Source: Lepidostoma basale (taxonomy: Eukaryota; Arthropoda; Insecta; Trichoptera; Lepidostomatidae). From it: a stretch of DNA of 64,000 nucleotides. Shown here piece after piece: positions 1-64,000 of this stretch (the first letter of the stretch is position 1; every line of letters begins with the position of its first letter). The stretch is taken from the NCBI GenBank assembly GCA_022606425.2, contig JAHDVF020000524.1, positions 806,001-870,000 on the forward strand, given 5' to 3'. A program made the position numbers and the translations under genes. The notes beneath the pieces were generated by a model that saw only the letters and a list, made by a program, of their open reading frames with translations, was not told the DNA's origin and searched no databases.

Positions 1-135
1 CCTCTACGGCTCCGTCATATTTAAGATCAAGGGTCTAAAAGAATACGTTTTACATCCTTGTTCAAGAGAAGTAATAAATGTAATTAATTTATAAATGTTC
101 CGTTTCCTTATCGTTCGTGATATTATCTTTTTAGA

Positions 136-258
136 TAACGATGAAGCTGTGGTCCAGAACACCTCCGTTGGGAGATGAATGTCTTTCCGGCCGGCACCCA
201 ACAATCAAGGCCCAACGTAGCAATGGCCATCTGCCCCGGGCGGTTAGGATCTTACTAT
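136..258 (-). pseudogene. unrecognised coding-like fragment
   Basis: A GC-rich island in an AT-rich setting. On the minus strand one frame stays open for about 40 codons before a stop at the low-coordinate end, containing the words GLDCWVPAG and SQRRCSGPQ. I do not recognise the family. It could be a remnant of a transposon protein or of a host exon. Nothing around it helps to decide. Confidence 0.2.
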
Positions 259-449
259 TTTACGACGTCTAATACACGCCTTGTGATTGATCCGCCTTGA
301 ATATTAAATTTATGAAGTCATGACTATTGGTGTATGTTCCTGGTAGAGGTTCTTAAATGTCTTATGCGCCTGTGCCGGTCGATGGTGGTTTTTCATAACG
401 AAAAAAAAACATTTATGGTTTCTTGAACAATGATGTAAAACTCCACATA

Positions 450-530
450 AAATAATTAATATAAATGAAAATGTCTATTTTCTAGAAGTTTTATTCACAT
501 TTGATAATGTCTTAGACAATAAATAAATAT
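450..530 (+). repeat. HH-6 foldback element remnant
   Basis: Carries the family words TTTTCTAGAAGTTTTATT and TTTGATAATG shared with the fuller HH-6 copies at 4038, 35661 and 40528. The part with the ribozyme-like GAAA and CATG words is lost. Confidence 0.45.
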
Positions 531-672
531 ACTCTTAAATAATTTACATCGCAACGATGATTTCAGATTGGTTTACTTGTTATTTTTATATATCCTTTAA
601 ATATAGTTTATAGTAGGTATATAATTATTTAAAACAAGCGGAATTAAACGGAATATATAATAAATTTTAAAA

Positions 673-915
673 GTATACATTAACGATGTAAATGGAGTAC
701 GGAGTCGAGGTAGATCGCGGAAAACATGGCATGACCAAGTCAATCAAATTTTATTGGTTGGTCATGTAAGAATTCGGAAGAATCGACGCCTGTGTATGAC
801 TCGTTGTATGAATGTGGAGGAAACTAGAGAGGTGTGTCAGGATAGAGTAGTGTGGCGGTCCATTCTCTGTGCCTACCCCTGCATGAAAATGGCGTGATGG
901 TTTGTTGTTGTTGCA
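673..915 (+). mobile_element. LINE A 3' fragment (TTG tail)
   Basis: Decayed 3' end of a non-LTR retrotransposon. It reads out remnants of the reverse-transcriptase C-terminus (a GxRSRxRPRKTWHDQxNQ-like region, then a RACMTRCMN-like Cys region) and ends with the family 3' signature GGCGTGATGG followed by TTTGTTGTTG. The tail marks the TTG-tailed subfamily. Confidence 0.75.
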
Positions 916-1165
916 TAATACATTATAGAGAAAAGAAAATGTTATATATATTATACATTTATACAGAAAATATATATTTTATTTTACTCTTAACCATTTA
1001 CGCGATCTTTTTTTTTAATTTTACTTAAGATACAATTCTCAGTGTTACATTTCTTCCTTATTCCATCGTTTTTTTTTTAAAGACTAACACCAAAGATTTA
1101 AATCAATGATATTAGAATTTATTTTACAATCTTCAATGTGAGCAGAAAATAGCTCATTATTATGA
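916..1165. other. AT-rich, nothing recognised
   Basis: Only homopolymer-rich sequence; no open frame or repeat end that I can place. Confidence 0.5.
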
Positions 1166-1177
1166 AGAAGGAATCTG

Positions 1178-1247
1178 GTCGTGTCCAGGCTCGAACCCAT
1201 GTCCCCTGAATCAGGAGCCAAGCGTTCTATTCCCTAGACCACCACCC
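1178..1247 (-). repeat. tRNA-like sequence, probably SINE head or tRNA pseudogene
   Basis: On the minus strand the segment begins GGTGGTG and ends CACGACC, which pair at six of seven positions. A box-A-like TGGTCTAGGG and a box-B-like GGGTTCGAGCC lie at about the right spacing. The anticodon arm does not form a normal 5-bp stem with a U33, so I do not call a working tRNA gene. Confidence 0.45.
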
Positions 1248-1272
1248 GATTTTGGTATTCTATTATACACCG

Positions 1273-1362
1273 TTTTCACTCACATTATTCTCAGTGATCT
1301 CATTTCTACGGCACCCATCCTACTTTCATTATTTTGCCAGCTCCAAGCTTTAATTCCATGTA
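1273..1362 (-). mobile_element. LINE A internal remnant
   Basis: Closely matches the minus-strand LINE A copy at 48955-49030: the stretch encoding the INAVEMRSLR-like segment and the preceding Trp-rich segment, broken by indels. Confidence 0.6.
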
Positions 1363-2020
1363 AATACTTTGTTTATTGTAATATACACGCACGGCCACTG
1401 AGTGTACATGTATACATACACACATTGTTTAATACATTTGTAGATTAGTTTCGGTAAAATGAAATAAGATCGTAAGTTGTTTATGAGTTCGTAATTCAAT
1501 GTTTAATGTATTGCTCGAAGCACAAATAAAACGATCTCTCTGAAATCTTCCGTAGAATCTGTCTCTCCGTTGTTGAAGAGTTATATATTACTTACACATA
1601 ACGATATGTTGCCACGTTTTTCTTGTTTCGTTATACGAACGGCCGATAACGACAATTTTATTCCCATAGGTCAAAAGCTACACACCTGTCATAAATAATT
1701 CCCGCTTTTATGATGCCCTGGTGCCAAAACAGCTTTTCAAAGAATGTGTTATTGTACAAGAACTACTTCACCTTGTTTAAGAAACAGATTCACTTGTTCA
1801 TATTATAAAATATTTTGTGGTGTTTTCGATACGATTTTTCACTAGTAGAATTCCATTAAAAAATCCGACGCAAATATATACAGTATTCCTTATGATATTC
1901 TCTTCTGAACATGATAAAAGGAGTATTTAAAAAAAATTAAATATAATTACTTTTTAAGCCAAAACTCATTTTGTCTTTTGTTACTAATAACAATTTTTAA
2001 TAAATGTATAATAAAATATT
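1363..2020. other. no recognisable feature
   Basis: AT-rich, with short frames only. I see no repeat family shared with the rest of the window. Confidence 0.4.
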
Positions 2021-2290
2021 TAAATAGTCCATTGTTTTGGCCGAAACACTAAGATACTTCAACATTATTACTGTTAATATTTATAACTCTGTTATTTATC
2101 ACATTTTCTTTTTATTTACTGAGTGTCGCGACAGCTGTTTCGCCAACCGATGTTGGCATCATCAGGTCATCAGTTTATTGTAACACCTGATGATGGCAAC
2201 ATAGGTTGGCGAAGCAGCTGTCGCGACACTCGGTAAATAAAAAGTAATTGTGATATATAACAGTGTTTTAAATTTTAACTGTTATATATT
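2020..2290. repeat. HH-1 inverted pair
   Basis: Two HH-1 units face each other. The minus-strand unit (about 2121-2165) is intact: CTGATGA, a GCCAAC/GTTGGC hairpin, GAAA, CAGCTG, TC. The plus-strand unit (about 2186-2230) has GAAG for GAAA and a mismatched hairpin. Both share the flank GCGACACTC and an AT-rich arm reading AATAAAAA. The left edge carries the family flank with GTTTTGGCCGAAACACT. Confidence 0.75.
2121..2166 (-). ncRNA. hammerhead-like motif HH-1
   Basis: Read on the minus strand: CTGATGA box, one extra T, six-base-pair stem II closed by ATCG, GAAA, the self-complementary word CAGCTG as minimal stem III, and TC at the predicted cleavage position. Stem I is weak: only the first pair is convincing. 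An independent copy with the same core lies at 40814. Confidence 0.6.
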
Positions 2291-2320
2291 TTACAGTTTA
2301 TTTTACATCATAGATTCCCA

Positions 2321-2395
2321 ACGAAGCGGTACCACCTCCACCAGGTGCTGAAGCTATCCATGGGGGCGATAGCGGATGCAGTGATAAAAGGGGGC
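2321..2395. other. small GC-rich island
   Basis: About 75 bases of distinctly higher GC inside AT-rich DNA. Short frames are open on both strands and a CATAG acceptor-like site precedes it on the plus strand. It is too short to call an exon, and its left flank belongs to the HH-1 element. Confidence 0.2.
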
Positions 2396-2574
2396 TTAAA
2401 TATTTAAGAACTTAATCGGAAAATACTGTTTTCAACGATAAACATTTCATATTTCTATCTAATAATAAAAGATTATTTTTTCCCATAAAAAACATAAATT
2501 AAAAAAAACAAATGTATAAAATATACGTTTAGCTTATTCAGTTTATTATTAAATATTTTTGATTGGTAATCAAT

Positions 2575-2852
2575 AACTTCTTCTTTTAATAGATCTGATG
2601 ATCTATAACACAGAAATCGTGTCTCGTGTGATGATGAGGTCTATCCGTCTCTCCATCTCTTAGGCGGTCTACCAGGTGGGCGGTGTCTGAAAAGAATTTC
2701 ATAAGCGGCTGTGTATGCGAGTCTATTACTATCCATTCGGGCTACATGGTTCCTCCGCTCCGGTATCTTCTTCTGGAACGATATCCACAATTTCGCAAGT
2801 TGTTATTATGTCCGCGTTGCGAACACGATCTCGGAGAGTTTTTCCGTCAATC
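2575..2852 (-). mobile_element. LINE B 3' fragment
   Basis: Minus-strand 3' end of a non-LTR retrotransposon whose better copies lie at 12886 and 18931. The GHRPPGRPP-type Gly/Arg/Pro motif that ends this RT family is readable with frameshifts, followed by the shared 3' trailer with AGATC words and a short AAG-rich tail at the low-coordinate end. Confidence 0.7.
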
Positions 2853-2929
2853 AATAACTCGATTGACGGAATCAAACATGTGTCGATTGATATCCGAAAA
2901 ATATTCCGTATAACTATTTTATGAAATTA

Positions 2930-3087
2930 TGTCAGCCACGTGAGGAGTCGGGGAAATCGACGTGCGTGCATGTCACATGTTAAGGAAGAGTGAGAAGTAT
3001 GTCAGGAAAGAAAAGTATAGCAGTATATTATTTCTGCTTATCCCTTCGGGGAGACGGTGTGATGGTTAATTAGTTAGTTAGTTAACT
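2930..3087 (+). mobile_element. LINE A 3' fragment (TTAG tail)
   Basis: Short 3' end: the Cys/Arg segment, then GGGGAGACGGTGTGATGG and a run of TTAG repeats. It abuts a second, longer LINE A copy starting at 3088, giving a tandem pair in the same orientation. Confidence 0.75.
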
Positions 3088-3577
3088 GTCCAAAAATTCT
3101 AGAATGGCAGTGCACAATGGTGTTCTTCTAACTACCATTATGTATGGAACTGGCAAAAGGAGGATGAAAGTAGAATAAATGCAGTAGAAATGAGATCTCT
3201 TAGACGAATGTGTAGATACTCTGTGTATGATAGAGTGTCGAATGAAAATATAAGAAGTGAAGCCGGGGTGCGAATGATGGTGTTATGAACAAAATAATGA
3301 AAGGATCATTAAGACGGTTTGGACATATTGAAAGAATAAAGAAAGAATGGTAAAAAAATATATATGTTAACGATGTAAATGGAACCAGAAATAGAGGAAG
3401 ACCGAGGAAAACGTGGCACGATCAAATAAATCAAATATTGAATGTCGGCCATGTGAGAAGTCATAGAAATCGACGAATGTTGAGGAAGCGAGAGAAATAT
3501 GTCAGGAAAGAAAAGTGTGGCAGTCCATTCTTTCTGCCTACCCCTTCGGGGAGACGGCGTGATGGTTAGTTAGTTAA
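3088..3577 (+). mobile_element. LINE A 3' fragment (TTAG tail)
   Basis: Decayed copy beginning at the MAVHNGVL segment of the RT C-terminal region and running to GACGGCGTGATGG plus TTAG repeats and a T run. Several one- and two-base deletions break the frame, for example near 3150 and 3345. It is 5'-truncated, as expected from incomplete reverse transcription of a LINE. Confidence 0.8.
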
Positions 3578-4035
3578 TTTTTTTTTTTTTAGTTAACTAT
3601 TTTTGCTGGCTTCACATACGAGTAGTGTGATAATAATTGATTGACCAAGTATGATTTGTTTTAAATTTAAAAATAAATCCATAACAAGAACTAAAGATAT
3701 GTATGCATATACACGGTGTAACAATTTATATCCTCCCAGTATTACGTTATTACCATAATACAGCAATCCATCATACTTAGATAATAATACACTATTAAAA
3801 CGAGAGGCATGTCTGTAAAGCAAATCGCTTTTGTAATAATGTTTAAATATTGCGCCTCCATTCATTTTTGGAGCTAATTAATTGACACGGCTAATTTACT
3901 GAAACCTACTTCGCTCATTAATACATTGAAAATTTCCTTTTCTAAGGCATTAATTTTTTTATGAATTACCTACATGCTTCGCCTTACTGGGTTGCTGGTG
4001 TTAAAATGTACCTATTAATGATTACGTATGATTGA
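3578..4035. other. AT-rich, nothing convincing
   Basis: A 90-codon minus-strand frame (3593-3865) exists but has AT-driven composition and no family signature. I treat it as chance. Confidence 0.35.
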
Positions 4036-4037
4036 TA

Positions 4038-4255
4038 CGAACGAAAACGTCCATTTTCCAGAATTTCATTATGTTAAAGGGAATGAAATGTTTTACCCTC
4101 CTAAGGCATTATCGAATGTCATTTGATAATGCCTTAAATGGGCAAAATATATCATTCCCATAATATATAATAAAACTTCTAAAAAGCTGACGTTTTTATT
4201 CATATTAATGAAATAATTTGGAGTTTTACATCATTGTTCAAGAAAAACTATAAAC
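4038..4255. repeat. HH-6 inverted pair
   Basis: Foldback element with facing copies of the HH-6 unit. Both arms carry the stem II word TAATGCC(TT). GAAA has drifted to AAAA-type words in both arms, so neither should cleave. The right flank carries the conserved trailer GGAGTTTTACATCATTGTTC seen at most HH-6 loci. Confidence 0.65.
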
Positions 4256-4267
4256 AACACAAATATG

Positions 4268-4400
4268 ATTATTGACAACCTTCATGGCCGTGTTTCAAAT
4301 ACTACGACTGCAACACCAAAGGTCCCGGATTCAAAAACCTACGATTGCAGTGTGATTGTCACACTGTCTTTTGTCTGGTGTAGAATTCACGTGACAATAA
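4268..4400 (+). mobile_element. SINE-A (tRNA-derived), 5' two thirds
   Basis: Decayed tRNA-like head (GACAACCTTCATGGCCGTG region and a worn CGGATTCAAAAACC box B) followed by the SINE-A body with GTGTGATTGTCACACTG and GTGTAGAATTCACGTGAC. The 3' part is missing. Confidence 0.65.
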
Positions 4401-4439
4401 CATTTATTTGTTAAAAATTTATAAACAACTAATCATATG

Positions 4440-4640
4440 CTATTTTTAAGATAATCAAATGATTTTACTGAAATCTCTTGATGGAAGTTCATTTTATATA
4501 ATAATGAAATGAAACGATGTTTTTTAACTACTTTACTCTTTATTTCGACAGCGAGCCTGGCGAAACCGGTCGCTGTCGAAATAAAGACAAAAGTGGAAGT
4601 AGTTAAAAAACATCGTTTTAATTCAATATGCTATTATAAA
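4440..4640. repeat. HH-2 foldback element
   Basis: Inverted repeat with arms roughly 4513-4550 and 4572-4617 closing on a partial HH-2 motif: CCTGGC, GAAA, CCGG, TC at about 4555-4571. The CTGTCGA side is lost. The outer arms carry the family words TTAACTACTT and GTGGAAGTAGTTAAAAAACA. The left flank is the family trailer in reverse. Confidence 0.7.
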
Positions 4641-5030
4641 CTATTATAGTAAAAAAAATATAGAACAAACTTACTTATTTCCTATGGCCAAACAACTCTT
4701 CAATAGTTTAGTCTCCTTGATGATGTTATTCCAAGCTCCTCGATCCTGCGCCTTGTGCTACCAGCAGTCCGATTCGCCCAACCTAGCCAGACCAGCCAAA
4801 AGATTATCCATTAGATAAAACTTGTCAAAGTAAATATAATCCCTCTTAAAGCGCAAATTTTAATAGATATAAATCCCTAGCTTCTATTTATAAACATGAA
4901 TAAATAATTATATAACAACATGAATAAATAAATAAATAATATATAGGTAAAATATTTTAACTTGAATAATAAAAACTGAATAAATTTTATATGTATTTAA
5001 AATAAACCTATTAGAAATTAACAAAATTTC
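4641..5030. other. no recognisable feature
   Basis: Mixed composition. A GC-richer patch near 4735-4800 has no readable family. Confidence 0.35.
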
Positions 5031-5285
5031 TTTGACCGCAAGTGGTGTCACCCCTGAATGTATTTGCATTAATCCGTATTGATTGACCGCAAGTGGGACG
5101 ATAATTGTTCCGACCCCAAATGGCACGACCGCAAGTGGTAAGACACCAAGACGATATATTAAATTCTTAATAATATAAATTATTTTGGTGTTGTGTTAGG
5201 ACATTATTTTCGTTTAATAAAATCGATTGACCGCAAGTGGTACGATAATTGTTCCGACCGCAATTGCACGACCGCAAGTGGCACT
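5031..5285. repeat. cluster of the 12-bp word GACCGCAAGTGG
   Basis: The word occurs exactly at 5034, 5085, 5127, 5229 and 5270, with decayed copies at 5112 and 5256. Two blocks (5081-5141 and 5225-5283) share the same order of words including ACGATAATTGTTCCGACC, so a roughly 58-bp unit was duplicated. The function is unknown; it could be minisatellite debris or a cluster of binding sites. Confidence 0.6.
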
Positions 5286-6060
5286 ATTTCATCGCCCTGC
5301 GAATTCAGCAATATTCAGAATGTGAGAACAACTTATTTAAAAATATCACGTGGGTAATAACATATTAACATTCAGATACCGCGAGCACATAACAATTAGC
5401 TTAAGAATAATATAATTAAGATTCACAGTACTAAGACCTATTTGTTCTCATTAAAACATGGATATAACTGTTATTAAAATTTATGTATGGACGTGTTCAT
5501 ACTCGCGATACCGGCGAACTTTCCAACTTCTCCGGTATGAAGTTGTTTCAACAAGAGCGATTATTTACGAAAGAACAAGCGAAATATTGTTATGAAGATG
5601 AATGCTCGAGGTCAGAGGTCCCCGATCCATTGTGTTATTAGCCTAACTACCTGCAATCAATATTTCCGAAGAAAGTTACATACATTTTGCTTTGTATCGT
5701 ATGCGGGTACTAGTAACATGGAAGTCTTATTACGATAAAGAAATGTATATGTTGTGTCTTGAAAAATGATGTAAAACTCCATATTACTTATTAAATCAAA
5801 TCACTTCGTTTATATTCACCTTTACTTTCTGTTGCAAATAATAATTGAACAATATGGTATTAATTTGTGAAAACACACTTTGTTTAAAACAGAAATAAAA
5901 TTAATAACTAAGTTAATTAGTGTAATTAAATATAATACAGGATACATGAAATAAATGGATAAAACGTTGGATAATAATCATTTGAACAATTGACCACACT
6001 CACAACAACTGACCACACTCATTTAAAAATGTTTAAATATTTATTCTGTACATAATATAA
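5286..6060. other. no recognisable feature
   Basis: AT-rich. A fragment near 5758-5800 resembles the HH-6 trailer (GATGTAAAACTCCATATTA), otherwise unplaced. Confidence 0.35.
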
Positions 6061-6067
6061 AATATAA

Positions 6068-6128
6068 TATTTACCTACTCTGATGAAGGGCTTCTGTGTC
6101 CTGAAACACGTTAGTTTTAAGGTAAATA
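6068..6128 (+). ncRNA. hammerhead ribozyme candidate HH-10
   Basis: The most canonical hammerhead in the window. CTGATGA lies at 6080-6086. Stem II is AGGGC (6087-6091) with GTCCT (6098-6102), five pairs including one G-U, starting directly after the core with no extra base. GAAA is at 6103-6106, a minimal stem III CACG at 6107-6110, and TT at 6111-6112 is the predicted cleavage step. Stem I pairs 6077-6079 with 6113-6115, then after a four-base bulge 6068-6076 with 6120-6128. This is type I topology; cleavage has not been tested and stem III has one A-C mismatch. Confidence 0.7.
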
Positions 6129-6385
6129 AATTGTTTTATTTCACTTTTTCTTTTTTATACTTACTCGTTTATTTAAAAAAAATTACGTAGACATGTTTCG
6201 GACAACCAGTCCTTCTTCAGTGATACATTTTATAAAAATACATTTTAAAAATATTATAAAATTGTTTACATGATCTGACAGATGTATATATAACATCTGA
6301 TTAAAATAAAAAGTAGATAAAAATGAAAAAGTGAAATAAAGCATCATAACAACATAAAGTATGGCGTATATAGAAGAAATAAATA
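6121..6385 (-). repeat. HH-3 element
   Basis: Minus-strand HH-3 unit with its AT-rich body. The far end shares words with the other HH-3 copies (a mirrored TTTGTGTTGTA-type block near 6350). The ribozyme-like core is annotated separately at 6185-6225. Confidence 0.6.
6185..6225 (-). ncRNA. hammerhead-like motif HH-3
   Basis: Minus strand: CTGAAGA (6220-6214), one extra A, stem II GGAC/GTCC closed by TGGTT, GAAA (6199-6196), palindromic CATG (6195-6192), TC (6191-6190). Only the first stem I pair is clear; a 5-nt internal loop then AATTTT-type pairing is possible but AT-rich. The same core recurs at 25000, 52715 and 61740. Confidence 0.6.
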
Positions 6386-6404
6386 AATTGTGTTTAAAAA
6401 ATCA

Positions 6405-6700
6405 TGTTCAATGACAAATCAAATCAGTTTATTTCCTCAAAAGATATTACAAAAAATATTGTTGTTTAAGGCATCTATTGAGAATAGGTAAAATGAAATA
6501 TAATATATAATATAATACCAGGAATGTATAACAGATGGTTCAACTTTATGAATAGATAGAAGATACTCTACTCGTAAAGTCAAGAGTATTTGTCTTCTGA
6601 ACTTATTTTCACTATAGACGTTGATCTTCGAGAAGACAACGTTCAGAAGACTGGTCTTTACACCGGCGTCACCAAAAACAGGCTGGTTCTGGCGGTCGGT
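6405..6700 (-). mobile_element. LINE D 3' end (TTTGA tail)
   Basis: Reverse-orientation copy of the trailer also found at 36220 and 41838. Shared words on the minus strand include TTCAGAAGACAAATACTCTTGA, here described in pieces, and the tail ATTTGATTTG. Which LINE clade donates this end is not visible. Confidence 0.5.
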
Positions 6701-6737
6701 ATATAAAACAATCTATGAAATATATATACATACTCGT

Positions 6738-7091
6738 ACATCAGAAGTGAATGCGGTGCGAATAGTGGTTTTATGAACAAAATAATGAAATGATCATTAA
6801 ACTGGTTTAGATACATGGAAAGAATGAATGTAGAAAGAATGGTAAAAAAAATATATGTTAACGATGTAAATGGAACTAGAAATAGAGGAAGACCGTGGAA
6901 AACATGGCATGATCAAATAAATGAAATATTGAATGTCGGACACGTGAGGAGTCAGAGAAATCGACGCGCGTGCGTGACACGATGTATGAATGTTGAGGAA
7001 TTGAGAGAAATTGTTAAGAAATAAAAGTGTGACAATCCATTATTTCTGCCTACCCCTTCCGGGAGACGGCGTGATGATAAGTTGGTTAGTA
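6738..7091 (+). mobile_element. LINE A 3' fragment (TTAG tail)
   Basis: Encodes the last part of the RT C-terminal domain; a clean frame runs through the GRPWKTWHDQINE region and the RRACVTRCMNVEE Cys motif. It ends GACGGCGTGATGATAAG with a worn TTAG tail. It is 5'-truncated. Confidence 0.8.
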
Positions 7092-7106
7092 AGGATAAAC
7101 ACAATA

Positions 7107-7193
7107 CCAATTGTAGGCGAATATAGAAGAATATTATCCGTGATAAACATGGATATAATATACAACATTTCGAATGTATACAAATACTTGTAG
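7107..7193. repeat. left copy of an 80-bp direct repeat
   Basis: The block starting AATACCA and containing GTAGGCGAATATAGAAGAAT and ATAAACATGGATATA recurs at 8421-8504. The pair brackets repeat X plus a LINE A copy. Confidence 0.6.
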
Positions 7194-7224
7194 ACGAATA
7201 CTGGATTTTATTTACCCATTGCGG

Positions 7225-7537
7225 GTTATCAATTCAAGGATTAATTTTATCTCAATAGAGACAAAAATGCAAACCGGAAACTGAATATGGTGATCGAGAT
7301 GTATACAGGACCTATGACCTGTCATTGGTTGGGTTAAGCGCACGCTTTATGTAATTACAACATTCCCCATTCCACCTTTCTTATGACCACCATGTCTGAC
7401 AAATTTTTGGAAGTTGTATATATGTTAATATCCAACACCACAATTCACATGTCAGTTTCAATGCACCATCTATGAAGATTAGATTTAAGCATTAAGCAGA
7501 AGATCTTTATAACGCAATGTGAAAGGCTACCGCTTAT
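7225..7537 (+). repeat. repeat X copy 1
   Basis: A 310-bp segment repeated in inverted orientation at about 41150-41462. The two agree over almost the whole length with scattered substitutions. It has no coding frame, tRNA head or poly-A tail, so a MITE or an old DNA-transposon fragment is likely. Its right end joins the target of the next LINE A. Confidence 0.6.
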
Positions 7538-7558
7538 TGTAATTTGTATTGTAATTTT

Positions 7559-7582
7559 ATTTATTCAAATATAAACTTACAA
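7559..7582. repeat. target-site duplication, left
   Basis: A 24-bp block starting ATTTATTCAAATAT recurs at 8401-8424 with three mismatches, exactly bracketing the LINE A copy at 7583-8400. Confidence 0.6.
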
Positions 7583-8400
7583 ACTAACTTACCATCACGC
7601 CGTCTCCCCGGAGGGGTAGGCAGAAAGAATGGAACGCCACACTGTTCTGTCCTGACACACGTCTCTCGATTCCTCTACATTCATACATCTTGTCATGCAC
7701 GCACGTCGATTTTTCCGACTCCTCACGTGACCGACATTCAATATTTGATTGATTTGATCGTGCCACGTTTTCCTCGGCCTTACTCTATTTCTAGCTCCGT
7801 TCACGCCGTTTACATACACCTTCTTTACCATTCTGTCTTCACTCATTCTTTCCATGTGTCCAAACCATCTTAATGACCCTTTCCTTATTTTGTTCATAAC
7901 ACTTTCATTCGCACCACATTCACTTCTTATACTTGCATTTGTCACTCTATCATATACAGATTTGCCACACATTCGTCTTAGAGATCTCATTTCTACTGCA
8001 TTTATTCTACTTTCATCCTTCTTTTGCCAGTTCCATGCTTCACTTCCATACATAAGGGTCGGCACAAGAACACCATTGTGCACTGCCATCTTAGCTTTTT
8101 TGGATAGGCTTTTGTTTGCGATGACAACTTAAAGTGCACCATTTATTCTGTTGCCTGCCCCAACCCTTCTTTCAATATCCTTCTCCACCCTCCCATTCTT
8201 TGTAAACATACTTCCTAAATAAACAAATTCATCCACTTGTTCCAGATTTTCACCGTTTACACTAATGTTGCAGACTCTTCTTTTTCGAAAATCATTACCT
8301 TAGACTTATTCACATTCATCATCAAATCGTATCGCTTGCATACCTCATACAAACTAGACACCAGGGCTTGCAGTTCGTGCTCGTTGTCTGCAAGTAGCAC
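7583..8400 (-). mobile_element. LINE A, longest copy here (818 bp, TTAG tail)
   Basis: Minus-strand, 5'-truncated non-LTR retrotransposon. Reading down from 8400 the protein starts just past the YADD catalytic box (VLLADNEHEL), runs through a FVYLGSM-like segment, MYGSEAWNWQKKDES, an FGHMERM segment and the Gly/Arg/Pro motif GRPRKTWHDQINQ-like, ending with a Cys pair segment (RACMTRCMN) and the SAYPSGETA-like C-terminus. About 164 codons (8089-7595) are still open; a one-base slip near 8127 breaks the upstream frame. The 3' end at 7583-7600 is TTAG-type. It carries a 24-bp target duplication. RT/endonuclease activity is impossible from this copy. Confidence 0.85.
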
Positions 8401-8420
8401 ATTTATTCAAATATGAATCT

Positions 8421-8504
8421 ACAATACAAAGTGTAGGCGAATATAGAAGAATATTATCCATGATAAACATGGATATAGTATATTTGTTATTACATACTTG
8501 AATT
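8421..8504. repeat. right copy of the 80-bp direct repeat
   Basis: Matches 7107-7193 over GTAGGCGAATATAGAAGAAT and the following bases. It overlaps the candidate splice donor at 8492-8497. Confidence 0.6.
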
Positions 8505-8681
8505 ACGCCGCAATGTGTGTCTAATGGCAACATCCCTCTGCACAGCCTTGTCGGCGGAGTCCGGAGATCACAGCGGATGCAGTTATTGCTCACCTCCGTC
8601 GGAGATGCACAATCATACGAGACGATGGCCTCTCGGGTCCAGGGATACTGCCAGGAGGGACTAACGGCAGTGTGGAATAAT
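8498..8681 (-). other. candidate exon, minus strand
   Basis: GC-rich 184-bp segment with a strong pyrimidine-rich acceptor (TTTCCTCTCTTCAG on the minus strand, just above 8681) and a strong donor GTATGT just below 8498. One minus-strand frame is open throughout: one base, then 61 codons, ending in phase 0. It encodes words such as YPWTREAIVSYDC and CIRCDLRTPPTRLCRGM with several Cys. The plus strand also has an open frame here, so the strand is not certain. The family is unrecognised. It could be a host exon or part of a low-copy repeat. Confidence 0.35.
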
Positions 8682-8684
8682 CTG

Positions 8685-8940
8685 AAGAGAGGAAAGACAA
8701 ACGCCCCGAGATACGTCAGTGGGCTTGATGCGTGGGTAATATTACATGCAACGGTATTATAGATTTCGTTTTGTTAATTTGCGCTTGTTCGCATATTAAC
8801 GAACGACTTAACATACAGCGGATCGTCTGTGGAAAATGTTATTTGTATTTTTGTAGCAAAAAAAAACTGTTTCAGTAATCATATTGTCTATTTAATATAT
8901 TCTTAAGTGAAGCATGAAACTGAAATAAAATGAAATTATA
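8685..8940. other. no recognisable feature
   Basis: AT-rich sequence between the GC island and LINE A debris. Confidence 0.4.
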
Positions 8941-9015
8941 ATAAAAGCAGAAGAAGTGAGATCTCTCAGACGGGTGTGTATAAATCTGTATATGATCGAG
9001 TATCAAAAGCAAATA
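8941..9015 (+). mobile_element. LINE A internal scrap
   Basis: Matches the MRSLRR...SVYDRVSN-like part of LINE A on the plus strand, directly against the tail of the opposite-strand copy that follows. Confidence 0.6.
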
Positions 9016-9523
9016 TTAACTAACTAACTAACTAAGTAACCATCACGCCGTCTCCCCGAAGGGGTAGGCAGAAAGAATGGACTGCCACACTTTTCTTTCC
9101 TGACATATTTCTCTCGCTTCCTCAACATTGATACATCGTGTCATGCACGCGCGTCGATTTCTCTGACTCCTCACATGGCCGACATTCAATATTTGATTTA
9201 TTTGATCGTGCCACGTTTTCCTCGGTCTTCCTCTATTTCTGGTTCCATTTACATAATTAACATATAATTTTTTTACCATTCTTTCTTCATTCATTCTTTC
9301 AATATGTCCAAACCATCTTAATGATCCTTTCATTATTTTGGTCATGACACCATCATTCGCACCGCATTCACTTCTTATATTTTCATTCGGCACTCTATCA
9401 TACACAGAGTATCCACACATTCTTCTAAGAGATCTCATTTCAACTGCATTTATTCTACTTTCATCCTTCTTTTGCCAGTTCCATGCTTCGCTTCCATACA
9501 TAAGGGTCGGTAGAAGAATACCA
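9016..9523 (-). mobile_element. LINE A 3' fragment, 152-codon frame intact
   Basis: Minus-strand copy with its TTAG tail at 9016-9040 and an uninterrupted frame (9501-9043). The frame covers MYGSEAWNWQKKDES, a SLRRMCGYSVYDRV region, a FGHIERMNEERM segment, GRPRKTWHDQINQ and the terminal Cys region. The open frame and close match to the copy at 57300 suggest fairly recent insertion. It is 5'-truncated at the start of the MYGSEAW segment. Confidence 0.85.
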
Positions 9524-9940
9524 TAATATAATTTGTAATTAGCAATTACAAGTTATTAATTTAGGATCTCGATTTAGTGGAGTAGACGGAAAGATCGGGA
9601 ATTACACTTTTAAAACCTAAAAGGTAAATAAAAATTCGACCAGTTCGTTAAAAAGCAACGTCGATCCTTAATGATTCTCGGCAAACTTTTATTTGAAGGA
9701 TGTCCCATTAGTACAAGCGGTGGTTGATTACAAAGTTCCCACAGCAATCCTTAGAAGGACAACGCCGTGAAAGTGAATGGTCGGTGAATTTTATATCAGT
9801 AAATGAGGATCATAAGGAGACGGATAAGGTAATACGAGTGCAGAGCCAACATAATAACTTGTTTCAGAGTAATTACAATTTCAGGTTGCGTAATAAATTA
9901 ACAAACATTTCAAATCAAAAAGAAAAGATAAATAAATAAT
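9524..9940. other. no recognisable feature
   Basis: Contains a 71-codon plus-strand frame (9724-9939), Asn/Lys/Gln-rich, without family signature; probably chance. Confidence 0.35.
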
Positions 9941-10160
9941 TCCAATGTTGAAAAAAGTCGTTCATCCGAAACATGTTAAAAATAACGATTTTGCATGAAT
10001 TAAAACACTTTTATTTTGTTTTTGCACCAATTAAACTACGCTTAATAAAGTTATGTAAAAACGAAATGAAGTGTTTTAAATTATGTTTAACAATACCACA
10101 CCACAAATTAAGTGCTTCATACGAAAGTAATGAGTTTATGTATCTCGACAAGTTTTGAAG
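9941..10160 (+). repeat. HH-5 element with AAGTGCTT trailer
   Basis: Begins with a worn hammerhead core (9949-9976): TTGAAAA, then TCATCC, GAAA, CATG, TT. It ends with a trailer around 10085-10130 (AAATTAAGTGCTTCATACGAA), also found in mirror or direct form at HH-4 loci (38235, 51165, 52545, 63775). The shared trailer suggests HH-4 and HH-5 units are parts of one element family. Confidence 0.5.
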
Positions 10161-10295
10161 ATAAATGAAATATTTTACGCAAATGTTTTAAAATTATTAT
10201 GAATCAAATCAAATTGACATAGGAACAGATACACATAAGGGTTCGAAAAATCACTTTGATTTAATTTATATAAATGTATAAATGATATAATTCAA

Positions 10296-10396
10296 ATAAC
10301 TAACTAACGAACCATCACGCCGTCTCCCCGAAAGGGTAGGCAGAAAGAATGGACTGTAACACTTTCACTGATGCGGCACTCCATCCTTCTCTTTTC
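10296..10396 (-). mobile_element. SINE-B with LINE A 3' tail
   Basis: Minus strand. It has the LINE A 3' end (GGCAGAAAGAATGGACTG mirrored, GACGGCGTGATGG, TTAG tail), but upstream of it, instead of LINE coding sequence, a unit with GCATCAGT and GGCGAAAAGAGAAGGATGG. The same junction is at 52255, 59497 and 45352, so this is a distinct non-autonomous element sharing the LINE 3' end. Confidence 0.65.
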
Positions 10397-10560
10397 GCCT
10401 ATAAATTATATAAATTATGTCAGTTTAAGAATGCCCTCGCAAGGCGAAACAAATTTGTCACAATTGATATAATTAATTTAAATTAAATCGAAGTAAAACC
10501 ACTAAACAATCGTGTTTTCTATTATAAATTAATAATTAAGTTTTACAAAACCAATACCTC
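10397..10560 (+). repeat. HH-8 element
   Basis: Carries an HH-8 core at 10425-10459: TTAAGAA, T, a GCC/GGC hairpin with loop CTCGCAA, GAAA, the self-complementary CAAATTTG, TC. The trailer GTTTTACAAAACCAATACCTC matches a second copy at 59280-59470. G8 of the hammerhead core is A in both copies. Confidence 0.55.
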
Positions 10561-10768
10561 AACCATCAATAAATATGATATGCATGGAGTTAATGATGAC
10601 CGAGGGAAGCATGGCAAGACCAAATAATAAAAATATTAAAAGACAGAACATTTGTAGTCGGAAACATCGACGAGCGTGCATGTTACGATGTATGTTTAAA
10701 GAGGAAGCTGGAGAGGTATGTCAGGGTACCTACCTCACCGGAAAAACGGCGTGATTGCTAGTTAGCTA
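10561..10768 (+). mobile_element. LINE A 3' fragment, strongly decayed
   Basis: The GRPRKTWHDQ-like and Cys segments are recognisable with many substitutions. It ends ACGGCGTGATTG with a worn TTAG tail. Confidence 0.6.
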
Positions 10769-11560
10769 GTTCATGTTATTATTTTACTACTAAAGTACAT
10801 CTAAGTATTAACAATCATTGTGCAACACTGAAGATTTTTTACTATAAGATAAAATACTTCCATTGATTGAGTAAAATAATTGGAATTGTACCTTTTATAA
10901 CGTGGAGAAAGATATGATCGAGTGTTATTAGTGATTCTTCTTCAGTTTGGGTACTTAGATCTTGTGTACAATATCGTCCTATGATTCCTTTTAATTCCAC
11001 TGGATTCGTATCAGATTCCGTATTTAAAAACACATTTTCCAATAATGGTGTACCTAAAATTGAATTACATTTTAAACATATTTTTTTGAAGTCAAAAACA
11101 CTATATTTTAAGCTAAAACACAATCACAGATTCATAAAAATAAACAAATTCATTACTACAAAAAATAAAATGGATGCAACACTCGTTTTAAGGTTATGAT
11201 TACAAACTTCAAATGAATTTAAAAAAATGTTATTTTATTATAGCTTACCTTCAACACAATTTATTTTCTTTATTCAAATATCACGCTTTTTGTTATTTTT
11301 TGGGTTTTTATGCATGCAAAATACATTATAAACTAAACCACAGAGAATCGCGCAATGGCAGAACGTAGAATACCAAAGATTAGTCTGCAAACGTGTAGTT
11401 TTATTTCATACCAAAAACAAAAATGTTATACATCTATGCTTTTGCAATGTACGAGTTTGATATTCTATGGCATGTATTATTATTGCAGTGGGTATTGTGC
11501 AATACCTTTATGTTTCAGATATACGTAATAGTTGGAATTTGAATGATATATCGGTATTAA
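10769..11560. other. no recognisable feature
   Basis: AT-rich. Overlapping short frames on both strands (10842-11123 minus, 10981-11199 plus) have no family signature. Confidence 0.35.
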
Positions 11561-11564
11561 CTCA

Positions 11565-11640
11565 CAAAAACTGACATGGGTGAAAGCATAATAAATGAGA
11601 TTAAGATGAGATCTCTTAGACGTATGTATGGTATACTCGT
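11565..11640 (+). mobile_element. LINE A scrap
   Basis: Matches the EMRSLRR region (AGATGAGATCTCTTAGACG) only. Confidence 0.45.
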
Positions 11641-11761
11641 AATATCAAATAATGCAGAACTACAATTTTAATTAGAAAAAATAGAAATGAATATATCGCT
11701 GCGTTGGTTTGGACATATTTACTTTTTTTATTTATTATCTATTAATTATATGGAATAATTT

Positions 11762-11872
11762 AAAGCTTTCCTCGGTCGTCCGCGACTCCGTACTCCATTC
11801 ATACCGTTAACGTATACTTTCTTAACCATTCTTTATTCATCCATGCGCCAACAAAGTGATCCTTTCATTTGT
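11762..11872 (-). mobile_element. LINE A scrap (TTG subfamily type)
   Basis: Mirrored segment with the NDVNGVRSRGRPRK-like coding region; subfamily words (ACTCCGTACTCCATT) match the TTG-tailed copies at 22870 and 62270. Confidence 0.55.
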
Positions 11873-12172
11873 ATCAAACTCCAGGAGGAAATTCACACAC
11901 ACCAGTAACCGGGCCACAAGACATTATTTAAACTTAACTAATCCAATCATACAAAAACATTACATTATATAGAAACAATCCGAGAAATAGGTACTCTTGT
12001 ATTTGCTTTTTAATTATATAGTAAACAAACGAACCCCAAACACAATAAATTTAGGTTACATGGAATCATTAAAAAAAATTGGCACTTTTGTAAGTGATTT
12101 TTAATTATATAGAAAACAACAACACTAAGAACTAAATAACAGTAATTGATTATTTAGATTCAGTAACATTTT

Positions 12173-12215
12173 TAAGCCGAAACCGGTCGCCGTTAAACAC
12201 AAGTGGAAGCCCACT
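12173..12215 (+). repeat. HH-2 scrap
   Basis: Contains GCCGAAACCGGTCGCCGT and AAGTGGAAG, the GAAA-CCGG-TC part of HH-2, without the first half of the core. Confidence 0.45.
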
Positions 12216-12315
12216 AAATATATGATAATGAAGACATTTTGCATGATTTTTTATTATTATTTTTATGATTTAAATTGAACTACTACCAAGAAATTTCAAT
12301 CAAAAATATGAATTT

Positions 12316-12500
12316 TTTGATCCTTTCATAATTTTGTTCATAATTTTTTCTTTCATTCTAAATTCCTTCCTAACTGAGATAGGAATTCTGTAGTAGGTAT
12401 ATCGTTCTATCATACATACATCTGAGGTACCTCATATTTACCGCATTTATTCTGTTCTCACCCTTCTTCTGTAAGTTCCATGCTTCGCATCCATACATAT
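12316..12500 (-). mobile_element. LINE A internal fragment
   Basis: Mirrored FGHMER-to-MYGSEAW region, decayed, ending where the SINE-A copy begins at about 12503. Confidence 0.6.
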
Positions 12501-12502
12501 CT

Positions 12503-12717
12503 GACCTTCGTGGTCGAGTGGTAATTGCTATGACTGAAAGTCACCGATGACAGTGTGATTGTCACACTGTCTTTGGTCTAGTGTAGAATTTACGTGACAG
12601 TAAAATGGCGATAGGTTAGCTATGTCAAGATAATCAATATGATAGCTTTACCCTTTACATCGATTTGGCTGGCAGGAATGATGTAAAAAGCGATTCAACA
12701 AAATAATAATAATAAGG
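12503..12717 (+). mobile_element. SINE-A, nearly full length
   Basis: Box A is clear (GGTCGAGTGGTAATTGC near 12513); box B is eroded. The body has GTGTGATTGTCACACTG, GTGTAGAATTTACGTGAC and the 3' part with CCCTTTACATCGATTTGGCT, ending in an AAT-repeat tail (AACAAAATAATAATAATAA). Confidence 0.75.
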
Positions 12718-12772
12718 GTTAGAGCCAGAACTCCATTTTGAACGGCCACGGTTATTACGGAATCGGAGTATT

Positions 12773-12883
12773 GGAGTATAGTTACGTTTATTGATGGGTA
12801 ATATAAGTAGGTGGACATTTTTGGATACCTACATTGATACTTATAGTGGCAAACAAACATATTTTTCACATCCATACAAGTCT
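12773..12883. repeat. 111-bp direct repeat, left
   Basis: Starts GGAGTATAGTTACG and ends CATACAAGTCT; repeated at 13378-13487 with only a few differences, exactly either side of LINE B. Confidence 0.75.
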
Positions 12884-12885
12884 TA

Positions 12886-13377
12886 GGCAGTAAACATGGC
12901 AGCTGTAATCTCTGGGGCTCTAATATCCACAATATGGAAAAACAAAGACATGGTCATTAATAGTACGATGAGAATCTATAAAGCATGCGTAAGACCAATA
13001 ACATATGACGTCGAAGCAAGGGCAGACACAGTAAGGACCAAACAAGTTTTGAGGACTTTCGAAATGAAGACACCGAGGACGATAGCAGGCAAGACACTGA
13101 GATCTTGCGTGAGGAACACCAGAATAAGAGAGATATGTGAGGTTGAGGATATTATAAGATGGAGCAGACAGCTAAAACGGGCTGGTACAGGCATGTTCAA
13201 AGAATGGACACTACCAGACTCCCCTATATTGCATTGCATAATCAGCCTCATGGGACTCGTCCTCGTGGAAGACCTCTTAAAATATGGAAGGACAGCTGAG
13301 AGTCTACCTCACAGGAGGAGCAACACTCTGGAGAACAGACCACATATGTCTACAACAAGGAAGAAGAAGAAGAAGAA
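12886..13377 (+). mobile_element. LINE B 3' part with AAG tail
   Basis: 5'-truncated non-LTR retrotransposon. One frame encodes the RT C-terminal region: ISTIWKNKDMVI, a RIYKACVRPI stretch, RTFEMKTPRTIAGKTLRSCV, then a frameshift before the Gly/Arg/Pro end. The 3' end is an AAG repeat at about 13357-13377. It lies between 111-bp direct repeats, long for a LINE target duplication. Confidence 0.8.
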
Positions 13378-13487
13378 GGAGTATAGTTACGTTTATTGAT
13401 GGGTAATATAAGTAGGTGGGAATTTTTGGGTACTACTTTGATACTTATAGTGGCAAACAAACATATTTTTCACATCCATACAAGTCT
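13378..13487. repeat. 111-bp direct repeat, right
   Basis: Second copy of 12773-12883, starting directly after the AAG tail of LINE B. Confidence 0.75.
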
Positions 13488-13559
13488 GGCGCCTGCTCGT
13501 CGCTCTAGGCCTCATTATCTAAATTGACCAGTTTCTTGGTAAATGTGTTAGTCCAGGGA

Positions 13560-13720
13560 TGAATTAGGGATATTTTGATTTGAACAATGATATAACATAA
13601 AACTCCATAATAAAAAAATAATTTGATAATCCAATGTTGTAGCCGAAATATTATTATGATACTTCACCATTATTCAATGTAAATTTTAGATTGATTTAAT
13701 TCATATCAAATTTAATCATT
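13560..13720 (+). repeat. HH-6 / HH-1 flank scraps
   Basis: Contains the HH-6 trailer words (AACAATGATATAACATAAAAC) and the HH-1 leader (ATGATACTTCACCATTATT with GTAGCCGAAATATT). No ribozyme core. Confidence 0.4.
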
Positions 13721-13732
13721 TAATATTTAATT

Positions 13733-14183
13733 ATGTATGAAAGCGAAGCATGGAACTGGCAAAAGAAGGATGAAAGTAGAATAAATGCAGTAGAAATGAG
13801 ATCTCTTATACGAATTTGCGGATACTCTGTGTATGATAGAGTGTGGAATGGAAATATTAGAAGTGAATGGATCATTAAGATGGTTAGGACATATGGAAAG
13901 AATGAAGTATAAAAGAATGTTAAAAAAAATATATGTTAACGATGTAAATGCAACTATAAATAGAGGAAGACCGAGGAAAACGTGGCATGATAAATAAATC
14001 AAATATTGAATGTCGGCCACGTGAGGAGTCAGAGAAATCGACACGCGTGCATGACACGATGTATGAATGTTGAGGAATCGATAGAAATATGTCAGGAAAG
14101 AAAAGCGTGGCAGTCCATTATATCTGCCTAACCCTTCGGGGAGACGGCGTGATGGTTAGTTAGTTAGTTAGTTAGTTAGTTAT
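13733..14183 (+). mobile_element. LINE A 3' fragment (TTAG tail)
   Basis: Copy with an internal deletion (the ECGANDGVMNKIMKGS-like part lost near 13868). The rest runs to GACGGCGTGATGG and a long TTAG run (14156-14182). Confidence 0.8.
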
Positions 14184-14196
14184 GTTTAACTTGATT

Positions 14197-14460
14197 GAAA
14201 ACTTCTGCCTTCTAGAAGTTTTATTATTGTTATGGGAACAACATGTTTCACCATCCCGAGGCATAAATAAAGCTTTACCGAAGCAAAATTTATCTTTCAC
14301 ATCAAATGCAGTAAAGCTTCTTGAAAATTTTGATTTGATTGGCGATTAAATATTGATGACAACGTCCATTTTCTATAAGATTTTCTATATTTTATCGAAG
14401 TGATATATTTCGTGTCACCAGTCTGTCGATGCCGCTGTCGAAATAAAGGTTTATATTATT
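14197..14460. repeat. HH-6 and HH-2 fragments
   Basis: HH-6 half element at 14205-14290 (CTTCTAGAAGTTTTATTATT, ACATGTTTCACC). Then, at 14415-14450, an HH-2 remnant with CCAGTCTGTCGATGCC joined directly to GCTGTCGAAATAAAG, so stem II, GAAA and CCGG are deleted. Confidence 0.5.
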
Positions 14461-15740
14461 ATTTTGTCTTTTCTTCTGCTTTCCAGGTGTGCTAATTTTT
14501 GTTGAAGTACTCGCGGCTACACCCTTGGTAACGGTTCTCTGGATCGAACGTTCAAGTACACCTATAAAATCTATACCAAATATACAAATTTATTTTTATT
14601 ATTACACTCACCATATTATCTTTTTTTTTGGTTGTGTTATTATTGCTATTATGATTACTTTGATAGTTATAAATAAATGATTATTATTATCTTTGTCTTT
14701 GATGTTATTATTATGGTATTATTGCTATTATAATTATTGTGATAATTATGAATAGTATGTTCGCTATGATTGTTACAATAGTTTTGTGCATTTTAGTTTT
14801 GTTTTCTGTTTCTGCGCCCCTGAGTTGCTGCTCATGGATGTTGCCACTGGCTCCTGTTCATTGGTTTTGTTTTGACCGGAAGTCTACACCGCCCCTTGGT
14901 GGGTGTGTTCTGATCTACTTTTCTGTTTATAATGTGTCTTTTATATACCTATACTGTTTTTTTTTTAAATTCATTTCTGCTCTTTCTAAAACCTGTCCTC
15001 TATCCATCCCATCCCAATTTATTCATTCTTACTTAACATCTTCCCGCCTCCCTCATACACCATCTTCTTCCTGTTTTAAAATTTAGTTTGTTATATATTT
15101 GTCTTATTGTGTATTGTGAATTAATGTGTGTTTTATATAATTTTAATGTGTTTTTTTTTTTACTAATTTAAGGTGTGCTTTATATAATATTTACTTCTGA
15201 TTTTATTTAATAATAAAGAGATGTGAGGCCGCGCGGGAGATATATAAGGTTAAAAGAATAAATTAAATGTGGTCTGTCACCCTTTTGATTAATGACAAGA
15301 AAAGGCTAAATTAAATGAACGTAAGTCCCGGATGGACAAGGAACAGGCCTAGATAGTGCAGCGAGACTGACGAAAGGGCGTCGCTGCGTCCTATAACAGT
15401 CTCGGGTGGTGGTGGGAACCTTATATACACTCACCATAAATCAGTTATTTAATCTCTACGTATAACTTACATACGTATAATAACACTTATCTGTCATTTT
15501 ACCAACATGCGCGTTGACTTTTTTTAAATGCAATTAATGGCACAATTATTCTCTGTACTTCTTCACAAAACACACTTCGCTTTAATTTTGAGAATTAGGG
15601 GGCGTTGGATAATTTTACTGTGGTAAAGGCGGCCATTCTTTCAATACGGTTGCTCGAAATACTGCTCTATATTTACAACATGAGTTTTGTGAAAGTCTTA
15701 ATCCATCCCTGGTAAAGCAGCATTAGATTGTATTGTATAC
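14461..15740. other. unassigned region
   Basis: T-rich on the plus strand between 14480 and 15200, with long low-complexity frames (for example 14739-15086) that look like repeat or UTR sequence, not protein. A GC-richer block at 15215-15430 (with GTCTCGGGTGGTGGTGGGAA) may be a LINE 5' or 3' end but I cannot place it. Confidence 0.3.
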
Positions 15741-15744
15741 CTGT

Positions 15745-15935
15745 ACGCTACAGAGTTTCTATGATCCACACCAGTGTTGTTAACAGGAATTCCCTGGCCA
15801 GCACTTTATGAGCTACACGTTGTTCAACCAACCGATCTTTAGCTCGGAGTGGAGGGAATAGATAATAAATTGATCGCATTACCCTGAACGTTTCTGAGGG
15901 GATAGCGGCCAATATAAACAGTCACGTTCCCAGAG
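15745..15935 (-). pseudogene. unrecognised open frame
   Basis: On the minus strand about 55 codons are open to a stop near 15750, with words such as AAIPSETFRVMRSIYYL and RLVEQRVAHKVLAREF. Composition is more protein-like than the surroundings. The family is not recognised. Confidence 0.25.
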
Positions 15936-16108
15936 AAGGATTGAGATGTTTTATGTGAAAGGTTATTAATACGCGTATAATAAGATTACACTTACAATAA
16001 ACACAATTGTAATATAACAGGCTTTTTACTCGGGCGGCTCGTGAAATGTTGTTATTACGTATTAAGGTATACCAATAAATAAATAAATTCTACAATATAG
16101 AGTGTATT

Positions 16109-16215
16109 TACCCTATTTTGCGGACAAAAATACGCATCTGACCATAAGACGCATCCCGATTTTTGGTTGAATTTTCAGAGAAAAAAGTGTGTCTTATGGT
16201 CCGAAAAATACGGTA
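16109..16215. mobile_element. MITE with CATAAGAC inverted ends
   Basis: About 107 bp with imperfect terminal inverted repeats: TACCCTATTTTGCGGAC with CATAAGACGC at the left, and GTGTCTTATGG with GTCCGAAAAATACGGTA at the right. No coding capacity. Similar small DNA elements are widespread in animals. Confidence 0.55.
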
Positions 16216-16320
16216 ATCGTAGCTTTTTTCGTTTAAAAAAAAATTCGTACATTTTGAAAACATAGTTGATTTCTTCAACGAGTATATTCGATATCATTTG
16301 AAAAATACTTTATTTTCACA

Positions 16321-16600
16321 AAAATTGTTTGCACTTTCACAAAAATGTTTCAGACATTGTACGACCTTCTGCAGGGTATTTTAAATTGAATTTTTACACT
16401 GAAAAAGGACGTATACAGACCGAAGCATGTAATTCAGTGAAAATACGAGTACATAACCCAAAATTTTCAAAAAGATGTTTCTGGCTATATATGTCCTTCA
16501 TCTGGGTATTTTTAATGTATTTTTTCACTGAAGAACGAAATATATAAAACAAGAAAGTCCGAAACATGTATGTGAACATTTAAAAAAGTGTGAAAACACA
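16321..16600 (+). repeat. HH-5 element, two worn motifs
   Basis: At 16398-16430: CTGAAAA, AGGAC...GACC, GAAG, CATG. At 16527-16570: CTGAAGA followed, after a long insertion, by GTCC, GAAA, CATG. Both keep the family order but have lost core bases. The near-repeat of CCTTC...GGGTATTTT at 16366 and 16496 shows an internal duplication. Confidence 0.45.
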
Positions 16601-16810
16601 ATATTTTAAAAATATATTTAAAGTTTAAACAGTCGAATAAGTTTAAATTGACGAAAACATACATTATCAAAAAGAAAATTGAATGTATATGATGTTTTGC
16701 ATTACTTAAGCATTATTAAAAACGTGTCACTCAAATCATAAATCTTCCTCGAAAGCGCTGGTTTTACTCAGTATTAATTTTGAATTACGCAGTATGAAGA
16801 TTATCAATGC

Positions 16811-17337
16811 ATACTAACTAACTAACTGACAATCACATCGGAGGGGTAGACAGAAAGAAAGGACCGTCACATTGTTCCGTCCTGACATAATTCTCTCTCT
16901 TTCTCTACATTTTTACATCGTGTCATGCACGTACGTCGATTAAACCGACTCCCTACGTGATCGACATTTAATATTTTATTGATTTGATTGTGCCACGTTT
17001 TCCTATGCCTTAACTATTTCTATCTCCATTCCCGTCGTTCACATATGTTTTCTTCGCCATTCTAAACCATCTTAATGTCCCTTTAATTATTTTGTTCGCT
17101 TTCATTCACACTGTATTCACTTCTTATATTTACACTCCACACTCTCTCATATACAGATTTACTTCACATTCGTCTTAAAAATTTCATTTGTACCACATTG
17201 CTTCTACTTCTATTCTCCTTTTGCTGGCACCATGCTTCACTTCCATACATAAGGGTCGGCACAAGAACACTATTGTGAACCGCAATCTTAGCTTATTTGG
17301 ATAGGCTTTTGTTTGGGATGACACCACTAAGTGCAAT
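16811..17337 (-). mobile_element. LINE A 3' fragment, decayed (TTAG tail)
   Basis: Starts with the mirrored TTAG tail at 16811 and extends to the mirrored NGALKVV-like region near 17330. Many indels; no long frame. Confidence 0.75.
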
Positions 17338-17526
17338 ATTTTATTTTATGTGTCTACAAAATTAAGTTCGTTTTTCATTTAATTTTTTTCTGATTCGGCC
17401 CCTGAAAACCGGTTAAATAATAAAAAAAATTAAAAAGCTATCTTTTTATTAAAGTTTTAATATATTTTAAGAAGAGTAGCATTTTATGCTTCCCTAGGAT
17501 ATTAATATATGTCGTAGATGACACAT

Positions 17527-17746
17527 TTAATCATGTCCTGCAAGAAGATTCCTGTCACTCTTTTGTATCACCCTATCTCTAAGGCGTTCCCTAGAATGAC
17601 GCCAACTTAAACATCTGAACTCTGTTACACCGAGATTCTGATTGCGATCAGAAATATTTTCTGCGATGGGTAAGATTGTACGAGCCGAAATTCTGTCCTC
17701 GCAGAATATTAGGTGGTCAAGCCTTCGCAGTAATCGGCCCTTCAGT
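17527..17746 (-). other. candidate terminal exon or coding remnant
   Basis: On the minus strand a good splice acceptor (GAATTGATTTTTCAG) ends at 17747. After it one frame is open for 72 codons, one base into the first codon, up to a TAA at 17527-17529. The product is Arg/Leu-rich (CLSWRHSRERLRDRV, DRNQNLGVTEFRC). I do not recognise it; it could be a host last exon or a transposon fragment. The phase (one base left over) equals that of the candidate exon at 8498-8681. Confidence 0.35.
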
Positions 17747-17805
17747 CTGAAAAATCAATTCCTGAAAACCTCAATCGCACTTTTAAATTTATCTAAAGAT
17801 GATAT

Positions 17806-17925
17806 AAATTAAATAGTCAATTGTTTTGGCCGAAACACTATGATACTTCAACAATATTACTGTCAAAATTGAGAACACTGTTATATATCACAATTTCTTT
17901 TTATTTACTGGTGTTACAATAAGTT
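17806..17925 (+). repeat. HH-1 leader
   Basis: Left part of an HH-1 element (GTTTTGGCCGAAACACTATG, ATATATCACAATTTCTTTTT) cut off before the ribozyme core by the LINE A copy at 17939. Confidence 0.6.
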
Positions 17926-17938
17926 GTGCGATCACGCT

Positions 17939-18381
17939 GCCGGGTAGGCAGAAAGAATGGACTGCCACACTTTTCTTTCCTGACATATTTCTTTCGCTTC
18001 CTCAACATTCATACATCGTGTCATGCACGCGCGTCGATTTCTCCTCACATGGCCGACATTCAATATTTGATTTATTTGATCGTGCCACGTTTTCCTCGGT
18101 CTTCCTCTATTTCTGGTTCAATTTACATTGTTAACAATAATTTTTTTTACAATTCTTTCTTGATTCATTATTTTCATATGTTCAAACCATCTTAATGATC
18201 TTTTCATTATTTTGTCCATAACACCATCATTTGCACCGCATTAACTTCTTATATTTTCATTCGGCACTCTATCATACACAGAGTATTAACACATTCGTCT
18301 AAGAGATCTCATTTCTAGTGCATTTATTCAACTTTCATTCTTATTTTGCCAGTTCCATGCTTCGTTTCGATACATAAGTAA
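17939..18381 (-). mobile_element. LINE A 3' fragment
   Basis: Minus-strand copy lacking the last bases and tail. The coding part is readable but shifted several times. Confidence 0.75.
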
Positions 18382-18925
18382 TTTGCTAAAATTGCTCATA
18401 TATAAATTATAATATACAACTGGTTAAATTTATTTTATTTTTTGGATTTATTCCAAATTTACCAAGTACATGATTTTAATACCCCCAACTGAAGTAACCC
18501 GTTCTATCAGTTCTAGGGAGGCATTTTTTACACTCTGACATTTTAATATTTCAGTGGTTATTTCTGATCTAATTTTTGTTTTGTGCATCAATAATCAATG
18601 GTTAAAAATAATTAAGATTTAAATAAAGAAGTAGGGTATAATCGGGTTAGTTGGCAACTATGATCTCGATCGGCTGTTGCATCACAAAGCGTAAGTGAAT
18701 CTACCAACTGAGTGTGCCATTTAACCCGGTATTGTGGGTGTTATAATGGTACATGCGGACATTGTTTCGGCTCCGTCGCGTGTGAGACTTGGTCATGCAA
18801 TACTTACAACTCTAATTGACAGCGACATCGGAGATAGAATAGATTGTGTGATTTACGAACAGGTTATCCCATAAGTAAGGGAAACCGGGGCCATTTGATA
18901 CAATTTTACTGTTTAAATTTTATAT
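18382..18925. other. no recognised family
   Basis: A block starting GTAGGGTATAATCGGGTTAG at 18631 and an approximate mirror with GAAACCGGGGCCATTTGATA near 18880 could be the ends of a small DNA transposon, but the match is too loose to call. Confidence 0.3.
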
Positions 18926-18930
18926 TTGTT

Positions 18931-19400
18931 TCTTCTTCTTCTTCTTCTTCTTCTTCTTCTTCTTCTTCTTTTAATAGATCTGACGATCTGTGATACAGAA
19001 ATCATATCTCGTCGGATGATGAGATCCAGCTGTCCCTCCATCTCTTAGGCGGTCTTCCAGGTGGGCGGTGTCCGGAAGGGATTTCATAAGCGGCTATATA
19101 TGCGAGTCTGTCACCATCCATTCGGGCTACATGGTCCCTCCAGTATCTTCTTCTGGATCTCTATTTCGCAGGTTTTTCTTATGTCTACGATGCGGACACG
19201 ATCTCGGAGGGTTTTTCCAGTAATTGATCTTAGGACCTTCATCTCCGATGTTCTTAGTAGTCCCTTGGTTGGCACAGTGTCAGCCCGCGTCTCTACAGCG
19301 TACGCCATGATAGGTCGCACGCATGTTTTATAGATTCTGATCTTGCTGTCGATACGCATGTGCTTGTTTTTCCAGACCAGATTCTTCAGGCATCCTGACA
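18931..19400 (-). mobile_element. LINE B 3' part with AAG tail
   Basis: Minus strand; the tail is the TTC run at 18931-18969. The frame at 19401-19111 encodes KNLVWKNKHMRIDSKIRIYK, RPIMAYAVETRADT and a LRSITGKTLRDRVRIVDIRK-like stretch of the RT C-terminal domain. After a shift the GHRPPGRPPKRW motif follows. 5'-truncated. Confidence 0.8.
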
Positions 19401-19450
19401 TGGCAGAGGCTTTGTTTCTGATTTAAAAAAATACAACTCAACGTTTTGTC

Positions 19451-19719
19451 TTGTGATGTATGGAAGTAAAGCTTTGATCGGGCATACGAAGGATGAATGT
19501 AGGATAAATACCGTAGATATAAAATCACTAAGAATAACAACAACAACAAACCATCACGCAGTTTCCCCGCAGGGGTAGGCAGAGAAAATGGACCGTCACA
19601 CTACTCTATCCTGGCACACCTCTCTAGCTTCCTCCACATTCATACATCGAGTCATACACGCACGTCGATTCTTCCGGCTTCTGACATGACCAACTTTTAA
19701 TATTTGATTAATCTGGTCA
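19451..19719. mobile_element. LINE A, two opposed scraps
   Basis: A plus-strand MYGSKAL-to-IKSLR scrap (19455-19535) meets a minus-strand TTG-tailed 3' end (19538-19719, mirrored tail AACAACAACAACAAACC). The junction is tail to body. Confidence 0.65.
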
Positions 19720-19734
19720 AACGATTAATCAAAT

Positions 19735-19893
19735 AAATCGATGTTTTTTTTAACTACTTCCAGTCTTTATTTCGACAGCTGTCGAAATTATTTAATTATT
19801 GTTTAAAATGAACTTATCAAGAGATTTCAGTAAAATCATTTGATTAATTAAAAAAAGGTGACCATATCGTCGGATATGGTCACCTTTTTTTCC
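19735..19893. repeat. HH-2 remnant and a perfect hairpin
   Basis: HH-2 arms (TTAACTACTTCCAG, CTTTATTTCGACAG) are fused so that the ribozyme core is missing. At 19852-19893 lies an uninterrupted inverted repeat with arm AAAGGTGACCATATC and loop GTCG, bounded by A and T runs. It resembles a terminator but has no such meaning in an animal genome; a tiny foldback element is more likely. Confidence 0.55.
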
Positions 19894-20124
19894 AAGTCGG
19901 ATAATCACACTTCAAACTATTACGGTTCACGTGAAATAAAATGTCACTTGGGATTGCAAGTCTGTCTAAATTGAGTTTAAAACTGAAAATGGGATAATGT
20001 GTTCAATAGTCCTGGTCTCCTCTTTGGTTTCAATAATTCCAAAAGAGTGTGTGATTTTGATCTTCATTCAACTCTGACGTTAGCTACTGACTTCTTTGTG
20101 TTTTCTTGTTACCATCTAATAGTT

Positions 20125-20247
20125 ACTTTATTTCAAAGTTTTAATAGGATCCTTGCATTCCAAACATTATATTTCTCATTTTTAGATAATCCTTTGTTTT
20201 GGCGGAAATACTTCATATTTCAACATTATTAACTGTTTAAATAAAAA
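20125..20247 (+). repeat. HH-1 leader scrap
   Basis: Words TTGTTTTGGCGGAAATACTT and CAACATTATTAACTGTTTAA match the left arm of HH-1 elements; no core. Confidence 0.5.
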
Positions 20248-20956
20248 CGCTAACTAACCATCACGCCGTCTCACCGAAGAAGTAGGCAGAAAGAATGGAC
20301 TGCCACACTTTTCTTTCCAGACATATTTCTCTCGCTTTCTCAACATTCATACATCGTGTCATCTACGCGCGTCGATTTATCCGACTCCTCACGTGGCCGA
20401 CATTCAATATTTGATTTATTTAATTGTGCCACGTTTTCCTGGAAGCGAAGCATGGAACTGGCAAAATTAGGATGAAAGTAAAATAATTTTAGTAGAAATG
20501 AGATCTCTTAGAGGAATGTGTAGAAAAACTGTGTTTGGATAGAGTGTCGAATGAAACTATAAGAAGTGAATGCGGTGCGAATGATGATGTTATGAACAAA
20601 ACAATGAAAGGATCATTAAGATGGTTTGGACACATGGAAAGAATGAATGAAAAAATAATGGTAAAACAATAAATATTAATGATGTAAATGGAACTAGAAA
20701 TAGAGGAAGACCGAGAAAATCGTGGCACAATTTGATTGTGCCACGTCAAATATTGAATGTCGGTCACAATCAAATATTGAATGTCGGCCACGTGAGGAGT
20801 CAGATAAATCGACGTGAGTGCATGCATGCATGCGTGCATGACGCGATGTATGAAAGTTGAAAAAGCGAAAGAAGTATGTCAGGAAATAAAAGTGTGTGAA
20901 GTCCGTTTTTTCTGCCTACTCCTTCGGGAAGACGGCGTGATGGTTAGTTAGTTGGT
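20248..20956. mobile_element. LINE A head-to-head pair
   Basis: Minus-strand 3' end (20248-20439, tail side out) joined to a plus-strand copy (20440-20956) that starts at the GSEAWNW region and ends with TTAG repeats. Near 20728-20785 a short stretch encoding the QIKYxMSV-like region is duplicated in tandem and partly inverted. Several indels break the frames. Confidence 0.75.
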
Positions 20957-21465
20957 CAACTTTCGTTAATCTGTAGATACTGGAATTCGAAACTATCAAA
21001 ATTTCAATTGTCTTTGGTTGCCTTATTTTTTCTATGGATTGTTAATTACTTCATTGATCACGAAGTTCGTACTAAAGACAGGAACCCCTCCTAGACTAAC
21101 AAGTAGTCTTATCTTTAGAAACTTTTTAGGGCCTTATTATTTCCATCTGACGGGATATCGAGAACTTATCTTCTCACTTCAACAAATAAAAATAGAAGTA
21201 CCACTACGGCTCTTGTGTCGGAACCACTCAAGCGAACAGAACGAATCCGTCAGACCGACTCGCTGACAGCTTGGTCGACCGGTGGCCATACGAGATTCGT
21301 TAATATACCGCTTAAACCAACGCCACGAAATAAAAAAGCCTACACTGTTTAATTATACTAAAAATATAGTCGATAGAAAAATTTCCAGAAAACGTTAAAA
21401 TTTTGAATAATGTATAATGAAACCGGGTTTGCTTTTTCAGTTTAACCTTGATTTATGTATTTTAA
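20957..21465. other. no recognisable feature
   Basis: A plus-strand frame (21018-21266) has mixed composition without signature. Confidence 0.35.
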
Positions 21466-21469
21466 TTCA

Positions 21470-21745
21470 TAACTGTTTATTCAAAAACTTTGTTTTATAT
21501 CACAAATTGTATTTATTTTACTTCACGACAGCTAAATTGTAAATTAAATTGTATTTATTTTTTTAAATTACGAAAATTTGACATTTGATATATATTTTTG
21601 TAACACCTGATGATGTCAACATTGGTTTATGAAACAGCTGTCGTAAAGTAAAATAAATACAATTTGTGATATAAAACAAAGTTTTTGAATTAACAGTTAT
21701 AAAATGTTAAAATATCATAGTGTTTCCGCCAAAACAATGGACTAT
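21470..21745. repeat. HH-1 inverted pair, right unit partly intact
   Basis: Left half is a worn minus-strand unit (CACGACAGCT at 21526). Right unit (21602-21648, plus): CTGATGA, T, a GTCAAC hairpin with mismatches, GAAA, CAGCTG, TC. The outer arms share ATAAAACAAAGTTTTTGAAT. Confidence 0.65.
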
Positions 21746-21790
21746 TTTAATTCAATTAAACTTCTTGGCTTTCATCTAGAGCATAGGTTC

Positions 21791-21862
21791 CCAAACGTAT
21801 TTGACCCATGGCCCCCCTTCCAGATACTAGATTACACAAGCCCCCCCTGGAAAATTTACCTT
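21791..21862. mobile_element. hAT-like terminal fragment
   Basis: The block GGTTCCCAAACGTATTTGAC followed by TGGCCCCCC resembles the terminal sequence of non-autonomous hAT elements widespread in animals. Only one end is seen. Confidence 0.35.
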
Positions 21863-22104
21863 TTTTGAATTAAACAAAACAGAAAATTTTAAAGAACCTA
21901 ATTTTTATTTACTTAAAGTGTTATAAATAAGATCCGCTACTCAAATTGTTGAGTAATTAATATTTATTTAATAATCATAATGGTATAGACAAACCTGATG
22001 TCCTGTCATTAAATAACCTAGTGTGAAATCAAAAAAATATATATTCAAATACGAGATTATTTTTTTTAATTTCAGAAAGGTAATTTGGAAATAAAACAAT
22101 TCGA

Positions 22105-22245
22105 AAACCGCCTGGAACAATCTTCCAGCAGACCTTAGATCGACCCAGACTCAGAGTTTAGATCGAGACTCAAAACGCAACTTTTGAAATGATTTTTTCC
22201 TGATAAGAAGGGTTGATCGACTACTTCAGGTGCAGCGGTTGTTAA
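22105..22245 (+). mobile_element. CR1-type LINE C-terminal scrap
   Basis: Encodes AWNNLPADLRS and a following LDRDSKRNF-like segment, the pattern that ends CR1/Rex-type RT proteins (W-N-x-L-P then F-K-x-x-L). A related copy lies at 37445-37650. Confidence 0.5.
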
Positions 22246-22670
22246 TTTATAAAATACGATAAATTTGTCTTAAAACAATATATGAAATAAAATCAAATGA
22301 AAATCAGTTTTTTGTAAAAAGGTTATTTTTAATTAGATTATTGAGTGACCGCAAGAATATTAAAGTTTCATATAGTAGTTCAACATTAAAAAAAATCATT
22401 TTGGACGTTTTATTAAAAAAAAAACTTAATAGATTTTCTCTTCTTCTGGTGGCTTAGGAAACAGATTACCCGGCTCCCGATCCAAAGCTTTAGTCCGAGA
22501 CACAGCCTTAATCTTCAAATATTAATTTGCCTTCTTCTGCTCCCATTCTATAAAAAAATATTTCAGCAAATATAATATAATAGTTTAACGGAAAGTAGTG
22601 CAACATGCTACGCGAATCATTTCGATTTGCTTCAATAAAGCAAATCACTTGCTGTCATGTGAATTACATT
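22246..22670. other. no recognisable feature
   Basis: AT-rich; a short GC-richer patch at 22440-22560 has no readable family. Confidence 0.35.
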
Positions 22671-22675
22671 CATAT

Positions 22676-23216
22676 CAACACAACAACAACAACAAACCAT
22701 CACGCCGTTTCCTCACAGGGGCAGGCAGAGAGAATGGACCGCCACACTACTTATCCTGGCACACCTCTCTAGCTTTCTCCACATTCATACAACGAGTCAT
22801 ACACGCACGTTGATTCTTCCGACTTCTAACATGACCAACCTTTAAAATTTGATTAATTTGTTCATGTCATGTTTTCCTCGGTCTGCCTCGACTCCGTACT
22901 CCATTTACATCATTAACGTATACTTTCTTAACCATTATTACTCTACCCATGCGCTCCATATGTCCGAACCAACCCAGCGATCCTTTCATAATTTTGTTCA
23001 GAATACCTTCTTCCGCTCTACATTCCTTTCTTATATCAGCATTTGAGATTCTGTCGTATATCGTACTACCACACGCACGTCTTAGGGACCTCATCTCTAC
23101 CGCATTTATTCTGCTCTCATCCTTATTCTGCCAGTTCCATGCTTCGCTTCCATACATTAGGGTTGGGACCAGAACTCTATTGCGAACAGCCGTTTTCGCT
23201 TTCATTGATACATTTA
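22676..23216 (-). mobile_element. LINE A 3' fragment (TTG tail)
   Basis: Minus strand, mirrored tail AACAACAACAACAAACC at 22680. The upper part keeps a 112-codon frame (23205-22867): VRNRVLVPTLMYGSEAWNW, an LRRACGSTIYDRIS segment, FGHMERMGR, RSRGRPRKT. The C-terminal region after it is shifted. It belongs to the subfamily with GVRSRGRPRK. Confidence 0.8.
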
Positions 23217-23490
23217 TATCTTAACGAACTTAATTCATTTTGAGTATTCATTTTAACTTAATAAATAACTGAATTTAATTCAACTAATATATTAACAAAA
23301 CAGTTATTGATTCTGAGGCGGTACGTAGTTTAACGGGTCAGCAATTTTGTGATAAAACGATGCTTGACAAATTTCATTTGCTGGTGTCAGGAAGAATCGT
23401 AGGGCAAAAGAAAGTAATACCTACCTACAAAATTGTGAAAAGATAAATAAAAAAAACGTTTGGATAAATTAAGAATACGAAAATTAAGAA
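23217..23490. other. no recognisable feature
   Basis: AT-rich spacer. Confidence 0.4.
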
Positions 23491-23610
23491 TATAGACCAG
23501 TCTGTCGATGCCAGCGAGCCTGGCGAAACCGGTCGCTGTCTAAATAAAGACAAAAGTGGAAGTAGTTAAAAAACATCGTTTTATTTAATTATTAAATGAA
23601 GAATAGTTTA
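23491..23610 (+). repeat. HH-2 element with intact motif order
   Basis: Single plus-strand unit. Right of the ribozyme-like core is the family arm CAAAAGTGGAAGTAGTTAAA and ACATCGTTTTATTTAATTAT. The core is listed at 23497-23540. Confidence 0.7.
23497..23540 (+). ncRNA. hammerhead-like motif HH-2
   Basis: CTGTCGA (23502-23508; position 6 is T where hammerheads have A), one extra T, stem II GCCAG/CTGGC (23510-23514 with 23520-23524), GAAA (23525-23528), self-complementary CCGG (23529-23532), TC (23533-23534). Stem I: 23498-23501 (CAGT) pairs with 23535-23538 (GCTG), four pairs including one G-U. The A6 change is shared by all copies and would be expected to weaken cleavage. Confidence 0.55.
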
Positions 23611-23611
23611 G

Positions 23612-23760
23612 TGATTTTACATTTACGATGTGAAAGGAATACAGAGTCGAGGATGACCTAGGAAAATATGTGAATCAAATTGATACAATTTTATATGTCA
23701 TCTTAGAAGTCGGAAGAATCTTTGGCGTATATGACTCGTTGTATGAATGTAGAGGAATGG
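23612..23760 (+). mobile_element. LINE A scrap
   Basis: The ACGATGTGAAAGGAATACAG to TTGTATGAATGTAGAGG region, with deletions and no 3' tail. Confidence 0.5.
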
Positions 23761-24240
23761 GTAAATATTTATATTGTAATAGTATTGACCTAGCATATCA
23801 TTCGTCTTGATTCGTCACGTTGTATTAGCACTTGGCACGCTGTCGCAATGTACAGTTGGACGCGGACAAAAAAAACGAAGTTATTCAATATGATTAGTGC
23901 TTTTCTATTATGTGTGTTTAATTACAATGACGCACTTGCCAAAATGTGTTTGACTTGAATTGTTAATGTATATCCATCACTTTCTGGGCACGTTGGATTA
24001 TTTTAATGTCGGGTTTTTGTTACTCTTGATTGATTTAAATTATTTGATGTTCTTTAACAGCCATGCGTATAACACGTATCTAGATTTTTTTGCCTAATGT
24101 CTATATACTTACATACGAAATACCTAGCTACGTATATCTACGAACATACACAATACAGGTTAGTTCGGATGTACTATATATTAGTTTGAATAATTTATTT
24201 AAATATTAAAATTTCTTTCAGCTTTTAACTTATGAACATG
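23761..24240. other. no recognisable feature
   Basis: Mixed AT-rich DNA; no frame or repeat recognised. Confidence 0.4.
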
Positions 24241-24246
24241 ATTAAT

Positions 24247-24425
24247 GACGACCTTCGGGCCAGAGTGGTAAGAGCTCAGAGTGTTTAACCGAAGGGTTCA
24301 ATTACCGGCGATGGCAGTGTGATTGTCACACTGTCTTTGGTCTGGTGTAGAATTCACGTGACTAAAAAATGGCGATAGATTACCTACCTATCACATATCT
24401 TGAGAATCAATATAATAGTTAAAAA
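24247..24425 (+). mobile_element. SINE-A copy
   Basis: Box A region (GCCAGAGTGGTAAGAGC), worn box B (AGGGTTCAATTACCGG), then the body with GTGTGATTGTCACACTG, GTGTAGAATTCACGTGAC and ATGGCGATAGATTACC, truncated before the AAT tail. Confidence 0.75.
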
Positions 24426-24439
24426 AAACAATTTGTATA

Positions 24440-24655
24440 CTCGTACATATTCCATTGTTTTGGAGGAAACACTTTAAACATTATTAACTGTTAAAATAAG
24501 AAAAACTATGCAGTTGATTGTAAGACCTGACGATGCTTATATCTGTTGGCGAAACAGCTGTCGCGACAAAATATATTCAATTGTGATATTTATAACAGAG
24601 TTTCTATTTATTTATTTAAACAGTAAATAATTTATAGACAGTAATTGGGTTCAAA
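24440..24655 (+). repeat. HH-1 element
   Basis: Leader (TTGTTTTGGAGGAAACACTT), then a core at 24521-24567: CTGACGA, T, a GCTTAT/GTTGGC hairpin with mismatches, GAAA, CAGCTG, TC, GCGACA. One plus-strand unit. Confidence 0.65.
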
Positions 24656-24659
24656 CGAC

Positions 24660-24790
24660 CTGCTGAACACAAAAAAAAAATCTTTTATTTTAGGTTAAAA
24701 TTGGCACACTGAAAAAGGGCGTCAACGATCCGAAACATGTTTCTAAAATTATAATGAAATCTTGTGAAAATATAATACAATTTCGTTTAT
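24660..24790 (+). repeat. HH-5 element
   Basis: Core at 24709-24742: CTGAAAA, A, GGGC...ATCC hairpin, GAAA, CATG, TT. The G8 position is A. It has the same order as the copies at 9949 and 63179. Confidence 0.55.
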
Positions 24791-25180
24791 GTTCGCCATA
24801 TTTTGTGTTGTAGATGCTTTATTTCTCTTTTTCTTTTGTATATTCAACACTTAAATTAATTGGAAAGCAACGGGAAACTACCACATCAAAAAGGCCCAAG
24901 TGGCATCCCAAGAACCAGCAAAGATATCAATAAACTTTGCTGCAAACCAATCCCAGGATTGAAACTTAAGAATAATAGATTAAAAAAAATTTACAAAGAC
25001 ATGTTTCGGACAACCAGTCCTTCTTCAGTGATTTATATTATAAAGATCTTTATACTTTGTATCACTGAACTGGTTGTCCGAAACATGTCTATGTAATTTT
25101 TTTTAAATGTAGGTAAGTGTTGTATATACAAAGTATAATATATAAAAAAGAAAAAGAGAAATATAATACAATGTTTAAAA
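24791..25180. repeat. HH-3 inverted pair
   Basis: Minus unit 24996-25032 is complete: CTGAAGA, A, GGAC/GTCC with TGGTT loop, GAAA, CATG, TC. The plus unit 25060-25095 lacks six bases of stem II (CTGAAC then TGGTTGTCC). The arms extend to the mirrored body word GTTGTA with AAAAAGAAAAAGAGAAA. The spacer is about 27 bp. Confidence 0.7.
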
Positions 25181-25980
25181 AAATCTTTATTTGATGGTTA
25201 TTATTAATAATGAAAACAAATAAATTTCTAAATATTAGGTTTTATTCCTCTTTTTATTACATTTTTGATCGATATCGACAGTTCACTTCATCTTCTAGTA
25301 CCTACTTCAAAGTTTCTTATAAACAATAGGCTGGAATTAGAAGAAATAGTGGAAGGTAAAATTGAATTGTACTATATAATCCAAGGTCATTGATTTGATT
25401 CTAAAGTAACAATTGAATAAAAGTAAATATTTAAAATAAAACACAACAATGAATTTCTACTAAGATATTTCCATATACAAAATTAAGAAATTATAAAAAG
25501 ATTTTTTTTATGGTTTCATAAACGTTGAATTAATCGTATAAATTGAGGTTTTTAATTTAATGGATGCGTCCGTTAACTAGAAGTTTTAAAAAGGTTAAAT
25601 AGCATTGACACGCAGAAAATCATGCGAAACAACAACACAATTTTGAAACACCATGTGTATATTTGAACACAGTATAGATATACCGTATAATATATTCGTC
25701 ATTGTACTATATATGTACACACTTCTATGTTATAAGTGCGTACCGAACACCTAGTATTATCTTTCAGGTAGGTACCTACTTCGTAGGCACTACCACTTTA
25801 GATTTGAGCGTTAGAATAATCTAATTGATTCCTATGAAGTGAATTTTATATATGCAATATTATTTAAACTTTTTTTTTACAATGTCTTCCATGTGGATAT
25901 GAGTGACCAATTTTATAATTGAAAAATATTGGTATAATTTCGTTATTTTATGCTAATTGAAAATAAACTAAAAATATATT
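25181..25980. other. AT-rich, nothing recognised
   Basis: No coding frame or repeat shared with the window. Confidence 0.4.
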
Positions 25981-25984
25981 TATT

Positions 25985-26095
25985 ATACCCTATACCTGAT
26001 GATGTCAACATAGGTTGACGAAACAGCTCTCGCGAAAAATAAAAAATATATAATATAAAAAATTGTGATATATAAACAGCGTTATGTGTTTTAAC
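25985..26095 (+). repeat. HH-1 element
   Basis: Core at 25996-26032: CTGATGA, T, a full six-pair stem II (GTCAAC/GTTGAC with ATAG loop), GAAA, CAGCTC in place of CAGCTG, TC, GCGA. The two changed stem II pairs relative to the 40814 copy are compensatory (C-G to T-A). Confidence 0.65.
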
Positions 26096-26585
26096 GTTAA
26101 ACGTAGTTATTCGTTGAAATACTATTTTATTATTTAAGTTTGTAAACTAATGAAGAATTTGAACCTTCCGAAATATCTTATTATTTGAATATATAAGCAT
26201 CCGAAATGCTTAATATAATTAATTAATTAATAATTAATTAATGATAATATAAGCATCCAAAATGTGAAATAAACACACTGCAAAATAAAGAGTTCTTTGA
26301 ATCTAATTGTATATCGGAACTACATTATGGAGTGGGGATAAACATATGTTAGTTTGTTCATTGATTTAAACTCGGGTTTTTGTTATGCTTATTAATTACT
26401 ATTTTTTTCAATACGTTGAGAGTGTACCGTTTATGATGAATTTGTAGCTGAGGGGTACGTTATTTGGATCTAGGGGATGTTTGGCAAATTGGGAGTTGGA
26501 TTTATGCAGTCTGAAGGACCTAACGTGTTCAGAGAAACATGTATAAAATGTATAAAGTCACAACAATTTTCGTTAATTACCATAT
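26096..26585. other. no recognised family
   Basis: Contains a near-repeat of ATATAAGCATCC at 26190 and 26250 around an ATTAATTA run; otherwise AT-rich. Confidence 0.35.
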
Positions 26586-26589
26586 TCTG

Positions 26590-26760
26590 CTCCATTTACT
26601 AGTGTATATAAACTGCAACGAGTTGAAGTTTCGTCACATTTGATCATGCTTTAGAAGGGCGAAACATGTCATTCTAGTAAACTGACGTTTTCATTCGTAT
26701 TAATTATTTAATATGGATTTTTACATCATTGTTCAAAAAACAATACATAAGATTAATCAT
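26590..26760 (+). repeat. HH-6 element, right half
   Basis: Core at 26640-26670: TTGATCA, T, GCTTT/AGGGC hairpin, GAAA, CATG, TC, then the family trailer with AAACTGACGTTTTCATTCGT and ATTTTTACATCATTGTTC. It is the best-preserved GAAA-CATG-TC half of this family. Confidence 0.6.
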
Positions 26761-26828
26761 AATTTGATAAACCATGAATATTTATTTGAATTATATATGC
26801 ATTAGTAACATGCTTAATTCAACAAGCC

Positions 26829-27112
26829 TAACAGTATATTCCTAATGTGATCCACAGTTCATGGAGTCTGTTCCAACACATCAGTCAGACACTCCACCAA
26901 CATCCATTTAGCGCCGTTACACGAGAACTATGGACGGCTAGAGTCTTCGTGACAGGTGACATCATCGCCTATGCTTTTGATTCACATTCCCCGTCTGGGA
27001 CTGGACAATGGACCACTAACATCCACCAATCAACTCCGAAGGTAGAATGTTCTCGACACGAATCAATGGATGAATTGTGTATTCGCATATCACGAGAAGT
27101 GTGTGGGATGTA
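26829..27112 (+). pseudogene. unrecognised coding-like segment
   Basis: A GC-richer 280-bp block with an open plus-strand frame of about 88 codons ending at 27113. It encodes words such as VTRELWTARVFVTGDIIAYAF and HQSTPKVECSRHES. A CCACAG acceptor-like site is at its left edge and a GTAGAA donor-like site follows CCGAAG near 27040. I do not recognise the protein. The absence of frameshifts contrasts with nearby repeats. Confidence 0.3.
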
Positions 27113-27295
27113 AAGCTTTTGAGATCCTTTAGATATATTTATTTAAGATAAAAAAAAACAACGCAGTTTATCCAAGATAGAGAAAAAATACACAAATAAC
27201 TAAATTAGAAAAAAATAACACAAATTTAAATGAATGCCTTAACTAGCTTGTTTAGGAAAAAGTAAAGAAAAAATCTTTATACAATATTTTGTTAT

Positions 27296-27556
27296 TGACG
27301 AACAAAGTCAATTTCTCTGATACTTGATGAGATGGTACGGGCATATAAAACGGAGACCACCAGACCATACAGTAAATAGAGCTTTATCTGTAAATCTTCC
27401 TCGTCAACCATCCAGATGAAAAACTGTGGAACACGTGGGTGATTCAGTGCAATGTCTTGAGTGATGGCGATACTCAGAACCGTGCGAGGTACAGCCTGAG
27501 GTCGAGAAGAGCCGACCCCAACAGTCAATACAGACGATGAGTTGGGATAGCGCCAG
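27296..27556 (+). mobile_element. probable LINE 3' fragment
   Basis: Ends in the pattern GCGCCAGAAAGAAGAAGAA seen at 3' ends of non-LTR elements, preceded by decayed frames with a GREEPTP-like word. The family is not identified. Confidence 0.35.
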
Positions 27557-27710
27557 AAAGAAGAAGAACGAGAAAGAATAAGATTATCATAATAAGAGCT
27601 GTATAATTCTTGTTTTCTTTTCATGCTCATTTTCATAACATTTTTAGAATTTCCATTTTATTTGTTTTATGACTTGCGAGTGACATATTTCGCCTTACAA
27701 GGACATATTT

Positions 27711-27950
27711 ATTATTATTATTTTGTTGAATCGCTCTTTATATCATGACAGCATGAGCCAAATCGATGTAAAGGGTATAATAGCTATCATAGTGATTCTC
27801 GTGACATGTGATAGGTAGCCAATCTATCGCCATTTTATTGTCACGTGAATTCTACACCAGACCAAAGACAGTGTGACAATCACACTGCCCTCGCCGGGAA
27901 TCGAACCCGGAACCTTCGGGGTGGCAGTCAATGCACTTACCACTCGACCT
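27711..27950 (-). mobile_element. SINE-A, full length, best tRNA head
   Basis: Complete tRNA-derived SINE on the minus strand. Box A GGTCGAGTGGTAAGTGC is at 27949-27933 and box B GGTTCGATTCCC at 27907-27896, inside a stem GGTTCCGGGTTCGATTCCCGG-like arm. The body follows, then the 3' part with ATCGATTTGGCTCATG, ending in an AAT tail mirrored at 27711-27725. Pol III transcription from A/B boxes is the expected mode for this class. It should be the reference copy for the family. Confidence 0.85.
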
Positions 27951-27959
27951 TAATTCTTA

Positions 27960-28315
27960 ACATTTAACATGTTAAAAAATAAAAAAAACAGTGTTATCAT
28001 AAAATAACTGTGAGTTTAAAGATTGGGAAAGTTGAACAATACCAGGGCATTTTCAAATGTTATTATCACTTCATTTTGTGGCAGAAATTTGAATTAACTC
28101 TTCTTTTTCCTTGCTTTAGACCTACGTGGTTTATTCTGCAAAGGGTTGCTCCTCCTGTAAGGTGGATTCATAACATCTTTCTATCATTTATGAGGTCTTT
28201 TAAGATTTCCAAGGGGTCTTCCAAAAACATCTATATAAAATACAATTAAACCTATTGAACGCTAAAATTAATCCTATTGAAGGCATTTACACTGTGGAAT
28301 TCCATAGTAATATAC
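27960..28315. other. no recognisable feature
   Basis: A 79-codon frame (28010-28249) and weak LINE-like words (CCTACGTGGTTTATTCTGCA) near 28120, possibly LINE B trailer; not resolved. Confidence 0.3.
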
Positions 28316-28319
28316 TTAA

Positions 28320-28612
28320 GAAATTAAAATAACTTTATTTAATCCAGAAATTATTAAAAAAATATTAAAAAACGCGACATTTTTCGGAGGATACGTCCAT
28401 CTTCAGGTGTAAAAATTCTTGTCAAATGTATATTCTTTCTTAAATAAATAATCTTAGGTAAAAATATAATTATTATTTATGTACTAAAAATACAACATAA
28501 TTATATTATATTTTTACGCTTGAAGATAGAGGCATCCTCCAAAAATGTCGTGTTTTTTTTAAAAATTAGTGGATTAATCAAAGATATTTTAATTTCCTAA
28601 AAAATTAAACTT
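28320..28612. repeat. HH-9 inverted pair
   Basis: Minus unit 28368-28413: CTGAAGA, T, GGA/TCC hairpin, GAAA, AATG, TC, GCG. Plus unit 28516-28555: TTGAAGA, T, GAGG/CCTC hairpin, AAAA, ATG, TC, GTG. In the plus unit stem I pairs ACGC (28516-28519) with GTGT (28550-28553). The outer arms carry mirrored TTAAAATA and TTTAATCCA words. Confidence 0.6.
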
Positions 28613-28674
28613 CTAGAAAATTTACACTTTCATTAATTATTTAGGTGAAACAAATCTTGAATTACAATACATAC

Positions 28675-28858
28675 CGTCAGTTTACTGTAGATTGCGGCTA
28701 GGATCGAAGGCGTTAAATAATAGAGATGCTGTTCTCTCTCTCCTTGCGATGCAGCCCGCCGGAGGCTGTATGGGCAGTGATTACCACTGCGGACCCGTTT
28801 AGAGATGAAACTGGTCCGGGTAGGGGGCGTACGTTGGCAGCACTACCGATTGTCCGAC
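28675..28858 (-). other. GC-rich island, possible exon
   Basis: Minus strand: strong donor GTATGT just below 28675. One minus-strand frame ending in phase 0 there is open for about 55 codons (words CQRTPPTRTSFISKRV and REQHLYYLTPSILAA). However, other frames on both strands are open too, and no strong acceptor is visible, so this may equally be part of an unknown repeat. Confidence 0.25.
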
Positions 28859-28969
28859 CTTTAATATTCACCGTACTAGACTTACTTTACGCTCTAGCTC
28901 TTAATACCACAAAGATTCAATATTACATTTTAGAATATTCAGGGATAATACAAGATTAATCAGTTGTAG

Positions 28970-29490
28970 ATGTAGAGATAATATGCAGAATTGAGGCAGC
29001 AAGAGCTACGTTTAATAAAATGAAATCACTCTTCTGCAATGATAACGTAAACTTGAAACTCCGCCAGAGAATGATCAAATGCTATGTGTGGTCTGTTTTA
29101 TTGTACGGATGTGAAACATGGACCTTGAAAGTCAACTCAATGAACAGACTGGAAGCATTTGAAATGTGAATTCCCTGGACAGACAATACCGAAGTCCAGA
29201 GACGAGCTAGAGTTAACAAGGAACTGTTATTAACTATCGAGGTTTGGAAAATGTCACATCTGGGTCATATACTGCGGGGGGAAAAGTACCACCTTCTCCA
29301 ACTGATATAAGAAGGGAATGTTGAGGGACGCCGAGGGCCCGGTAGGAGACAAAAGTCCTGGCTGCGAAACGTGAGGGAGTGAACCGGCATCCGAAGTATG
29401 GAGGAGCTGTTCCGAGTGGTGCAGGACAATGACAGGTTCGCCGAGGTGATCGCCAACGTTGGGGGGACCCGACAGGGCACTTGAAGAAGA
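28970..29490 (+). mobile_element. LINE C 3' part
   Basis: Plus-strand RT C-terminal region of another non-LTR family. It encodes ATFNKMKSLFC, WSVLLYGCETWTLK, then after a stop a LGHILRGEKYHLLQLI stretch, GRRGPGRRQKSWLRNVRE and the C-terminal FAEVIANVGGT, followed by an A/G-rich tail (GAAGAAGAA). Two in-frame stops show it is dead. The order matches the copies at 50006-50694 and 63833. Confidence 0.8.
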
Positions 29491-29890
29491 ATAAAATAAT
29501 ATCTAACGTAGTTAATTGTTCGACCCTCTTTTCAACAGATTTGACTTCGTGTTGTAAAAAATATTGAGTAATATTGATTTATACGTATAAAATATTCGTA
29601 TTAATAAAAAAAAATCATTTTTCCACAATGTTATTCATAACATGTTCAAGGTTTTCCCTACGCTTGAGTAGCAATTTTACAAATTAATCCTCATTTAAAA
29701 TAATAGCTAAGATCGCTCTCGGTTCAATTATATTATAATAATAGTACCTAACTACATACAGGTGGGTGGTTAGGCCGTTGCAAAAAGAACATCCATCCAT
29801 CTGAGAAATATTCTATTTTTCACGAAAGGCTTCGAAAAGAAATCCACGATAAAATAAATTTAAAAAAAAATTCTGAAATACTTACTCTTG
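29491..29890. other. no recognisable feature
   Basis: AT-rich. Confidence 0.4.
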
Positions 29891-29893
29891 TTT

Positions 29894-30060
29894 TCTCAAC
29901 ATTAAAACATCGTGTCATGCACGCTTGTCGATATCTTCGACTCCCCATGATTAATACATATTTAATGATTTGATCTTGCCACATTTTCCTCTATTTCATG
30001 ATCCGTTTAAGACATCAACATATACTTTCTTTACCATTCTTTCTTCATTCAGTATTTCTA
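29894..30060 (-). mobile_element. LINE A fragment
   Basis: Mirrored Cys-region to NGVNG-like segment; decayed and without its 3' tail. Confidence 0.6.
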
Positions 30061-30105
30061 TCTTTTTGTATACAATAGGTGATTTGTACACAATCACTGT
30101 ACACA

Positions 30106-30450
30106 ATTTGTTTTTAGGACCAAACAGGTTTGAGAAATTCCGAGATGAAGACACTGAGGTCGAAAGCAGGCAAGACACCGAAAGATCGCGCGAAGAACAC
30201 CAATATAAGAGAGATATGTGAGGTTAAGTATATTATAAGATGGAGCAGACAGCAAAAAAGGGACTGATACGGTCATGTTCAAATAATGGACATCACCAGA
30301 CTCCCCTGTATTGCATTGCATAAACACCCTCATGGGACTCGTTCTCGTGGAAGACCTTCTGAAAGATGGAAGGATAGCTGAGAGTCTACCTCACAGGAGG
30401 AGCAACACTCTAGAAAACAGACTACATAGGTCTACAACAAGAATATGAAG
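30106..30450 (+). mobile_element. LINE B 3' fragment
   Basis: Starts at the word GGACCAAACAGGTTTGAGAA. The RT C-terminal region (IRE.CEV, IRWSRQ-like) is present with shifts, then the trailer with ACAGGAGGAGCAACACTC. The AAG tail is worn (CAACAAGAATATGAAGAAT). Confidence 0.7.
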
Positions 30451-30465
30451 AATAATTTGTTTTTA

Positions 30466-30560
30466 GCTAGCTATTATATTGATTCCCTTGACATGTGATA
30501 GGTTGTTAATCTATCGCTATTTTATTGTCATGTGAATTCTTCACCGGACGAAAAACTTGC
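30466..30560 (-). mobile_element. SINE-A fragment
   Basis: Middle of SINE-A on the minus strand (mirrored CATGTGATAGG, TATCGC, GTCATGTGAATTC). No head or tail. Confidence 0.6.
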
Positions 30561-30579
30561 CACTCTGCCACGAAAGTCG

Positions 30580-30745
30580 TCATATCTTCAAACCATCTTA
30601 TTGACCCTTTCATTATTTTCATCACATCTTTATACGCATTTGACACCCTGTTAGATGCAGATTTATCACACGTTCATCTGAAAGATCTCATTTCTAATGC
30701 ATTTATTCTACTTCCATCCTTTTTTTTCCCAGTTCCATGCTTCAA
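30580..30745 (-). mobile_element. LINE A internal fragment
   Basis: Mirrored MYGSEAWNW to FGH region with several substitutions; lies between SINE-A and HH-6 remnants. Confidence 0.65.
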
Positions 30746-30895
30746 TTGACATGTTTCGTCTTGTGATGCCCATATTTGATAATACCTTAGTAAGGCAAAA
30801 TGACATTCTCATAAAATATAATAAAACTCTTCGAAACAATATTTTCCATTCGTATTAATTATTTAATTTGGAGGTTTACATAAATAATCAAGAAT
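30746..30895 (+). repeat. HH-6 remnant
   Basis: TTTGATAATACC and TAAGGCAAAATGACATTC keep the order, but GAAA is lost; trailer with ATTTGGAGGTTTACAT. Confidence 0.5.
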
Positions 30896-31520
30896 GAAAT
30901 ACAATAATAATGTTCTTAGCGAAAAAAGTATATTGTACACCCATCTAAAATTTAATTCAATTTGATATCTGACAAAATAGCTACATATTTTTACAAAATT
31001 TTAAATACCGGGTCATATCTTCATATGATGCCAGACTCCGATAATCTCTTGACATCAAATGGCTTTTATCTCGTAATTTTTGAAATTCCTACTGGTGGTA
31101 GAACCACTCACCTTAGTTTATTACATTTTTCTTAGAATTAAAACGTTAGCATGAAAATTATCATAACACGTTTAGCAACCATAATCTTAAAACAATGGAT
31201 GCTTTTCATGAGATAATAAAGAAGATATAAATGTATCTTTTCGTCTTCCGAGATCTTATGTCAGTTGTTGCATAACCTTTTTTTTCGTAGACCTTTATAT
31301 GTTAGTGTAATATCTCATTAACATATATGTTAAAGGAATTATTAAAAACCTGTTGATTTCTCCACAGGCGAAATATTCACACAATTTAATGATTAGTGTA
31401 ACTGACCTCTATAAGCATAATTATTGCTGATTATTTTCAAATTAAAAGCAGGATATATTTATTTCAGTTTATGCCAAAAGTATCAAAGTATGTACGAGTA
31501 TTTTGGTTATTATCCTTTTC
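30896..31520. other. no recognisable feature
   Basis: AT-rich sequence upstream of the LINE RT frame. No 5' part of that element is recognisable here. Confidence 0.4.
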
Positions 31521-31523
31521 TAA

Positions 31524-32510
31524 TTGTATGTTTGTAGAGTCAAGATAGGAGGAGAGCTCACAGATGAATTCATGGTATCACAGGGCCTCAAACAAGGTGA
31601 TAGTTTAGCCCCAACACTTTTTAACCTGAGTTTGGAATATGCCATAAGGAAAACTTACCACCTTAACACGAATCCCAACACATACTTTCATAGCAGCCAG
31701 ATCATAGGATATGCAGACGACCTTAACATTGTAGGAAGATCCCTAGCAGCCATACACGAAGTATTTGAGCCTTTAGAGACAGCAGCCAAGGAGGTGGGTT
31801 TAGAGATAAACGAAGAAAAGACACAAATAATGAAACAAACCAGGAATGCAACCCATAACTCAAGGCGAACCATCAGATTCAAGGACAGATACAACTTTAA
31901 GATGGTAGAGGACTTCACTTACCTGGGTTCGTCTATAACAAAAGAAAACGAAGATCACAAGGAAATCGAAAGAAGAATCACGATTGGTAACAAAACATTC
32001 TTCTCTCTACTACCAGCGCTCAAATCAAGAAACGTACACTGGAAAACCAAAATCACCCTGTATAAAACAATCATCCGAACAGTAGTGACCTATGGGTGTG
32101 AGGCGTGGACAATGACAGCGAAATCTGCAGAGCGACTGGATACTTTTGAGAGAAGGGTGCTGCGCAGAATTCTGGGGCCTGTGAATGACGGTGAAGGCTG
32201 GAGAGTGCGGCATAATGACGAGCTGTACAATATTTACAAAGCTCCCAGTCTCTCCACACAGGTCAGACTGAATAGACTGAGATGGGCCGGTCACGTGCAG
32301 AGGATGCCGTCATCGCGAACCCCAAAAAGATTGCTGGAGTGGCACCCAGGTGGTAGAAGACCAATTGGACGACCAAGGCTGCGATGGGAGGATGAAGTTG
32401 GGAGAGATGGAACAAGATTGTTAAGAGTGTCAGATTGGAGGGTCGAAGCGGAGGACAGGAGGAGTTGGAGGCGAAGAATACTGGAGGCTAAGGCTCGAAA
32501 TGGGCTGTAG
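31524..32510 (+). mobile_element. non-LTR retrotransposon RT, C-terminal half (328-codon open frame)
   Basis: Longest open frame in the window. The first codon is TTG directly after a stop, so this is a 5'-truncated frame and not a true start. Order: GLKQGDSLAPTLFNL (RT motif B region, residues about 22-36), IGYADDLNIVGRS (catalytic YADD, about 65-77), VEDFTYLGSSIT (thumb region), VTYGCEAWTMT, a FERRVLRRILGP stretch, LRWAGHVQRM and GRRPIGRPRLRWEDEV near the end; stop at 32508-32510. The endonuclease and fingers domains are missing. The intact frame over 980 bp argues for a recent insertion. Clade is RTE/CR1-like by motif style but not fixed. No poly-A or simple-repeat tail is obvious after the stop. 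Confidence 0.85.
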
Positions 32511-32970
32511 GGCCATCGTAGAAAAGAATTGTATGTTATGTATCTACTAGAATGCAGCAAAAAAATTGTAATCAAGCATATCTTTATCTTGTGTGGACTT
32601 CCTGTCTCCTCTAATCTCTCGAAAAAGAATATTATCTAAACATGCTGTGAATATGGACTTTGAAAGCTCAACGGAACTTATGCACTTTGAATGCAGCAAA
32701 ATCCAGGATATTGTCTTAATGTTCCTTGATAACTCCTGCTTATAAATAGGGCATTGGCTGTATTTGACATACACATTAATTTTGGAAACGAAGCTTGTAA
32801 CACACATATTGTATATTTATATAATAAATCATCAAGATCCAGTCGATCGCGCATTTTCATTTTGGAAGACCGTAACATGTACCCTGTTAGGTATCCCCGA
32901 TGTTGTCAATCACAGTGGTAAATGGTTTCGCGGGAAGTTTCATTTTTTAAGAATAAAATTCCCCAGAAAG
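32511..32970. other. no recognisable feature
   Basis: Possible 3' UTR of the preceding LINE; short overlapping frames only. Confidence 0.35.
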
Positions 32971-32972
32971 TG

Positions 32973-33080
32973 TTAGGGTACGGCCACACGGAAGTGTGGC
33001 CGTACCCCTAACAGCACCCGGCGAGCACCCGGCGAACCAACGTATGGCGCACTATGGGACCGGCCACACTATACGCTCCT
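32973..33080. repeat. hairpin with GGTACGGCCACAC arms
   Basis: Inverted repeat TGTTAGGGTACGGCCACAC at 32973-32991 with its mirror ending at 33016, loop of about 4 bases (GGAA). To the right, CCGGCCACACTATACGC at 33060 repeats the inner word. The arms look like two terminal repeats of a small DNA transposon joined end to end. Confidence 0.55.
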
Positions 33081-33099
33081 TGACACAAGCGTGATCACA

Positions 33100-33310
33100 A
33101 GCGAACTGGGTCTTTAATAACTATGATGCTTTAAAATTATAAACTGTTAAATAAAAAAAAATGTTTTATGTATCACAATTGAATTTTTATTTTTCTCGAC
33201 ATATTTCGAAGGGTTATCATCGGGAGAACGATAAAAACTAAAGTATAGGCCTTCGAAACATGTCGAGAAAAATAAACTCAAAAGTGGAAAAACAGTGTTT
33301 TGATTCATAA
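33100..33310. repeat. HH-7 inverted pair
   Basis: Left unit (minus, core 33193-33228) and a right half unit (plus, 33250-33275: CCTTCGAAACATGTCGAGAA) face each other. The outer flanks carry HH-1-like words (GTATCACAATTGAATTTTTA) and AAAAGTGGAAAAACAGTG. Confidence 0.65.
33193..33228 (-). ncRNA. hammerhead-like motif HH-7
   Basis: Minus strand: CCGATGA (33223-33217) as core, one extra T, a very short stem II region AACCCTT, GAAA (33207-33204), TATG (33203-33200), TC (33199-33198). Stem I is perfect over five pairs: TTCTC (33228-33224) with GAGAA (33197-33193). U4 is C here and stem II is minimal, so activity is doubtful, but the arrangement is right. Confidence 0.5.
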
Positions 33311-33595
33311 AAAAATCGTTTTTAAATGTTATTAATTTTTATTAATGAACTTGTGGACTTAATTCAATGGAATTCCATATTGACTTTTTTTTTTTAAAAA
33401 TTGGTATTTGGTAGTAATAATCTATGTTTTAAATAGATTATCAAAAACCCCTTATCAATTCGCATTTTAAGTACTGTTTCTGCAATTTTTTTATATAACA
33501 AAACTACTAATGTTTGTGCCTTTTATTATGTATTTAATTTGAATTCATAAATATTGGTACATATCTTTTGCTAATTGTTACTTAACATCTTCCAT
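33311..33595. other. no recognisable feature
   Basis: AT-rich spacer. Confidence 0.4.
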
Positions 33596-33597
33596 CA

Positions 33598-33856
33598 TTA
33601 TTATTATTAATATTATTATTTTGTTGAATCGCTATTTACATCATTACAGCGCGAGCCAAATCCATGTAAATGGTATAGCTATCTTATCGATTTTCGTGAC
33701 ATGCAATAGGTTGCTCATCTATTGCGATTTTACTGTCACTTGAATTATTCACTAGACCAAAGACAGTGTGACGATTGCACTACCATCTCCGGGAATCGAA
33801 TCCGAGACGTTCGGTGTGGCAGTCAAAGCTCTTTCCGCTCGGCTCCAAGGTTGTCA
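33598..33856 (-). mobile_element. SINE-A, near full length
   Basis: Minus strand: worn box A (GAGCGGAAAGAGC), box B GGATTCGATTCCC, body words and an AAT/ATT tail at 33598-33625. Copy-specific substitutions make it older than the 27711 copy. Confidence 0.8.
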
Positions 33857-33858
33857 TT

Positions 33859-34390
33859 ATATGTGAAACACGGAAGGCAAATTTGTATAGCGTATTTGTT
33901 CTTTATATTACGTACCTCCAAATCAAAAAAATTCGTTAAATTATACGCACAATAAAATGGTCATCAGTTCTTTATTAAATCAATACGTATAAATGCTTCC
34001 CACGTGAAGAGTACTGATTTATACTGTGTGTTTTTTATCTGTATACGAGTATGTGTGTGTGTTTTATATATTGTATTCTGTGTAGTTCCATAGAAGCTGT
34101 ATTTTATATCGGGTCCATTGTGCATTCATCTGTTTGTAATTGGATTAGTTCAGATATAAAAGCGATTCGCCTACACGTTGAGGCGCATTTAAAAAAAATC
34201 TTTAATTATATTTATAAAACGTTTATCTTGTTTTAATCAAGGAATAGAATGTTATTATAATATTTAAAAAAGTATATGAACAGATTTATAACCATCAAGC
34301 CGATTCCGGGATGAAGTAGTTAAAGAGGATTGATGGTAACATTTATTCTAGTATGGCATTAGCAGGCTCTCCAACATTTATATAGAATGT
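33859..34390. other. no recognisable feature
   Basis: AT-rich; GT-rich run near 34045-34065. Confidence 0.4.
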
Positions 34391-34410
34391 AATTTTTTTG
34401 ATCTAGTTGC

Positions 34411-34520
34411 TTTACATTGATGAAGGATGACAACCATCCGTAAAAATGTCTCTTCTAAGAAGTGATAAGTGTTGAAGTGTAAATAAAAAAAATACGCTTC
34501 AACACTTTTCCAAGGCCAAG
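34411..34520 (+). ncRNA. hammerhead-like motif HH-12
   Basis: TTGATGA (34417-34423), one extra A, perfect stem II GGATG/CATCC (34425-34429 with 34435-34439), GTAAA where GAAA is expected, AATG, TC at 34449-34450. The right side continues with a mirrored TGTTGAAGTG / CTTCAACACTT pair. Only one copy is seen. Confidence 0.45.
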
Positions 34521-34545
34521 TTCGCTAGTAAATAAATTCATAAAA

Positions 34546-34612
34546 AGCATTGGTCGGCAACAAGCGGCCCGCGAAGCGTCTTGGTGCGACCCGCAAGATT
34601 CTCGCCGCACGT
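34546..34612. mobile_element. hAT-like terminal fragment
   Basis: GGTCGGCAACAAGCGGCCCGC resembles the conserved ends of non-autonomous hAT elements. Only one end is present. Confidence 0.35.
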
Positions 34613-34861
34613 GATCAATCAAATCAAATCAAATAAAAAAAGATAAATTTTTCAATTCTGAATTATCGAAAAACCAAACACTGTTCTTGGTTTCCGGGTT
34701 CACATAAAGACACAATACTACTAAAAAATTTAAGGTAATATAAGAAAACTTGCAAGTCAAATGCAGCCACAAAAATCTCATTGATTTTTAATCAATGTCG
34801 TAAAAATATATAATAAGCATTTTATTTTTAAAACCAAACTATTGATAATATAATATTGACC

Positions 34862-34990
34862 GAGTGGGATATGCCTATTGGTGGCGATGAGGTTCGCAAC
34901 CCATCACACCGCGTCTCCCGCGGGGGCGAAAAGAGAAGGATGGAGTGCCGCAATACTGGATTTTACCCATTGCGGATAAATTATTATTAT
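34862..34990 (+). mobile_element. SINE-B head
   Basis: Contains a box-A-like CCGAGTGGG at about 34860 and box-B-like GAGGTTCGCAACCC, then GTCTCCCGCGGGGGCG and AAAAGAGAAGGATGGAGTG. It diverges from other SINE-B copies before the LINE A tail; the end reads TTTTACCCATTGCGG. Confidence 0.5.
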
Positions 34991-35415
34991 TAATTTTTTT
35001 TCCATATTTTTTACATATCTAAAGAAGGAACATTTCAAAATCACTTGCAGTATTTAGAAACAATTCATTTTCTTAGGCGTGTATGCACAAACTAATGGAG
35101 TATCATTAAAGTCTAGAATTATTGGATGTAAAATTAGTTGCTAAACCTCAGAGTTAAAGGCTGTGGGTGTGTCCGTCGGACGTGAAAGGAAGCACGATTT
35201 ATAGAAAATGGAAACTGAAATGCATTAAAACAAGTCAGTGTATCGTGCTGGACTAAGTGGGGCCTTAGCATACAGCGATCTCTGCCTTGGACTGAACGAT
35301 CGCTTCGTAGGCATATTCCTAATGTATAGATGCAGATTTACATGGTTCCTAATGAGATAAAACTAGTTTCAAAGTGAAAAATCATTATTCATACGAGATA
35401 AACATATACAAAACA
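34991..35415. other. no recognisable feature
   Basis: A GC-richer patch at 35155-35330 has no readable family. Confidence 0.35.
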
Positions 35416-35419
35416 CTTT

Positions 35420-35615
35420 GTAGTCCATTGTTTTGGCCGAAACACTATGATACTTTAACATTTTATAACTGTTAATGCAAAAACGTTGTTTTACATCACA
35501 ATTGTATTTATTTAATGACAGTTCTTTCATCAACCAATGTTGACATCATCAAAAAATAAATACAATTGTGATATAAAACAAAGTTTTTGCATTAATAGTT
35601 ATAAAACACTTTGTA
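35420..35615. repeat. HH-1 inverted element
   Basis: Leader with GTTTTGGCCGAAACACTATG, then a minus-strand worn core at 35518-35553 (TTGATGA, GTCAAC/GTTGAT hairpin, GAAA, AACTGTC), then a mirrored leader. The arms ACAATTGTATTTATT and AATAAATACAATTGTGATAT face each other. Confidence 0.6.
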
Positions 35616-35619
35616 TTTA

Positions 35620-35830
35620 TTGTGTCTTGAACAATGAGTAAAACTCTATATTAATTAATTAATACTAATGAAAACGTTTGTTTTCTTGAAATCTTATTAT
35701 ATTTTATGTGAATAACGTGTCTCGCCTGTCTAAGATATTAACATTTGATAATGCCTTAGACAGGCGAAATATGCCATTCACATAAAATATAATAAAATTC
35801 TAGAAAACAGACGTTTTATTCGTATTCAAT
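35620..35830. repeat. HH-6 inverted pair, well preserved
   Basis: Arms 35661-35737 and about 35750-35827. The plus unit core at 35745-35775: TTGATAA, T, GCCT/AGGC hairpin with loop TAGAC, GAAA, TATG, CC. The minus unit mirrors it with GAGACACGTTATTC. The element ends in CGTTTTATTCGTATT on the right and its mirror on the left. Confidence 0.7.
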
Positions 35831-35872
35831 ACTTTGTATTTGAACAACATTATGATAATTATAAATAGGTGC

Positions 35873-36155
35873 ATTCGCTCAATATTCAAGATCAATTGGC
35901 CCCAAACAGTGTCAAATGGCGTTCTCTGGACCATGGCAGGCGAAAAGCCAATTAGAGACGTTAGACGCAAATGGCAGTGTATTGGTCAAACTCTGAGACG
36001 GAACCCAACCTGCATCACTCAGAACGCACTAGACTGGTCCCCAATTAGGGGAAAGAGGAAGCAAGGGAGACCTAGAGTAACATGGAGAAGAGCCCTGCAG
36101 GAAGAGGTTAAAGCAGCAGGCCTCACTTGGGATGATGTTAGGCATCAGGCATGAG
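35873..36155 (+). mobile_element. LINE E 3' part
   Basis: A 106-codon frame (35834-36154) encodes the RT C-terminal end of a third non-LTR family: WQCIGQTLRRNPTCITQNA, LDWSPIRGKRKQGRPRVTW, EEVKAAGLTWDDVRHQA. It lacks the final W-R-R-F region present in the copy at 39977. Confidence 0.75.
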
Positions 36156-36219
36156 ATATAATTAAATTTAAAATGTGAGAGGTTCATATGTAAACCTGTA
36201 TATTATAGATTGTTTAAAT

Positions 36220-36455
36220 TACCAGAACCAACCCTCTTCTAGTTATGCCGATGGGAAAAGCAATCAAACTGCTGAACATGAACATGATCTCCTCGGAAAT
36301 CGACGGCTTTTATATAGTTAACGTACGTTCAGAAGACAAATACTTTTGATTTTCGAGAGTATCTTGTCTTATGAAAGTCGAACCATCTCTCATCTTTTCT
36401 CAAATAAATGACTGAAACTGTAAAAAATGAACTAATTTGATTTGATTTGATAACT
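36220..36455 (+). mobile_element. LINE D 3' end (TTTGA tail)
   Basis: Shares with 41990-42262 the words AGCAATCAAACTGCTGAACA, TTCAGAAGACAAATACT and CGAACCATCTCTCAT, and ends in TTTGATTTGATTTGAT. Confidence 0.6.
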
Positions 36456-36785
36456 TCCACCAGGGTATGTTTCACCATGGCACTTCAAGTAGACTCATGC
36501 ATCATTAAAATCATTGTGTTAGAATATAAATTTATTAAAACATGTTTAGACTTACGTCACATTGTGTTTTCAATATTGGAACAGAAAGAAACCAATCGGA
36601 TACATTGGGAGAGTGGACGCTTTCGGGTTATCACAGTTTTTGCTTGTTACGTAAGAAGGATTTAGCCGAGTCATGGCCGTATGTCCGCGTTGAGGACCCG
36701 GACTAGAGATGGGAGGATTAATCCGCATCCGCGCATTCGAAAACTGCGGATTATAATATTCGTACGCTCAGTTTCATATTTTCAT
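36456..36785. other. no recognisable feature
   Basis: Low-complexity frames only; a LINE A word (TTCATATTTTCATTCGACAC) sits at 36770-36798. Confidence 0.35.
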
Positions 36786-36798
36786 TCGACACTCTATC

Positions 36799-37135
36799 TA
36801 ACTTACTTACTTAGACAGCCGTTGTCGTCCACTGCTGGACATAGGCCTCCCCCATACTTCTCCACGTATCCCTATCTTGTGCCTTTTGCATCCAATCGCC
36901 AGCAATTCTTGTAATGTCATCGGACCATCGAATCGTGTGGGGGGTCTCCTTCTGTTTCGTTTGTCTTCGCGGGGTCTCCACTCTACCACCCTTCTGGTCC
37001 ATCTATCGTCTACCAATCTGGCAACATGTCCCGCAAATGACCATTTAAGCTTCGCTACCCTTACTCTATCACAGAGTATTCGTTTGGATATCGTTTTAGT
37101 CTCCATATTCAGGGTGGTTATCATCTTAGATGGGG
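36799..37135 (-). mobile_element. RTE-type LINE 3' end
   Basis: Minus strand: RVAKLKWSFAGHVARLVDDRW, RRVVEWRPRE, then the Gly/Arg/Pro region, LAIGCKRHKI-like with a shift, and the typical RTE 3' trailer (mirrored CCACTGCTGGACATAGGCC at 36830). The tail is a TAAG/CTTA repeat at 36800-36813. 5'-truncated. Confidence 0.8.
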
Positions 37136-37309
37136 ACTGCAGCGATCTCCGGGCCAGAAAGAGGGGTTACACGGATTTTCCCGAAATCCCAAAAACATAC
37201 TGCTGTACCGTGTAAATCTACGCAATTATTAATATATTAATAATATTTGGTTAAAATAATTTTGGTAACCTCGCATCTTGTATTTTGGTTAACTTACGTA
37301 TTATATATT

Positions 37310-37400
37310 TTTTTCCAATGATAACCTTCGAAATACGCCGAGAAAAATAAACTCGAAACAGACAAATTCATAAAAAAATATTATTATGTAATTCCACAGC
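37310..37400 (+). repeat. HH-7 half element
   Basis: AATGATAACCTTC, GAAA, TACG, CC, GAGAAAAATAAACTC: the right half of HH-7 without stem I partner. Confidence 0.45.
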
Positions 37401-37444
37401 ATTAAAACCTAAAGATTATCATTTGCAGCCAATCATTTGCATCA

Positions 37445-37650
37445 ATGCCAGATGGTCTACATTGCGATCAGCTTAGACTTCTGCGATCGGTAGATTGACT
37501 GTGCCTTCAGCCTGGAACAATCTTCCAGCAGAAAGTGCATTGAGAATCAGTCAGAGTTTAGATTGAGACTCAAAACGCACCTTTTCAAATTATCATTTCC
37601 TGATAAAGATAGTTGATCGACAGCGTTGGGTGCAGCCATCATACTAAATA
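37445..37650 (+). mobile_element. CR1-type LINE C-terminal scrap
   Basis: PSAWNNLPAES-like word, then DSKRTF and TTTCCTGATAAAGATAG, homologous to 22105-22245. Confidence 0.5.
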
Positions 37651-37945
37651 TGTTTATTTTTTAACTAGTTCATAAAACGGAACATTTTATACAGCGCCCT
37701 TGAGATTAATAATACATTAAAATGGCACTCTATAAATTATCGAATTCATTATTATTATTATTAGCATTTATTTTTATGTTCATACCATCCCTAATCTATT
37801 TATGAATACAGACACAACCAGTAATATTGAATACGTAGTATTAAAACATAAAGGCATAGTACGAACCTTATTAAAACTTCTTTGAATTAAAAACTTATTC
37901 TTGCGTTATTGTATGTGATTATTCGTTTCTTTGCTTTTTTCTTGT
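37651..37945. other. no recognisable feature
   Basis: AT-rich spacer. Confidence 0.4.
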
Positions 37946-37949
37946 TCGG

Positions 37950-38060
37950 GTGTTAACCTTTCGAGGGCGTCTACGGACCTGCGGTACGTGGGTTCGATCC
38001 CATCGGAGATAAAACTAGTTCCCCACTTCGAGAGCCGCTCATACCACTTATTAAGGTGGT
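37950..38060 (+). repeat. tRNA-like SINE head
   Basis: Box B GGGTTCGATCCC at 37990-38001 sits in a pairing arm (GTGGGTTCGATCCCAT). An upstream box-A-like stretch (TTCGAGGGCG) is poor. A tRNA-derived SINE different from SINE-A. Confidence 0.4.
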
Positions 38061-38229
38061 AAAAAAACACAATAATTTGTGAAATTAATTAATATTAATC
38101 TGTGTGTCGTGTTTGCTGTAAATTAGGAGATTGGGCTTTGAGATGAATTGAATGGTTTTACGTTAAAATTCTTTGACATTTAAATAAGTTTAATTGTAGT
38201 TTCATTTTTTATGATCATAATGTGTTAAT

Positions 38230-38465
38230 TTATTACTTTCGTATAAAGCACTTAATTTTTGGTGTGATATTATTAAATATAATAATAATTCACTTGTAAA
38301 ACTTGTTATATAAACCACATTATTATTTATAAACACCAACCGGTAGCTTCGTAGGGGTAACAGAATATACCATAATATTCTGTTACCCTGACGGCGGGAG
38401 CGAAACTGGTTGGTGTTTATAAATAATTAAGTGGTTTATATACAAATTTTACAAGTGTATGATTA
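38230..38465. repeat. HH-4 inverted pair
   Basis: Left: mirrored AAGTGCTT trailer and a worn minus unit (38331-38364). Right: plus unit 38383-38420 with CTGACGG, a CGGGAGC remnant of stem II, GAAA, CTGG, TT, GGTG. Stem I pairs TACC (38384-38387) with GGTG (38411-38414). Arms: TTATTTATAAACACCAAC and its mirror. Confidence 0.65.
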
Positions 38466-38603
38466 TGATGTTTATTTATTGTTTCTTCAACTACGGTGTG
38501 AAACTCGATATAAAATTATGAAGAATATTTCGGCATGTAAATATTTCACTGCCGAATTCCGGTGAATTATGATTAGCCAGGGAATTATTATTCTTAATTT
38601 TTT

Positions 38604-38765
38604 AATAGATCTGACGATCTGTTGCATAGAGATCTGCCTCACCGAAGGTCCCGGGTCTGATTCCCAGCGAAGACAGTGTGAAAAAAACAAAATTCTCACG
38701 CTATCTTTGGTTTGGTAAAAATTACTTGATAATAAAAACGGCGATAGCTACCTATCACATATCAT
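38604..38765 (+). mobile_element. SINE-A fragment after LINE B scrap
   Basis: AATAGATCTGACGATCTG (LINE B trailer word) runs into GGTCCCGGGTCTGATTCCC (box B) and a decayed SINE-A body ending TACCTATCACATATC. Confidence 0.55.
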
Positions 38766-38769
38766 AAAC

Positions 38770-39160
38770 TACTGTCATATCACGCCGCTCCTGAAGGACC
38801 TTCACTGGCTTAAAATCCGAGAGCGAGTAAAATATAAATTGTGTTTGACAGTGTTTAAGGCTCGACACCAGAGAGCGCCAGCGTATATTGGACCTCTGCA
38901 TGACACCCATGCCAACGGAAAGGCAACGTTCACTCCGATCAGTAGAAACAAGTGCAAACAACATAATAATTCCAGTCAGAGCCAATGAAGCAATTTTCTA
39001 TGATCGTGCTCTCAGCATTGCTGGTCCGTTGGCGTGGAATAGCCTCCATGTTAGTATTAAGTATGAGGATAGTGACGTTAAATTTAAGAAACTTCTAAAG
39101 ACTGCACTGTTCGGTCAGTCATTTCCTAGTGCGCCCTTGGAGTAATTGATTTTACAAAAC
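38770..39160 (+). mobile_element. CR1-type LINE RT C-terminus
   Basis: First frame: HITPLLKDLHWLKIRERVKY, a typical CR1/Rex C-terminal start. After a shift near 38890 the second frame reads LRSVETSANNIIIPV, RALSIAGPLAWNSLH and FKKLLKTALF, stopping at 39145. One frameshift makes it a pseudogene. An AAT-repeat follows at 39188-39206. Confidence 0.75.
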
Positions 39161-39970
39161 GGCGCACTTAAAATACAAGTCATCAGAATAATAATAATAA
39201 TAATAATCATGAAAATTAATCGCTTAAAAAAATTATATTGTAATTGGGTTCAAATAACGTGTTTTATAGAAAAAAAATTATTTTGTCAAAATTCTGTTTG
39301 CATTGGAGACATTTAAATTGCACATACACACAATTCAAACAAATATTCATTTTTCTTTTGTTTTGCTTCCAACCTTGTAGTCTAACAGATTCTATTAATA
39401 ACATAAACGTCCAAATAATATATGTCGAATCAGTGCGCAGACACGTGATTTAATGTTCTTATTTAAAAATAGATTAAAGAGTCAAAAAAGGCATGCAGTT
39501 GGGGATACCACGCAAAACGGACCGACCTAGTTATGAAAAAGGCAAAGATTAATTATTTTCTAAATGTCGTAGGTTTACGAAAGAATTATTTCATTTTGGC
39601 ACTTAAAAAAAAGCAGAATTTGAATATACTGAACATTGGAGGTGTTAGAACTGTATTAATGTGAAATTCTGTAAAGCTTTGCTAATTTCTTCATATATAA
39701 TATATGGTTTTAAATGTATTTTTATGACTATATTTATTTCAAAAATTAACATATGAAATTATGTGATTAGAGGTAATTAAATATTTGTGACGCATGTCAT
39801 GAATAGAATATTATAAATATTTAGCAGGAATATTATATATTAAATCGCTTTTTAAAATTATATAATATTAATTATTAATCGCTTTTGAAAGTTAGTTAGT
39901 TAATTAAAAACATTCCTCTTTCATTAAAATGTCATTAACGTGAAAAATTAAATCAACATCATTAGTTAAA
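39161..39970. other. AT-rich, nothing recognised
   Basis: Only the ATA-repeat at 39188-39208 stands out. Confidence 0.4.
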
Positions 39971-39976
39971 TCAAAT

Positions 39977-40345
39977 AGGTGCCTTCGTTCAATATTCAAA
40001 ATCTATTGGCCCCAAACAGTGTCAAATGCCGTTCTCTGGACCATGGCAGGCAAAAAGCCAATTAGAGAACAAGTCGTTGGCGCAAACGGCAGTGGATCGG
40101 TCACACTCTGAGACGGAACCCAGCCTGCATCGCTCAGGGCGCACTAGACTGGTCCCCTATGGGGGGAAAGAGAAAGCGAGGCAGACCTAGAGCCACCTGG
40201 AGAAGAACCCTGCAGGACGAGGTTAAGGCAGCAGGCCTCACTTGGGATGATGTTAAGCATCAGGCATGCGATAGAGTCGGGTGGAGAAGATTCCTTGAGG
40301 CCCTATGCACCACGGAGGTGTGACAAGACAAAAAGAAGAGGAAGT
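39977..40345 (+). mobile_element. LINE E 3' end
   Basis: Same region as 35873-36155 but extends to the protein end (RVGWRRFLEALCTTEV) and a short A/G-rich tail (AAAAAGAAGAGGAAG). A small duplication/shift near 40070 breaks the frame. Confidence 0.75.
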
Positions 40346-40519
40346 TAAATCAAATATTTCGCAACTCTAGATACTTAGATACTCTCATATACACTTAGAT
40401 TTAATATAATCTCAAAAGTGACATATTGATTCATTGTGTTATATCGTGGTATTCTATTGCATAAATGATTTTTTTATATTATTTTCATTATTTACAATTT
40501 TGACCAAGAAATTTCAATT

Positions 40520-40745
40520 AACAATTAATATTAATGAAAACGTCTGTCTTTTAGGAGTTTTAATATATTTTAGATGGAATGTCATGTTTCCCTCTTCTAA
40601 GGCATTTAATAATGCCTTAGAAGGGTGAAATATGTCATACCATTCAAAATATAATTAAACTCGTAGATGACAGACGTTTTTATTTATATAAATTATTTAC
40701 TATGGAACTTTACACCATTGTTCAAGAAATAATAAATTCAAAGAA
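40520..40745. repeat. HH-6 inverted pair, well preserved
   Basis: Arms 40528-40600 and 40612-40684. Plus core: TTAATAA, T, GCCTT/AGGGT hairpin with AGA loop, GAAA, TATG, TC. The minus arm has CATG and GAAA-type words. The trailer ATGGAACTTTACACCATTGT follows. Confidence 0.7.
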
Positions 40746-40799
40746 CTACATTAATATTTTGAAAATATAAAAAATCTTATTTTTAAAAAATAATAAAAA

Positions 40800-40925
40800 C
40801 TGTTTTTTTATTGTAACACCTGATGATGCCAACATCGGTTGGCGAAACAGCTGTCGCGACACTCTCAGTGAATAAAAATAAATTGTGATATTATAACAGT
40901 AATTTAAATTTTAACAGTAACATTT
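40800..40925 (+). repeat. HH-1 element, intact core
   Basis: Single plus-strand unit; AT arms TTTTTTATT (40803-40812) and AATAAAAATAAA (40873-40884) could pair outside the core. Core listed at 40814-40865. Confidence 0.7.
40814..40865 (+). ncRNA. hammerhead-like motif HH-1
   Basis: CTGATGA (40820-40826), one extra T, stem II GCCAAC/GTTGGC (40828-40833 with 40838-40843), GAAA (40844-40847), CAGCTG (40848-40853), TC (40854-40855). Stem I near the junction has G-C, then a C-A mismatch, then G-C. All invariant core bases are present. Confidence 0.65.
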
Positions 40926-41065
40926 TCACTTAGTATAAACCACTTTATTTGAGTTAGTAGCGCCTACCGGTTTCACTCTGTAGCGAGCTTCCTTAGGGCT
41001 ATACAAAAAATTAGTTTGTCAGTTTGTGTATAGGCCTTAGGAAGCTAATTCATAAAAAAAATGGT
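40926..41065. repeat. HH-4 inverted element
   Basis: Minus core 40957-41000: CTAAGGA (G5 changed), extra A, GCTC/GAGT hairpin, GAAA, CCGG, TA. Stem I pairs GCC with GGC next to the core. The partner arm at 41030-41050 keeps only TAGGCCTTAGGAAGCTAATTC. Confidence 0.55.
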
Positions 41066-41149
41066 AATAGAACTTCATAGTATACACACTTAAAGATTAA
41101 AAAAAAATAGAGTGACATTTCTAGGCGTTATCTAGCAGTGCGTTAATGG

Positions 41150-41462
41150 CGGTAGCCTTTCACATTGCATTATAAAGATCTTCTGCTTAATGCTTAAATC
41201 TAATCTTCATAGATGGCGCTGGTCTATAACTTGAAACTGACATGTGAATTGTGGTGTTAGATATTAACATATATACAACTTCCAAAAAATTGTGAGACAT
41301 GGTGGTCATAAGAAAGGTGGAATGGGGAATGTTGTAATTACATAAAGCGTGCGCTTAACCCAACCAATGACAGGTCATAAGTCCTGTAAACACCTCGATT
41401 ACCATATTCAGTTTCCGGTTTGCATCTTCGTCTCTATTGAGATAAAATGAATCCTTGAATTA
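41150..41462 (-). repeat. repeat X copy 2 (inverted)
   Basis: Inverted counterpart of 7225-7537, sharing for example TATATACAACTTCCAAAAAA and AACCCAACCAATGACAGGTC. Its right end reaches GAATCCTTGAATTA. A full alignment should give the element's ends. Confidence 0.6.
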
Positions 41463-41464
41463 AA

Positions 41465-41775
41465 ATAAACATATTTTTATTATATGTCTACCAGTTTCGA
41501 CCTTTTAAAATAAATTAATCAATAAACAGGTGGTTTTCACTATTGGATAGTGAAGGGTTATGTGTTGTGTTGTATCTTGTTCCTCGAAGTTCTCTAGCAA
41601 GTTGTTGTTTTAATAGGCAGTGTGAGGCGGGATGTTTATTGCAGGGATATCGTAATACAGATTCCATGAAAGGAGGCCACAATTGAAGAGGAAATAGGAC
41701 TGTCGGTCTAACAATGGCAGAGGTCTGGATTGAAGAGCGAGTAATTTGGTCAACACTTTGAATACCTGTACAAAT
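41465..41775 (-). pseudogene. coding remnant ending before a GAAACTGG word
   Basis: Minus-strand frame of about 80 codons from an acceptor-like TATTTATTTGTACAG (41770) to a stop near 41515, with words DQITRSSIQTSAIVRPTV and KQQLARELRGTRYNTT. Just after the stop comes GGTCGAAACTGGTAGAC, a half-hammerhead-like word. A retroelement whose reading frame ends next to a ribozyme-bearing repeat, as in Penelope-like elements, is one reading. I cannot show homology. A second frame (41807-41610) overlaps. Confidence 0.3.
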
Positions 41776-41850
41776 AAATATGTCATTTCCATAAAATGTA
41801 ATAACACTTCTAGAAAACTGGCATGTTCATTAGTATTAATTATTTAATAA
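41776..41850 (+). repeat. HH-6 right half
   Basis: TATGTCATTTCCATAAAATG, CTTCTAGAAAAC and the AGTATTAATTATTTAAT trailer. Confidence 0.5.
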
Positions 41851-42262
41851 GTCTGAAGAAATGGGTAAGTGTGCACCCATCCCTTCTTATCTGTAAACTA
41901 TTGGTCCCCAGCATGCCCAAGAGGAATGCAGTGGGATAAAGACACGGATAGCTACCAAACTCCCTCATGTAGAGATATCTCAGAAATCTTGGTATCTTGC
42001 TATGGTGATGCCGGTGGGGAGAGCAATCAAACTGCTGAACATGATCGCTTCGGAGATTGATGTCTTTCATATTCGTGAAAGTACATTCAGAAGACAAATA
42101 CTCTTGACTTTGGATAGTATCTTGTATTCCTAATGTCGAACCATCTCTCATGCGTTCCTGGTATTATATATTTATTATATTATACCTGTTCTCAATAGAT
42201 GCCTTAAACTATAAAAAATGTTTGTAATGTCTTTTGAGAAAACAAACTGATTTGATTTGAAT
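41851..42262 (+). mobile_element. LINE D 3' part (TTTGA tail)
   Basis: Longest LINE D copy. Broken frames include NYWSPACPRGMQWDKDTDSY near 41890-41955, then the trailer shared with 36220 and 6405, ending in AACTGATTTGATTTG. The clade is not identified. Confidence 0.55.
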
Positions 42263-42611
42263 ATGGAGTTACACATCATTGTTCAAGAAACAATAAATAT
42301 TTTCATTTACATTATTTATGAAACTAGTTGGGTTCAATTGAGGGCTTTTCTTTACAAAGGTACCAAAAGGGGTGTCATAAATGTAAAAAAATAAAAGTTT
42401 AGTAAATTTAAACTACGTTTATTACATTTTTAATTGACAAATGTTTCAATATATCTTCTTTTTTCCGGACGAGTGGAAAGATATTCTACAATTCTAACAA
42501 CCTCGTTCCTTTTTTTAAACGTTACATTCCTATCTTGGAAGTTTTTTGGTTTTTCTAAAGTTATATTAAAACATTTAATCAGAAAATATTAAGAGGAAAC
42601 ATTTATTTTAC

Positions 42612-42676
42612 GGAATTATACTTGAATACTATAAAACGTTCGTTTTATCGGGCCTAAAAAATGTGGTACAATTTAG
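42612..42676. repeat. long direct repeat, left
   Basis: GGAATTATACTTGAATACTA with following bases recurs at 43164-43251, bracketing the LINE A copy at 42680-43160. The right copy is longer by about 20 bp in its second half. Confidence 0.6.
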
Positions 42677-42679
42677 AAA

Positions 42680-43160
42680 AAAATAACTAACTAACCATCA
42701 CGCCGTCTCCCCGAAGGGTTTGGCAGAAATAATGGACTGACACACTTTTCTTTCCTGACATATTTCTCTCGCTTCCTCAACATTCATACTTCGTGTCATG
42801 CACGTGTGACGATTTCTCTGACTCTTCCCATGGCCGACATTCAATATTTGATTTATTTGATTGTGCCACGTCTTCCTCTATTTCTGGTTCTATTTACATC
42901 GTTAACATATAATTTTTTTACCATTCTTTCTTCTATCATTCATTCCATATGTCCAAAACATCTTGATGATCCTTTCATTATTTTGTTCATGACACCATCA
43001 TTGGCACCGCATTCACTTCTTATATTTTCATTCGACACTCTATCATACACAGAGTATGCACACATTCGTCTAAGAGATCTCATTTATTCTACTTTCATCA
43101 TTCTTCTGCCAGTTCCATGCTTCGCTTTCATTCATAAAGGTTATATCCATACATTTATAT
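42680..43160 (-). mobile_element. LINE A 3' fragment (TTAG tail)
   Basis: Minus strand, tail mirrored at 42684-42694. A small deletion near 42865 removes part of the GRPRKTWH region and another near 43082 the INAVEM region. It sits between 65-88 bp direct repeats. Confidence 0.8.
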
Positions 43161-43163
43161 TAA

Positions 43164-43251
43164 GGAATTATACTTGAATACTATAAAACGTTCGTTTTAT
43201 CAGGCCATCGCATTATGAATTTTTACTTGCTAAAAATATGGTTCAATTTAG
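43164..43251. repeat. long direct repeat, right
   Basis: Second copy of 42612-42676, with an insertion (ATCGCATTATGAATTTTTAC). Confidence 0.6.
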
Positions 43252-43985
43252 TGTGAAATTATAATTAAAATGTCCGGTCCCGAATGTGTTACGGGCAGAG
43301 ATTTCATTGGTAGCGTATTATTTCTGTTGTATTGCTTTAGGCGTATCACGCCCTGGCAGATGGTCCTCAAAGTGTTTTTATATTACAATAATTAGCCAGA
43401 CACGTTCACCGCGCAACCTGTGGGATGCAATGATAATCAAAATCCATTTACACATTGTGGACCGGCAATAGACATAATTATTAATTTGCCCAACCTGGAG
43501 TGATAAAAACTAGTTATTGCATGGTTTTATTTTCCTAACAATAAAACGTTTGTTTTCGATCAAATTAGATATTGTATGTTAAAACTTTTATATTCGTAGC
43601 AATCAGTTAAATTGGATGGTACGATGTAATGTGAATTCTTACATGTAAATATCGATTGTTTTTCACTTAAATATATATTTTTACGTAACTGCTTATCTGA
43701 CATGCTGGCGTGATATGAACGAAAGAATTTACTTGTCATCTTACGTAAATTTTATAATCTTAGGCAATCACGATTAGTGGAAGATTATTTTATTTAAGTG
43801 TAATTTCATTTTCAAAACTGCTTTATGAAGTAAAAAATTTAAATGCAATATCTGATCATTTATAAAAGCATAGGTACTAGAATTTTTTTTTTCATGCATC
43901 ATTAAATTTCCTGAAATTTTAATGCACGCATATTTTTATATTCTTTATTTTAAAATGTTAAATTATAAAACTCTGTTTTTATGCA
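43252..43985. other. no recognisable feature
   Basis: AT-rich to mixed; a GC-richer patch near 43280-43430 without readable family. Confidence 0.4.
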
Positions 43986-44004
43986 CTGTAATTTTATTTT
44001 TTAC

Positions 44005-44280
44005 ACTGTGCGAACCAATGGACTACTAAGACCATCGGAGATGAAGGTCCTAAGATCAATTACTGGAAAAACTCTCCGAGATCGTGTATCGAGACCGCAA
44101 CGTACACATAAGAAAAACTTGCGAAATATAGGATATCGTTCAGTGGAGTAGATCCAGAAAAAGATATTGGAGGGACCATGTAGCCCGAATGAATGGTGAC
44201 AGACTTGCATATTCAGCCGCTTATAAAATCCCTTCCGGACACCGCCCACCTGGAAGACCGCCTAAGGGATGGAAGTTCAC
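44005..44280 (+). mobile_element. LINE B 3' fragment
   Basis: Plus strand: the SEMKVLRSITGKTLRDRV-like region with a small tandem slip near 44090, then DHVARMNGDRLAYSA and HRPPGRPPKGW (the frame at 44189-44280). It is cut off before its tail by the next element at 44280. Confidence 0.75.
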
Positions 44281-44790
44281 ACTAAAAATATATTATTTGT
44301 GGCTTTTATGCCTTTGGATGAACCACCTGAAGAATAAAATATTTGACATGTGCATCCTCCCAGTACTGACATACGGGCTGGAAACAGTTACGTTCACAAG
44401 AAGAATAATACAGAAACTCCAATTGACCTAGCGCGCAATGGAGAGGAGGATGTTAAACATCAGTCTGCGAAACAGGAAGCGAAATGAATGGATCAGAGAT
44501 AGGACCAAAATTGCGGACGTAGTGTGCAAAGTGGCCTCGTTGAAGTGGAATTGGGCCGGTCATGTAGCGAGGACAACAGATTATCGATGGACAAGACGCA
44601 CCCTGGAGTGGCGACCGAGAACCGGCCATAGAAATCTTGGCAGACCACAAGCCAGATGGTCTGATGACATCAAGGGAGTGGCAGGAGGTCAATGGCACAG
44701 AGCAGCGAGAAATAGAGAATTGTAGAGGTCGAGAAGGGAGGCTTATGTTCGGCACTGGACGACTTAAAGCTGATGATGATGATGAATATA
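44281..44790 (+). mobile_element. RTE-type LINE 3' end (TGA tail)
   Basis: Plus strand: MCILPVLTYGLETVTFTRR, an AMERRMLNISLRNRKRNEWI region, LKWNWAGHVARTTDYRWTRR, RNLGRPQARWSDDIKGVAGG, then the trailer with TATGTTCGGCACTGGACGAC and a GATGATGATGA tail (44772-44785). One stop (TAG at 44429) separates two frames. Directly fused to LINE B on its left. Confidence 0.85.
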
Positions 44791-45350
44791 TTTTCGGATG
44801 AAGTTGGCGATTGTTTACCATTTACTGTCAGTATAAATTAGCCTCAAAGAAACAATTAATTCAGAATACATAAAAAATACACGATTATTACAACAATGCC
44901 ATTTCAAAATTCCTCAGAGATTTGATCAGCTAGTTAGGAGATAATGGAAACTGGTCGAAGAGAGAAACCCCAGCACCATCACAACTACATAATAATCAAA
45001 TTAATCAGATTCTAGAAAGTATGAATAGCGTAACCAAATTTACACGAAATCTCGGTATGTACGGCCAAAGAGAAAATGCTTAGAAATATTTTTTTCGCAC
45101 AATTATTTTATGAATTTTCTCATCAATCATTCTATTCCATTAACACAGAAGATGTATTACTTGCATTTTATTAGTTCAAATTCATTATTTAAATGCAACC
45201 TTATTATCGAATACGAACTTAATTATTTTATTTATTTTTTATTTCTTATTAAAGGATAACACCACCCTGACGCTCGAAAAAAACGGCATTAAATTAAGCT
45301 TATTTTTTGACTCGGCCATTAAAATATTAATTATTCTTTATTTTACGTAT
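44791..45350. other. no recognisable feature
   Basis: AT-rich spacer. Confidence 0.4.
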
Positions 45351-45351
45351 A

Positions 45352-45480
45352 CAATGGCGATGAGGTTCGCAACCCATCATTCCGCGTCGATGGAGTACCG
45401 CATCGATTAAAGTGTGGCAGTCCATTATTTCTGCCTACCCTTTCGGGGAGACGGCGTGATGGTTAGTTAGTTAGTTAGTA
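45352..45480 (+). mobile_element. SINE-B joined to LINE A 3' tail
   Basis: Head GATGAGGTTCGCAACCC (box-B-like), GCGTCGATGGAGTACCGCAT, then without coding sequence the LINE A 3' end GTGTGGCAGTCCATTATTTC and GACGGCGTGATGG plus TTAG repeats. Both head and tail are on one short molecule, which defines the SINE. Confidence 0.7.
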
Positions 45481-45739
45481 TAATAGATTTATAAACAATT
45501 TCCAATATTGAAAAAAAATAACAATAAAAATGGCGGAGATATGAGTCGCTCAGTGGAACCTTCTTTTTAAAATCCTTGCTAATGGTGTACATGATTTATC
45601 CGTCCAGCATTGTCTGAAAAAAATATATATTGCTTATTTAGAAGGGTAATAGCTAAGATGTGACCTAGGATTTTTTAGATTGGGTTCCGTATTCAAAAGT
45701 CATTCATATATTTTTTTAAATCAAAATTTTGATGGAAAA

Positions 45740-45975
45740 AGATTTTTTTTCAAACAGCTGTCATTTTCTCCAAAAAATGTTTTAATTCTATCCTGAGCAA
45801 TCCGCATCCAGACATTTCTCGCATTCTTCGGGATATCGTCGCGCCAACGCAACTGTGGGCGCCCAACTCCACATTTTGCCATTCTCTGGCACCAGCACCG
45901 TACTTGATCCATCTGTGAAGTGGATTTCCCGCTCTCATTCCGTCTTTTAGAAAGTTTTCCTCGAGAACGAGTCCC
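45740..45975 (-). mobile_element. RTE-like LINE scrap
   Basis: Minus strand: GVGRPQLRWRDDIPKNARN and WMRIAQDR, the Gly/Arg/Pro-W-DDI pattern that ends many RTE-type RT proteins, preceded by a shifted region. Confidence 0.65.
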
Positions 45976-46302
45976 GTGCAAGTGTTATTGTTTTTGTTTA
46001 TACAAAAAATACTAACATTTTTCTTGATTTCAAAATCTTTCATAAAACACGCTTCAAGTTTTCACTATGTTGCAATCAATTACCGTTTTAAATTATGCGC
46101 TTTTTTGTAACGCGAGATACAGCAAAATTTTATCATTATTTTCTCACCAGCGTGGTTAGTAGAGTTTGTAAGAAATGTAAACATGAAATAATTACAATAC
46201 TGGTACAACACTTGAACACGATTCCCAATGCAAATCGTATGCGGCGATCTCTTTCACAGAACACAAGGGGTGCCGTGTCTCTTAATGGTCATTTTCCTTA
46301 AC
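45976..46302. other. no recognisable feature
   Basis: Would be intron if the exon at 46303-46576 is real. Confidence 0.3.
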
Positions 46303-46576
46303 AATAATTTCTGCAAATAACTTCATACATCTCGAACCAGCGGAGTTCCTGGTCACCGGCGCCAATTATAGAATACCACGCCAATTGCTTAACGATTTTC
46401 ATAATATTCTCGGGGAATTTCGGGTGTAGGAAGGCACGAAGCAGATCGCGGGAGGCGATATCCACCATTAAATATTTGAAGATTATAAGTGCCGGAGAGG
46501 AAAATAATAATAACGCAATGAGAAGAAAACAAAAGCGTGCGTGACTGGATGATTCAGGGCAGGGGTACACAACATT
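46303..46576 (-). other. candidate host exon (274 bp)
   Basis: Best host-gene candidate. Minus strand: acceptor TTGCATTTTGTTTTAG ends at 46577; donor GTTAAG starts at 46302. One frame is open across the whole segment, starting in phase 0 and leaving one base at the end. It encodes a hydrophobic segment (FCFLLIALLLFSSPALII, likely membrane-spanning) followed by a charged stretch with HPKFPENIMKIVKQLAWYS and DQELRWFEMYEVICRNY. Codon use is balanced, unlike AT-driven chance frames, and no repeat family overlaps. I do not recognise the protein. Phase 0 at the start fits the end of the candidate exon at 47651-47755. Confidence 0.5.
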
Positions 46577-46850
46577 CTAAAACAAAATGCAATTAGTCGA
46601 ACGGATCTGGGGGAGAGAACACTTAAGCCTAATCCATGGAACTTTGGTTCAAGCCTATACACGACTCATTTTCTTATTTATTATAATATAAGTTATTATT
46701 TTGAACTATTTTCTGCTCGTATTGAAAATTGTATTGTATTATAAATTCCATAATCTTGTTTCATCTACTTAGTCATCTTTTCTTCATCAAAAAAACTATA
46801 CTAGCCGACTGGAATTTGACAAGCTTGGAATTAAATTAACAACACTGTTT
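46577..46850. other. no recognisable feature
   Basis: AT-rich, intron-like. Confidence 0.35.
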
Positions 46851-46854
46851 TAAT

Positions 46855-46970
46855 CCACTTATTTTTTTATATACAGCATGTTTCGGAGGTGACCTCCAAC
46901 CTCTGACACATGAGAATGGAGGTCACCTTCGAAACATGTTATGAATAAACATATTTAATAAATAAAAGTG
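46855..46970. repeat. HH-11 inverted pair
   Basis: Facing units: minus with GGAGGTCACCTCC, GAAA, CATG, CTG; plus with TGAGAATGGAGGTCACCTTC, GAAA, CATG, TT. The GGAGG/CCTCC hairpin serves as stem II. The CTGANGA box is only partly recognisable (TGAGAAT). Confidence 0.5.
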
Positions 46971-46980
46971 GAATAAAATC

Positions 46981-47345
46981 TTCTTCTTATTCTTTCTTGT
47001 TGTAGACCTATGTGGTCTGTTCTCCAGAGTATTTATCCTATTTTGAGGTAGATTCCCAGCTGTCCTTCCATCTTTTAGGAGGCCTTCCGCGAGGACGAGT
47101 CCCATGAGGCTGATTATGCAATGCAATATATGAGGGGAGTCTGGTGGTGTCCATTCTTTGAACATGGCCGTACCAGTCCCCTTTTCACTGTCTGCTCCAT
47201 TTTATAATATCCTCAACCTAACATATCTACCTTATTCTGGTGTTCCTCTTGCAATCTCTCATTGTCTTGCCTGCTATCGTCCTCAGTGTCTTCATCTCGG
47301 AAGTCCTCAAAACTTGTTTGGTCCTTACTATGTCTGCCCTTGCTG
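46981..47345 (-). mobile_element. LINE B 3' fragment with AAG tail
   Basis: Minus strand; tail mirrored as CTTCTTCTTATTC at 46981. Words from the trailer (ACCTATGTGGTCTGTTCTCC mirrored) and the IREICEV/WSRQ-like coding segment are present with shifts. It sits inside the presumed intron between the two candidate exons. Confidence 0.7.
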
Positions 47346-47650
47346 GAATTAAATATTGTTGTTAATTTATTTCCAAGGATATTACAATGGAATTTCACAG
47401 TGTTAACGCCTTAAATATTCAATAAAGGAATTTGACAAGTTTTCTTATTTTTATAACACGTACAAAAATACAGCTACTATCCTGGATACAAACAACATTA
47501 TATATTATTATGAACAAGAATATAAACGACCAACACAAAATGACTATGTAATACAAGTTAACTAAATTCCAAGTGTTAACGATTGTACAAAATAGAAAAG
47601 TGATTATTGGTGCGAATGAAGGAGCTGTCAACCGCACAGTTGACATTTAC
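47346..47650. other. no recognisable feature
   Basis: Mixed DNA below the candidate exon. The exon frame in fact stays open to about 47576, so a longer exon is possible. Confidence 0.3.
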
Positions 47651-47755
47651 AAGACCGGCTTCACGGTGTTTTGAAGGACCTGCAATTGGAACTCGAGAGC
47701 TCAGGATAGGAATGGCTGAAGATACTTTTTGAAGGCGGTCGAGATCCACCCAAAA
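47651..47755 (-). other. candidate host exon (105 bp)
   Basis: Minus strand. A textbook acceptor (TTCTTCTTCTCTCTGCCTCT then GCAG) ends at 47756; a donor GTAAAT begins at 47650. The 35-codon frame is open and in phase 0 at both ends: FWVDLDRLQKVSSAIPILSS then RVPIAGPSKHREAGL. An alternative donor further down (GTACAA near 47590) would extend it. Together with 46303-46576 this makes a compatible two-exon chain with an intron of about 1.07 kb containing LINE B. The protein is unrecognised. Confidence 0.5.
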
Positions 47756-48575
47756 CTGCAGAGGCAGAGAGAAGAAGAATAATGAATTGAACAGTTTAAA
47801 GATCAAAAGTTTCCCACCCCTGGAATCTGTCTTCACTCTCGAATACCTGCTCGCATCTGAGAGCCGTATTTACTCGGAGTACATATATATTGGGATATTC
47901 AAATTATTGCATATTGGCTCATTAAAACGGACATTCACAACAATAAATTTAAAGACGAATTCGTGCGATACTGGACCGCGTTAGTACGATACAAAACATC
48001 TCCATCTAAAAATGCGCCATAAATGTTTAGGTACGAGTGTAATTATATTACCTTGGTATGGGAAGCTGAGCTTTATTCGTGAAACTTGGGCAAGGTAAGT
48101 ATGTGAGACTTTAAAATATATTATTGCGTGAACAACGATGTAACATTCTTTATTCTTTTTCTCCAAGCACTTCAATATAGTAAGGCCACTGGTGGCCGCC
48201 ACGTAGGCGCACCATCAATACCGTAAGGCACTTTGCATAAAAAAAAAAAATTTGTTGTTAGCAACATCTATCAACTATCTTTGCAAGAAAAATAAACCTT
48301 CTGACGTTGGTCGATCTTACTGAAAAGAGGATTTTTGTACTAGTCGAGCGCTACGGTTACCACTTATGGTGAGATTGATATAAATGATCAAAAAGATATC
48401 ACCTAAAATAATTAAATTTCAAGTGATAATAGACGAGAACTGATACAAAATCCTTTGAATTTTTAATGTTTGCTTTCAATGAATTTTTTTTTTTATAAAA
48501 AGTTAGTTAGTTAGTTGGAGAGTTTTCTTGGGCGTCTAGTCTCAGGCATTCTTGTGACTTAGCCAGATGAATTGT
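47756..48575. other. no recognisable feature
   Basis: Mixed AT-rich; a worn TTAG run at 48503-48517 is a LINE A tail scrap. Confidence 0.4.
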
Positions 48576-48577
48576 AA

Positions 48578-49200
48578 CTAACTAACTAACTAACTAACCA
48601 TCACGCCATTTCCCCGGAGGGGTAGGCAGAGAGGATTGGTCGCCACAATGCTCTGTCCTGGCGTACTCTCAGGGTTCCTGTACATTCATACATCGTACCA
48701 TGCACGCACGTCGAATGTGGCCGCCTTTTAGTAATTGATTAATTTGCTCATGCCATGTTTTCCTCGGTCGTCCTCGGCTTCTTTTTCCACTCACGCTGCT
48801 TGTGTACAACTTTTTAACCACTCTAGTCTCATCCATTCGTTCCATATGTCCAAACCATCTCAGGGATCCTTTTTTAATTTTATCCATGATGCAGTCATCT
48901 GCCTTACATTTCTTTCTTATTTCATTGTTCGGTATTCAATCAAATAACGTTTTCCCGCACATTATTCTTAGTGATCTCATTTCTACGGCGTTTATCCTGC
49001 TTTCATCCTTTTTTGCCAGCTCCAAGCTAAAATTCCATACATGAGGATTGGCACTAGAACTCCATTGTGTACTGCCATCTTTGCTTCTGTGGATATATTT
49101 ATATTTGCAGTAATGACTTTTAGTGCGCCATTTATTTTATTCCCAGCACCAACTCTTCTTTCGATGTCTTTCTCCATTTTTCCGTCTCTTGTTAACATGG
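48578..49200 (-). mobile_element. LINE A variant 3' part (TTAG tail)
   Basis: Minus strand, tail mirrored at 48578-48600. A distinct subfamily: MDKIKKGSLRWFGHMERMDET, SSVSGKRSRGRPRKTWHEQ, and upstream an NGVLVPILMYG region and ERRVGAGNKINGALKVIT. The FGH-side frame is open for 72 codons (48887-48669). It differs from the other subfamilies in the KRSRGRPRK wording. Confidence 0.8.
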
Positions 49201-49855
49201 ATTGTATAGGCAACTAAAACCAGTCTGGAGTAGTCTTCTGATGAACAAGAGTTGGGTTTCATTGTCTGTTTATCTTGGTTATTTGGTTTACAGAAAATTA
49301 TATCAACATTATCAAACAATACTTAACTTATTTTTAAATCGTAACACGCTTTAAAAGAGTTTTCAAGTGCAAACATTAGAGTGTAAATATTTGATGTGAC
49401 TCCAACAAATCACAAAAGGGTATAATAAATCAATATACTTTTAAAATATAGCCCAAGAAACTCTTGGTCCTATACAAACTTGTATGTTTGCCTATACTTA
49501 TAATAACATTTTGTTTAATACGGGAGGTCTATCTTTATAGCAGGTAAATAACCCATTTAGTATAATAACAGTTGTAAGATAAGCAGGTCGATCGACTTTA
49601 GATTGGATTAACGCTATTTTAGGTAATATGTAAATTTGTTTCGTAAAAACAATCTGTTTATAATGGCTGTAATGTAAGGTTAGAAGTAATCAAAATTGAA
49701 TCGTGTTAGGGAGATGTTTTACTATGTTCACTGGTTGTTATATTACACCATAAAATATTATAACTTATACCCGTCTATTATAACATTATCGTTCGTATGA
49801 AATTATGTACCTCAGGTCACTGCAATGTTTTCGATCATTACATATTAAAACATAT
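49201..49855. other. no recognisable feature
   Basis: AT-rich spacer. Confidence 0.4.
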
Positions 49856-49857
49856 GC

Positions 49858-49956
49858 AACAACAGCAAAAAATCATCATACCGTTTCCCGCAGGGGTAGG
49901 CAGAGAGAATAAACCGCTACACTACTCTATCCTGACACACCTCTCTAGCTTCGTCT
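49858..49956 (-). mobile_element. LINE A 3' end scrap (TTG tail)
   Basis: Mirrored tail AACAACAGCAAAAAATCATC and GTTTCCCGCAGGGGTAGGCA; only about 100 bp. Confidence 0.65.
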
Positions 49957-50005
49957 TTCGTCCTCATTGATAAAACAGTGTTTAAAATTATTCTCACAAA
50001 AAAAT

Positions 50006-50694
50006 CTTCTTATTTTTCTTTCGGTGCCGGGTCAGGTCTTCCCAACGTTGGCGATCAGTACTGCGCCACTTGGAACAGGTTCTGAACTCTTGTTATTCCT
50101 ATCCACTCTTTGATGTTCTGCAGCCAGGACAGCTGCCTTCTACCAACTTCCCGATGTTCCTCCACTTTACTCATTAATATTAGTCGAAGAAGGTGGTATT
50201 TTTATCCCCTTAGCACATGATCCAAATATGACACCATTCTAACTTTCACAGTTGACAACAGCTCTCTATTGGCTCTGGCTCTCTGCAGTACGTCTGCATT
50301 ATTGACCCTATCGGTCCACGGTATACGGAGCATTCTGTCAATACCGCAGAATGCTCCGTATACCGTGGACCGATAGGGTCAGGAATACAGGCGTACTGCA
50401 GAGAGCCAGAGCCAATAGAGAGCTGTTGTCAAGTGTGAAAATTAGAAAGGTCTCATATTTGGGTCATGTGCTAAAAGGCAAAAAATACCACCTCCTTCAA
50501 CTGATATTAATGGGTATTAAGTGGAGGAACGTCGGGGAGTTGGTAAAAGGCACATTTCCTGGCTGCAGAACATCAAATAGTGGACAGGAATAACAAGAGT
50601 TCAGATCCTGTTCCAAGTGGCGCAGGATAGAGATGCCTTTGCTGTAGGGATCACCAACGTTGGGGGACCTGACACGGCACCGAAATAAGAAGAT
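50006..50694. mobile_element. LINE C head-to-head palindrome
   Basis: Minus-strand copy (50006-50337) and plus-strand copy (50347-50694) of the same RT C-terminal segment meet at a 9-bp spacer. Each arm ends outward with the protein end (VGITNVGG) and an A/G tail (AATAAGAAGAT). Arms encode RIPWTDRVRNTGVLQRARAN, a SYLGHVLKGKKYHLLQLI region and a worn Gly/Arg region. The arms differ by scattered changes and about 16 bp in length, so the palindrome is not brand new. Confidence 0.8.
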
Positions 50695-50759
50695 AATATA
50701 AAAAAATTGGAGCATTGATTTAAATTCACACAGTTAGTTTTAAAAAAGGACCATATATA

Positions 50760-50885
50760 AAATATTTGAAGTGCATTTTTTTTCCTTTGCGAGCGGTACT
50801 GCGTGCCTTCGATTCCCACATGGAGGCCTTAATCACAAGGTTGCCCCAATACATCACCCTGGCAGGCTGGCCGGGCGAATGCACT
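50760..50885 (+). repeat. tRNA-like SINE fragment
   Basis: Box-B-like GCCTTCGATTCCCAC at about 50807, followed by GGCAGGCTGGCCGGGCG. Box A (GAGCGGTACTGC) is weak. Not SINE-A or SINE-B. Confidence 0.4.
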
Positions 50886-50889
50886 GTTA

Positions 50890-51081
50890 TTTGTTACGTA
50901 CATTAGCGCGTATGCGTTTATGTGCATAATAATTTAATGAGTTCGTGCAGTCCACACGATTGCAGGGTCGGGCCCGCGGATTGCAGTCCCTGGCGCTCTA
51001 ATTGTCCGCGTTTAGTGCGGGATTGTCGGAAGACGCGGTCCGGGAATAATCGATATCCGGAACGTTTATCTCTAACAGACT
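50890..51081 (-). other. candidate terminal exon with CpG-rich island
   Basis: Minus strand: an acceptor GCGCTTCCTCGATGCAG ends at 51082. From 51081 one frame reads 27 codons (SLLEINVPDIDYSRTASSDN then PALNADN) to a TAG at 51000-50998. A second frame (two bases in) stays open longer and is Arg-rich. The whole island is much richer in GC and CpG than its surroundings and matches no repeat here. A last coding exon with 3' UTR is possible; ATTAAA at 50933 on the minus strand could be a polyadenylation signal. Confidence 0.3.
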
Positions 51082-51149
51082 CTGCATCGAGGAAGCGCAA
51101 TAAATTAATCAAAATCGATTTATAAATCATTAAATTATGAAAACAAAAA

Positions 51150-51305
51150 AACATTAAACTTTCATATGAAGAACTTAACTTGTGGTGTGACATTATTAAA
51201 TAAATAAAAGTACACATGTAAAATTTATACATTTATACCACTATATTCGTTATTAACACCAACCGGTTTCGCTCCCGCCGGAGCTTCGTCAGAGTAACAC
51301 AGAAT
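51150..51305 (-). repeat. HH-4 element, intact core
   Basis: Mirrored trailer (AAGAACTTAACTTGTGGTGTG at 51170) then the core at 51257-51296 on the minus strand; the inverted partner is absent. Confidence 0.7.
51257..51296 (-). ncRNA. hammerhead-like motif HH-4
   Basis: CTGACGA (51292-51286), one extra A, perfect stem II GCTCC/GGAGC (51284-51280 with 51275-51271, loop GGCG), GAAA (51270-51267), CCGG (51266-51263), TT (51262-51261). Stem I pairs TACT (51296-51293) with GGTG (51260-51257), four pairs including two G-U. All invariant core bases are present. Confidence 0.7.
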
Positions 51306-51540
51306 ATACTCTTCATGATATGATGTTGCTTCATAAAATAATTCACTTTAAAATGGACAATTCTGAGCTTCTCAGCAAATTTTCATTCAATACCCCATGT
51401 CTTGCACGGGGACCCACCGCGAGCCAAGTTTTTTATCTTTCTGTTTATCGCACTAACTACGCTCAGAGCGCGGCATTGTGTTGAATTTGTGACAACTACA
51501 ATAAGGATTTTGGAGACATTTACAATGGTATTTTATATAA
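51306..51540. other. no recognisable feature
   Basis: Mixed DNA. Confidence 0.4.
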
Positions 51541-51545
51541 TAATT

Positions 51546-51940
51546 AAATAAAACGCTGTTTTTTAACTACTTCCACTTTTGTCTTTATTTAGACAGCGAC
51601 CGGTTTCGCCAGGCTCGCTGGCATCGACAGACTGGTAACACTATTGTAAACTTAGTCCTTTATATACATACAGATCAGGGGTGGTAAACATGATTCTATA
51701 CAAAAATAATCTTCAAATATTTATGTAAAGTTTTTCTGAATTTAACTCTTAAAAACTTTACATAAATATTTGAAGATTATTTTTGTATGGAATCATGTTT
51801 ACCACCCCTGATCTGTATGTATATAAAGGACTAAGTTTACAATAGTGTTACCAGTCTGTCGATGCCAGCGAGCCTGGCGAAACCGGTCGCTGTCTAAATA
51901 AAGACAAAAGTGGAAGTAGTTAAAAAACATAGTTTTATTT
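51546..51940. repeat. HH-2 near-perfect palindrome, 190-bp arms
   Basis: Arms 51546-51735 and 51751-51940 are complementary throughout with no indel and about three mismatches; the loop is 15 bp. Each arm holds a full HH-2 core (minus 51590-51633, plus 51850-51893) plus 110 bp of element body towards the centre, including CCCCTGATCTGTATG. It looks like two element copies joined head to head. Confidence 0.85.
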
Positions 51941-52250
51941 AATTATTATTTAAAATGAACTTCCATCAAGAGATTTCAGCAAAATCATTTGGGTATTTTA
52001 TATATTATATTACTTTTTTATGTATCTTAATTTCATATTTTATTTCCAGTACTATTAGTATTTTAACTCTTAATATTATATCTAGCCTCATTTTTTCTTA
52101 GTTTTACTTCAATCTCGTTTCACATTTTCATTTGATAACTGTTAACTATTATTTTAGATTTGTGGTAGCATGTAATTGGCCTTACTTTAATTATTCTAAA
52201 TGGTTTTTGTAAATATATATGTTATTGATATCGCTGTATGTTAAAAAAAA
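51941..52250. other. HH-2 trailer then AT-rich DNA
   Basis: The first 60 bp (AACTTCCATCAAGAGATTTC, AAAATCATTTG) continue the HH-2 family trailer seen at 19800 and in mirror at 4440; the rest is unassigned. Confidence 0.5.
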
Positions 52251-52254
52251 TACT

Positions 52255-52395
52255 AACTAACTAACTAACTAACCATCACGCCGTCTCCCCGAAAGCGTAG
52301 GCAGAAAGAATGGACTGTCACACTTTTACTGATGCGGCACTCCATCCTTCTCTTTTCGCCCCGCGGGAGACGCGGGAGACTAAAAGAGAAGGTCA
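52255..52395 (-). mobile_element. SINE-B with LINE A 3' tail
   Basis: Minus strand: mirrored TTAG tail at 52253-52273, LINE A 3' end, then the SINE-B unit (mirrored TGATGCGGCACTCCATCC), followed by CCCGCGGGAGACGCGGGAGA, a fold of its GC-rich head. Confidence 0.65.
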
Positions 52396-52449
52396 GAGAA
52401 CAACATATGAAAAAAAAATATTAAATTGAGGGAAGAAAGACGGGTAGGA

Positions 52450-52590
52450 GAAGATTAAGCTCCGACGGGAGTGAAACCAGTTGGTTTTGACAAAAATAAA
52501 GTGCTGTAGAAAACTAGTAAAAGAATTTTAAAATAGTTTTTAATAATGGCACACCGCCAATTTAGTGCCTTATACGAATGTGTTTTTTAT
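52450..52590 (+). repeat. HH-4 element, worn core
   Basis: GCTCC/GGAGT hairpin (52459-52472), GAAA after a T-G pair, CCAG, TT, GGTTTT; CTGACGA has become AAGATTA. The trailer with TTAATAATGGCACACC and TTTAGTGCCTTATACGAA follows. Confidence 0.6.
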
Positions 52591-52609
52591 TTAATTTTAT
52601 ATGTTATTT

Positions 52610-52800
52610 ATTCTATGTTCGCCATACTTTGTGTTGTAAATGTTTTATTTGTCTTTTTTTTTTAATACCTTGTATACAACACTAACTATTAAAAAAATAA
52701 AATTAAACATCAGACATGTTTCGGACAACCCGGTTCTTCCTCAGTGATTTTATAAAGATATTTAAAATATTATTAAATTGTTTACAAATATGACCAGTAT
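52610..52800 (-). repeat. HH-3 element
   Basis: Body word TTCGCCATACTTTGTGTTGT as at 24790, then a minus-strand core at 52711-52745: CTGAGGA, worn stem II, GTCC, GAAA, CATG, TC. Confidence 0.6.
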
Positions 52801-53535
52801 TGACTATCGTTATATGTTATTATTTGATAATTACTCAAGATTTATATAAAAACAATTTTTTTAAAGAATTTCTGTATAATTTAATGAGTCTTTGATTATC
52901 AAGTATGGTTATATCATCAATTAAATATATTTTTTGTATCATACTAATATTATACGTCAACCTTAAAAGTTTCATTTGCTGACGCTTAACAAAAATAACA
53001 TCGTAAGACGTTTCATACTTTAAAACAAACTTTTGATTGAATCAAGAATAATGACCGTCTTATCGTTTGTTTGAAATACCTAGATTCATAAAAAGCGTAA
53101 TGATCTTATAAAAAATGAGGCGTTTGCTACTTTGGACCTGTTGAATGAAACACTCCAATCGCTCGCGAGTAATTTAATCATCAGAAAAGATGATTCTCCA
53201 TATATTTACATAGCGGACGACTTCCCGGTATGAATGCTGAGGGATTTTTTCAGTTCATTGGAGTGACAAAGGCTGTCAAAACTGATTCGTTAGCGGCTCC
53301 AGTAATGTAAACAGGTCTAAGTGAAGCCGAAGCTCTTGGGGTTAAGTGAGGAATATTATTTAGAAAGTTTCAGCCCGTGTTAATGGCGTAGATAGAGCTT
53401 ATCGTAGAACCTTCACATATTTAATGCACTCCGGTACATAACTTATACCGCGACCTTCACATTTTAAGAATTATGTGAGACACGAAAAAATATCTATAGT
53501 GAAAGAGAAAAAGGGCATATATCCGAAAGGAGGAT
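52801..53535. other. no recognised family
   Basis: A GC-richer stretch at 53115-53400 has broken frames without a recognisable family. Confidence 0.35.
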
Positions 53536-53538
53536 ACG

Positions 53539-53610
53539 AGAGAAGTATGTTAAGAAAAACAGTGTAGAGATACTCCTGCTTTCGGAGAGATGGAGAGATT
53601 AGTCAGTTAG
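53539..53610 (+). mobile_element. LINE A 3' end scrap
   Basis: CGAGAGAAGTATGTTAAGAA, a worn GGAGAGATGGAGAGATTAG and GTTAG tail, directly beside the piggyBac-like end. Confidence 0.45.
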
Positions 53611-54549
53611 ATTCTTAACCGGTTCGCTGCCATGAGCGCGTTGACGCGCTCTCTGATTCGGTGCTCGCCAGGCCGGTCATATAAAATGAGCGCGTAAACG
53701 TGCTCTCCTTTGAGCTTGTCGCAAGCCAATATCAAATCCAATTAGAATCATTCATAAATTAGAACACATAGGGAAATCTATTGAGATGCTCAAAAAATAC
53801 TGAAATATTATAATACAATTTCCCAATATCATCAAAGATAGAGTCATCTTTTTAAAAGCTTTCACTGACAGTCAATACGTGTCTCTGATACATGGTTACC
53901 GACTACAGTTTTTTTTTAGTCGTAATTGCGATTGATGAAATTGGAAAAAAAAACGTGTTTTAATTCCAAAAAAAATCGTCATCGTAGAATTTCACAGTCT
54001 TAACGCTTAACACTTTGCACTCTGAGGTAGAAAAAATATCAAAAAAATCAATTCGAAACCGAATATTTCTCTCAATCTTTTGGGACAACCTGTTTGTTCC
54101 ATAGAGTGACCATAATAACATAGTATATAATTGAAATATATTTTACCGGAAAAGTCACTTAACACATCTCTTTTAAATCATGATTATTACTAAACATTAT
54201 TTAAATATAAGGCACATATTTTCCGACACTTTAAAGAAGCTTATTTTATGAAATATGTGACTTTTAATCCCCAAAATATTACAAATACACGAGTTACAAT
54301 GTTTTCGTGACCACTCTATTGTGAGTGCAGCCGTTTGGGTCCGGGGTCATAAATCTAATGTTTACCTGCTCTTTGTTATTCTACTCTGCAAGGAATTTAT
54401 TGGCTCTAGTGTTTGTATTGTTACTTATTATTATTTTTTCTATTCGTCACTTATTTGAAGATTGCATCGAAAACAATAGTTGGGTCCTCCCAGTAGGCGG
54501 AGCAGGCTAATGTTAGAATCTTCTCAAGATACACGGTGTTTTTGAAGAA

Positions 54550-54780
54550 ACGTTTTTCGCACATTCAAAAAAAAATATTTTCATAACACTTTCCAACGCA
54601 CATAGCAGGTTTATTGCCACAAGTTTTACAAAAATATATTGTCCTTTATCGTCAGTTTTTAACTGAACACACTATACACTCACGACATTTTTTTCCATTT
54701 TGAGGTCGAAGTATACGCAATTTTCCATTCAACCTCTGTTGGGATCGAGAAAGTGTCTGCCTCTTACACAATCTAATACT
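54550..54780 (-). pseudogene. piggyBac-type transposase C-terminal Cys region
   Basis: Minus strand: RHFLDPNRG in one frame, then after a shift RPQNGKKCRECIVCSVKN, and after two stops YFCKTCGNKPAMCVGKCY. The spacing of C-x2-C-x2-C followed by F-C-x2-C and C-x3-C is the Cys-rich finger that ends piggyBac-like transposases. Two stops and one frameshift show it is dead. It lies inside the presumed element at 53615-56327, oriented right to left. Confidence 0.6.
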
Positions 54781-54829
54781 CCTCTGTTATTACCGACCAA
54801 TTCAATGATAATTTTGTCAACAAATTCAA

Positions 54830-55510
54830 GATATGTATATGGTTTTTGGTTTGCGACAGATTGGCGATTTCTCGGCTTATGTCTTCTCTAAGTTTGTCCA
54901 GTGCGCTGGGTTTGTTTGCATAAACTCTTGCTTTAAGGAACCCTTACAAGAAAAAATCACAACTGCTAAGGTTTGGGGAGTGAGCTGGCTGTGCAATGTC
55001 CCCAAAACGCGAGATAACTTGGCCAAGAAACTTGCTTCTCAAAAAGTCCATCACCTCATTGGTTGTATGGGCAGTTGTCCCATCCTACTGGAACTAGATC
55101 CTCCTGCGCACTAAACGATTTCTCTGAAGTTCAGGGATAACGTTGCAAATTGACCGTAATGGTTCGATCACCCTTTTCAAATAAGTATGGCCCAATGACA
55201 CAACTTTTCGTTACACCACACCCCACAGTAACCATAGGAATATGCAGAGGACGTTTATGCGGTTCTTCAGGGTTTGTTACCAACCAAAAACGAAAGTTCT
55301 GTTTGTTGACATAAGCATCCAGATGAAAATATGAACAGCAATGCAGGATTCGCCACTTTTAAAAAACGCCTCCACAAAAAACGCATGGCTTCTAAAAATG
55401 TCCACGCGTGAGCTCTGAAACTCGTCTATCCCCACCAACTCGCTTAACTGTACGGCGGCGAAACCCGTCAGATCCTTTTGCCGCTCCTGTATAAAAGATA
55501 AACGGAAACT
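54830..55510 (-). pseudogene. mariner-like (IS630/Tc1 type) transposase remnant
   Basis: Minus strand from about 55510: DLTGFAAVQLSELVG-like in broken frames, then LDAYVNKQNFRFWLVTNP, HKRPLHIPMVTVGCGV, IGPYLFEKGDRTITVN, and later WPS-like and AHSPNLSSCDFF-like pieces across stops. The FW...NP...H..P...TVxCG order is that of mariner-type DDE/D transposases around the second catalytic region. It interrupts the piggyBac-like element, so it is a nested insertion or a fused fragment. Confidence 0.6.
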
Positions 55511-56323
55511 TCGAGACCCAAAACAAAAATTATTTTAAAAAAAATTTCACTACTCTTTAAAAGTATTTTTTTCTAAAATGGGTAGGCTGTACTAGTCTGC
55601 AATATCCACGCCTATCATGTATTCTGTGTAAGTTATTACCATATTCGGATTTTTTAAATTTCTTTAGATTTTATAAGATTACTACTAAAAAATAATTTTA
55701 AAAAATCGGACGGCTCTTTTCAATCTTGTGGAATATTGGAACCAACGCGTCTACTGCCAACGGTAAAATTAAAAAAAAAATGGTTGAAGAAAATTATTTA
55801 AAATTTCTCAATTAGCACTGTTTGTTTCACATTCAGAAAAAACAGCGTGTCTTATTTTACTTGGTCGGATTTGGATGTTACTTCCACTATCTGAATCGTT
55901 TTCACTTAACACTGAATTATTTACATTATAAAATGATTAACAAAAACACAGTTATCATTTCAATCCATGGTGAAAAAAATATTTAAAAAAGCTCAAATTG
56001 TTGTATTCGTTCACTTTGCAAAATAATGGTCACAACATTGAAACGATCTCCACAGCGAACAATGTACAGATACCGACTGACCAAGCAAAAATATGCACGA
56101 AAAACAACAAAGCAGGTACAAAATGAAGGTATTGTTTCAAAAAATGCTAAAAGCTAACACCTTTAATGCATTTTGACTATTAATACATTTTATAGAGAAT
56201 TTAATCTTTTCATTACACAATTGTAAAATAAAAAGTGTCGAAAATTGACTCTAAATTGGTAAAACATAGGTTCAAAGATGCCGCTCGCCAAAGCCAATAT
56301 ATTGGCGATCGGAGTCCTACACG
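55511..56323 (-). pseudogene. piggyBac-like N-terminal region, decayed
   Basis: Around 55860-55920 the minus strand reads an acidic Ser/Asp stretch (NNSVLSENDSDSGSN), as often found in the N-terminal region of piggyBac-like transposases. The rest is too decayed to follow. Confidence 0.3.
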
Positions 56324-56327
56324 TTAA

Positions 56328-56935
56328 GCTTATCAATCATACCTCATTGTGCCATTTTAATGTTTTATGTCTTATCTTCATGTTTACGATTCTTAATTTA
56401 ATTTATTTAAAATTCTAAATTTTCATAGAAAATCTATAGTAAATAAAAAAACATTTAACAATTTCGGGAAAGAGATTCATGAAATAAAATAAATTCTGAC
56501 ATGACTCGTTTTCAATTTACACGTATAAAAGTCGTTATGTATCTATCTGAGATCAGAAATTTTCCATATAATATTCTGTAATGTATCCAAAGTACTCGTA
56601 CAATTGAACTTGAAGAGATTGTAATCAAGATCAAGAAGGCGAACCTGGTGCTCGCCAATTATCTGCACCTTCCGTGTAGGTTTGCCGTTTGATACTCTAA
56701 GATTGTATATCTCAAGTAGCGGTGTTCTTAGAACTTTATAATTTCATGTAATCCGATAATAATTACACAAATCGAAAGGTAGAAGTTATGCCGCTTGAAT
56801 GGAATCGTTACAAGCCGATACGGCTTTAACAATGTAAACAGAATGATCAACACGTGAACTTGGTGGGATTTTTTTATATAAATAATTAGCTTTATACTTG
56901 CGGAGTAATATTAAAAAAATAAGTAAACGCGATTA
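56328..56935. other. no recognisable feature
   Basis: AT-rich spacer. Confidence 0.4.
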
Positions 56936-56959
56936 ATTTGTCGGTTAAACTGAGATTTT

Positions 56960-57598
56960 TCAAGACCAAAGAAAAGTGGCACAATCAAATAAATCAAATA
57001 TTGTATGTAGGTGCCAAAATGAGTGGAGTGTTAGTAAGCTGTCTCTTGTATGCGGATGACGCTGTCCTACTTGCAGACAACGAGCATGAACTACAAGTCC
57101 TGGTGAATTGTATGTATGAGGTATGCATGCGAAATGATCTGATGATGAATGTTAATAAGTCCAAGGTAATGATAGAGTCTTTATTAATAGTCTGATCTTT
57201 GAAAAAGAAGAAATCCTGACAGTCTGCAACATTAGCGTGAATGGTGAAAATTTGGAGCAAGTAGATGAGTTCGTTTATTTAGGTAGTATGTTTTTTCTAA
57301 AATAATTGCGAAAGAAGGGTTGGGGCAGGCAACAAAGTGAATGGTGCACTTAAAGTTGTCATCGCAAACAAAAACCTATCCAAAAAAGCTAGAATGGCAG
57401 TGCACAATGGTGTTCTTCTACCGACCCTTATGTATGGAAGCGAAGCATGGAACTGGCAAAGGATGAATGAAAGTAGAATAAATGCAGTAGAAATGAGATC
57501 ACTTAGACGAATGTTTAGATACTCTGTGTATGATAGAGTATCGAATGAAAATATAAGAAGTGAATGCGGTGCGAATGATGGTGTTAGGAACAAAAAGT
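56960..57598 (+). mobile_element. LINE A, rearranged copy with YADD box
   Basis: A scrap of the WHNQINQI 3' region (56968-57005) is joined to the RT catalytic region: KMSGVLVSCLLYADDAVLLA (57018 on), NEHELQVLVNCMYEVC, NVNKSKVM; then shifts lead to FVYLGSMF, NGALKVV, AVHNGVLLPTLMYGSEAWNW and YSVYDRVSNENIRSECG to 57598. This is the only LINE A copy here that keeps the catalytic YADD. Confidence 0.8.
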
Positions 57599-57800
57599 GA
57601 TCTCATTTCTACGTTATTTATTCTACTTTTATCCTTCTTCTGTCAACTTGAATTTTACCCTTTAACACAAGAGTCGGCACTAGAACCCTATTGTGCACTG
57701 TCATCTTTGCTTTAGTTGATATATTTCTATCTGCAGTGATGGTTTTGACTGCACCATTTATTTTGTTTCCAGCATCAATCTTTCTTTCGATGGTTTGAAG
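57598..57800 (-). mobile_element. LINE A inverted fragment
   Basis: Minus-strand INAVEMRS to ERKIDAGNKINGAVKTIT region directly against the end of the previous copy, forming a tail-less inverted junction at 57598 (AAAAAGTGATCTC). Confidence 0.7.
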
Positions 57801-58160
57801 AAAATCCTTATTAATAAACCAGCATAGTATCAATAACTGAAACCTTTAACCTTCAATGTAGCGGTAATGACCTTGGGAATCATTAAGTCGATGTAAAACA
57901 ATCTCGTACCTTCGATTGAAGCCGGTACGAGAACAAAACCAAGTAATATATTCTGGAAATCACGCATTTGTTGAGGTAATTTTCATCTCTTGTTGCCTTT
58001 GACCGTAATAGCTGCTATTATGAAGCCGAGACGCCTAAATTACCGCGCATCACGTGTAGCGGCCCAACACGGTGTTCAGAAATTAGTAATACTCTCATAT
58101 TACTCGTATATTTGAACATGATTTAAAAAAAGGTAATTTTTCTAAAAAACAATTTTAAAA
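57801..58160. other. no recognisable feature
   Basis: Mixed DNA. Confidence 0.4.
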
Positions 58161-58167
58161 CACTCTC

Positions 58168-58720
58168 ATATGGGGCAGGCAACAGAGTAAATGGTGCACT
58201 TAAAGTTGTCTTCGCAAACAAAAGCCTATCCAAAAAAGCTAAGTTGGCAGTGCATAATGGTGTTCATGTACCAATCCTTATGTATGGAAGTGAAGCATGG
58301 AACTGACAAAAGAAGGATGAAAGTAGAATAAATGTAATGAATGTGTTAAATCTGTGTATGATAGAGTGTCAAATGCAAATATAAGAAGTGAATGCGGTGC
58401 GAATGAGAGTGTTATGAACAAAATAATGAAAGGGTCGTTAAGATGGTTTGCACACATGGAGATAATGAGTGAAGACAGAATGGTGAAGAAAAGACGTGAA
58501 CGTAGAAATACGATAATGCCGAGGAAAATGTGTCACGATCAAATCAATCAAATATGAAATGTCGGTCACGTGAAGAGTCGGCGAAATCGACGTGCGTGCA
58601 TGACAAGATGTATGAATAGAGGAAGCGAGAGAAGTATGTCAGGATAGAACAGTGTGGCGGTCCATTCATTCTGCCCACCCGTCCGGGGAGACGGCGTGAT
58701 AGCTAGTTAATTAGTTAGAT
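58168..58720 (+). mobile_element. LINE A 3' fragment (TTAG tail)
   Basis: From GAGNRVNGALKVV to GACGGCGTGATAGCTAGTT. A deletion around 58340 removes RSLRRMCG; the following frame (58354-58557) carries RVSNANIRSECGANESVMNK. The GRPRKTWHDQ region is worn. Confidence 0.8.
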
Positions 58721-59275
58721 AAAAAAAAAACTCACAACAGGACAAGTGAGCCAGAATGGTGACAGAATCGTGAACTTTAGAGTTGAACTGTTTATTTTGA
58801 AACACGCTGTACAGTGCTACGGCTGGGGCCCTTTCCTGACATCCGCACCCTAATTTTGATCCCATGAACCTTGTCATAATTCGAAGGTCACCCTTTTTGA
58901 TTTAAATCTCTCACGTGACTTAATTATTATCATAATTTATGCTAGGTTTGTGTACTTATCTCAATATTCTACCTCAATTATTTAAATAAAATAAGTATAA
59001 TTTATTCGTTTAATTTTCTCAAATTAGTTAAACAGCTGTAAAAAAATGGTATTAGCTGACAATAAACTTTCTTACAAATTAAAGACGTAAATACCGTGGA
59101 CGTCCTTAGCGGTGTTTTTTATTATTAAATAATTGGACGTAGAGAAAAAAAAAACGAATAAAATAATTATTTAAAAACAAATATTGTTTTAATCCCGCAA
59201 TAAAAATTCTATAGAATGTTTTATCACTAAATATTTTTAATTAATAAAAGTAAATACGATTGTTTGGTGGTTTAT
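58721..59275. other. no recognisable feature
   Basis: A-rich runs; a GC-richer patch at 58800-58880 without readable family. Confidence 0.4.
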
Positions 59276-59279
59276 CTTG

Positions 59280-59475
59280 GATTTAATTTATATAAATTAT
59301 ATATAAGGCAGTTTGAGAATGCCCTCGCAAGGCAAAACAAATTTGTCACATTTAAATTATTTAAATAAATTGAATCCAAGTAAAACAACTAAACAATCGT
59401 GGTTACTATTATTAAGTAATATGGAGTTTTACAAATCTAATACCTCAACCATCAATACGTTTTTTTAAAGTTATC
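59280..59475 (+). repeat. HH-8 element
   Basis: Core 59313-59347: TTGAGAA, T, GCC/GGC hairpin with CTCGCAA loop, AAAA for GAAA, CAAATTTG, TC. Flanking arms ATTTAATTTATATAAATTAT mirror the right flank partly. Trailer with ACCTCAACCATCAATAC matches 10560. Confidence 0.55.
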
Positions 59476-59496
59476 ATTATTATTGTTTAATAATGT

Positions 59497-59605
59497 AATT
59501 AACTAACTAACTAACCATCACGCTGTCTCCCCGAAAGGGTAGGCAGAAAGAATGGACTGTCACACTTTTACTGATGCGGCACTTCATCCTTTATTTTTCG
59601 CCCTT
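59497..59605 (-). mobile_element. SINE-B with LINE A 3' tail
   Basis: Same arrangement as 52255: mirrored TTAG tail, LINE A end, then TGATGCGGCACTTCATCC and TTTTTCGCCC. Confidence 0.65.
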
Positions 59606-59684
59606 TTTTTAAATAATGTATATAATGTATATTCTCTTATTTTTAATAATGTATATTTGTATATATCTTCTTCTCTTCTTTTTC

Positions 59685-60025
59685 TTTTAGTAGATCTGAC
59701 GATCTATCATTTTTCTTGGGATGATAAGGTCCAACTGTACCTAGATTTTTAAGGTGATCTTCTGGGTGGACGGGTTTGGAGAGGATTTATATGTTTATGC
59801 GAGTCTTTCACCATCTATTCTGGCTACATGGTATCTTCTTCAGTATCTTCTTCTGGATCTATTCCACCTAACAATATCCTTCTATATCCCAAGATTGTCT
59901 TATATTTGCATCGCAGACATGACTTCGAAGAATTTTTTCAGTAAGGAATCTTAGGACCTTCATCTCAGATGTTCTTAGCAGACCCTTGCATAGACCGTAC
60001 AGCATACATCAGGATAGGTCGCACG
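59685..60025 (-). mobile_element. LINE B 3' fragment, worn
   Basis: Mirrored trailer (TAGATCTGACGATCTATC) and coding words with many substitutions; tail at 59668-59690 is CTTCTTCTCTTCTTTTTC. Confidence 0.65.
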
Positions 60026-60272
60026 CATTTGTAATATGTATGTTTATAATAATTCACGTGTACTGGTACACTATCTTGTTGGAATTATTGTGAATAATTG
60101 TCACAGTAAGGCTTCACCAAGTTTGATAGATGCAATAAATAAGTAAGCTAGAACAAATATGAAATTCATCACAAAAATTTGAAATATTTTTTTTGTTTTC
60201 CATATTGCCAACCTTCGCAGAGAAGACGGTAACTAGAGAAAAATAAGTGCTATGAATATAATACGAGACGAT

Positions 60273-60475
60273 AATTAATACGAATGGAGACGTCTGTTTT
60301 CTAGAAGTTATATTATAATTTATGGTAATTAATTATCAAATTTCGCTTGTCTAAAGCATTATCAAAATGATACGACAGACAAAACATGTCATTTTCGTGA
60401 ATTATAATAAAACTTCTAGAAAACATACGTTTTTATTTGTATTATTATTTAAAATGGAGTTTTACATGTTCGAGA
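60273..60475. repeat. HH-6 inverted pair
   Basis: Arms about 60273-60350 and 60375-60455 with mirrored CGTCTGTTTTCTAGAAGTTA and AACTTCTAGAAAACATACG. The plus core is decayed: ACGACAGACAAAACATGTCA keeps CATG-TC but has lost the CTGANGA box. Confidence 0.6.
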
Positions 60476-60574
60476 AACGGTTTAAAATTGAATCACGGAA
60501 TCAATAAGCGATAGCTTTTAATTTAGCAAAATGGTCTGGCAAAATGATCTGGCAAAATGGTCTGGCAAAATGTG

Positions 60575-60970
60575 GCAAAACTGTTTATGATAGAGTGCCA
60601 AATGCAAGTATAAGAAGTGAATGTGGTGCGAATGAAAGTGTTATGAATAAAAAAAATAGAAGGGTCAAAAATATGGTTTGGACAAATGAAAGGAATGAGT
60701 GAAGACAGAATGGTAAAGAAGGTATATGTAAACGGCGTGAACGGAGCTAGACATAGAGGAAGGCCGAAGAAAACGTGGTACTATCAAATCAATTAAATAT
60801 TGAATGTCGGTCACGTGAGGAGTCGGAGAAATCGACGTGCGTGCATGACAAGATGCATGAATATAGAGGAAGCGAGAGAAGTATGTCAGGACAAAACAAT
60901 GTACGTTCCATTCTTTCTGCCTACCCCTCCGGAGAGACGGCGTGATGATTAGTTAGTTAGTTAGTTAAAA
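60575..60970 (+). mobile_element. LINE A 3' fragment (TTAG tail)
   Basis: Begins at TVYDRVPNASIRSECG and runs to GAGAGACGGCGTGATGATTAG with TTAG repeats; small indels (e.g. near 60650) shift the frame. Just before it, GTCTGGCAAAATG occurs three times in tandem (60533-60575). Confidence 0.8.
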
Positions 60971-61365
60971 TGGTCTTATTCTCTTTTGCCTAGTGAGTAA
61001 AGTACACTACCATAGCGAAAAATCCTGGTAAAATCCATATCATATTTTCGATTGATATCACAAATGTGATCAGTAACACGTTCAACAAATATATTTCCCA
61101 TAGTTATTCACAAGTGCTTACATGATAAATTGAAAAAAGCCTAATTAATCCAAACGTTTATAAAAATGCCTCTATATTAATTATTATGAGTACAGCCAAC
61201 TCCATAAGGCAACAGGTAACTCATATAAAAGGATTTTCTACGAATCACTGTTGTAGCAGAAAAACTGTGGTCATTATTTCATTGGCTAATGAGACATACG
61301 CTTTACAAGAACTGTTCGAGACACAACAGGGACAGCACGTGAAATTTGATGGATGCGCCACACTA
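60971..61365. other. no recognised family
   Basis: A 61-codon plus-strand frame (61186-61371; words HIKGFSTNHCCSRKT) has no clear family. Confidence 0.3.
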
Positions 61366-61368
61366 CAA

Positions 61369-61440
61369 TGAAACGCATGGTGAAGAAAGAATGCTTAGAA
61401 AGTATACATTAACGATGTTAATGGAGTAGGGAGTCGTGGA
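61369..61440 (+). mobile_element. LINE A scrap (TTG subfamily)
   Basis: AAAGTATACATTAACGATGT and GGAGTAGGGAGTCGTGGA: the YINDVNGVRSR-like part only. Confidence 0.5.
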
Positions 61441-61681
61441 ATAAGTTTAAATTCACATTGATTATGATATGTTATAATTTCCGATCTGATAATGATTTTT
61501 TTATTTATTAAATCGCTGTTTAAACAATAAGAAACGTTAACATATTCAAAAAAATAATATTGTTTTTTGAAATTTCTTTATAAATAATTAAAATAAATGT
61601 TAGTGTCTTCGACCAGTTTTGGCAGCTCGCTGACACAAAGACACATGAGTTGTTTTTAACTAAAAATGTAATATTTCTCTT

Positions 61682-61895
61682 TTTCTTTTTTATGTTCTTT
61701 GTAAATACAACACTAACATTAAAAAAAAAATTACATAGACATTTTTCGGACAACCAGTCCTTCAGTGATACATATTATAAAGGTACATATTTAAAATATT
61801 ATAAAATTGTTTTCATGATCTGACAGATGTTATAAATTTTTATAACATCTGTCAGATCATGTTAACAATTTTATAATATTTTAAATATGTATATA
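61682..61895. repeat. HH-3 element with long arms
   Basis: Minus core 61733-61768: CTGAAGG (3 bases deleted), GGAC/GTCC hairpin, GAAA, AATG, TC. To its right a separate inverted repeat about 61785-61890 has arms TCATGATCTGACAGATGTTA / TAACATCTGTCAGATCATG around an A/T loop. Confidence 0.65.
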
Positions 61896-62640
61896 TGAGG
61901 AACACCAGAATAATAGAGATGTGTGAGGCTGGGGATATTATAAGATGGACTGGTGTTCACATGTCCAAATAACGGATACTACCAGATTCCACTTTATTAC
62001 AATGGGAATAATTATAATCAGTCTCACGGGACTCGTCCTCATAAAAGATAAAACAAACAAACAAAACCATCACGCCGTTTCCCCGCAGGGGTAGGCAGAG
62101 AGAATGGACCGCCACACTACTCTATCCTGGCACACCTCTCTAGCTTCCTCCACATTCATACATCGAGTCATACACGCACGTCGATTTTTCCGGCTTCTGA
62201 CATGACCAACTTTTAATATTTGATTAATTTGGTCATGCCATGTTTCCCTCGGTCTACCTCGACTCCTTACTCCATTTACATTGTTAACGTATACTTTTTT
62301 AACCATTCTTTCTTCACCCATGCGCTCCATATGTCCGAACCAACGAAGCGAACCTTTCATAATTTTGTTCATAATACCTTCTTTCGCTCTACACTCCTTC
62401 CTAATATCAGCATTTGAGATTCTGTCGTACATCGTTCTACCACACATACGTCTTAGGGACCTCATCTCTACCGCATTTATTCTGCTCTCATCTTTCTTCT
62501 GCCAGTTCCATGCTTCGCTTCCATACATAAGGATAAACTCAAATAAGATAAACTCAAATATGGAAGGACAGCTTTAAATTCACCTCAGAGGAGGAGCAAC
62601 CCTCTCGATAACAACAGGTCTATAGCAAGATATAGATATA
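61893..62640 (+). mobile_element. LINE B 3' fragment interrupted by LINE A
   Basis: LINE B runs from 61893 (GAGGAACACCAGAATAATAG) to about 62050 (GGACTCGTCCTCATAAAAGA), is broken by the LINE A copy at 62053-62533, and resumes at about 62548 (ATATGGAAGGACAGCTTT) to the AGCAACCCTCTC trailer at 62610. Compared with the uninterrupted copy at 13240-13340 the join is exact apart from a duplicated AAATAAGATAAACTC-like target. Confidence 0.7.
62053..62533 (-). mobile_element. LINE A 3' fragment, 152-codon frame intact (TTG-type)
   Basis: Minus strand, tail mirrored as AAACAAACAAACAAAACC. The frame 62528-62070 is uninterrupted: MYGSEAWNWQKKDES, MRSLRRMCGRTMYDRIS, SLRWFGHMERMGEERM, NGVRSRGRPRETWHDQ, RACMTRCMNVEEAREVCQ, SAYPCGETA. 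It sits inside LINE B and is younger than that copy. Confidence 0.85.
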
Positions 62641-62885
62641 GAATAAGAAAAATACGGTTATTTATTAATTAATTAAAATTGTTACGTAAAATTAAGAGCG
62701 TGTGCCACTGGGCTCATGTATTTCTCGTTAACTGGTGTAATTGCAGTGCGAGTTGAACCGAAATAATAATTAGGAACTTCTTGTGGCAGGAAGGAGAAGA
62801 ACATTTAACGTGATTGCAGGAGATTGAATCATTTCGTAGATCTTTCTGGAATAAGTGGTCATGGTCAAGGGTGGCTCATGAACAT
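62641..62885. other. no recognisable feature
   Basis: Mixed DNA. Confidence 0.4.
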
Positions 62886-62889
62886 TTAA

Positions 62890-63000
62890 AATATGTATTT
62901 GTTGTTTCTTGAACAATGATGTTAATATCCATATTAAATAATAAAAACGAACGAAATATTCTGTTATCCAGAAGTTTTATTTGAAATACTTTGAAATTTA
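62890..63000 (-). repeat. HH-6 half element
   Basis: Mirrored trailer (CTTGAACAATGATGTTAATA) and ATCCAGAAGTTTTATTTGAA. Confidence 0.45.
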
Positions 63001-63169
63001 AAAAATAAAAAAATGGTAAATATTATTAACAGCCAATTTATTCTTATGTTCGAACGCGTTTTCCCTACTCCAACTTAAATCGTAATTAGTTTAAATTCAC
63101 CCCCACCCTTAGACATAACTCCATTACATTTTAGTATATATGACGTTTCTGTTTCAATTTATTGTGGAT

Positions 63170-63220
63170 ATTTGTACATTGAAAAAGGTTGGGTCACAAC
63201 CAAATCATGTCTGTACAACG
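63170..63220 (+). ncRNA. hammerhead-like motif HH-5, best stem I
   Basis: TTGAAAA (63179-63185), extra A, perfect stem II GGTTG/CAACC (63187-63191 with 63197-63201), AAAT where GAAA is expected, CATG (63206-63209), TC (63210-63211). Stem I is perfect over five pairs: GTACA (63174-63178) with TGTAC (63212-63216). Core changes at C3, G8 and G12 make activity unlikely. Confidence 0.5.
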
Positions 63221-63264
63221 CCATAAATTTATCAAAAAAAATTTAAATATTCAAAATATGTATT

Positions 63265-63375
63265 TTATTTTATAGGAACGATGCATTTGATAACGTCTTA
63301 ACAAAGTGAAACATGCCATTCTCACCAAATAAAATAAAATTTCTAGATAACAAACTATTTTTATCGTATTGTTTT
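63265..63375 (+). repeat. HH-6 right half
   Basis: Core 63291-63322: TTGATAA, C, GTCTT...AAGT hairpin, GAAA, CATG, CC; followed by AAATTTCTAGATAACAAACT. Confidence 0.55.
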
Positions 63376-63573
63376 TTTGAAATAAGCATGTTTCACTAGG
63401 GGGTGCAAGTTTAAAAAAATAAAAGTTTGATATTTTTTTTTGAAAACGATGTATTATATATTTTTTTTTCTAATATTACAAACATTCTTCCTCAATGTAG
63501 GATATTGAAAATTAAAGTTTAAATTGTAATTGAATAATATCAAAAAATAAATAAAAATTTAATCCACAAAATA

Positions 63574-63820
63574 ATAAACACCACTTTATTTGGTAGCACC
63601 AACCGGTTTCGCTCCCTTCGTCAGGGTGAGAGAGTAAACTGTTTACTCTCTAACATTCAATGTACTCTCTAACAGTTTACCCACTCACCCTGACGAAGGG
63701 AGCGAAACCGATTGGTGTTACCAAATAAAGTGGTGTTTATACAAATTACTAAAATTGTATTTTGATTTTATTTAACAATGTCACAACACAAATAAGTGCT
63801 CAATACGAAAGTTGACATGG
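63574..63820. repeat. HH-4 inverted pair
   Basis: Arms 63574-63643 and 63671-63740, nearly complementary; spacer 27 bp. Plus core 63686-63717: CTGACGA, deleted stem II (AGGGAGC only), GAAA, CCGA, TT, with stem I CACC/GGTG perfect. The minus arm has CCGG. The trailer with CACAACACAAATAAGTGCTC follows at 63780. Confidence 0.75.
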
Positions 63821-63832
63821 TGCCTATCCGAA

Positions 63833-64000
63833 AGAGATAAACGGAGACTAGGGGCTTTTGAGATGTGGTCCTATAGAAGACTATTAGGAGTTTCCTGGAG
63901 AGATCACATCACGAATGAGGAGGTTCTTCAAAGAATCGAAGGAGGAAGGCACCTGCTCAGGACCTTCTCCGAAAGGCGTGCACAATGGATTGGCCATGTG
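63833..64000 (+). mobile_element. LINE C RT C-terminal part, runs off the window
   Basis: An open frame to the window end: RRLGAFEMWSYRRLLGVSW, RDHITNEEVLQRIEGGRHLL, RTFSERRAQWIGHV. It is the same region as in LINE C at 29150 and 50347, without stops here. The 3' end lies beyond 64000. Confidence 0.8.

Follow-up and report, generated by a model that had tools for sequence, protein, structure and literature searches.

It appears probable that the repeats in the window, i.e., the whole 64,000-nucleotide stretch of Lepidostoma basale DNA that was analysed, are mostly 3'-terminal pieces (pLTRs) of several families of Penelope-like retrotransposons (PLEs), and that their insertions, which are often head-to-head, involved two RNAs, with priming on both target strands. 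The anatomy behind this reading was observed in two young families of the genome and in four pairs within the window; priming on both strands, the use of two RNA templates, the order of the steps, and the final joining are what we infer from it. The window contains the following units.

1988..2286: head-to-head pair, CAGCTG type; left arm 2066-2167, minus strand (core 2165); right arm 2185-2286, plus strand (core 2187); tail (ATGTTGAAG..., MLKYLSVSAKTMDY) confined to the left side, reaching about 2000, its absence on the right being judged by eye
4451..4629: short pair from the L047 PLE family, head-to-head; left arm 4451-4554, minus; right arm 4549-4629, plus; tail 4451-4493 on the left arm, right arm without tail; the left arm starts a few bases from the predicted cleavage site, a position blurred by 6 shared bases
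6068..6128, plus: hammerhead-like unit; core CTGATGA at 6080; stem III ACACGT with non-palindromic inner bases; MFE fold with a long stem I; 48 nt are 81% like the L033 PLE 3' end
6187..6220, minus: hammerhead CTGAAGA / GGAC..GTCC / ACATGT, of the L037 type (the L037 spacer matches PLE coding sequence)
10425..10470, plus: degenerate unit retaining stem II, GAAA, and CAAATTTG-TC, without the CTGANGA box
23496..23600, plus: lone 3' end from the L047 PLE family; core CTGTCGA, without tail
24527..24562, plus: hammerhead, CAGCTG type, from the descriptor scan
24995..25095: head-to-head pair; hammerhead on the minus strand (core 25028), decayed copy on the plus strand (core 25065)
25996..26030, plus: hammerhead, CAGCTG type, with one stem III change
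28370..28406, minus: unit with core CTGAAGATGGA, like PLE loci L050, L058, L060, L063, and L065
33187..33275: head-to-head pair of decayed units; 3' sequences diverge past AAATAAA
40820..40860, plus: well-preserved hammerhead, CAGCTG type (ACAGCTGT)
40962..40996, minus: unit CTAAGGA..ACCGGT, like L040 and L042
51155..51300, minus: hammerhead CTGACGA / GCTCC..GGAGC / ACCGGT, core 51292; tail 51155-51194
51527..52004: PLE insertion lacking an ORF, arms head-to-head; left arm 51530-51742, minus; right arm 51744-51956, plus; tail 51954-51991, right only; 13-bp target-site duplication (TSD) 51527-51539 / 51992-52004; both arms match the ends of L047, an ORF-bearing copy, at 96-97% identity
63574..63813: head-to-head pair; cores 63624 (minus) and 63690 (plus); tail 63777-63813, right only

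Inverted repeats abound in the window (76 pairs).

The earlier note had proposed that many unrelated-looking repeats in the window share a hammerhead ribozyme skeleton, and the descriptor search that it suggested bears this out, with window counts above those of shuffled controls at all three stringencies. The strict descriptor (exact CTGANGA, a stem II with 3 or more pairs, GAAA, a self-complementary A..U word, and H) has six matches (2165-, 6220-, 24527+, 25028-, 40820+, and 51292-), against a mean of 0.05 and a maximum of 1 in 40 dinucleotide shuffles; a seventh, 6080+, is added when the two central bases of stem III need not pair. Allowing one core mismatch gives 12 matches (1.25 in shuffles, maximum 4), and both relaxations together give 17 (3.7, maximum 9). 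Among the 12 places named in the note, the skeleton is full or nearly full at 2121 (=2165-), 6080, 6185 (=6220-), 24996 (=25028-), 40820, and 51257 (=51292-), but altered at the other six: the box reads CTGTCGA at 23502 and GAAAAATGTC at 28368 (=28406-), and is replaced by TTAAGAA at 10425; stem III reads CAGCTC at 25996; at 33193 one arm has CCGATGA and the other lacks the box; and at 63690 stem II is nearly absent. The CUGANGA and GAAA core is present in seven window units and altered to CTGTCGA in the L047 PLE family. For 6080 and 51292 the MFE folds show a readable stem I; in others it is weak or rearranged. The Rfam search of the window returned no hammerhead at the gathering score, nor at E<=10; in the genome, Hammerhead_1 (RF00163) gave one match of 38.7 bits among the 73 scored of 94,533 candidates.

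Within the 769-Mb genome the window is ordinary, since a loose pattern, CTGANGAN{6,20}GAAACNNGTH, matches 32,631 times genome-wide, against 79 times for the reversed pattern. This pattern leaves stem II unconstrained, and the first 100 listed places, comprising 70 distinct sequences, were used to examine stems II and III. With a one-base offset, 3.46 of 4 stem II pairs form, against 1.76 without it and 2.31 with shuffled partners (maximum 2.64 of 1000). The single base between core and stem II that the note had allowed for is real (A in 51, T in 18, and G in 1 of the 70). Stem III is palindromic in 88 of the 100 places, where 25 would be expected if it were free. Thus, type I minimal hammerheads of the Penelope kind, with a palindromic, dimer-type stem III, are predicted from sequence far above chance. 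The hammerhead-like repeats might be put down to ordinary inverted repeats of the foldback or MITE type, for which the 76 inverted-repeat pairs speak, or to chance; however, the genome-wide excess over the reversed pattern and the shuffle mean of 0.05, together with coding arms, 5' truncation, and tails, make this explanation almost certainly wrong.

The same note regarded these repeats as a zoo of non-autonomous elements, a view that finds no support in the families that could be traced. These are 3' ends of PLEs encoding reverse transcriptase (RT) and GIY-YIG, whose copies are 5'-truncated and often head-to-head. A 758-codon frame with RVT_1 and GIY-YIG lies between inverted copies of a window family; L047, a genome copy, scores 51.5 bits for RVT_1 and 23.6 for GIY-YIG (cut-off 22.6), and comparison with solved structures gave three weak RT matches. 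In 13 of 18 PLE loci with GIY-YIG (20 were fetched, 2 of which were UvrC), a hammerhead follows the reading frame on the same strand, 135-457 nt beyond the first in-frame stop. ORF-bearing partners were linked to 51614/23502/4555, 28406, 6080, and 6220, and to 51292 through L007. For the CAGCTG, CAAATTTG, 33193, and 40996 types the search reached no PLE reading frame, and an autonomous partner is presumed. The pLTR ends bear a tail encoding the ORF start; in the window it reads MNFHQEISAKSF, and its likeness to the homologue N-termini MEFHQ.. and MNFRK.. was judged by eye. Spread as retrozyme-like circular RNAs made by the ribozyme, as the note envisaged, would agree with hammerhead cores in excess of chance and with a window in which no PLE reading frame was found, and internal initiation on a circle would likewise leave the cleavage site uncut. 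Nonetheless, the same ends occur on ORF-bearing copies, the window showed no retrozyme-like tandem array of 150-450 nt, and no direct tandem pair was seen among the 35 + 35 loci of the two young families, so that this origin seems very unlikely.

In these two families, the further arm diverges from the main copy in 33 of the 34 loci that have one (17/35 loci in the first, 16/35 in the second); at C1009 the further arms converge with it. The remaining 18/35 and 19/35 loci lack a diverging second arm, although short or distant arms escape detection. Left out of the pair counts were C1221 (a converging 67% piece) and C224 (a 28-nt piece) in the first family, and C712 (a 73% piece and a 29-nt piece) and two older C1009 arms in the second. 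The left arm of L047 itself is absent from the arm listing of the second family. Arm starts are scattered along the query, 3' ends are constant, and 5' truncation is independent between the arms of a pair. All 40 arms checked extend through the predicted cleavage site; the short arms at C610, C1252, and C312, which had seemed to end early, one of them at that site, continue to the tail in the fetched sequence. When 30 hammerhead copies were examined in the order listed, 20 had an inverted 3' region upstream (at least 47 nt long in 13 of them); control placements gave 6, 5, and 5.

The tail is present on exactly one arm in all 31 pairs checked (20/20, 10/10 read by eye, and C610). The four window pairs at 1988, 4451, 51527, and 63574 obey this rule, and two more (24995 and 33187) are decayed beyond scoring. 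A link between tail and arm length (approx. 15 short against 7 long, counted by eye) was unconvincing. A single TSD flanks the pair in 28/28 scored (one by eye). In the first set (18/18 pairs) its mean is 12.7, against 5.3 in 306 mismatched controls, only 2 of which reach at least 10; the second set, scored without a control, gave 9/10 by script and the tenth by eye.

Self-priming, in which a single cDNA or antisense template folds back and is copied to give both arms, was proposed for rotifer Penelope elements in the available text of PMC3846280. It fits the head-to-head order, and foldbacks or templated repeats at the junctions of L033, L074, L076, L077, L089, and L090, as well as the nearly perfect 1.5-kb palindrome of L087, are what it would give. 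Arm-to-arm differences are also mostly private (16/19 in the first family, 28/36 in the second). However, a tail-less arm in 31/31 pairs is unexpected if the cDNA were copied to its start, and a copied cDNA should continue into inverted target DNA, whereas element sites end both sides within one direct TSD. Moreover, in three pairs (L079, L080, and L082) the two arms hold different alleles, each also present at other loci; the number of such sites is small, and they may alternatively stem from recurrent mutation or gene conversion. Self-priming is thus rather unlikely, and the single tail, single TSD, independent truncation, and mixed alleles favour priming on both strands from two RNAs. L089 and L090 have a junction repeat in common although their sites are unrelated, so certain double units may be mobile in that form.

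Under two-RNA priming, the element's endonuclease would cut both target strands about 10-16 bp apart, and each 3' end would prime the reverse transcription of its own RNA template, uncut at this ribozyme; one template would be primed from the tail site, the other from the short site. Each cDNA would halt at its own 5' point, and the two ends would be joined in the middle. In LINE-1 twin priming, both target strands prime, and 5' truncation and joining follow, but the inverted piece derives from elsewhere in the same RNA. In the present pairs, the two arms have the same 3' end, which implies two templates or one copied twice.

Penelope/Poseidon PLEs with hammerheads are described for the anole (PAc, PMC11167929) and rotifers (Pen families, PMC3846280). 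As far as the available text of these sources goes, they have in common with the present elements an ORF with RT and GIY-YIG, pLTRs, AT-rich targets, a TSD, inverted pLTRs, and an optional tail of 30-40 nt that continues into the start of the ORF; head-to-head is there called the most frequent arrangement in rotifers (PMC3846280), and the anole protein cut and extended both strands in vitro (PMC11167929). In contrast to these elements, an extra A/U follows the core in 69/70 distinct sequences here, each pair has exactly one tail, and one young family has the core CTGTCGA. The hammerhead also follows the ORF and precedes the start codon, whereas the PAc ORF begins in stem II. The one-tail rule was not found in print; PLE hammerheads, inverted ends, and tails were already known. 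Small dimeric PLE hammerhead variants (Luense, Weinberg, and Breaker 2017, as cited in PMC7761336), whose title names cleavage as dimers, likewise have a diminished stem III; here cleavage is only predicted, but the genomic context is resolved as head-to-head PLE insertions. Retrozymes, as presented in the accessible parts of PMC7229834 and PMC4918200, also carry the hammerhead within a small repeat, whereas here no tandem array was seen, partners have an ORF, and pairs are inverted rather than direct.

A possible, though still doubtful, extension is that the stem III palindrome is a dimer-linkage signal, with two PLE RNAs paired via their hammerheads, carried by a dimeric RT-endonuclease, and primed on the two target strands from mutually exclusive start sites, RNA cutting being secondary. 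Every insertion would then consist of two copies placed head-to-head, with a single tail. A secondary role for cutting would fit both the templates uncut at this site and the young family with CTGTCGA, which keeps the palindrome CCGG.

How PLE insertion is completed and what minimal hammerheads do are named as open questions in the available text of PMC11167929 and PMC7761336. The genome of L. basale, in which such motifs number in the tens of thousands and the best copies within families reach 94-100% identity, offers simple countable rules that distinguish two-template insertion from self-priming, and it suggests that the ribozyme palindrome may have a role apart from cutting.

The hammerhead-like skeleton that the earlier note reported among dissimilar repeats of the window is real: a strict descriptor found six units there vs. 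0.05 per dinucleotide shuffle, and a descriptor scan allowing one core mismatch found 12 vs. 1.25 per shuffle. About half of the twelve places listed in that note are complete, and the remainder carry one or more defects. An Rfam search of the window did not detect the hammerhead-like motifs. In the 768.8-Mb genome, a loose pattern (stem II and inner stem III left free) matched 32,631 times, i.e., approximately once per 24 kb, vs. 79 times for the reversed pattern used as a control. Since at least four loose matches (6080, 6220, 25028, and 51292) lie in the window, its hammerhead density is ordinary for the genome. Among the first 100 matches listed, stem III is palindromic in 88, and stem II pairing in the 70 distinct sequences reaches 3.46 of 4, compared with 2.31 with shuffled partners. 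An extra A or U separating the core from stem II is nearly universal among the matches listed (69 of 70 distinct sequences); to go by its title, one paper deals with a viroid hammerhead whose core has an additional nucleotide. Of 73 genome candidates scored, just one exceeds the Rfam cut-off for RF00163; this match (locus L002, C844:789780-789896) reads CGAAACACGTGTCG and sits in a head-to-head pair.

In the families that could be traced, the hammerheads are carried by Penelope-like elements (PLEs). Locus L047, reached via GIY-YIG matches, holds a stop-to-stop frame of 758 codons that encodes both RT and GIY-YIG domains and is flanked by inverted copies of a window family (23502, 51614, 51872, and 4555). 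The first codons of this frame sit in the inverted arm (an arm being one copy of the PLE 3' end), and thus this copy is 5'-truncated. Once two UvrC genes are excluded from the 20 GIY-YIG loci fetched, 13 of 18 loci (including L059, whose hammerhead is decayed) have a same-strand hammerhead 135-457 nt past the first in-frame stop, and two sequence types are represented. A third type occurs at the PLE of L033, and PLE coding fragments adjoin further types in L007, L015, L018, L026, and L037. Named sources among the best 120 of 1343 homologues are Phthorimaea (a moth), Euphydryas (a butterfly), Diabrotica beetles, and the locust Schistocerca, and the two best named matches point to Lepidoptera. 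Because the UvrC genes (UvrC RNase H, UVR, and GIY-YIG domains) lie on contigs C102 (L048, 1.64 Mb) and C729 (L049, 0.25 Mb), some assembly contigs look bacterial, from a symbiont or a contaminant.

The window also holds other repeats. An abundant one ends in GGAGACGGCGTGATGGTTAGTTAG and has GTTA-rich tails (e.g., 3491-3580, 7576-7657, 9024-9114, and 42680-42769); its frame at 7598-8128 matched no Pfam family. A 328-aa open frame at 31524-32510 (RVT_1 match, 58 bits) is a piece of another retrotransposon. A long palindrome at 50061-50625 (arms of 170 and 107 nt, 90-92%) belongs to another repeat family and, by eye, lacks hammerhead likeness. A second near-palindromic, AT-rich family (4030-4209, 35615-35818, 40520-40743, and 60251-60477) is kin to pieces of loci L035, L039, and L046, and the word GACCGCAAGTGG recurs at short spacing at 5030-5290.

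PLE hammerheads, inverted pLTRs (3'-terminal pieces), head-to-head order, and optional tails are already in print, and dispersed minimal hammerheads of unknown role are described in passages of PMC7761336. Here, neighbours within 1 kb among the first 100 hammerheads listed comprise 11 diverging, 3 converging, and 2 same-strand cases. Upstream of 20 of the first 30 hammerheads listed (two insertions being entered from both arms), the 3' region recurs in inverted orientation, 13 of these copies being at least 47 nt long, vs. controls of 6 direct upstream, 5 inverted downstream, and 5 direct downstream. In each of two young families, the 40 near-full matches with the best scores gave 35 loci; a second arm was found at 17 of these in the first family, diverging in all 17, and a diverging one at 16 of 35 in the second, where an older pair (91%) on contig C1009 is exceptional in converging with the main copy. 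Distant second arms escape this search, and the left arm of L047 itself is absent from the listing. The 3' ends of arms are fixed, and short-arm starts are scattered along the whole query.

Exactly one arm carries a tail, the outer extension that by likeness would encode the ORF start, in all 31 pairs in which both outer ends were examined: 17/17 in the first family, 13/16 in the second, and L047, which lies outside these 16. Tails were scored in 20 pairs, in 10 more by eye, and in the C610 insertion; the second-family pairs outside the count are C312 and C1252 (short arm alone examined) and C712. Pairs in the window obey the same rule, scoring there covering pairs less decayed than 24995-25095 and 33187-33275.

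Head-to-head pairs scored in the window
51530-51956, diverging arms, tail on the right, 13-bp target-site duplication (TSD)
4451-4629, diverging arms, tail on the left
63574-63813, diverging arms, tail on the right
1988-2286, diverging arms, tail on the left, scored partly by eye

The arms at 33187-33275 share a hammerhead-like core and differ in their 3' regions; this pair is possibly a single insertion for which two families supplied the RNAs. Direct duplications of 10-15 nt surround all 18 head-to-head pairs scored (L047 and L080, located in simple repeats, were excluded), a length of at least 10 being found in just 2 of 306 mismatched controls. Ten further pairs have duplications of 11-16 nt; a script detected nine of these, and the last was identified by eye. 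Thus, each head-to-head pair looks like one insertion. Neither the one-tail rule nor arms with two alleles were found in the literature searched, which covered few subscription papers.

Junctions, sorted for loci other than L069, L072, L073, and L075, are direct joins in L068, L070, L078, and, with one extra base, L071, and foldbacks or templated repeats in L033, L074, L076, L077, L089, L090, and L091. L089 (G000:C1306) and L090 (G000:C77) share an identical odd junction repeat, GGAGTTGATAAGGAGTTGATAAG, yet their flanks and TSDs differ, as if the double structure had moved as such or a single odd RNA had given both.

As for the ribozyme, the L047 family has the core CTGTCGA in the 10 copies displayed and in the window, a change that would impair hammerhead cutting. 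The palindrome is kept across families (ACATGT, ACCGGT, ACTAGT, and ACAGCTGT). In the minimum-free-energy dimer fold, two L033 molecules pair via ACAUGU; other families fold with different pairing or in part alike, and the modelled evidence for palindrome pairing is therefore mixed. All 40 arms examined extend across the predicted cleavage site, and thus their RNA template is uncut there or rejoined, in agreement with the normal insertion of ribozyme mutants of an anole PLE (PMC11167929).

The two arms of an insertion agree for the most part, and their differences are mostly private (16/19 in the first family and 28/36 in the second). Passages of PMC3846280 present self-priming, in which both arms are copied from one cDNA. 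However, two linked alleles in the short arm of L080 are common to L083 and L055, and the long arm of L080 carries the others; the arms of L079 and L082 differ at two shared sites each (L066 adds no independent support because it is the same locus as L079). In the first family, a single site distinguishes the arms of L073, and a two-base gap those of L068. Such two-allele arms, combined with the one-tail rule, are evidence against the origin of both arms from one cDNA. The same observations fit the published behaviour of the anole PLE protein, which cuts both strands of the target, extends each of them, and uses two start sites bounding the tail (PMC11167929). Nonetheless, whereas the anole PLE exhibited no difference between top and bottom strands in vitro, L. 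basale insertions have one of each start site.
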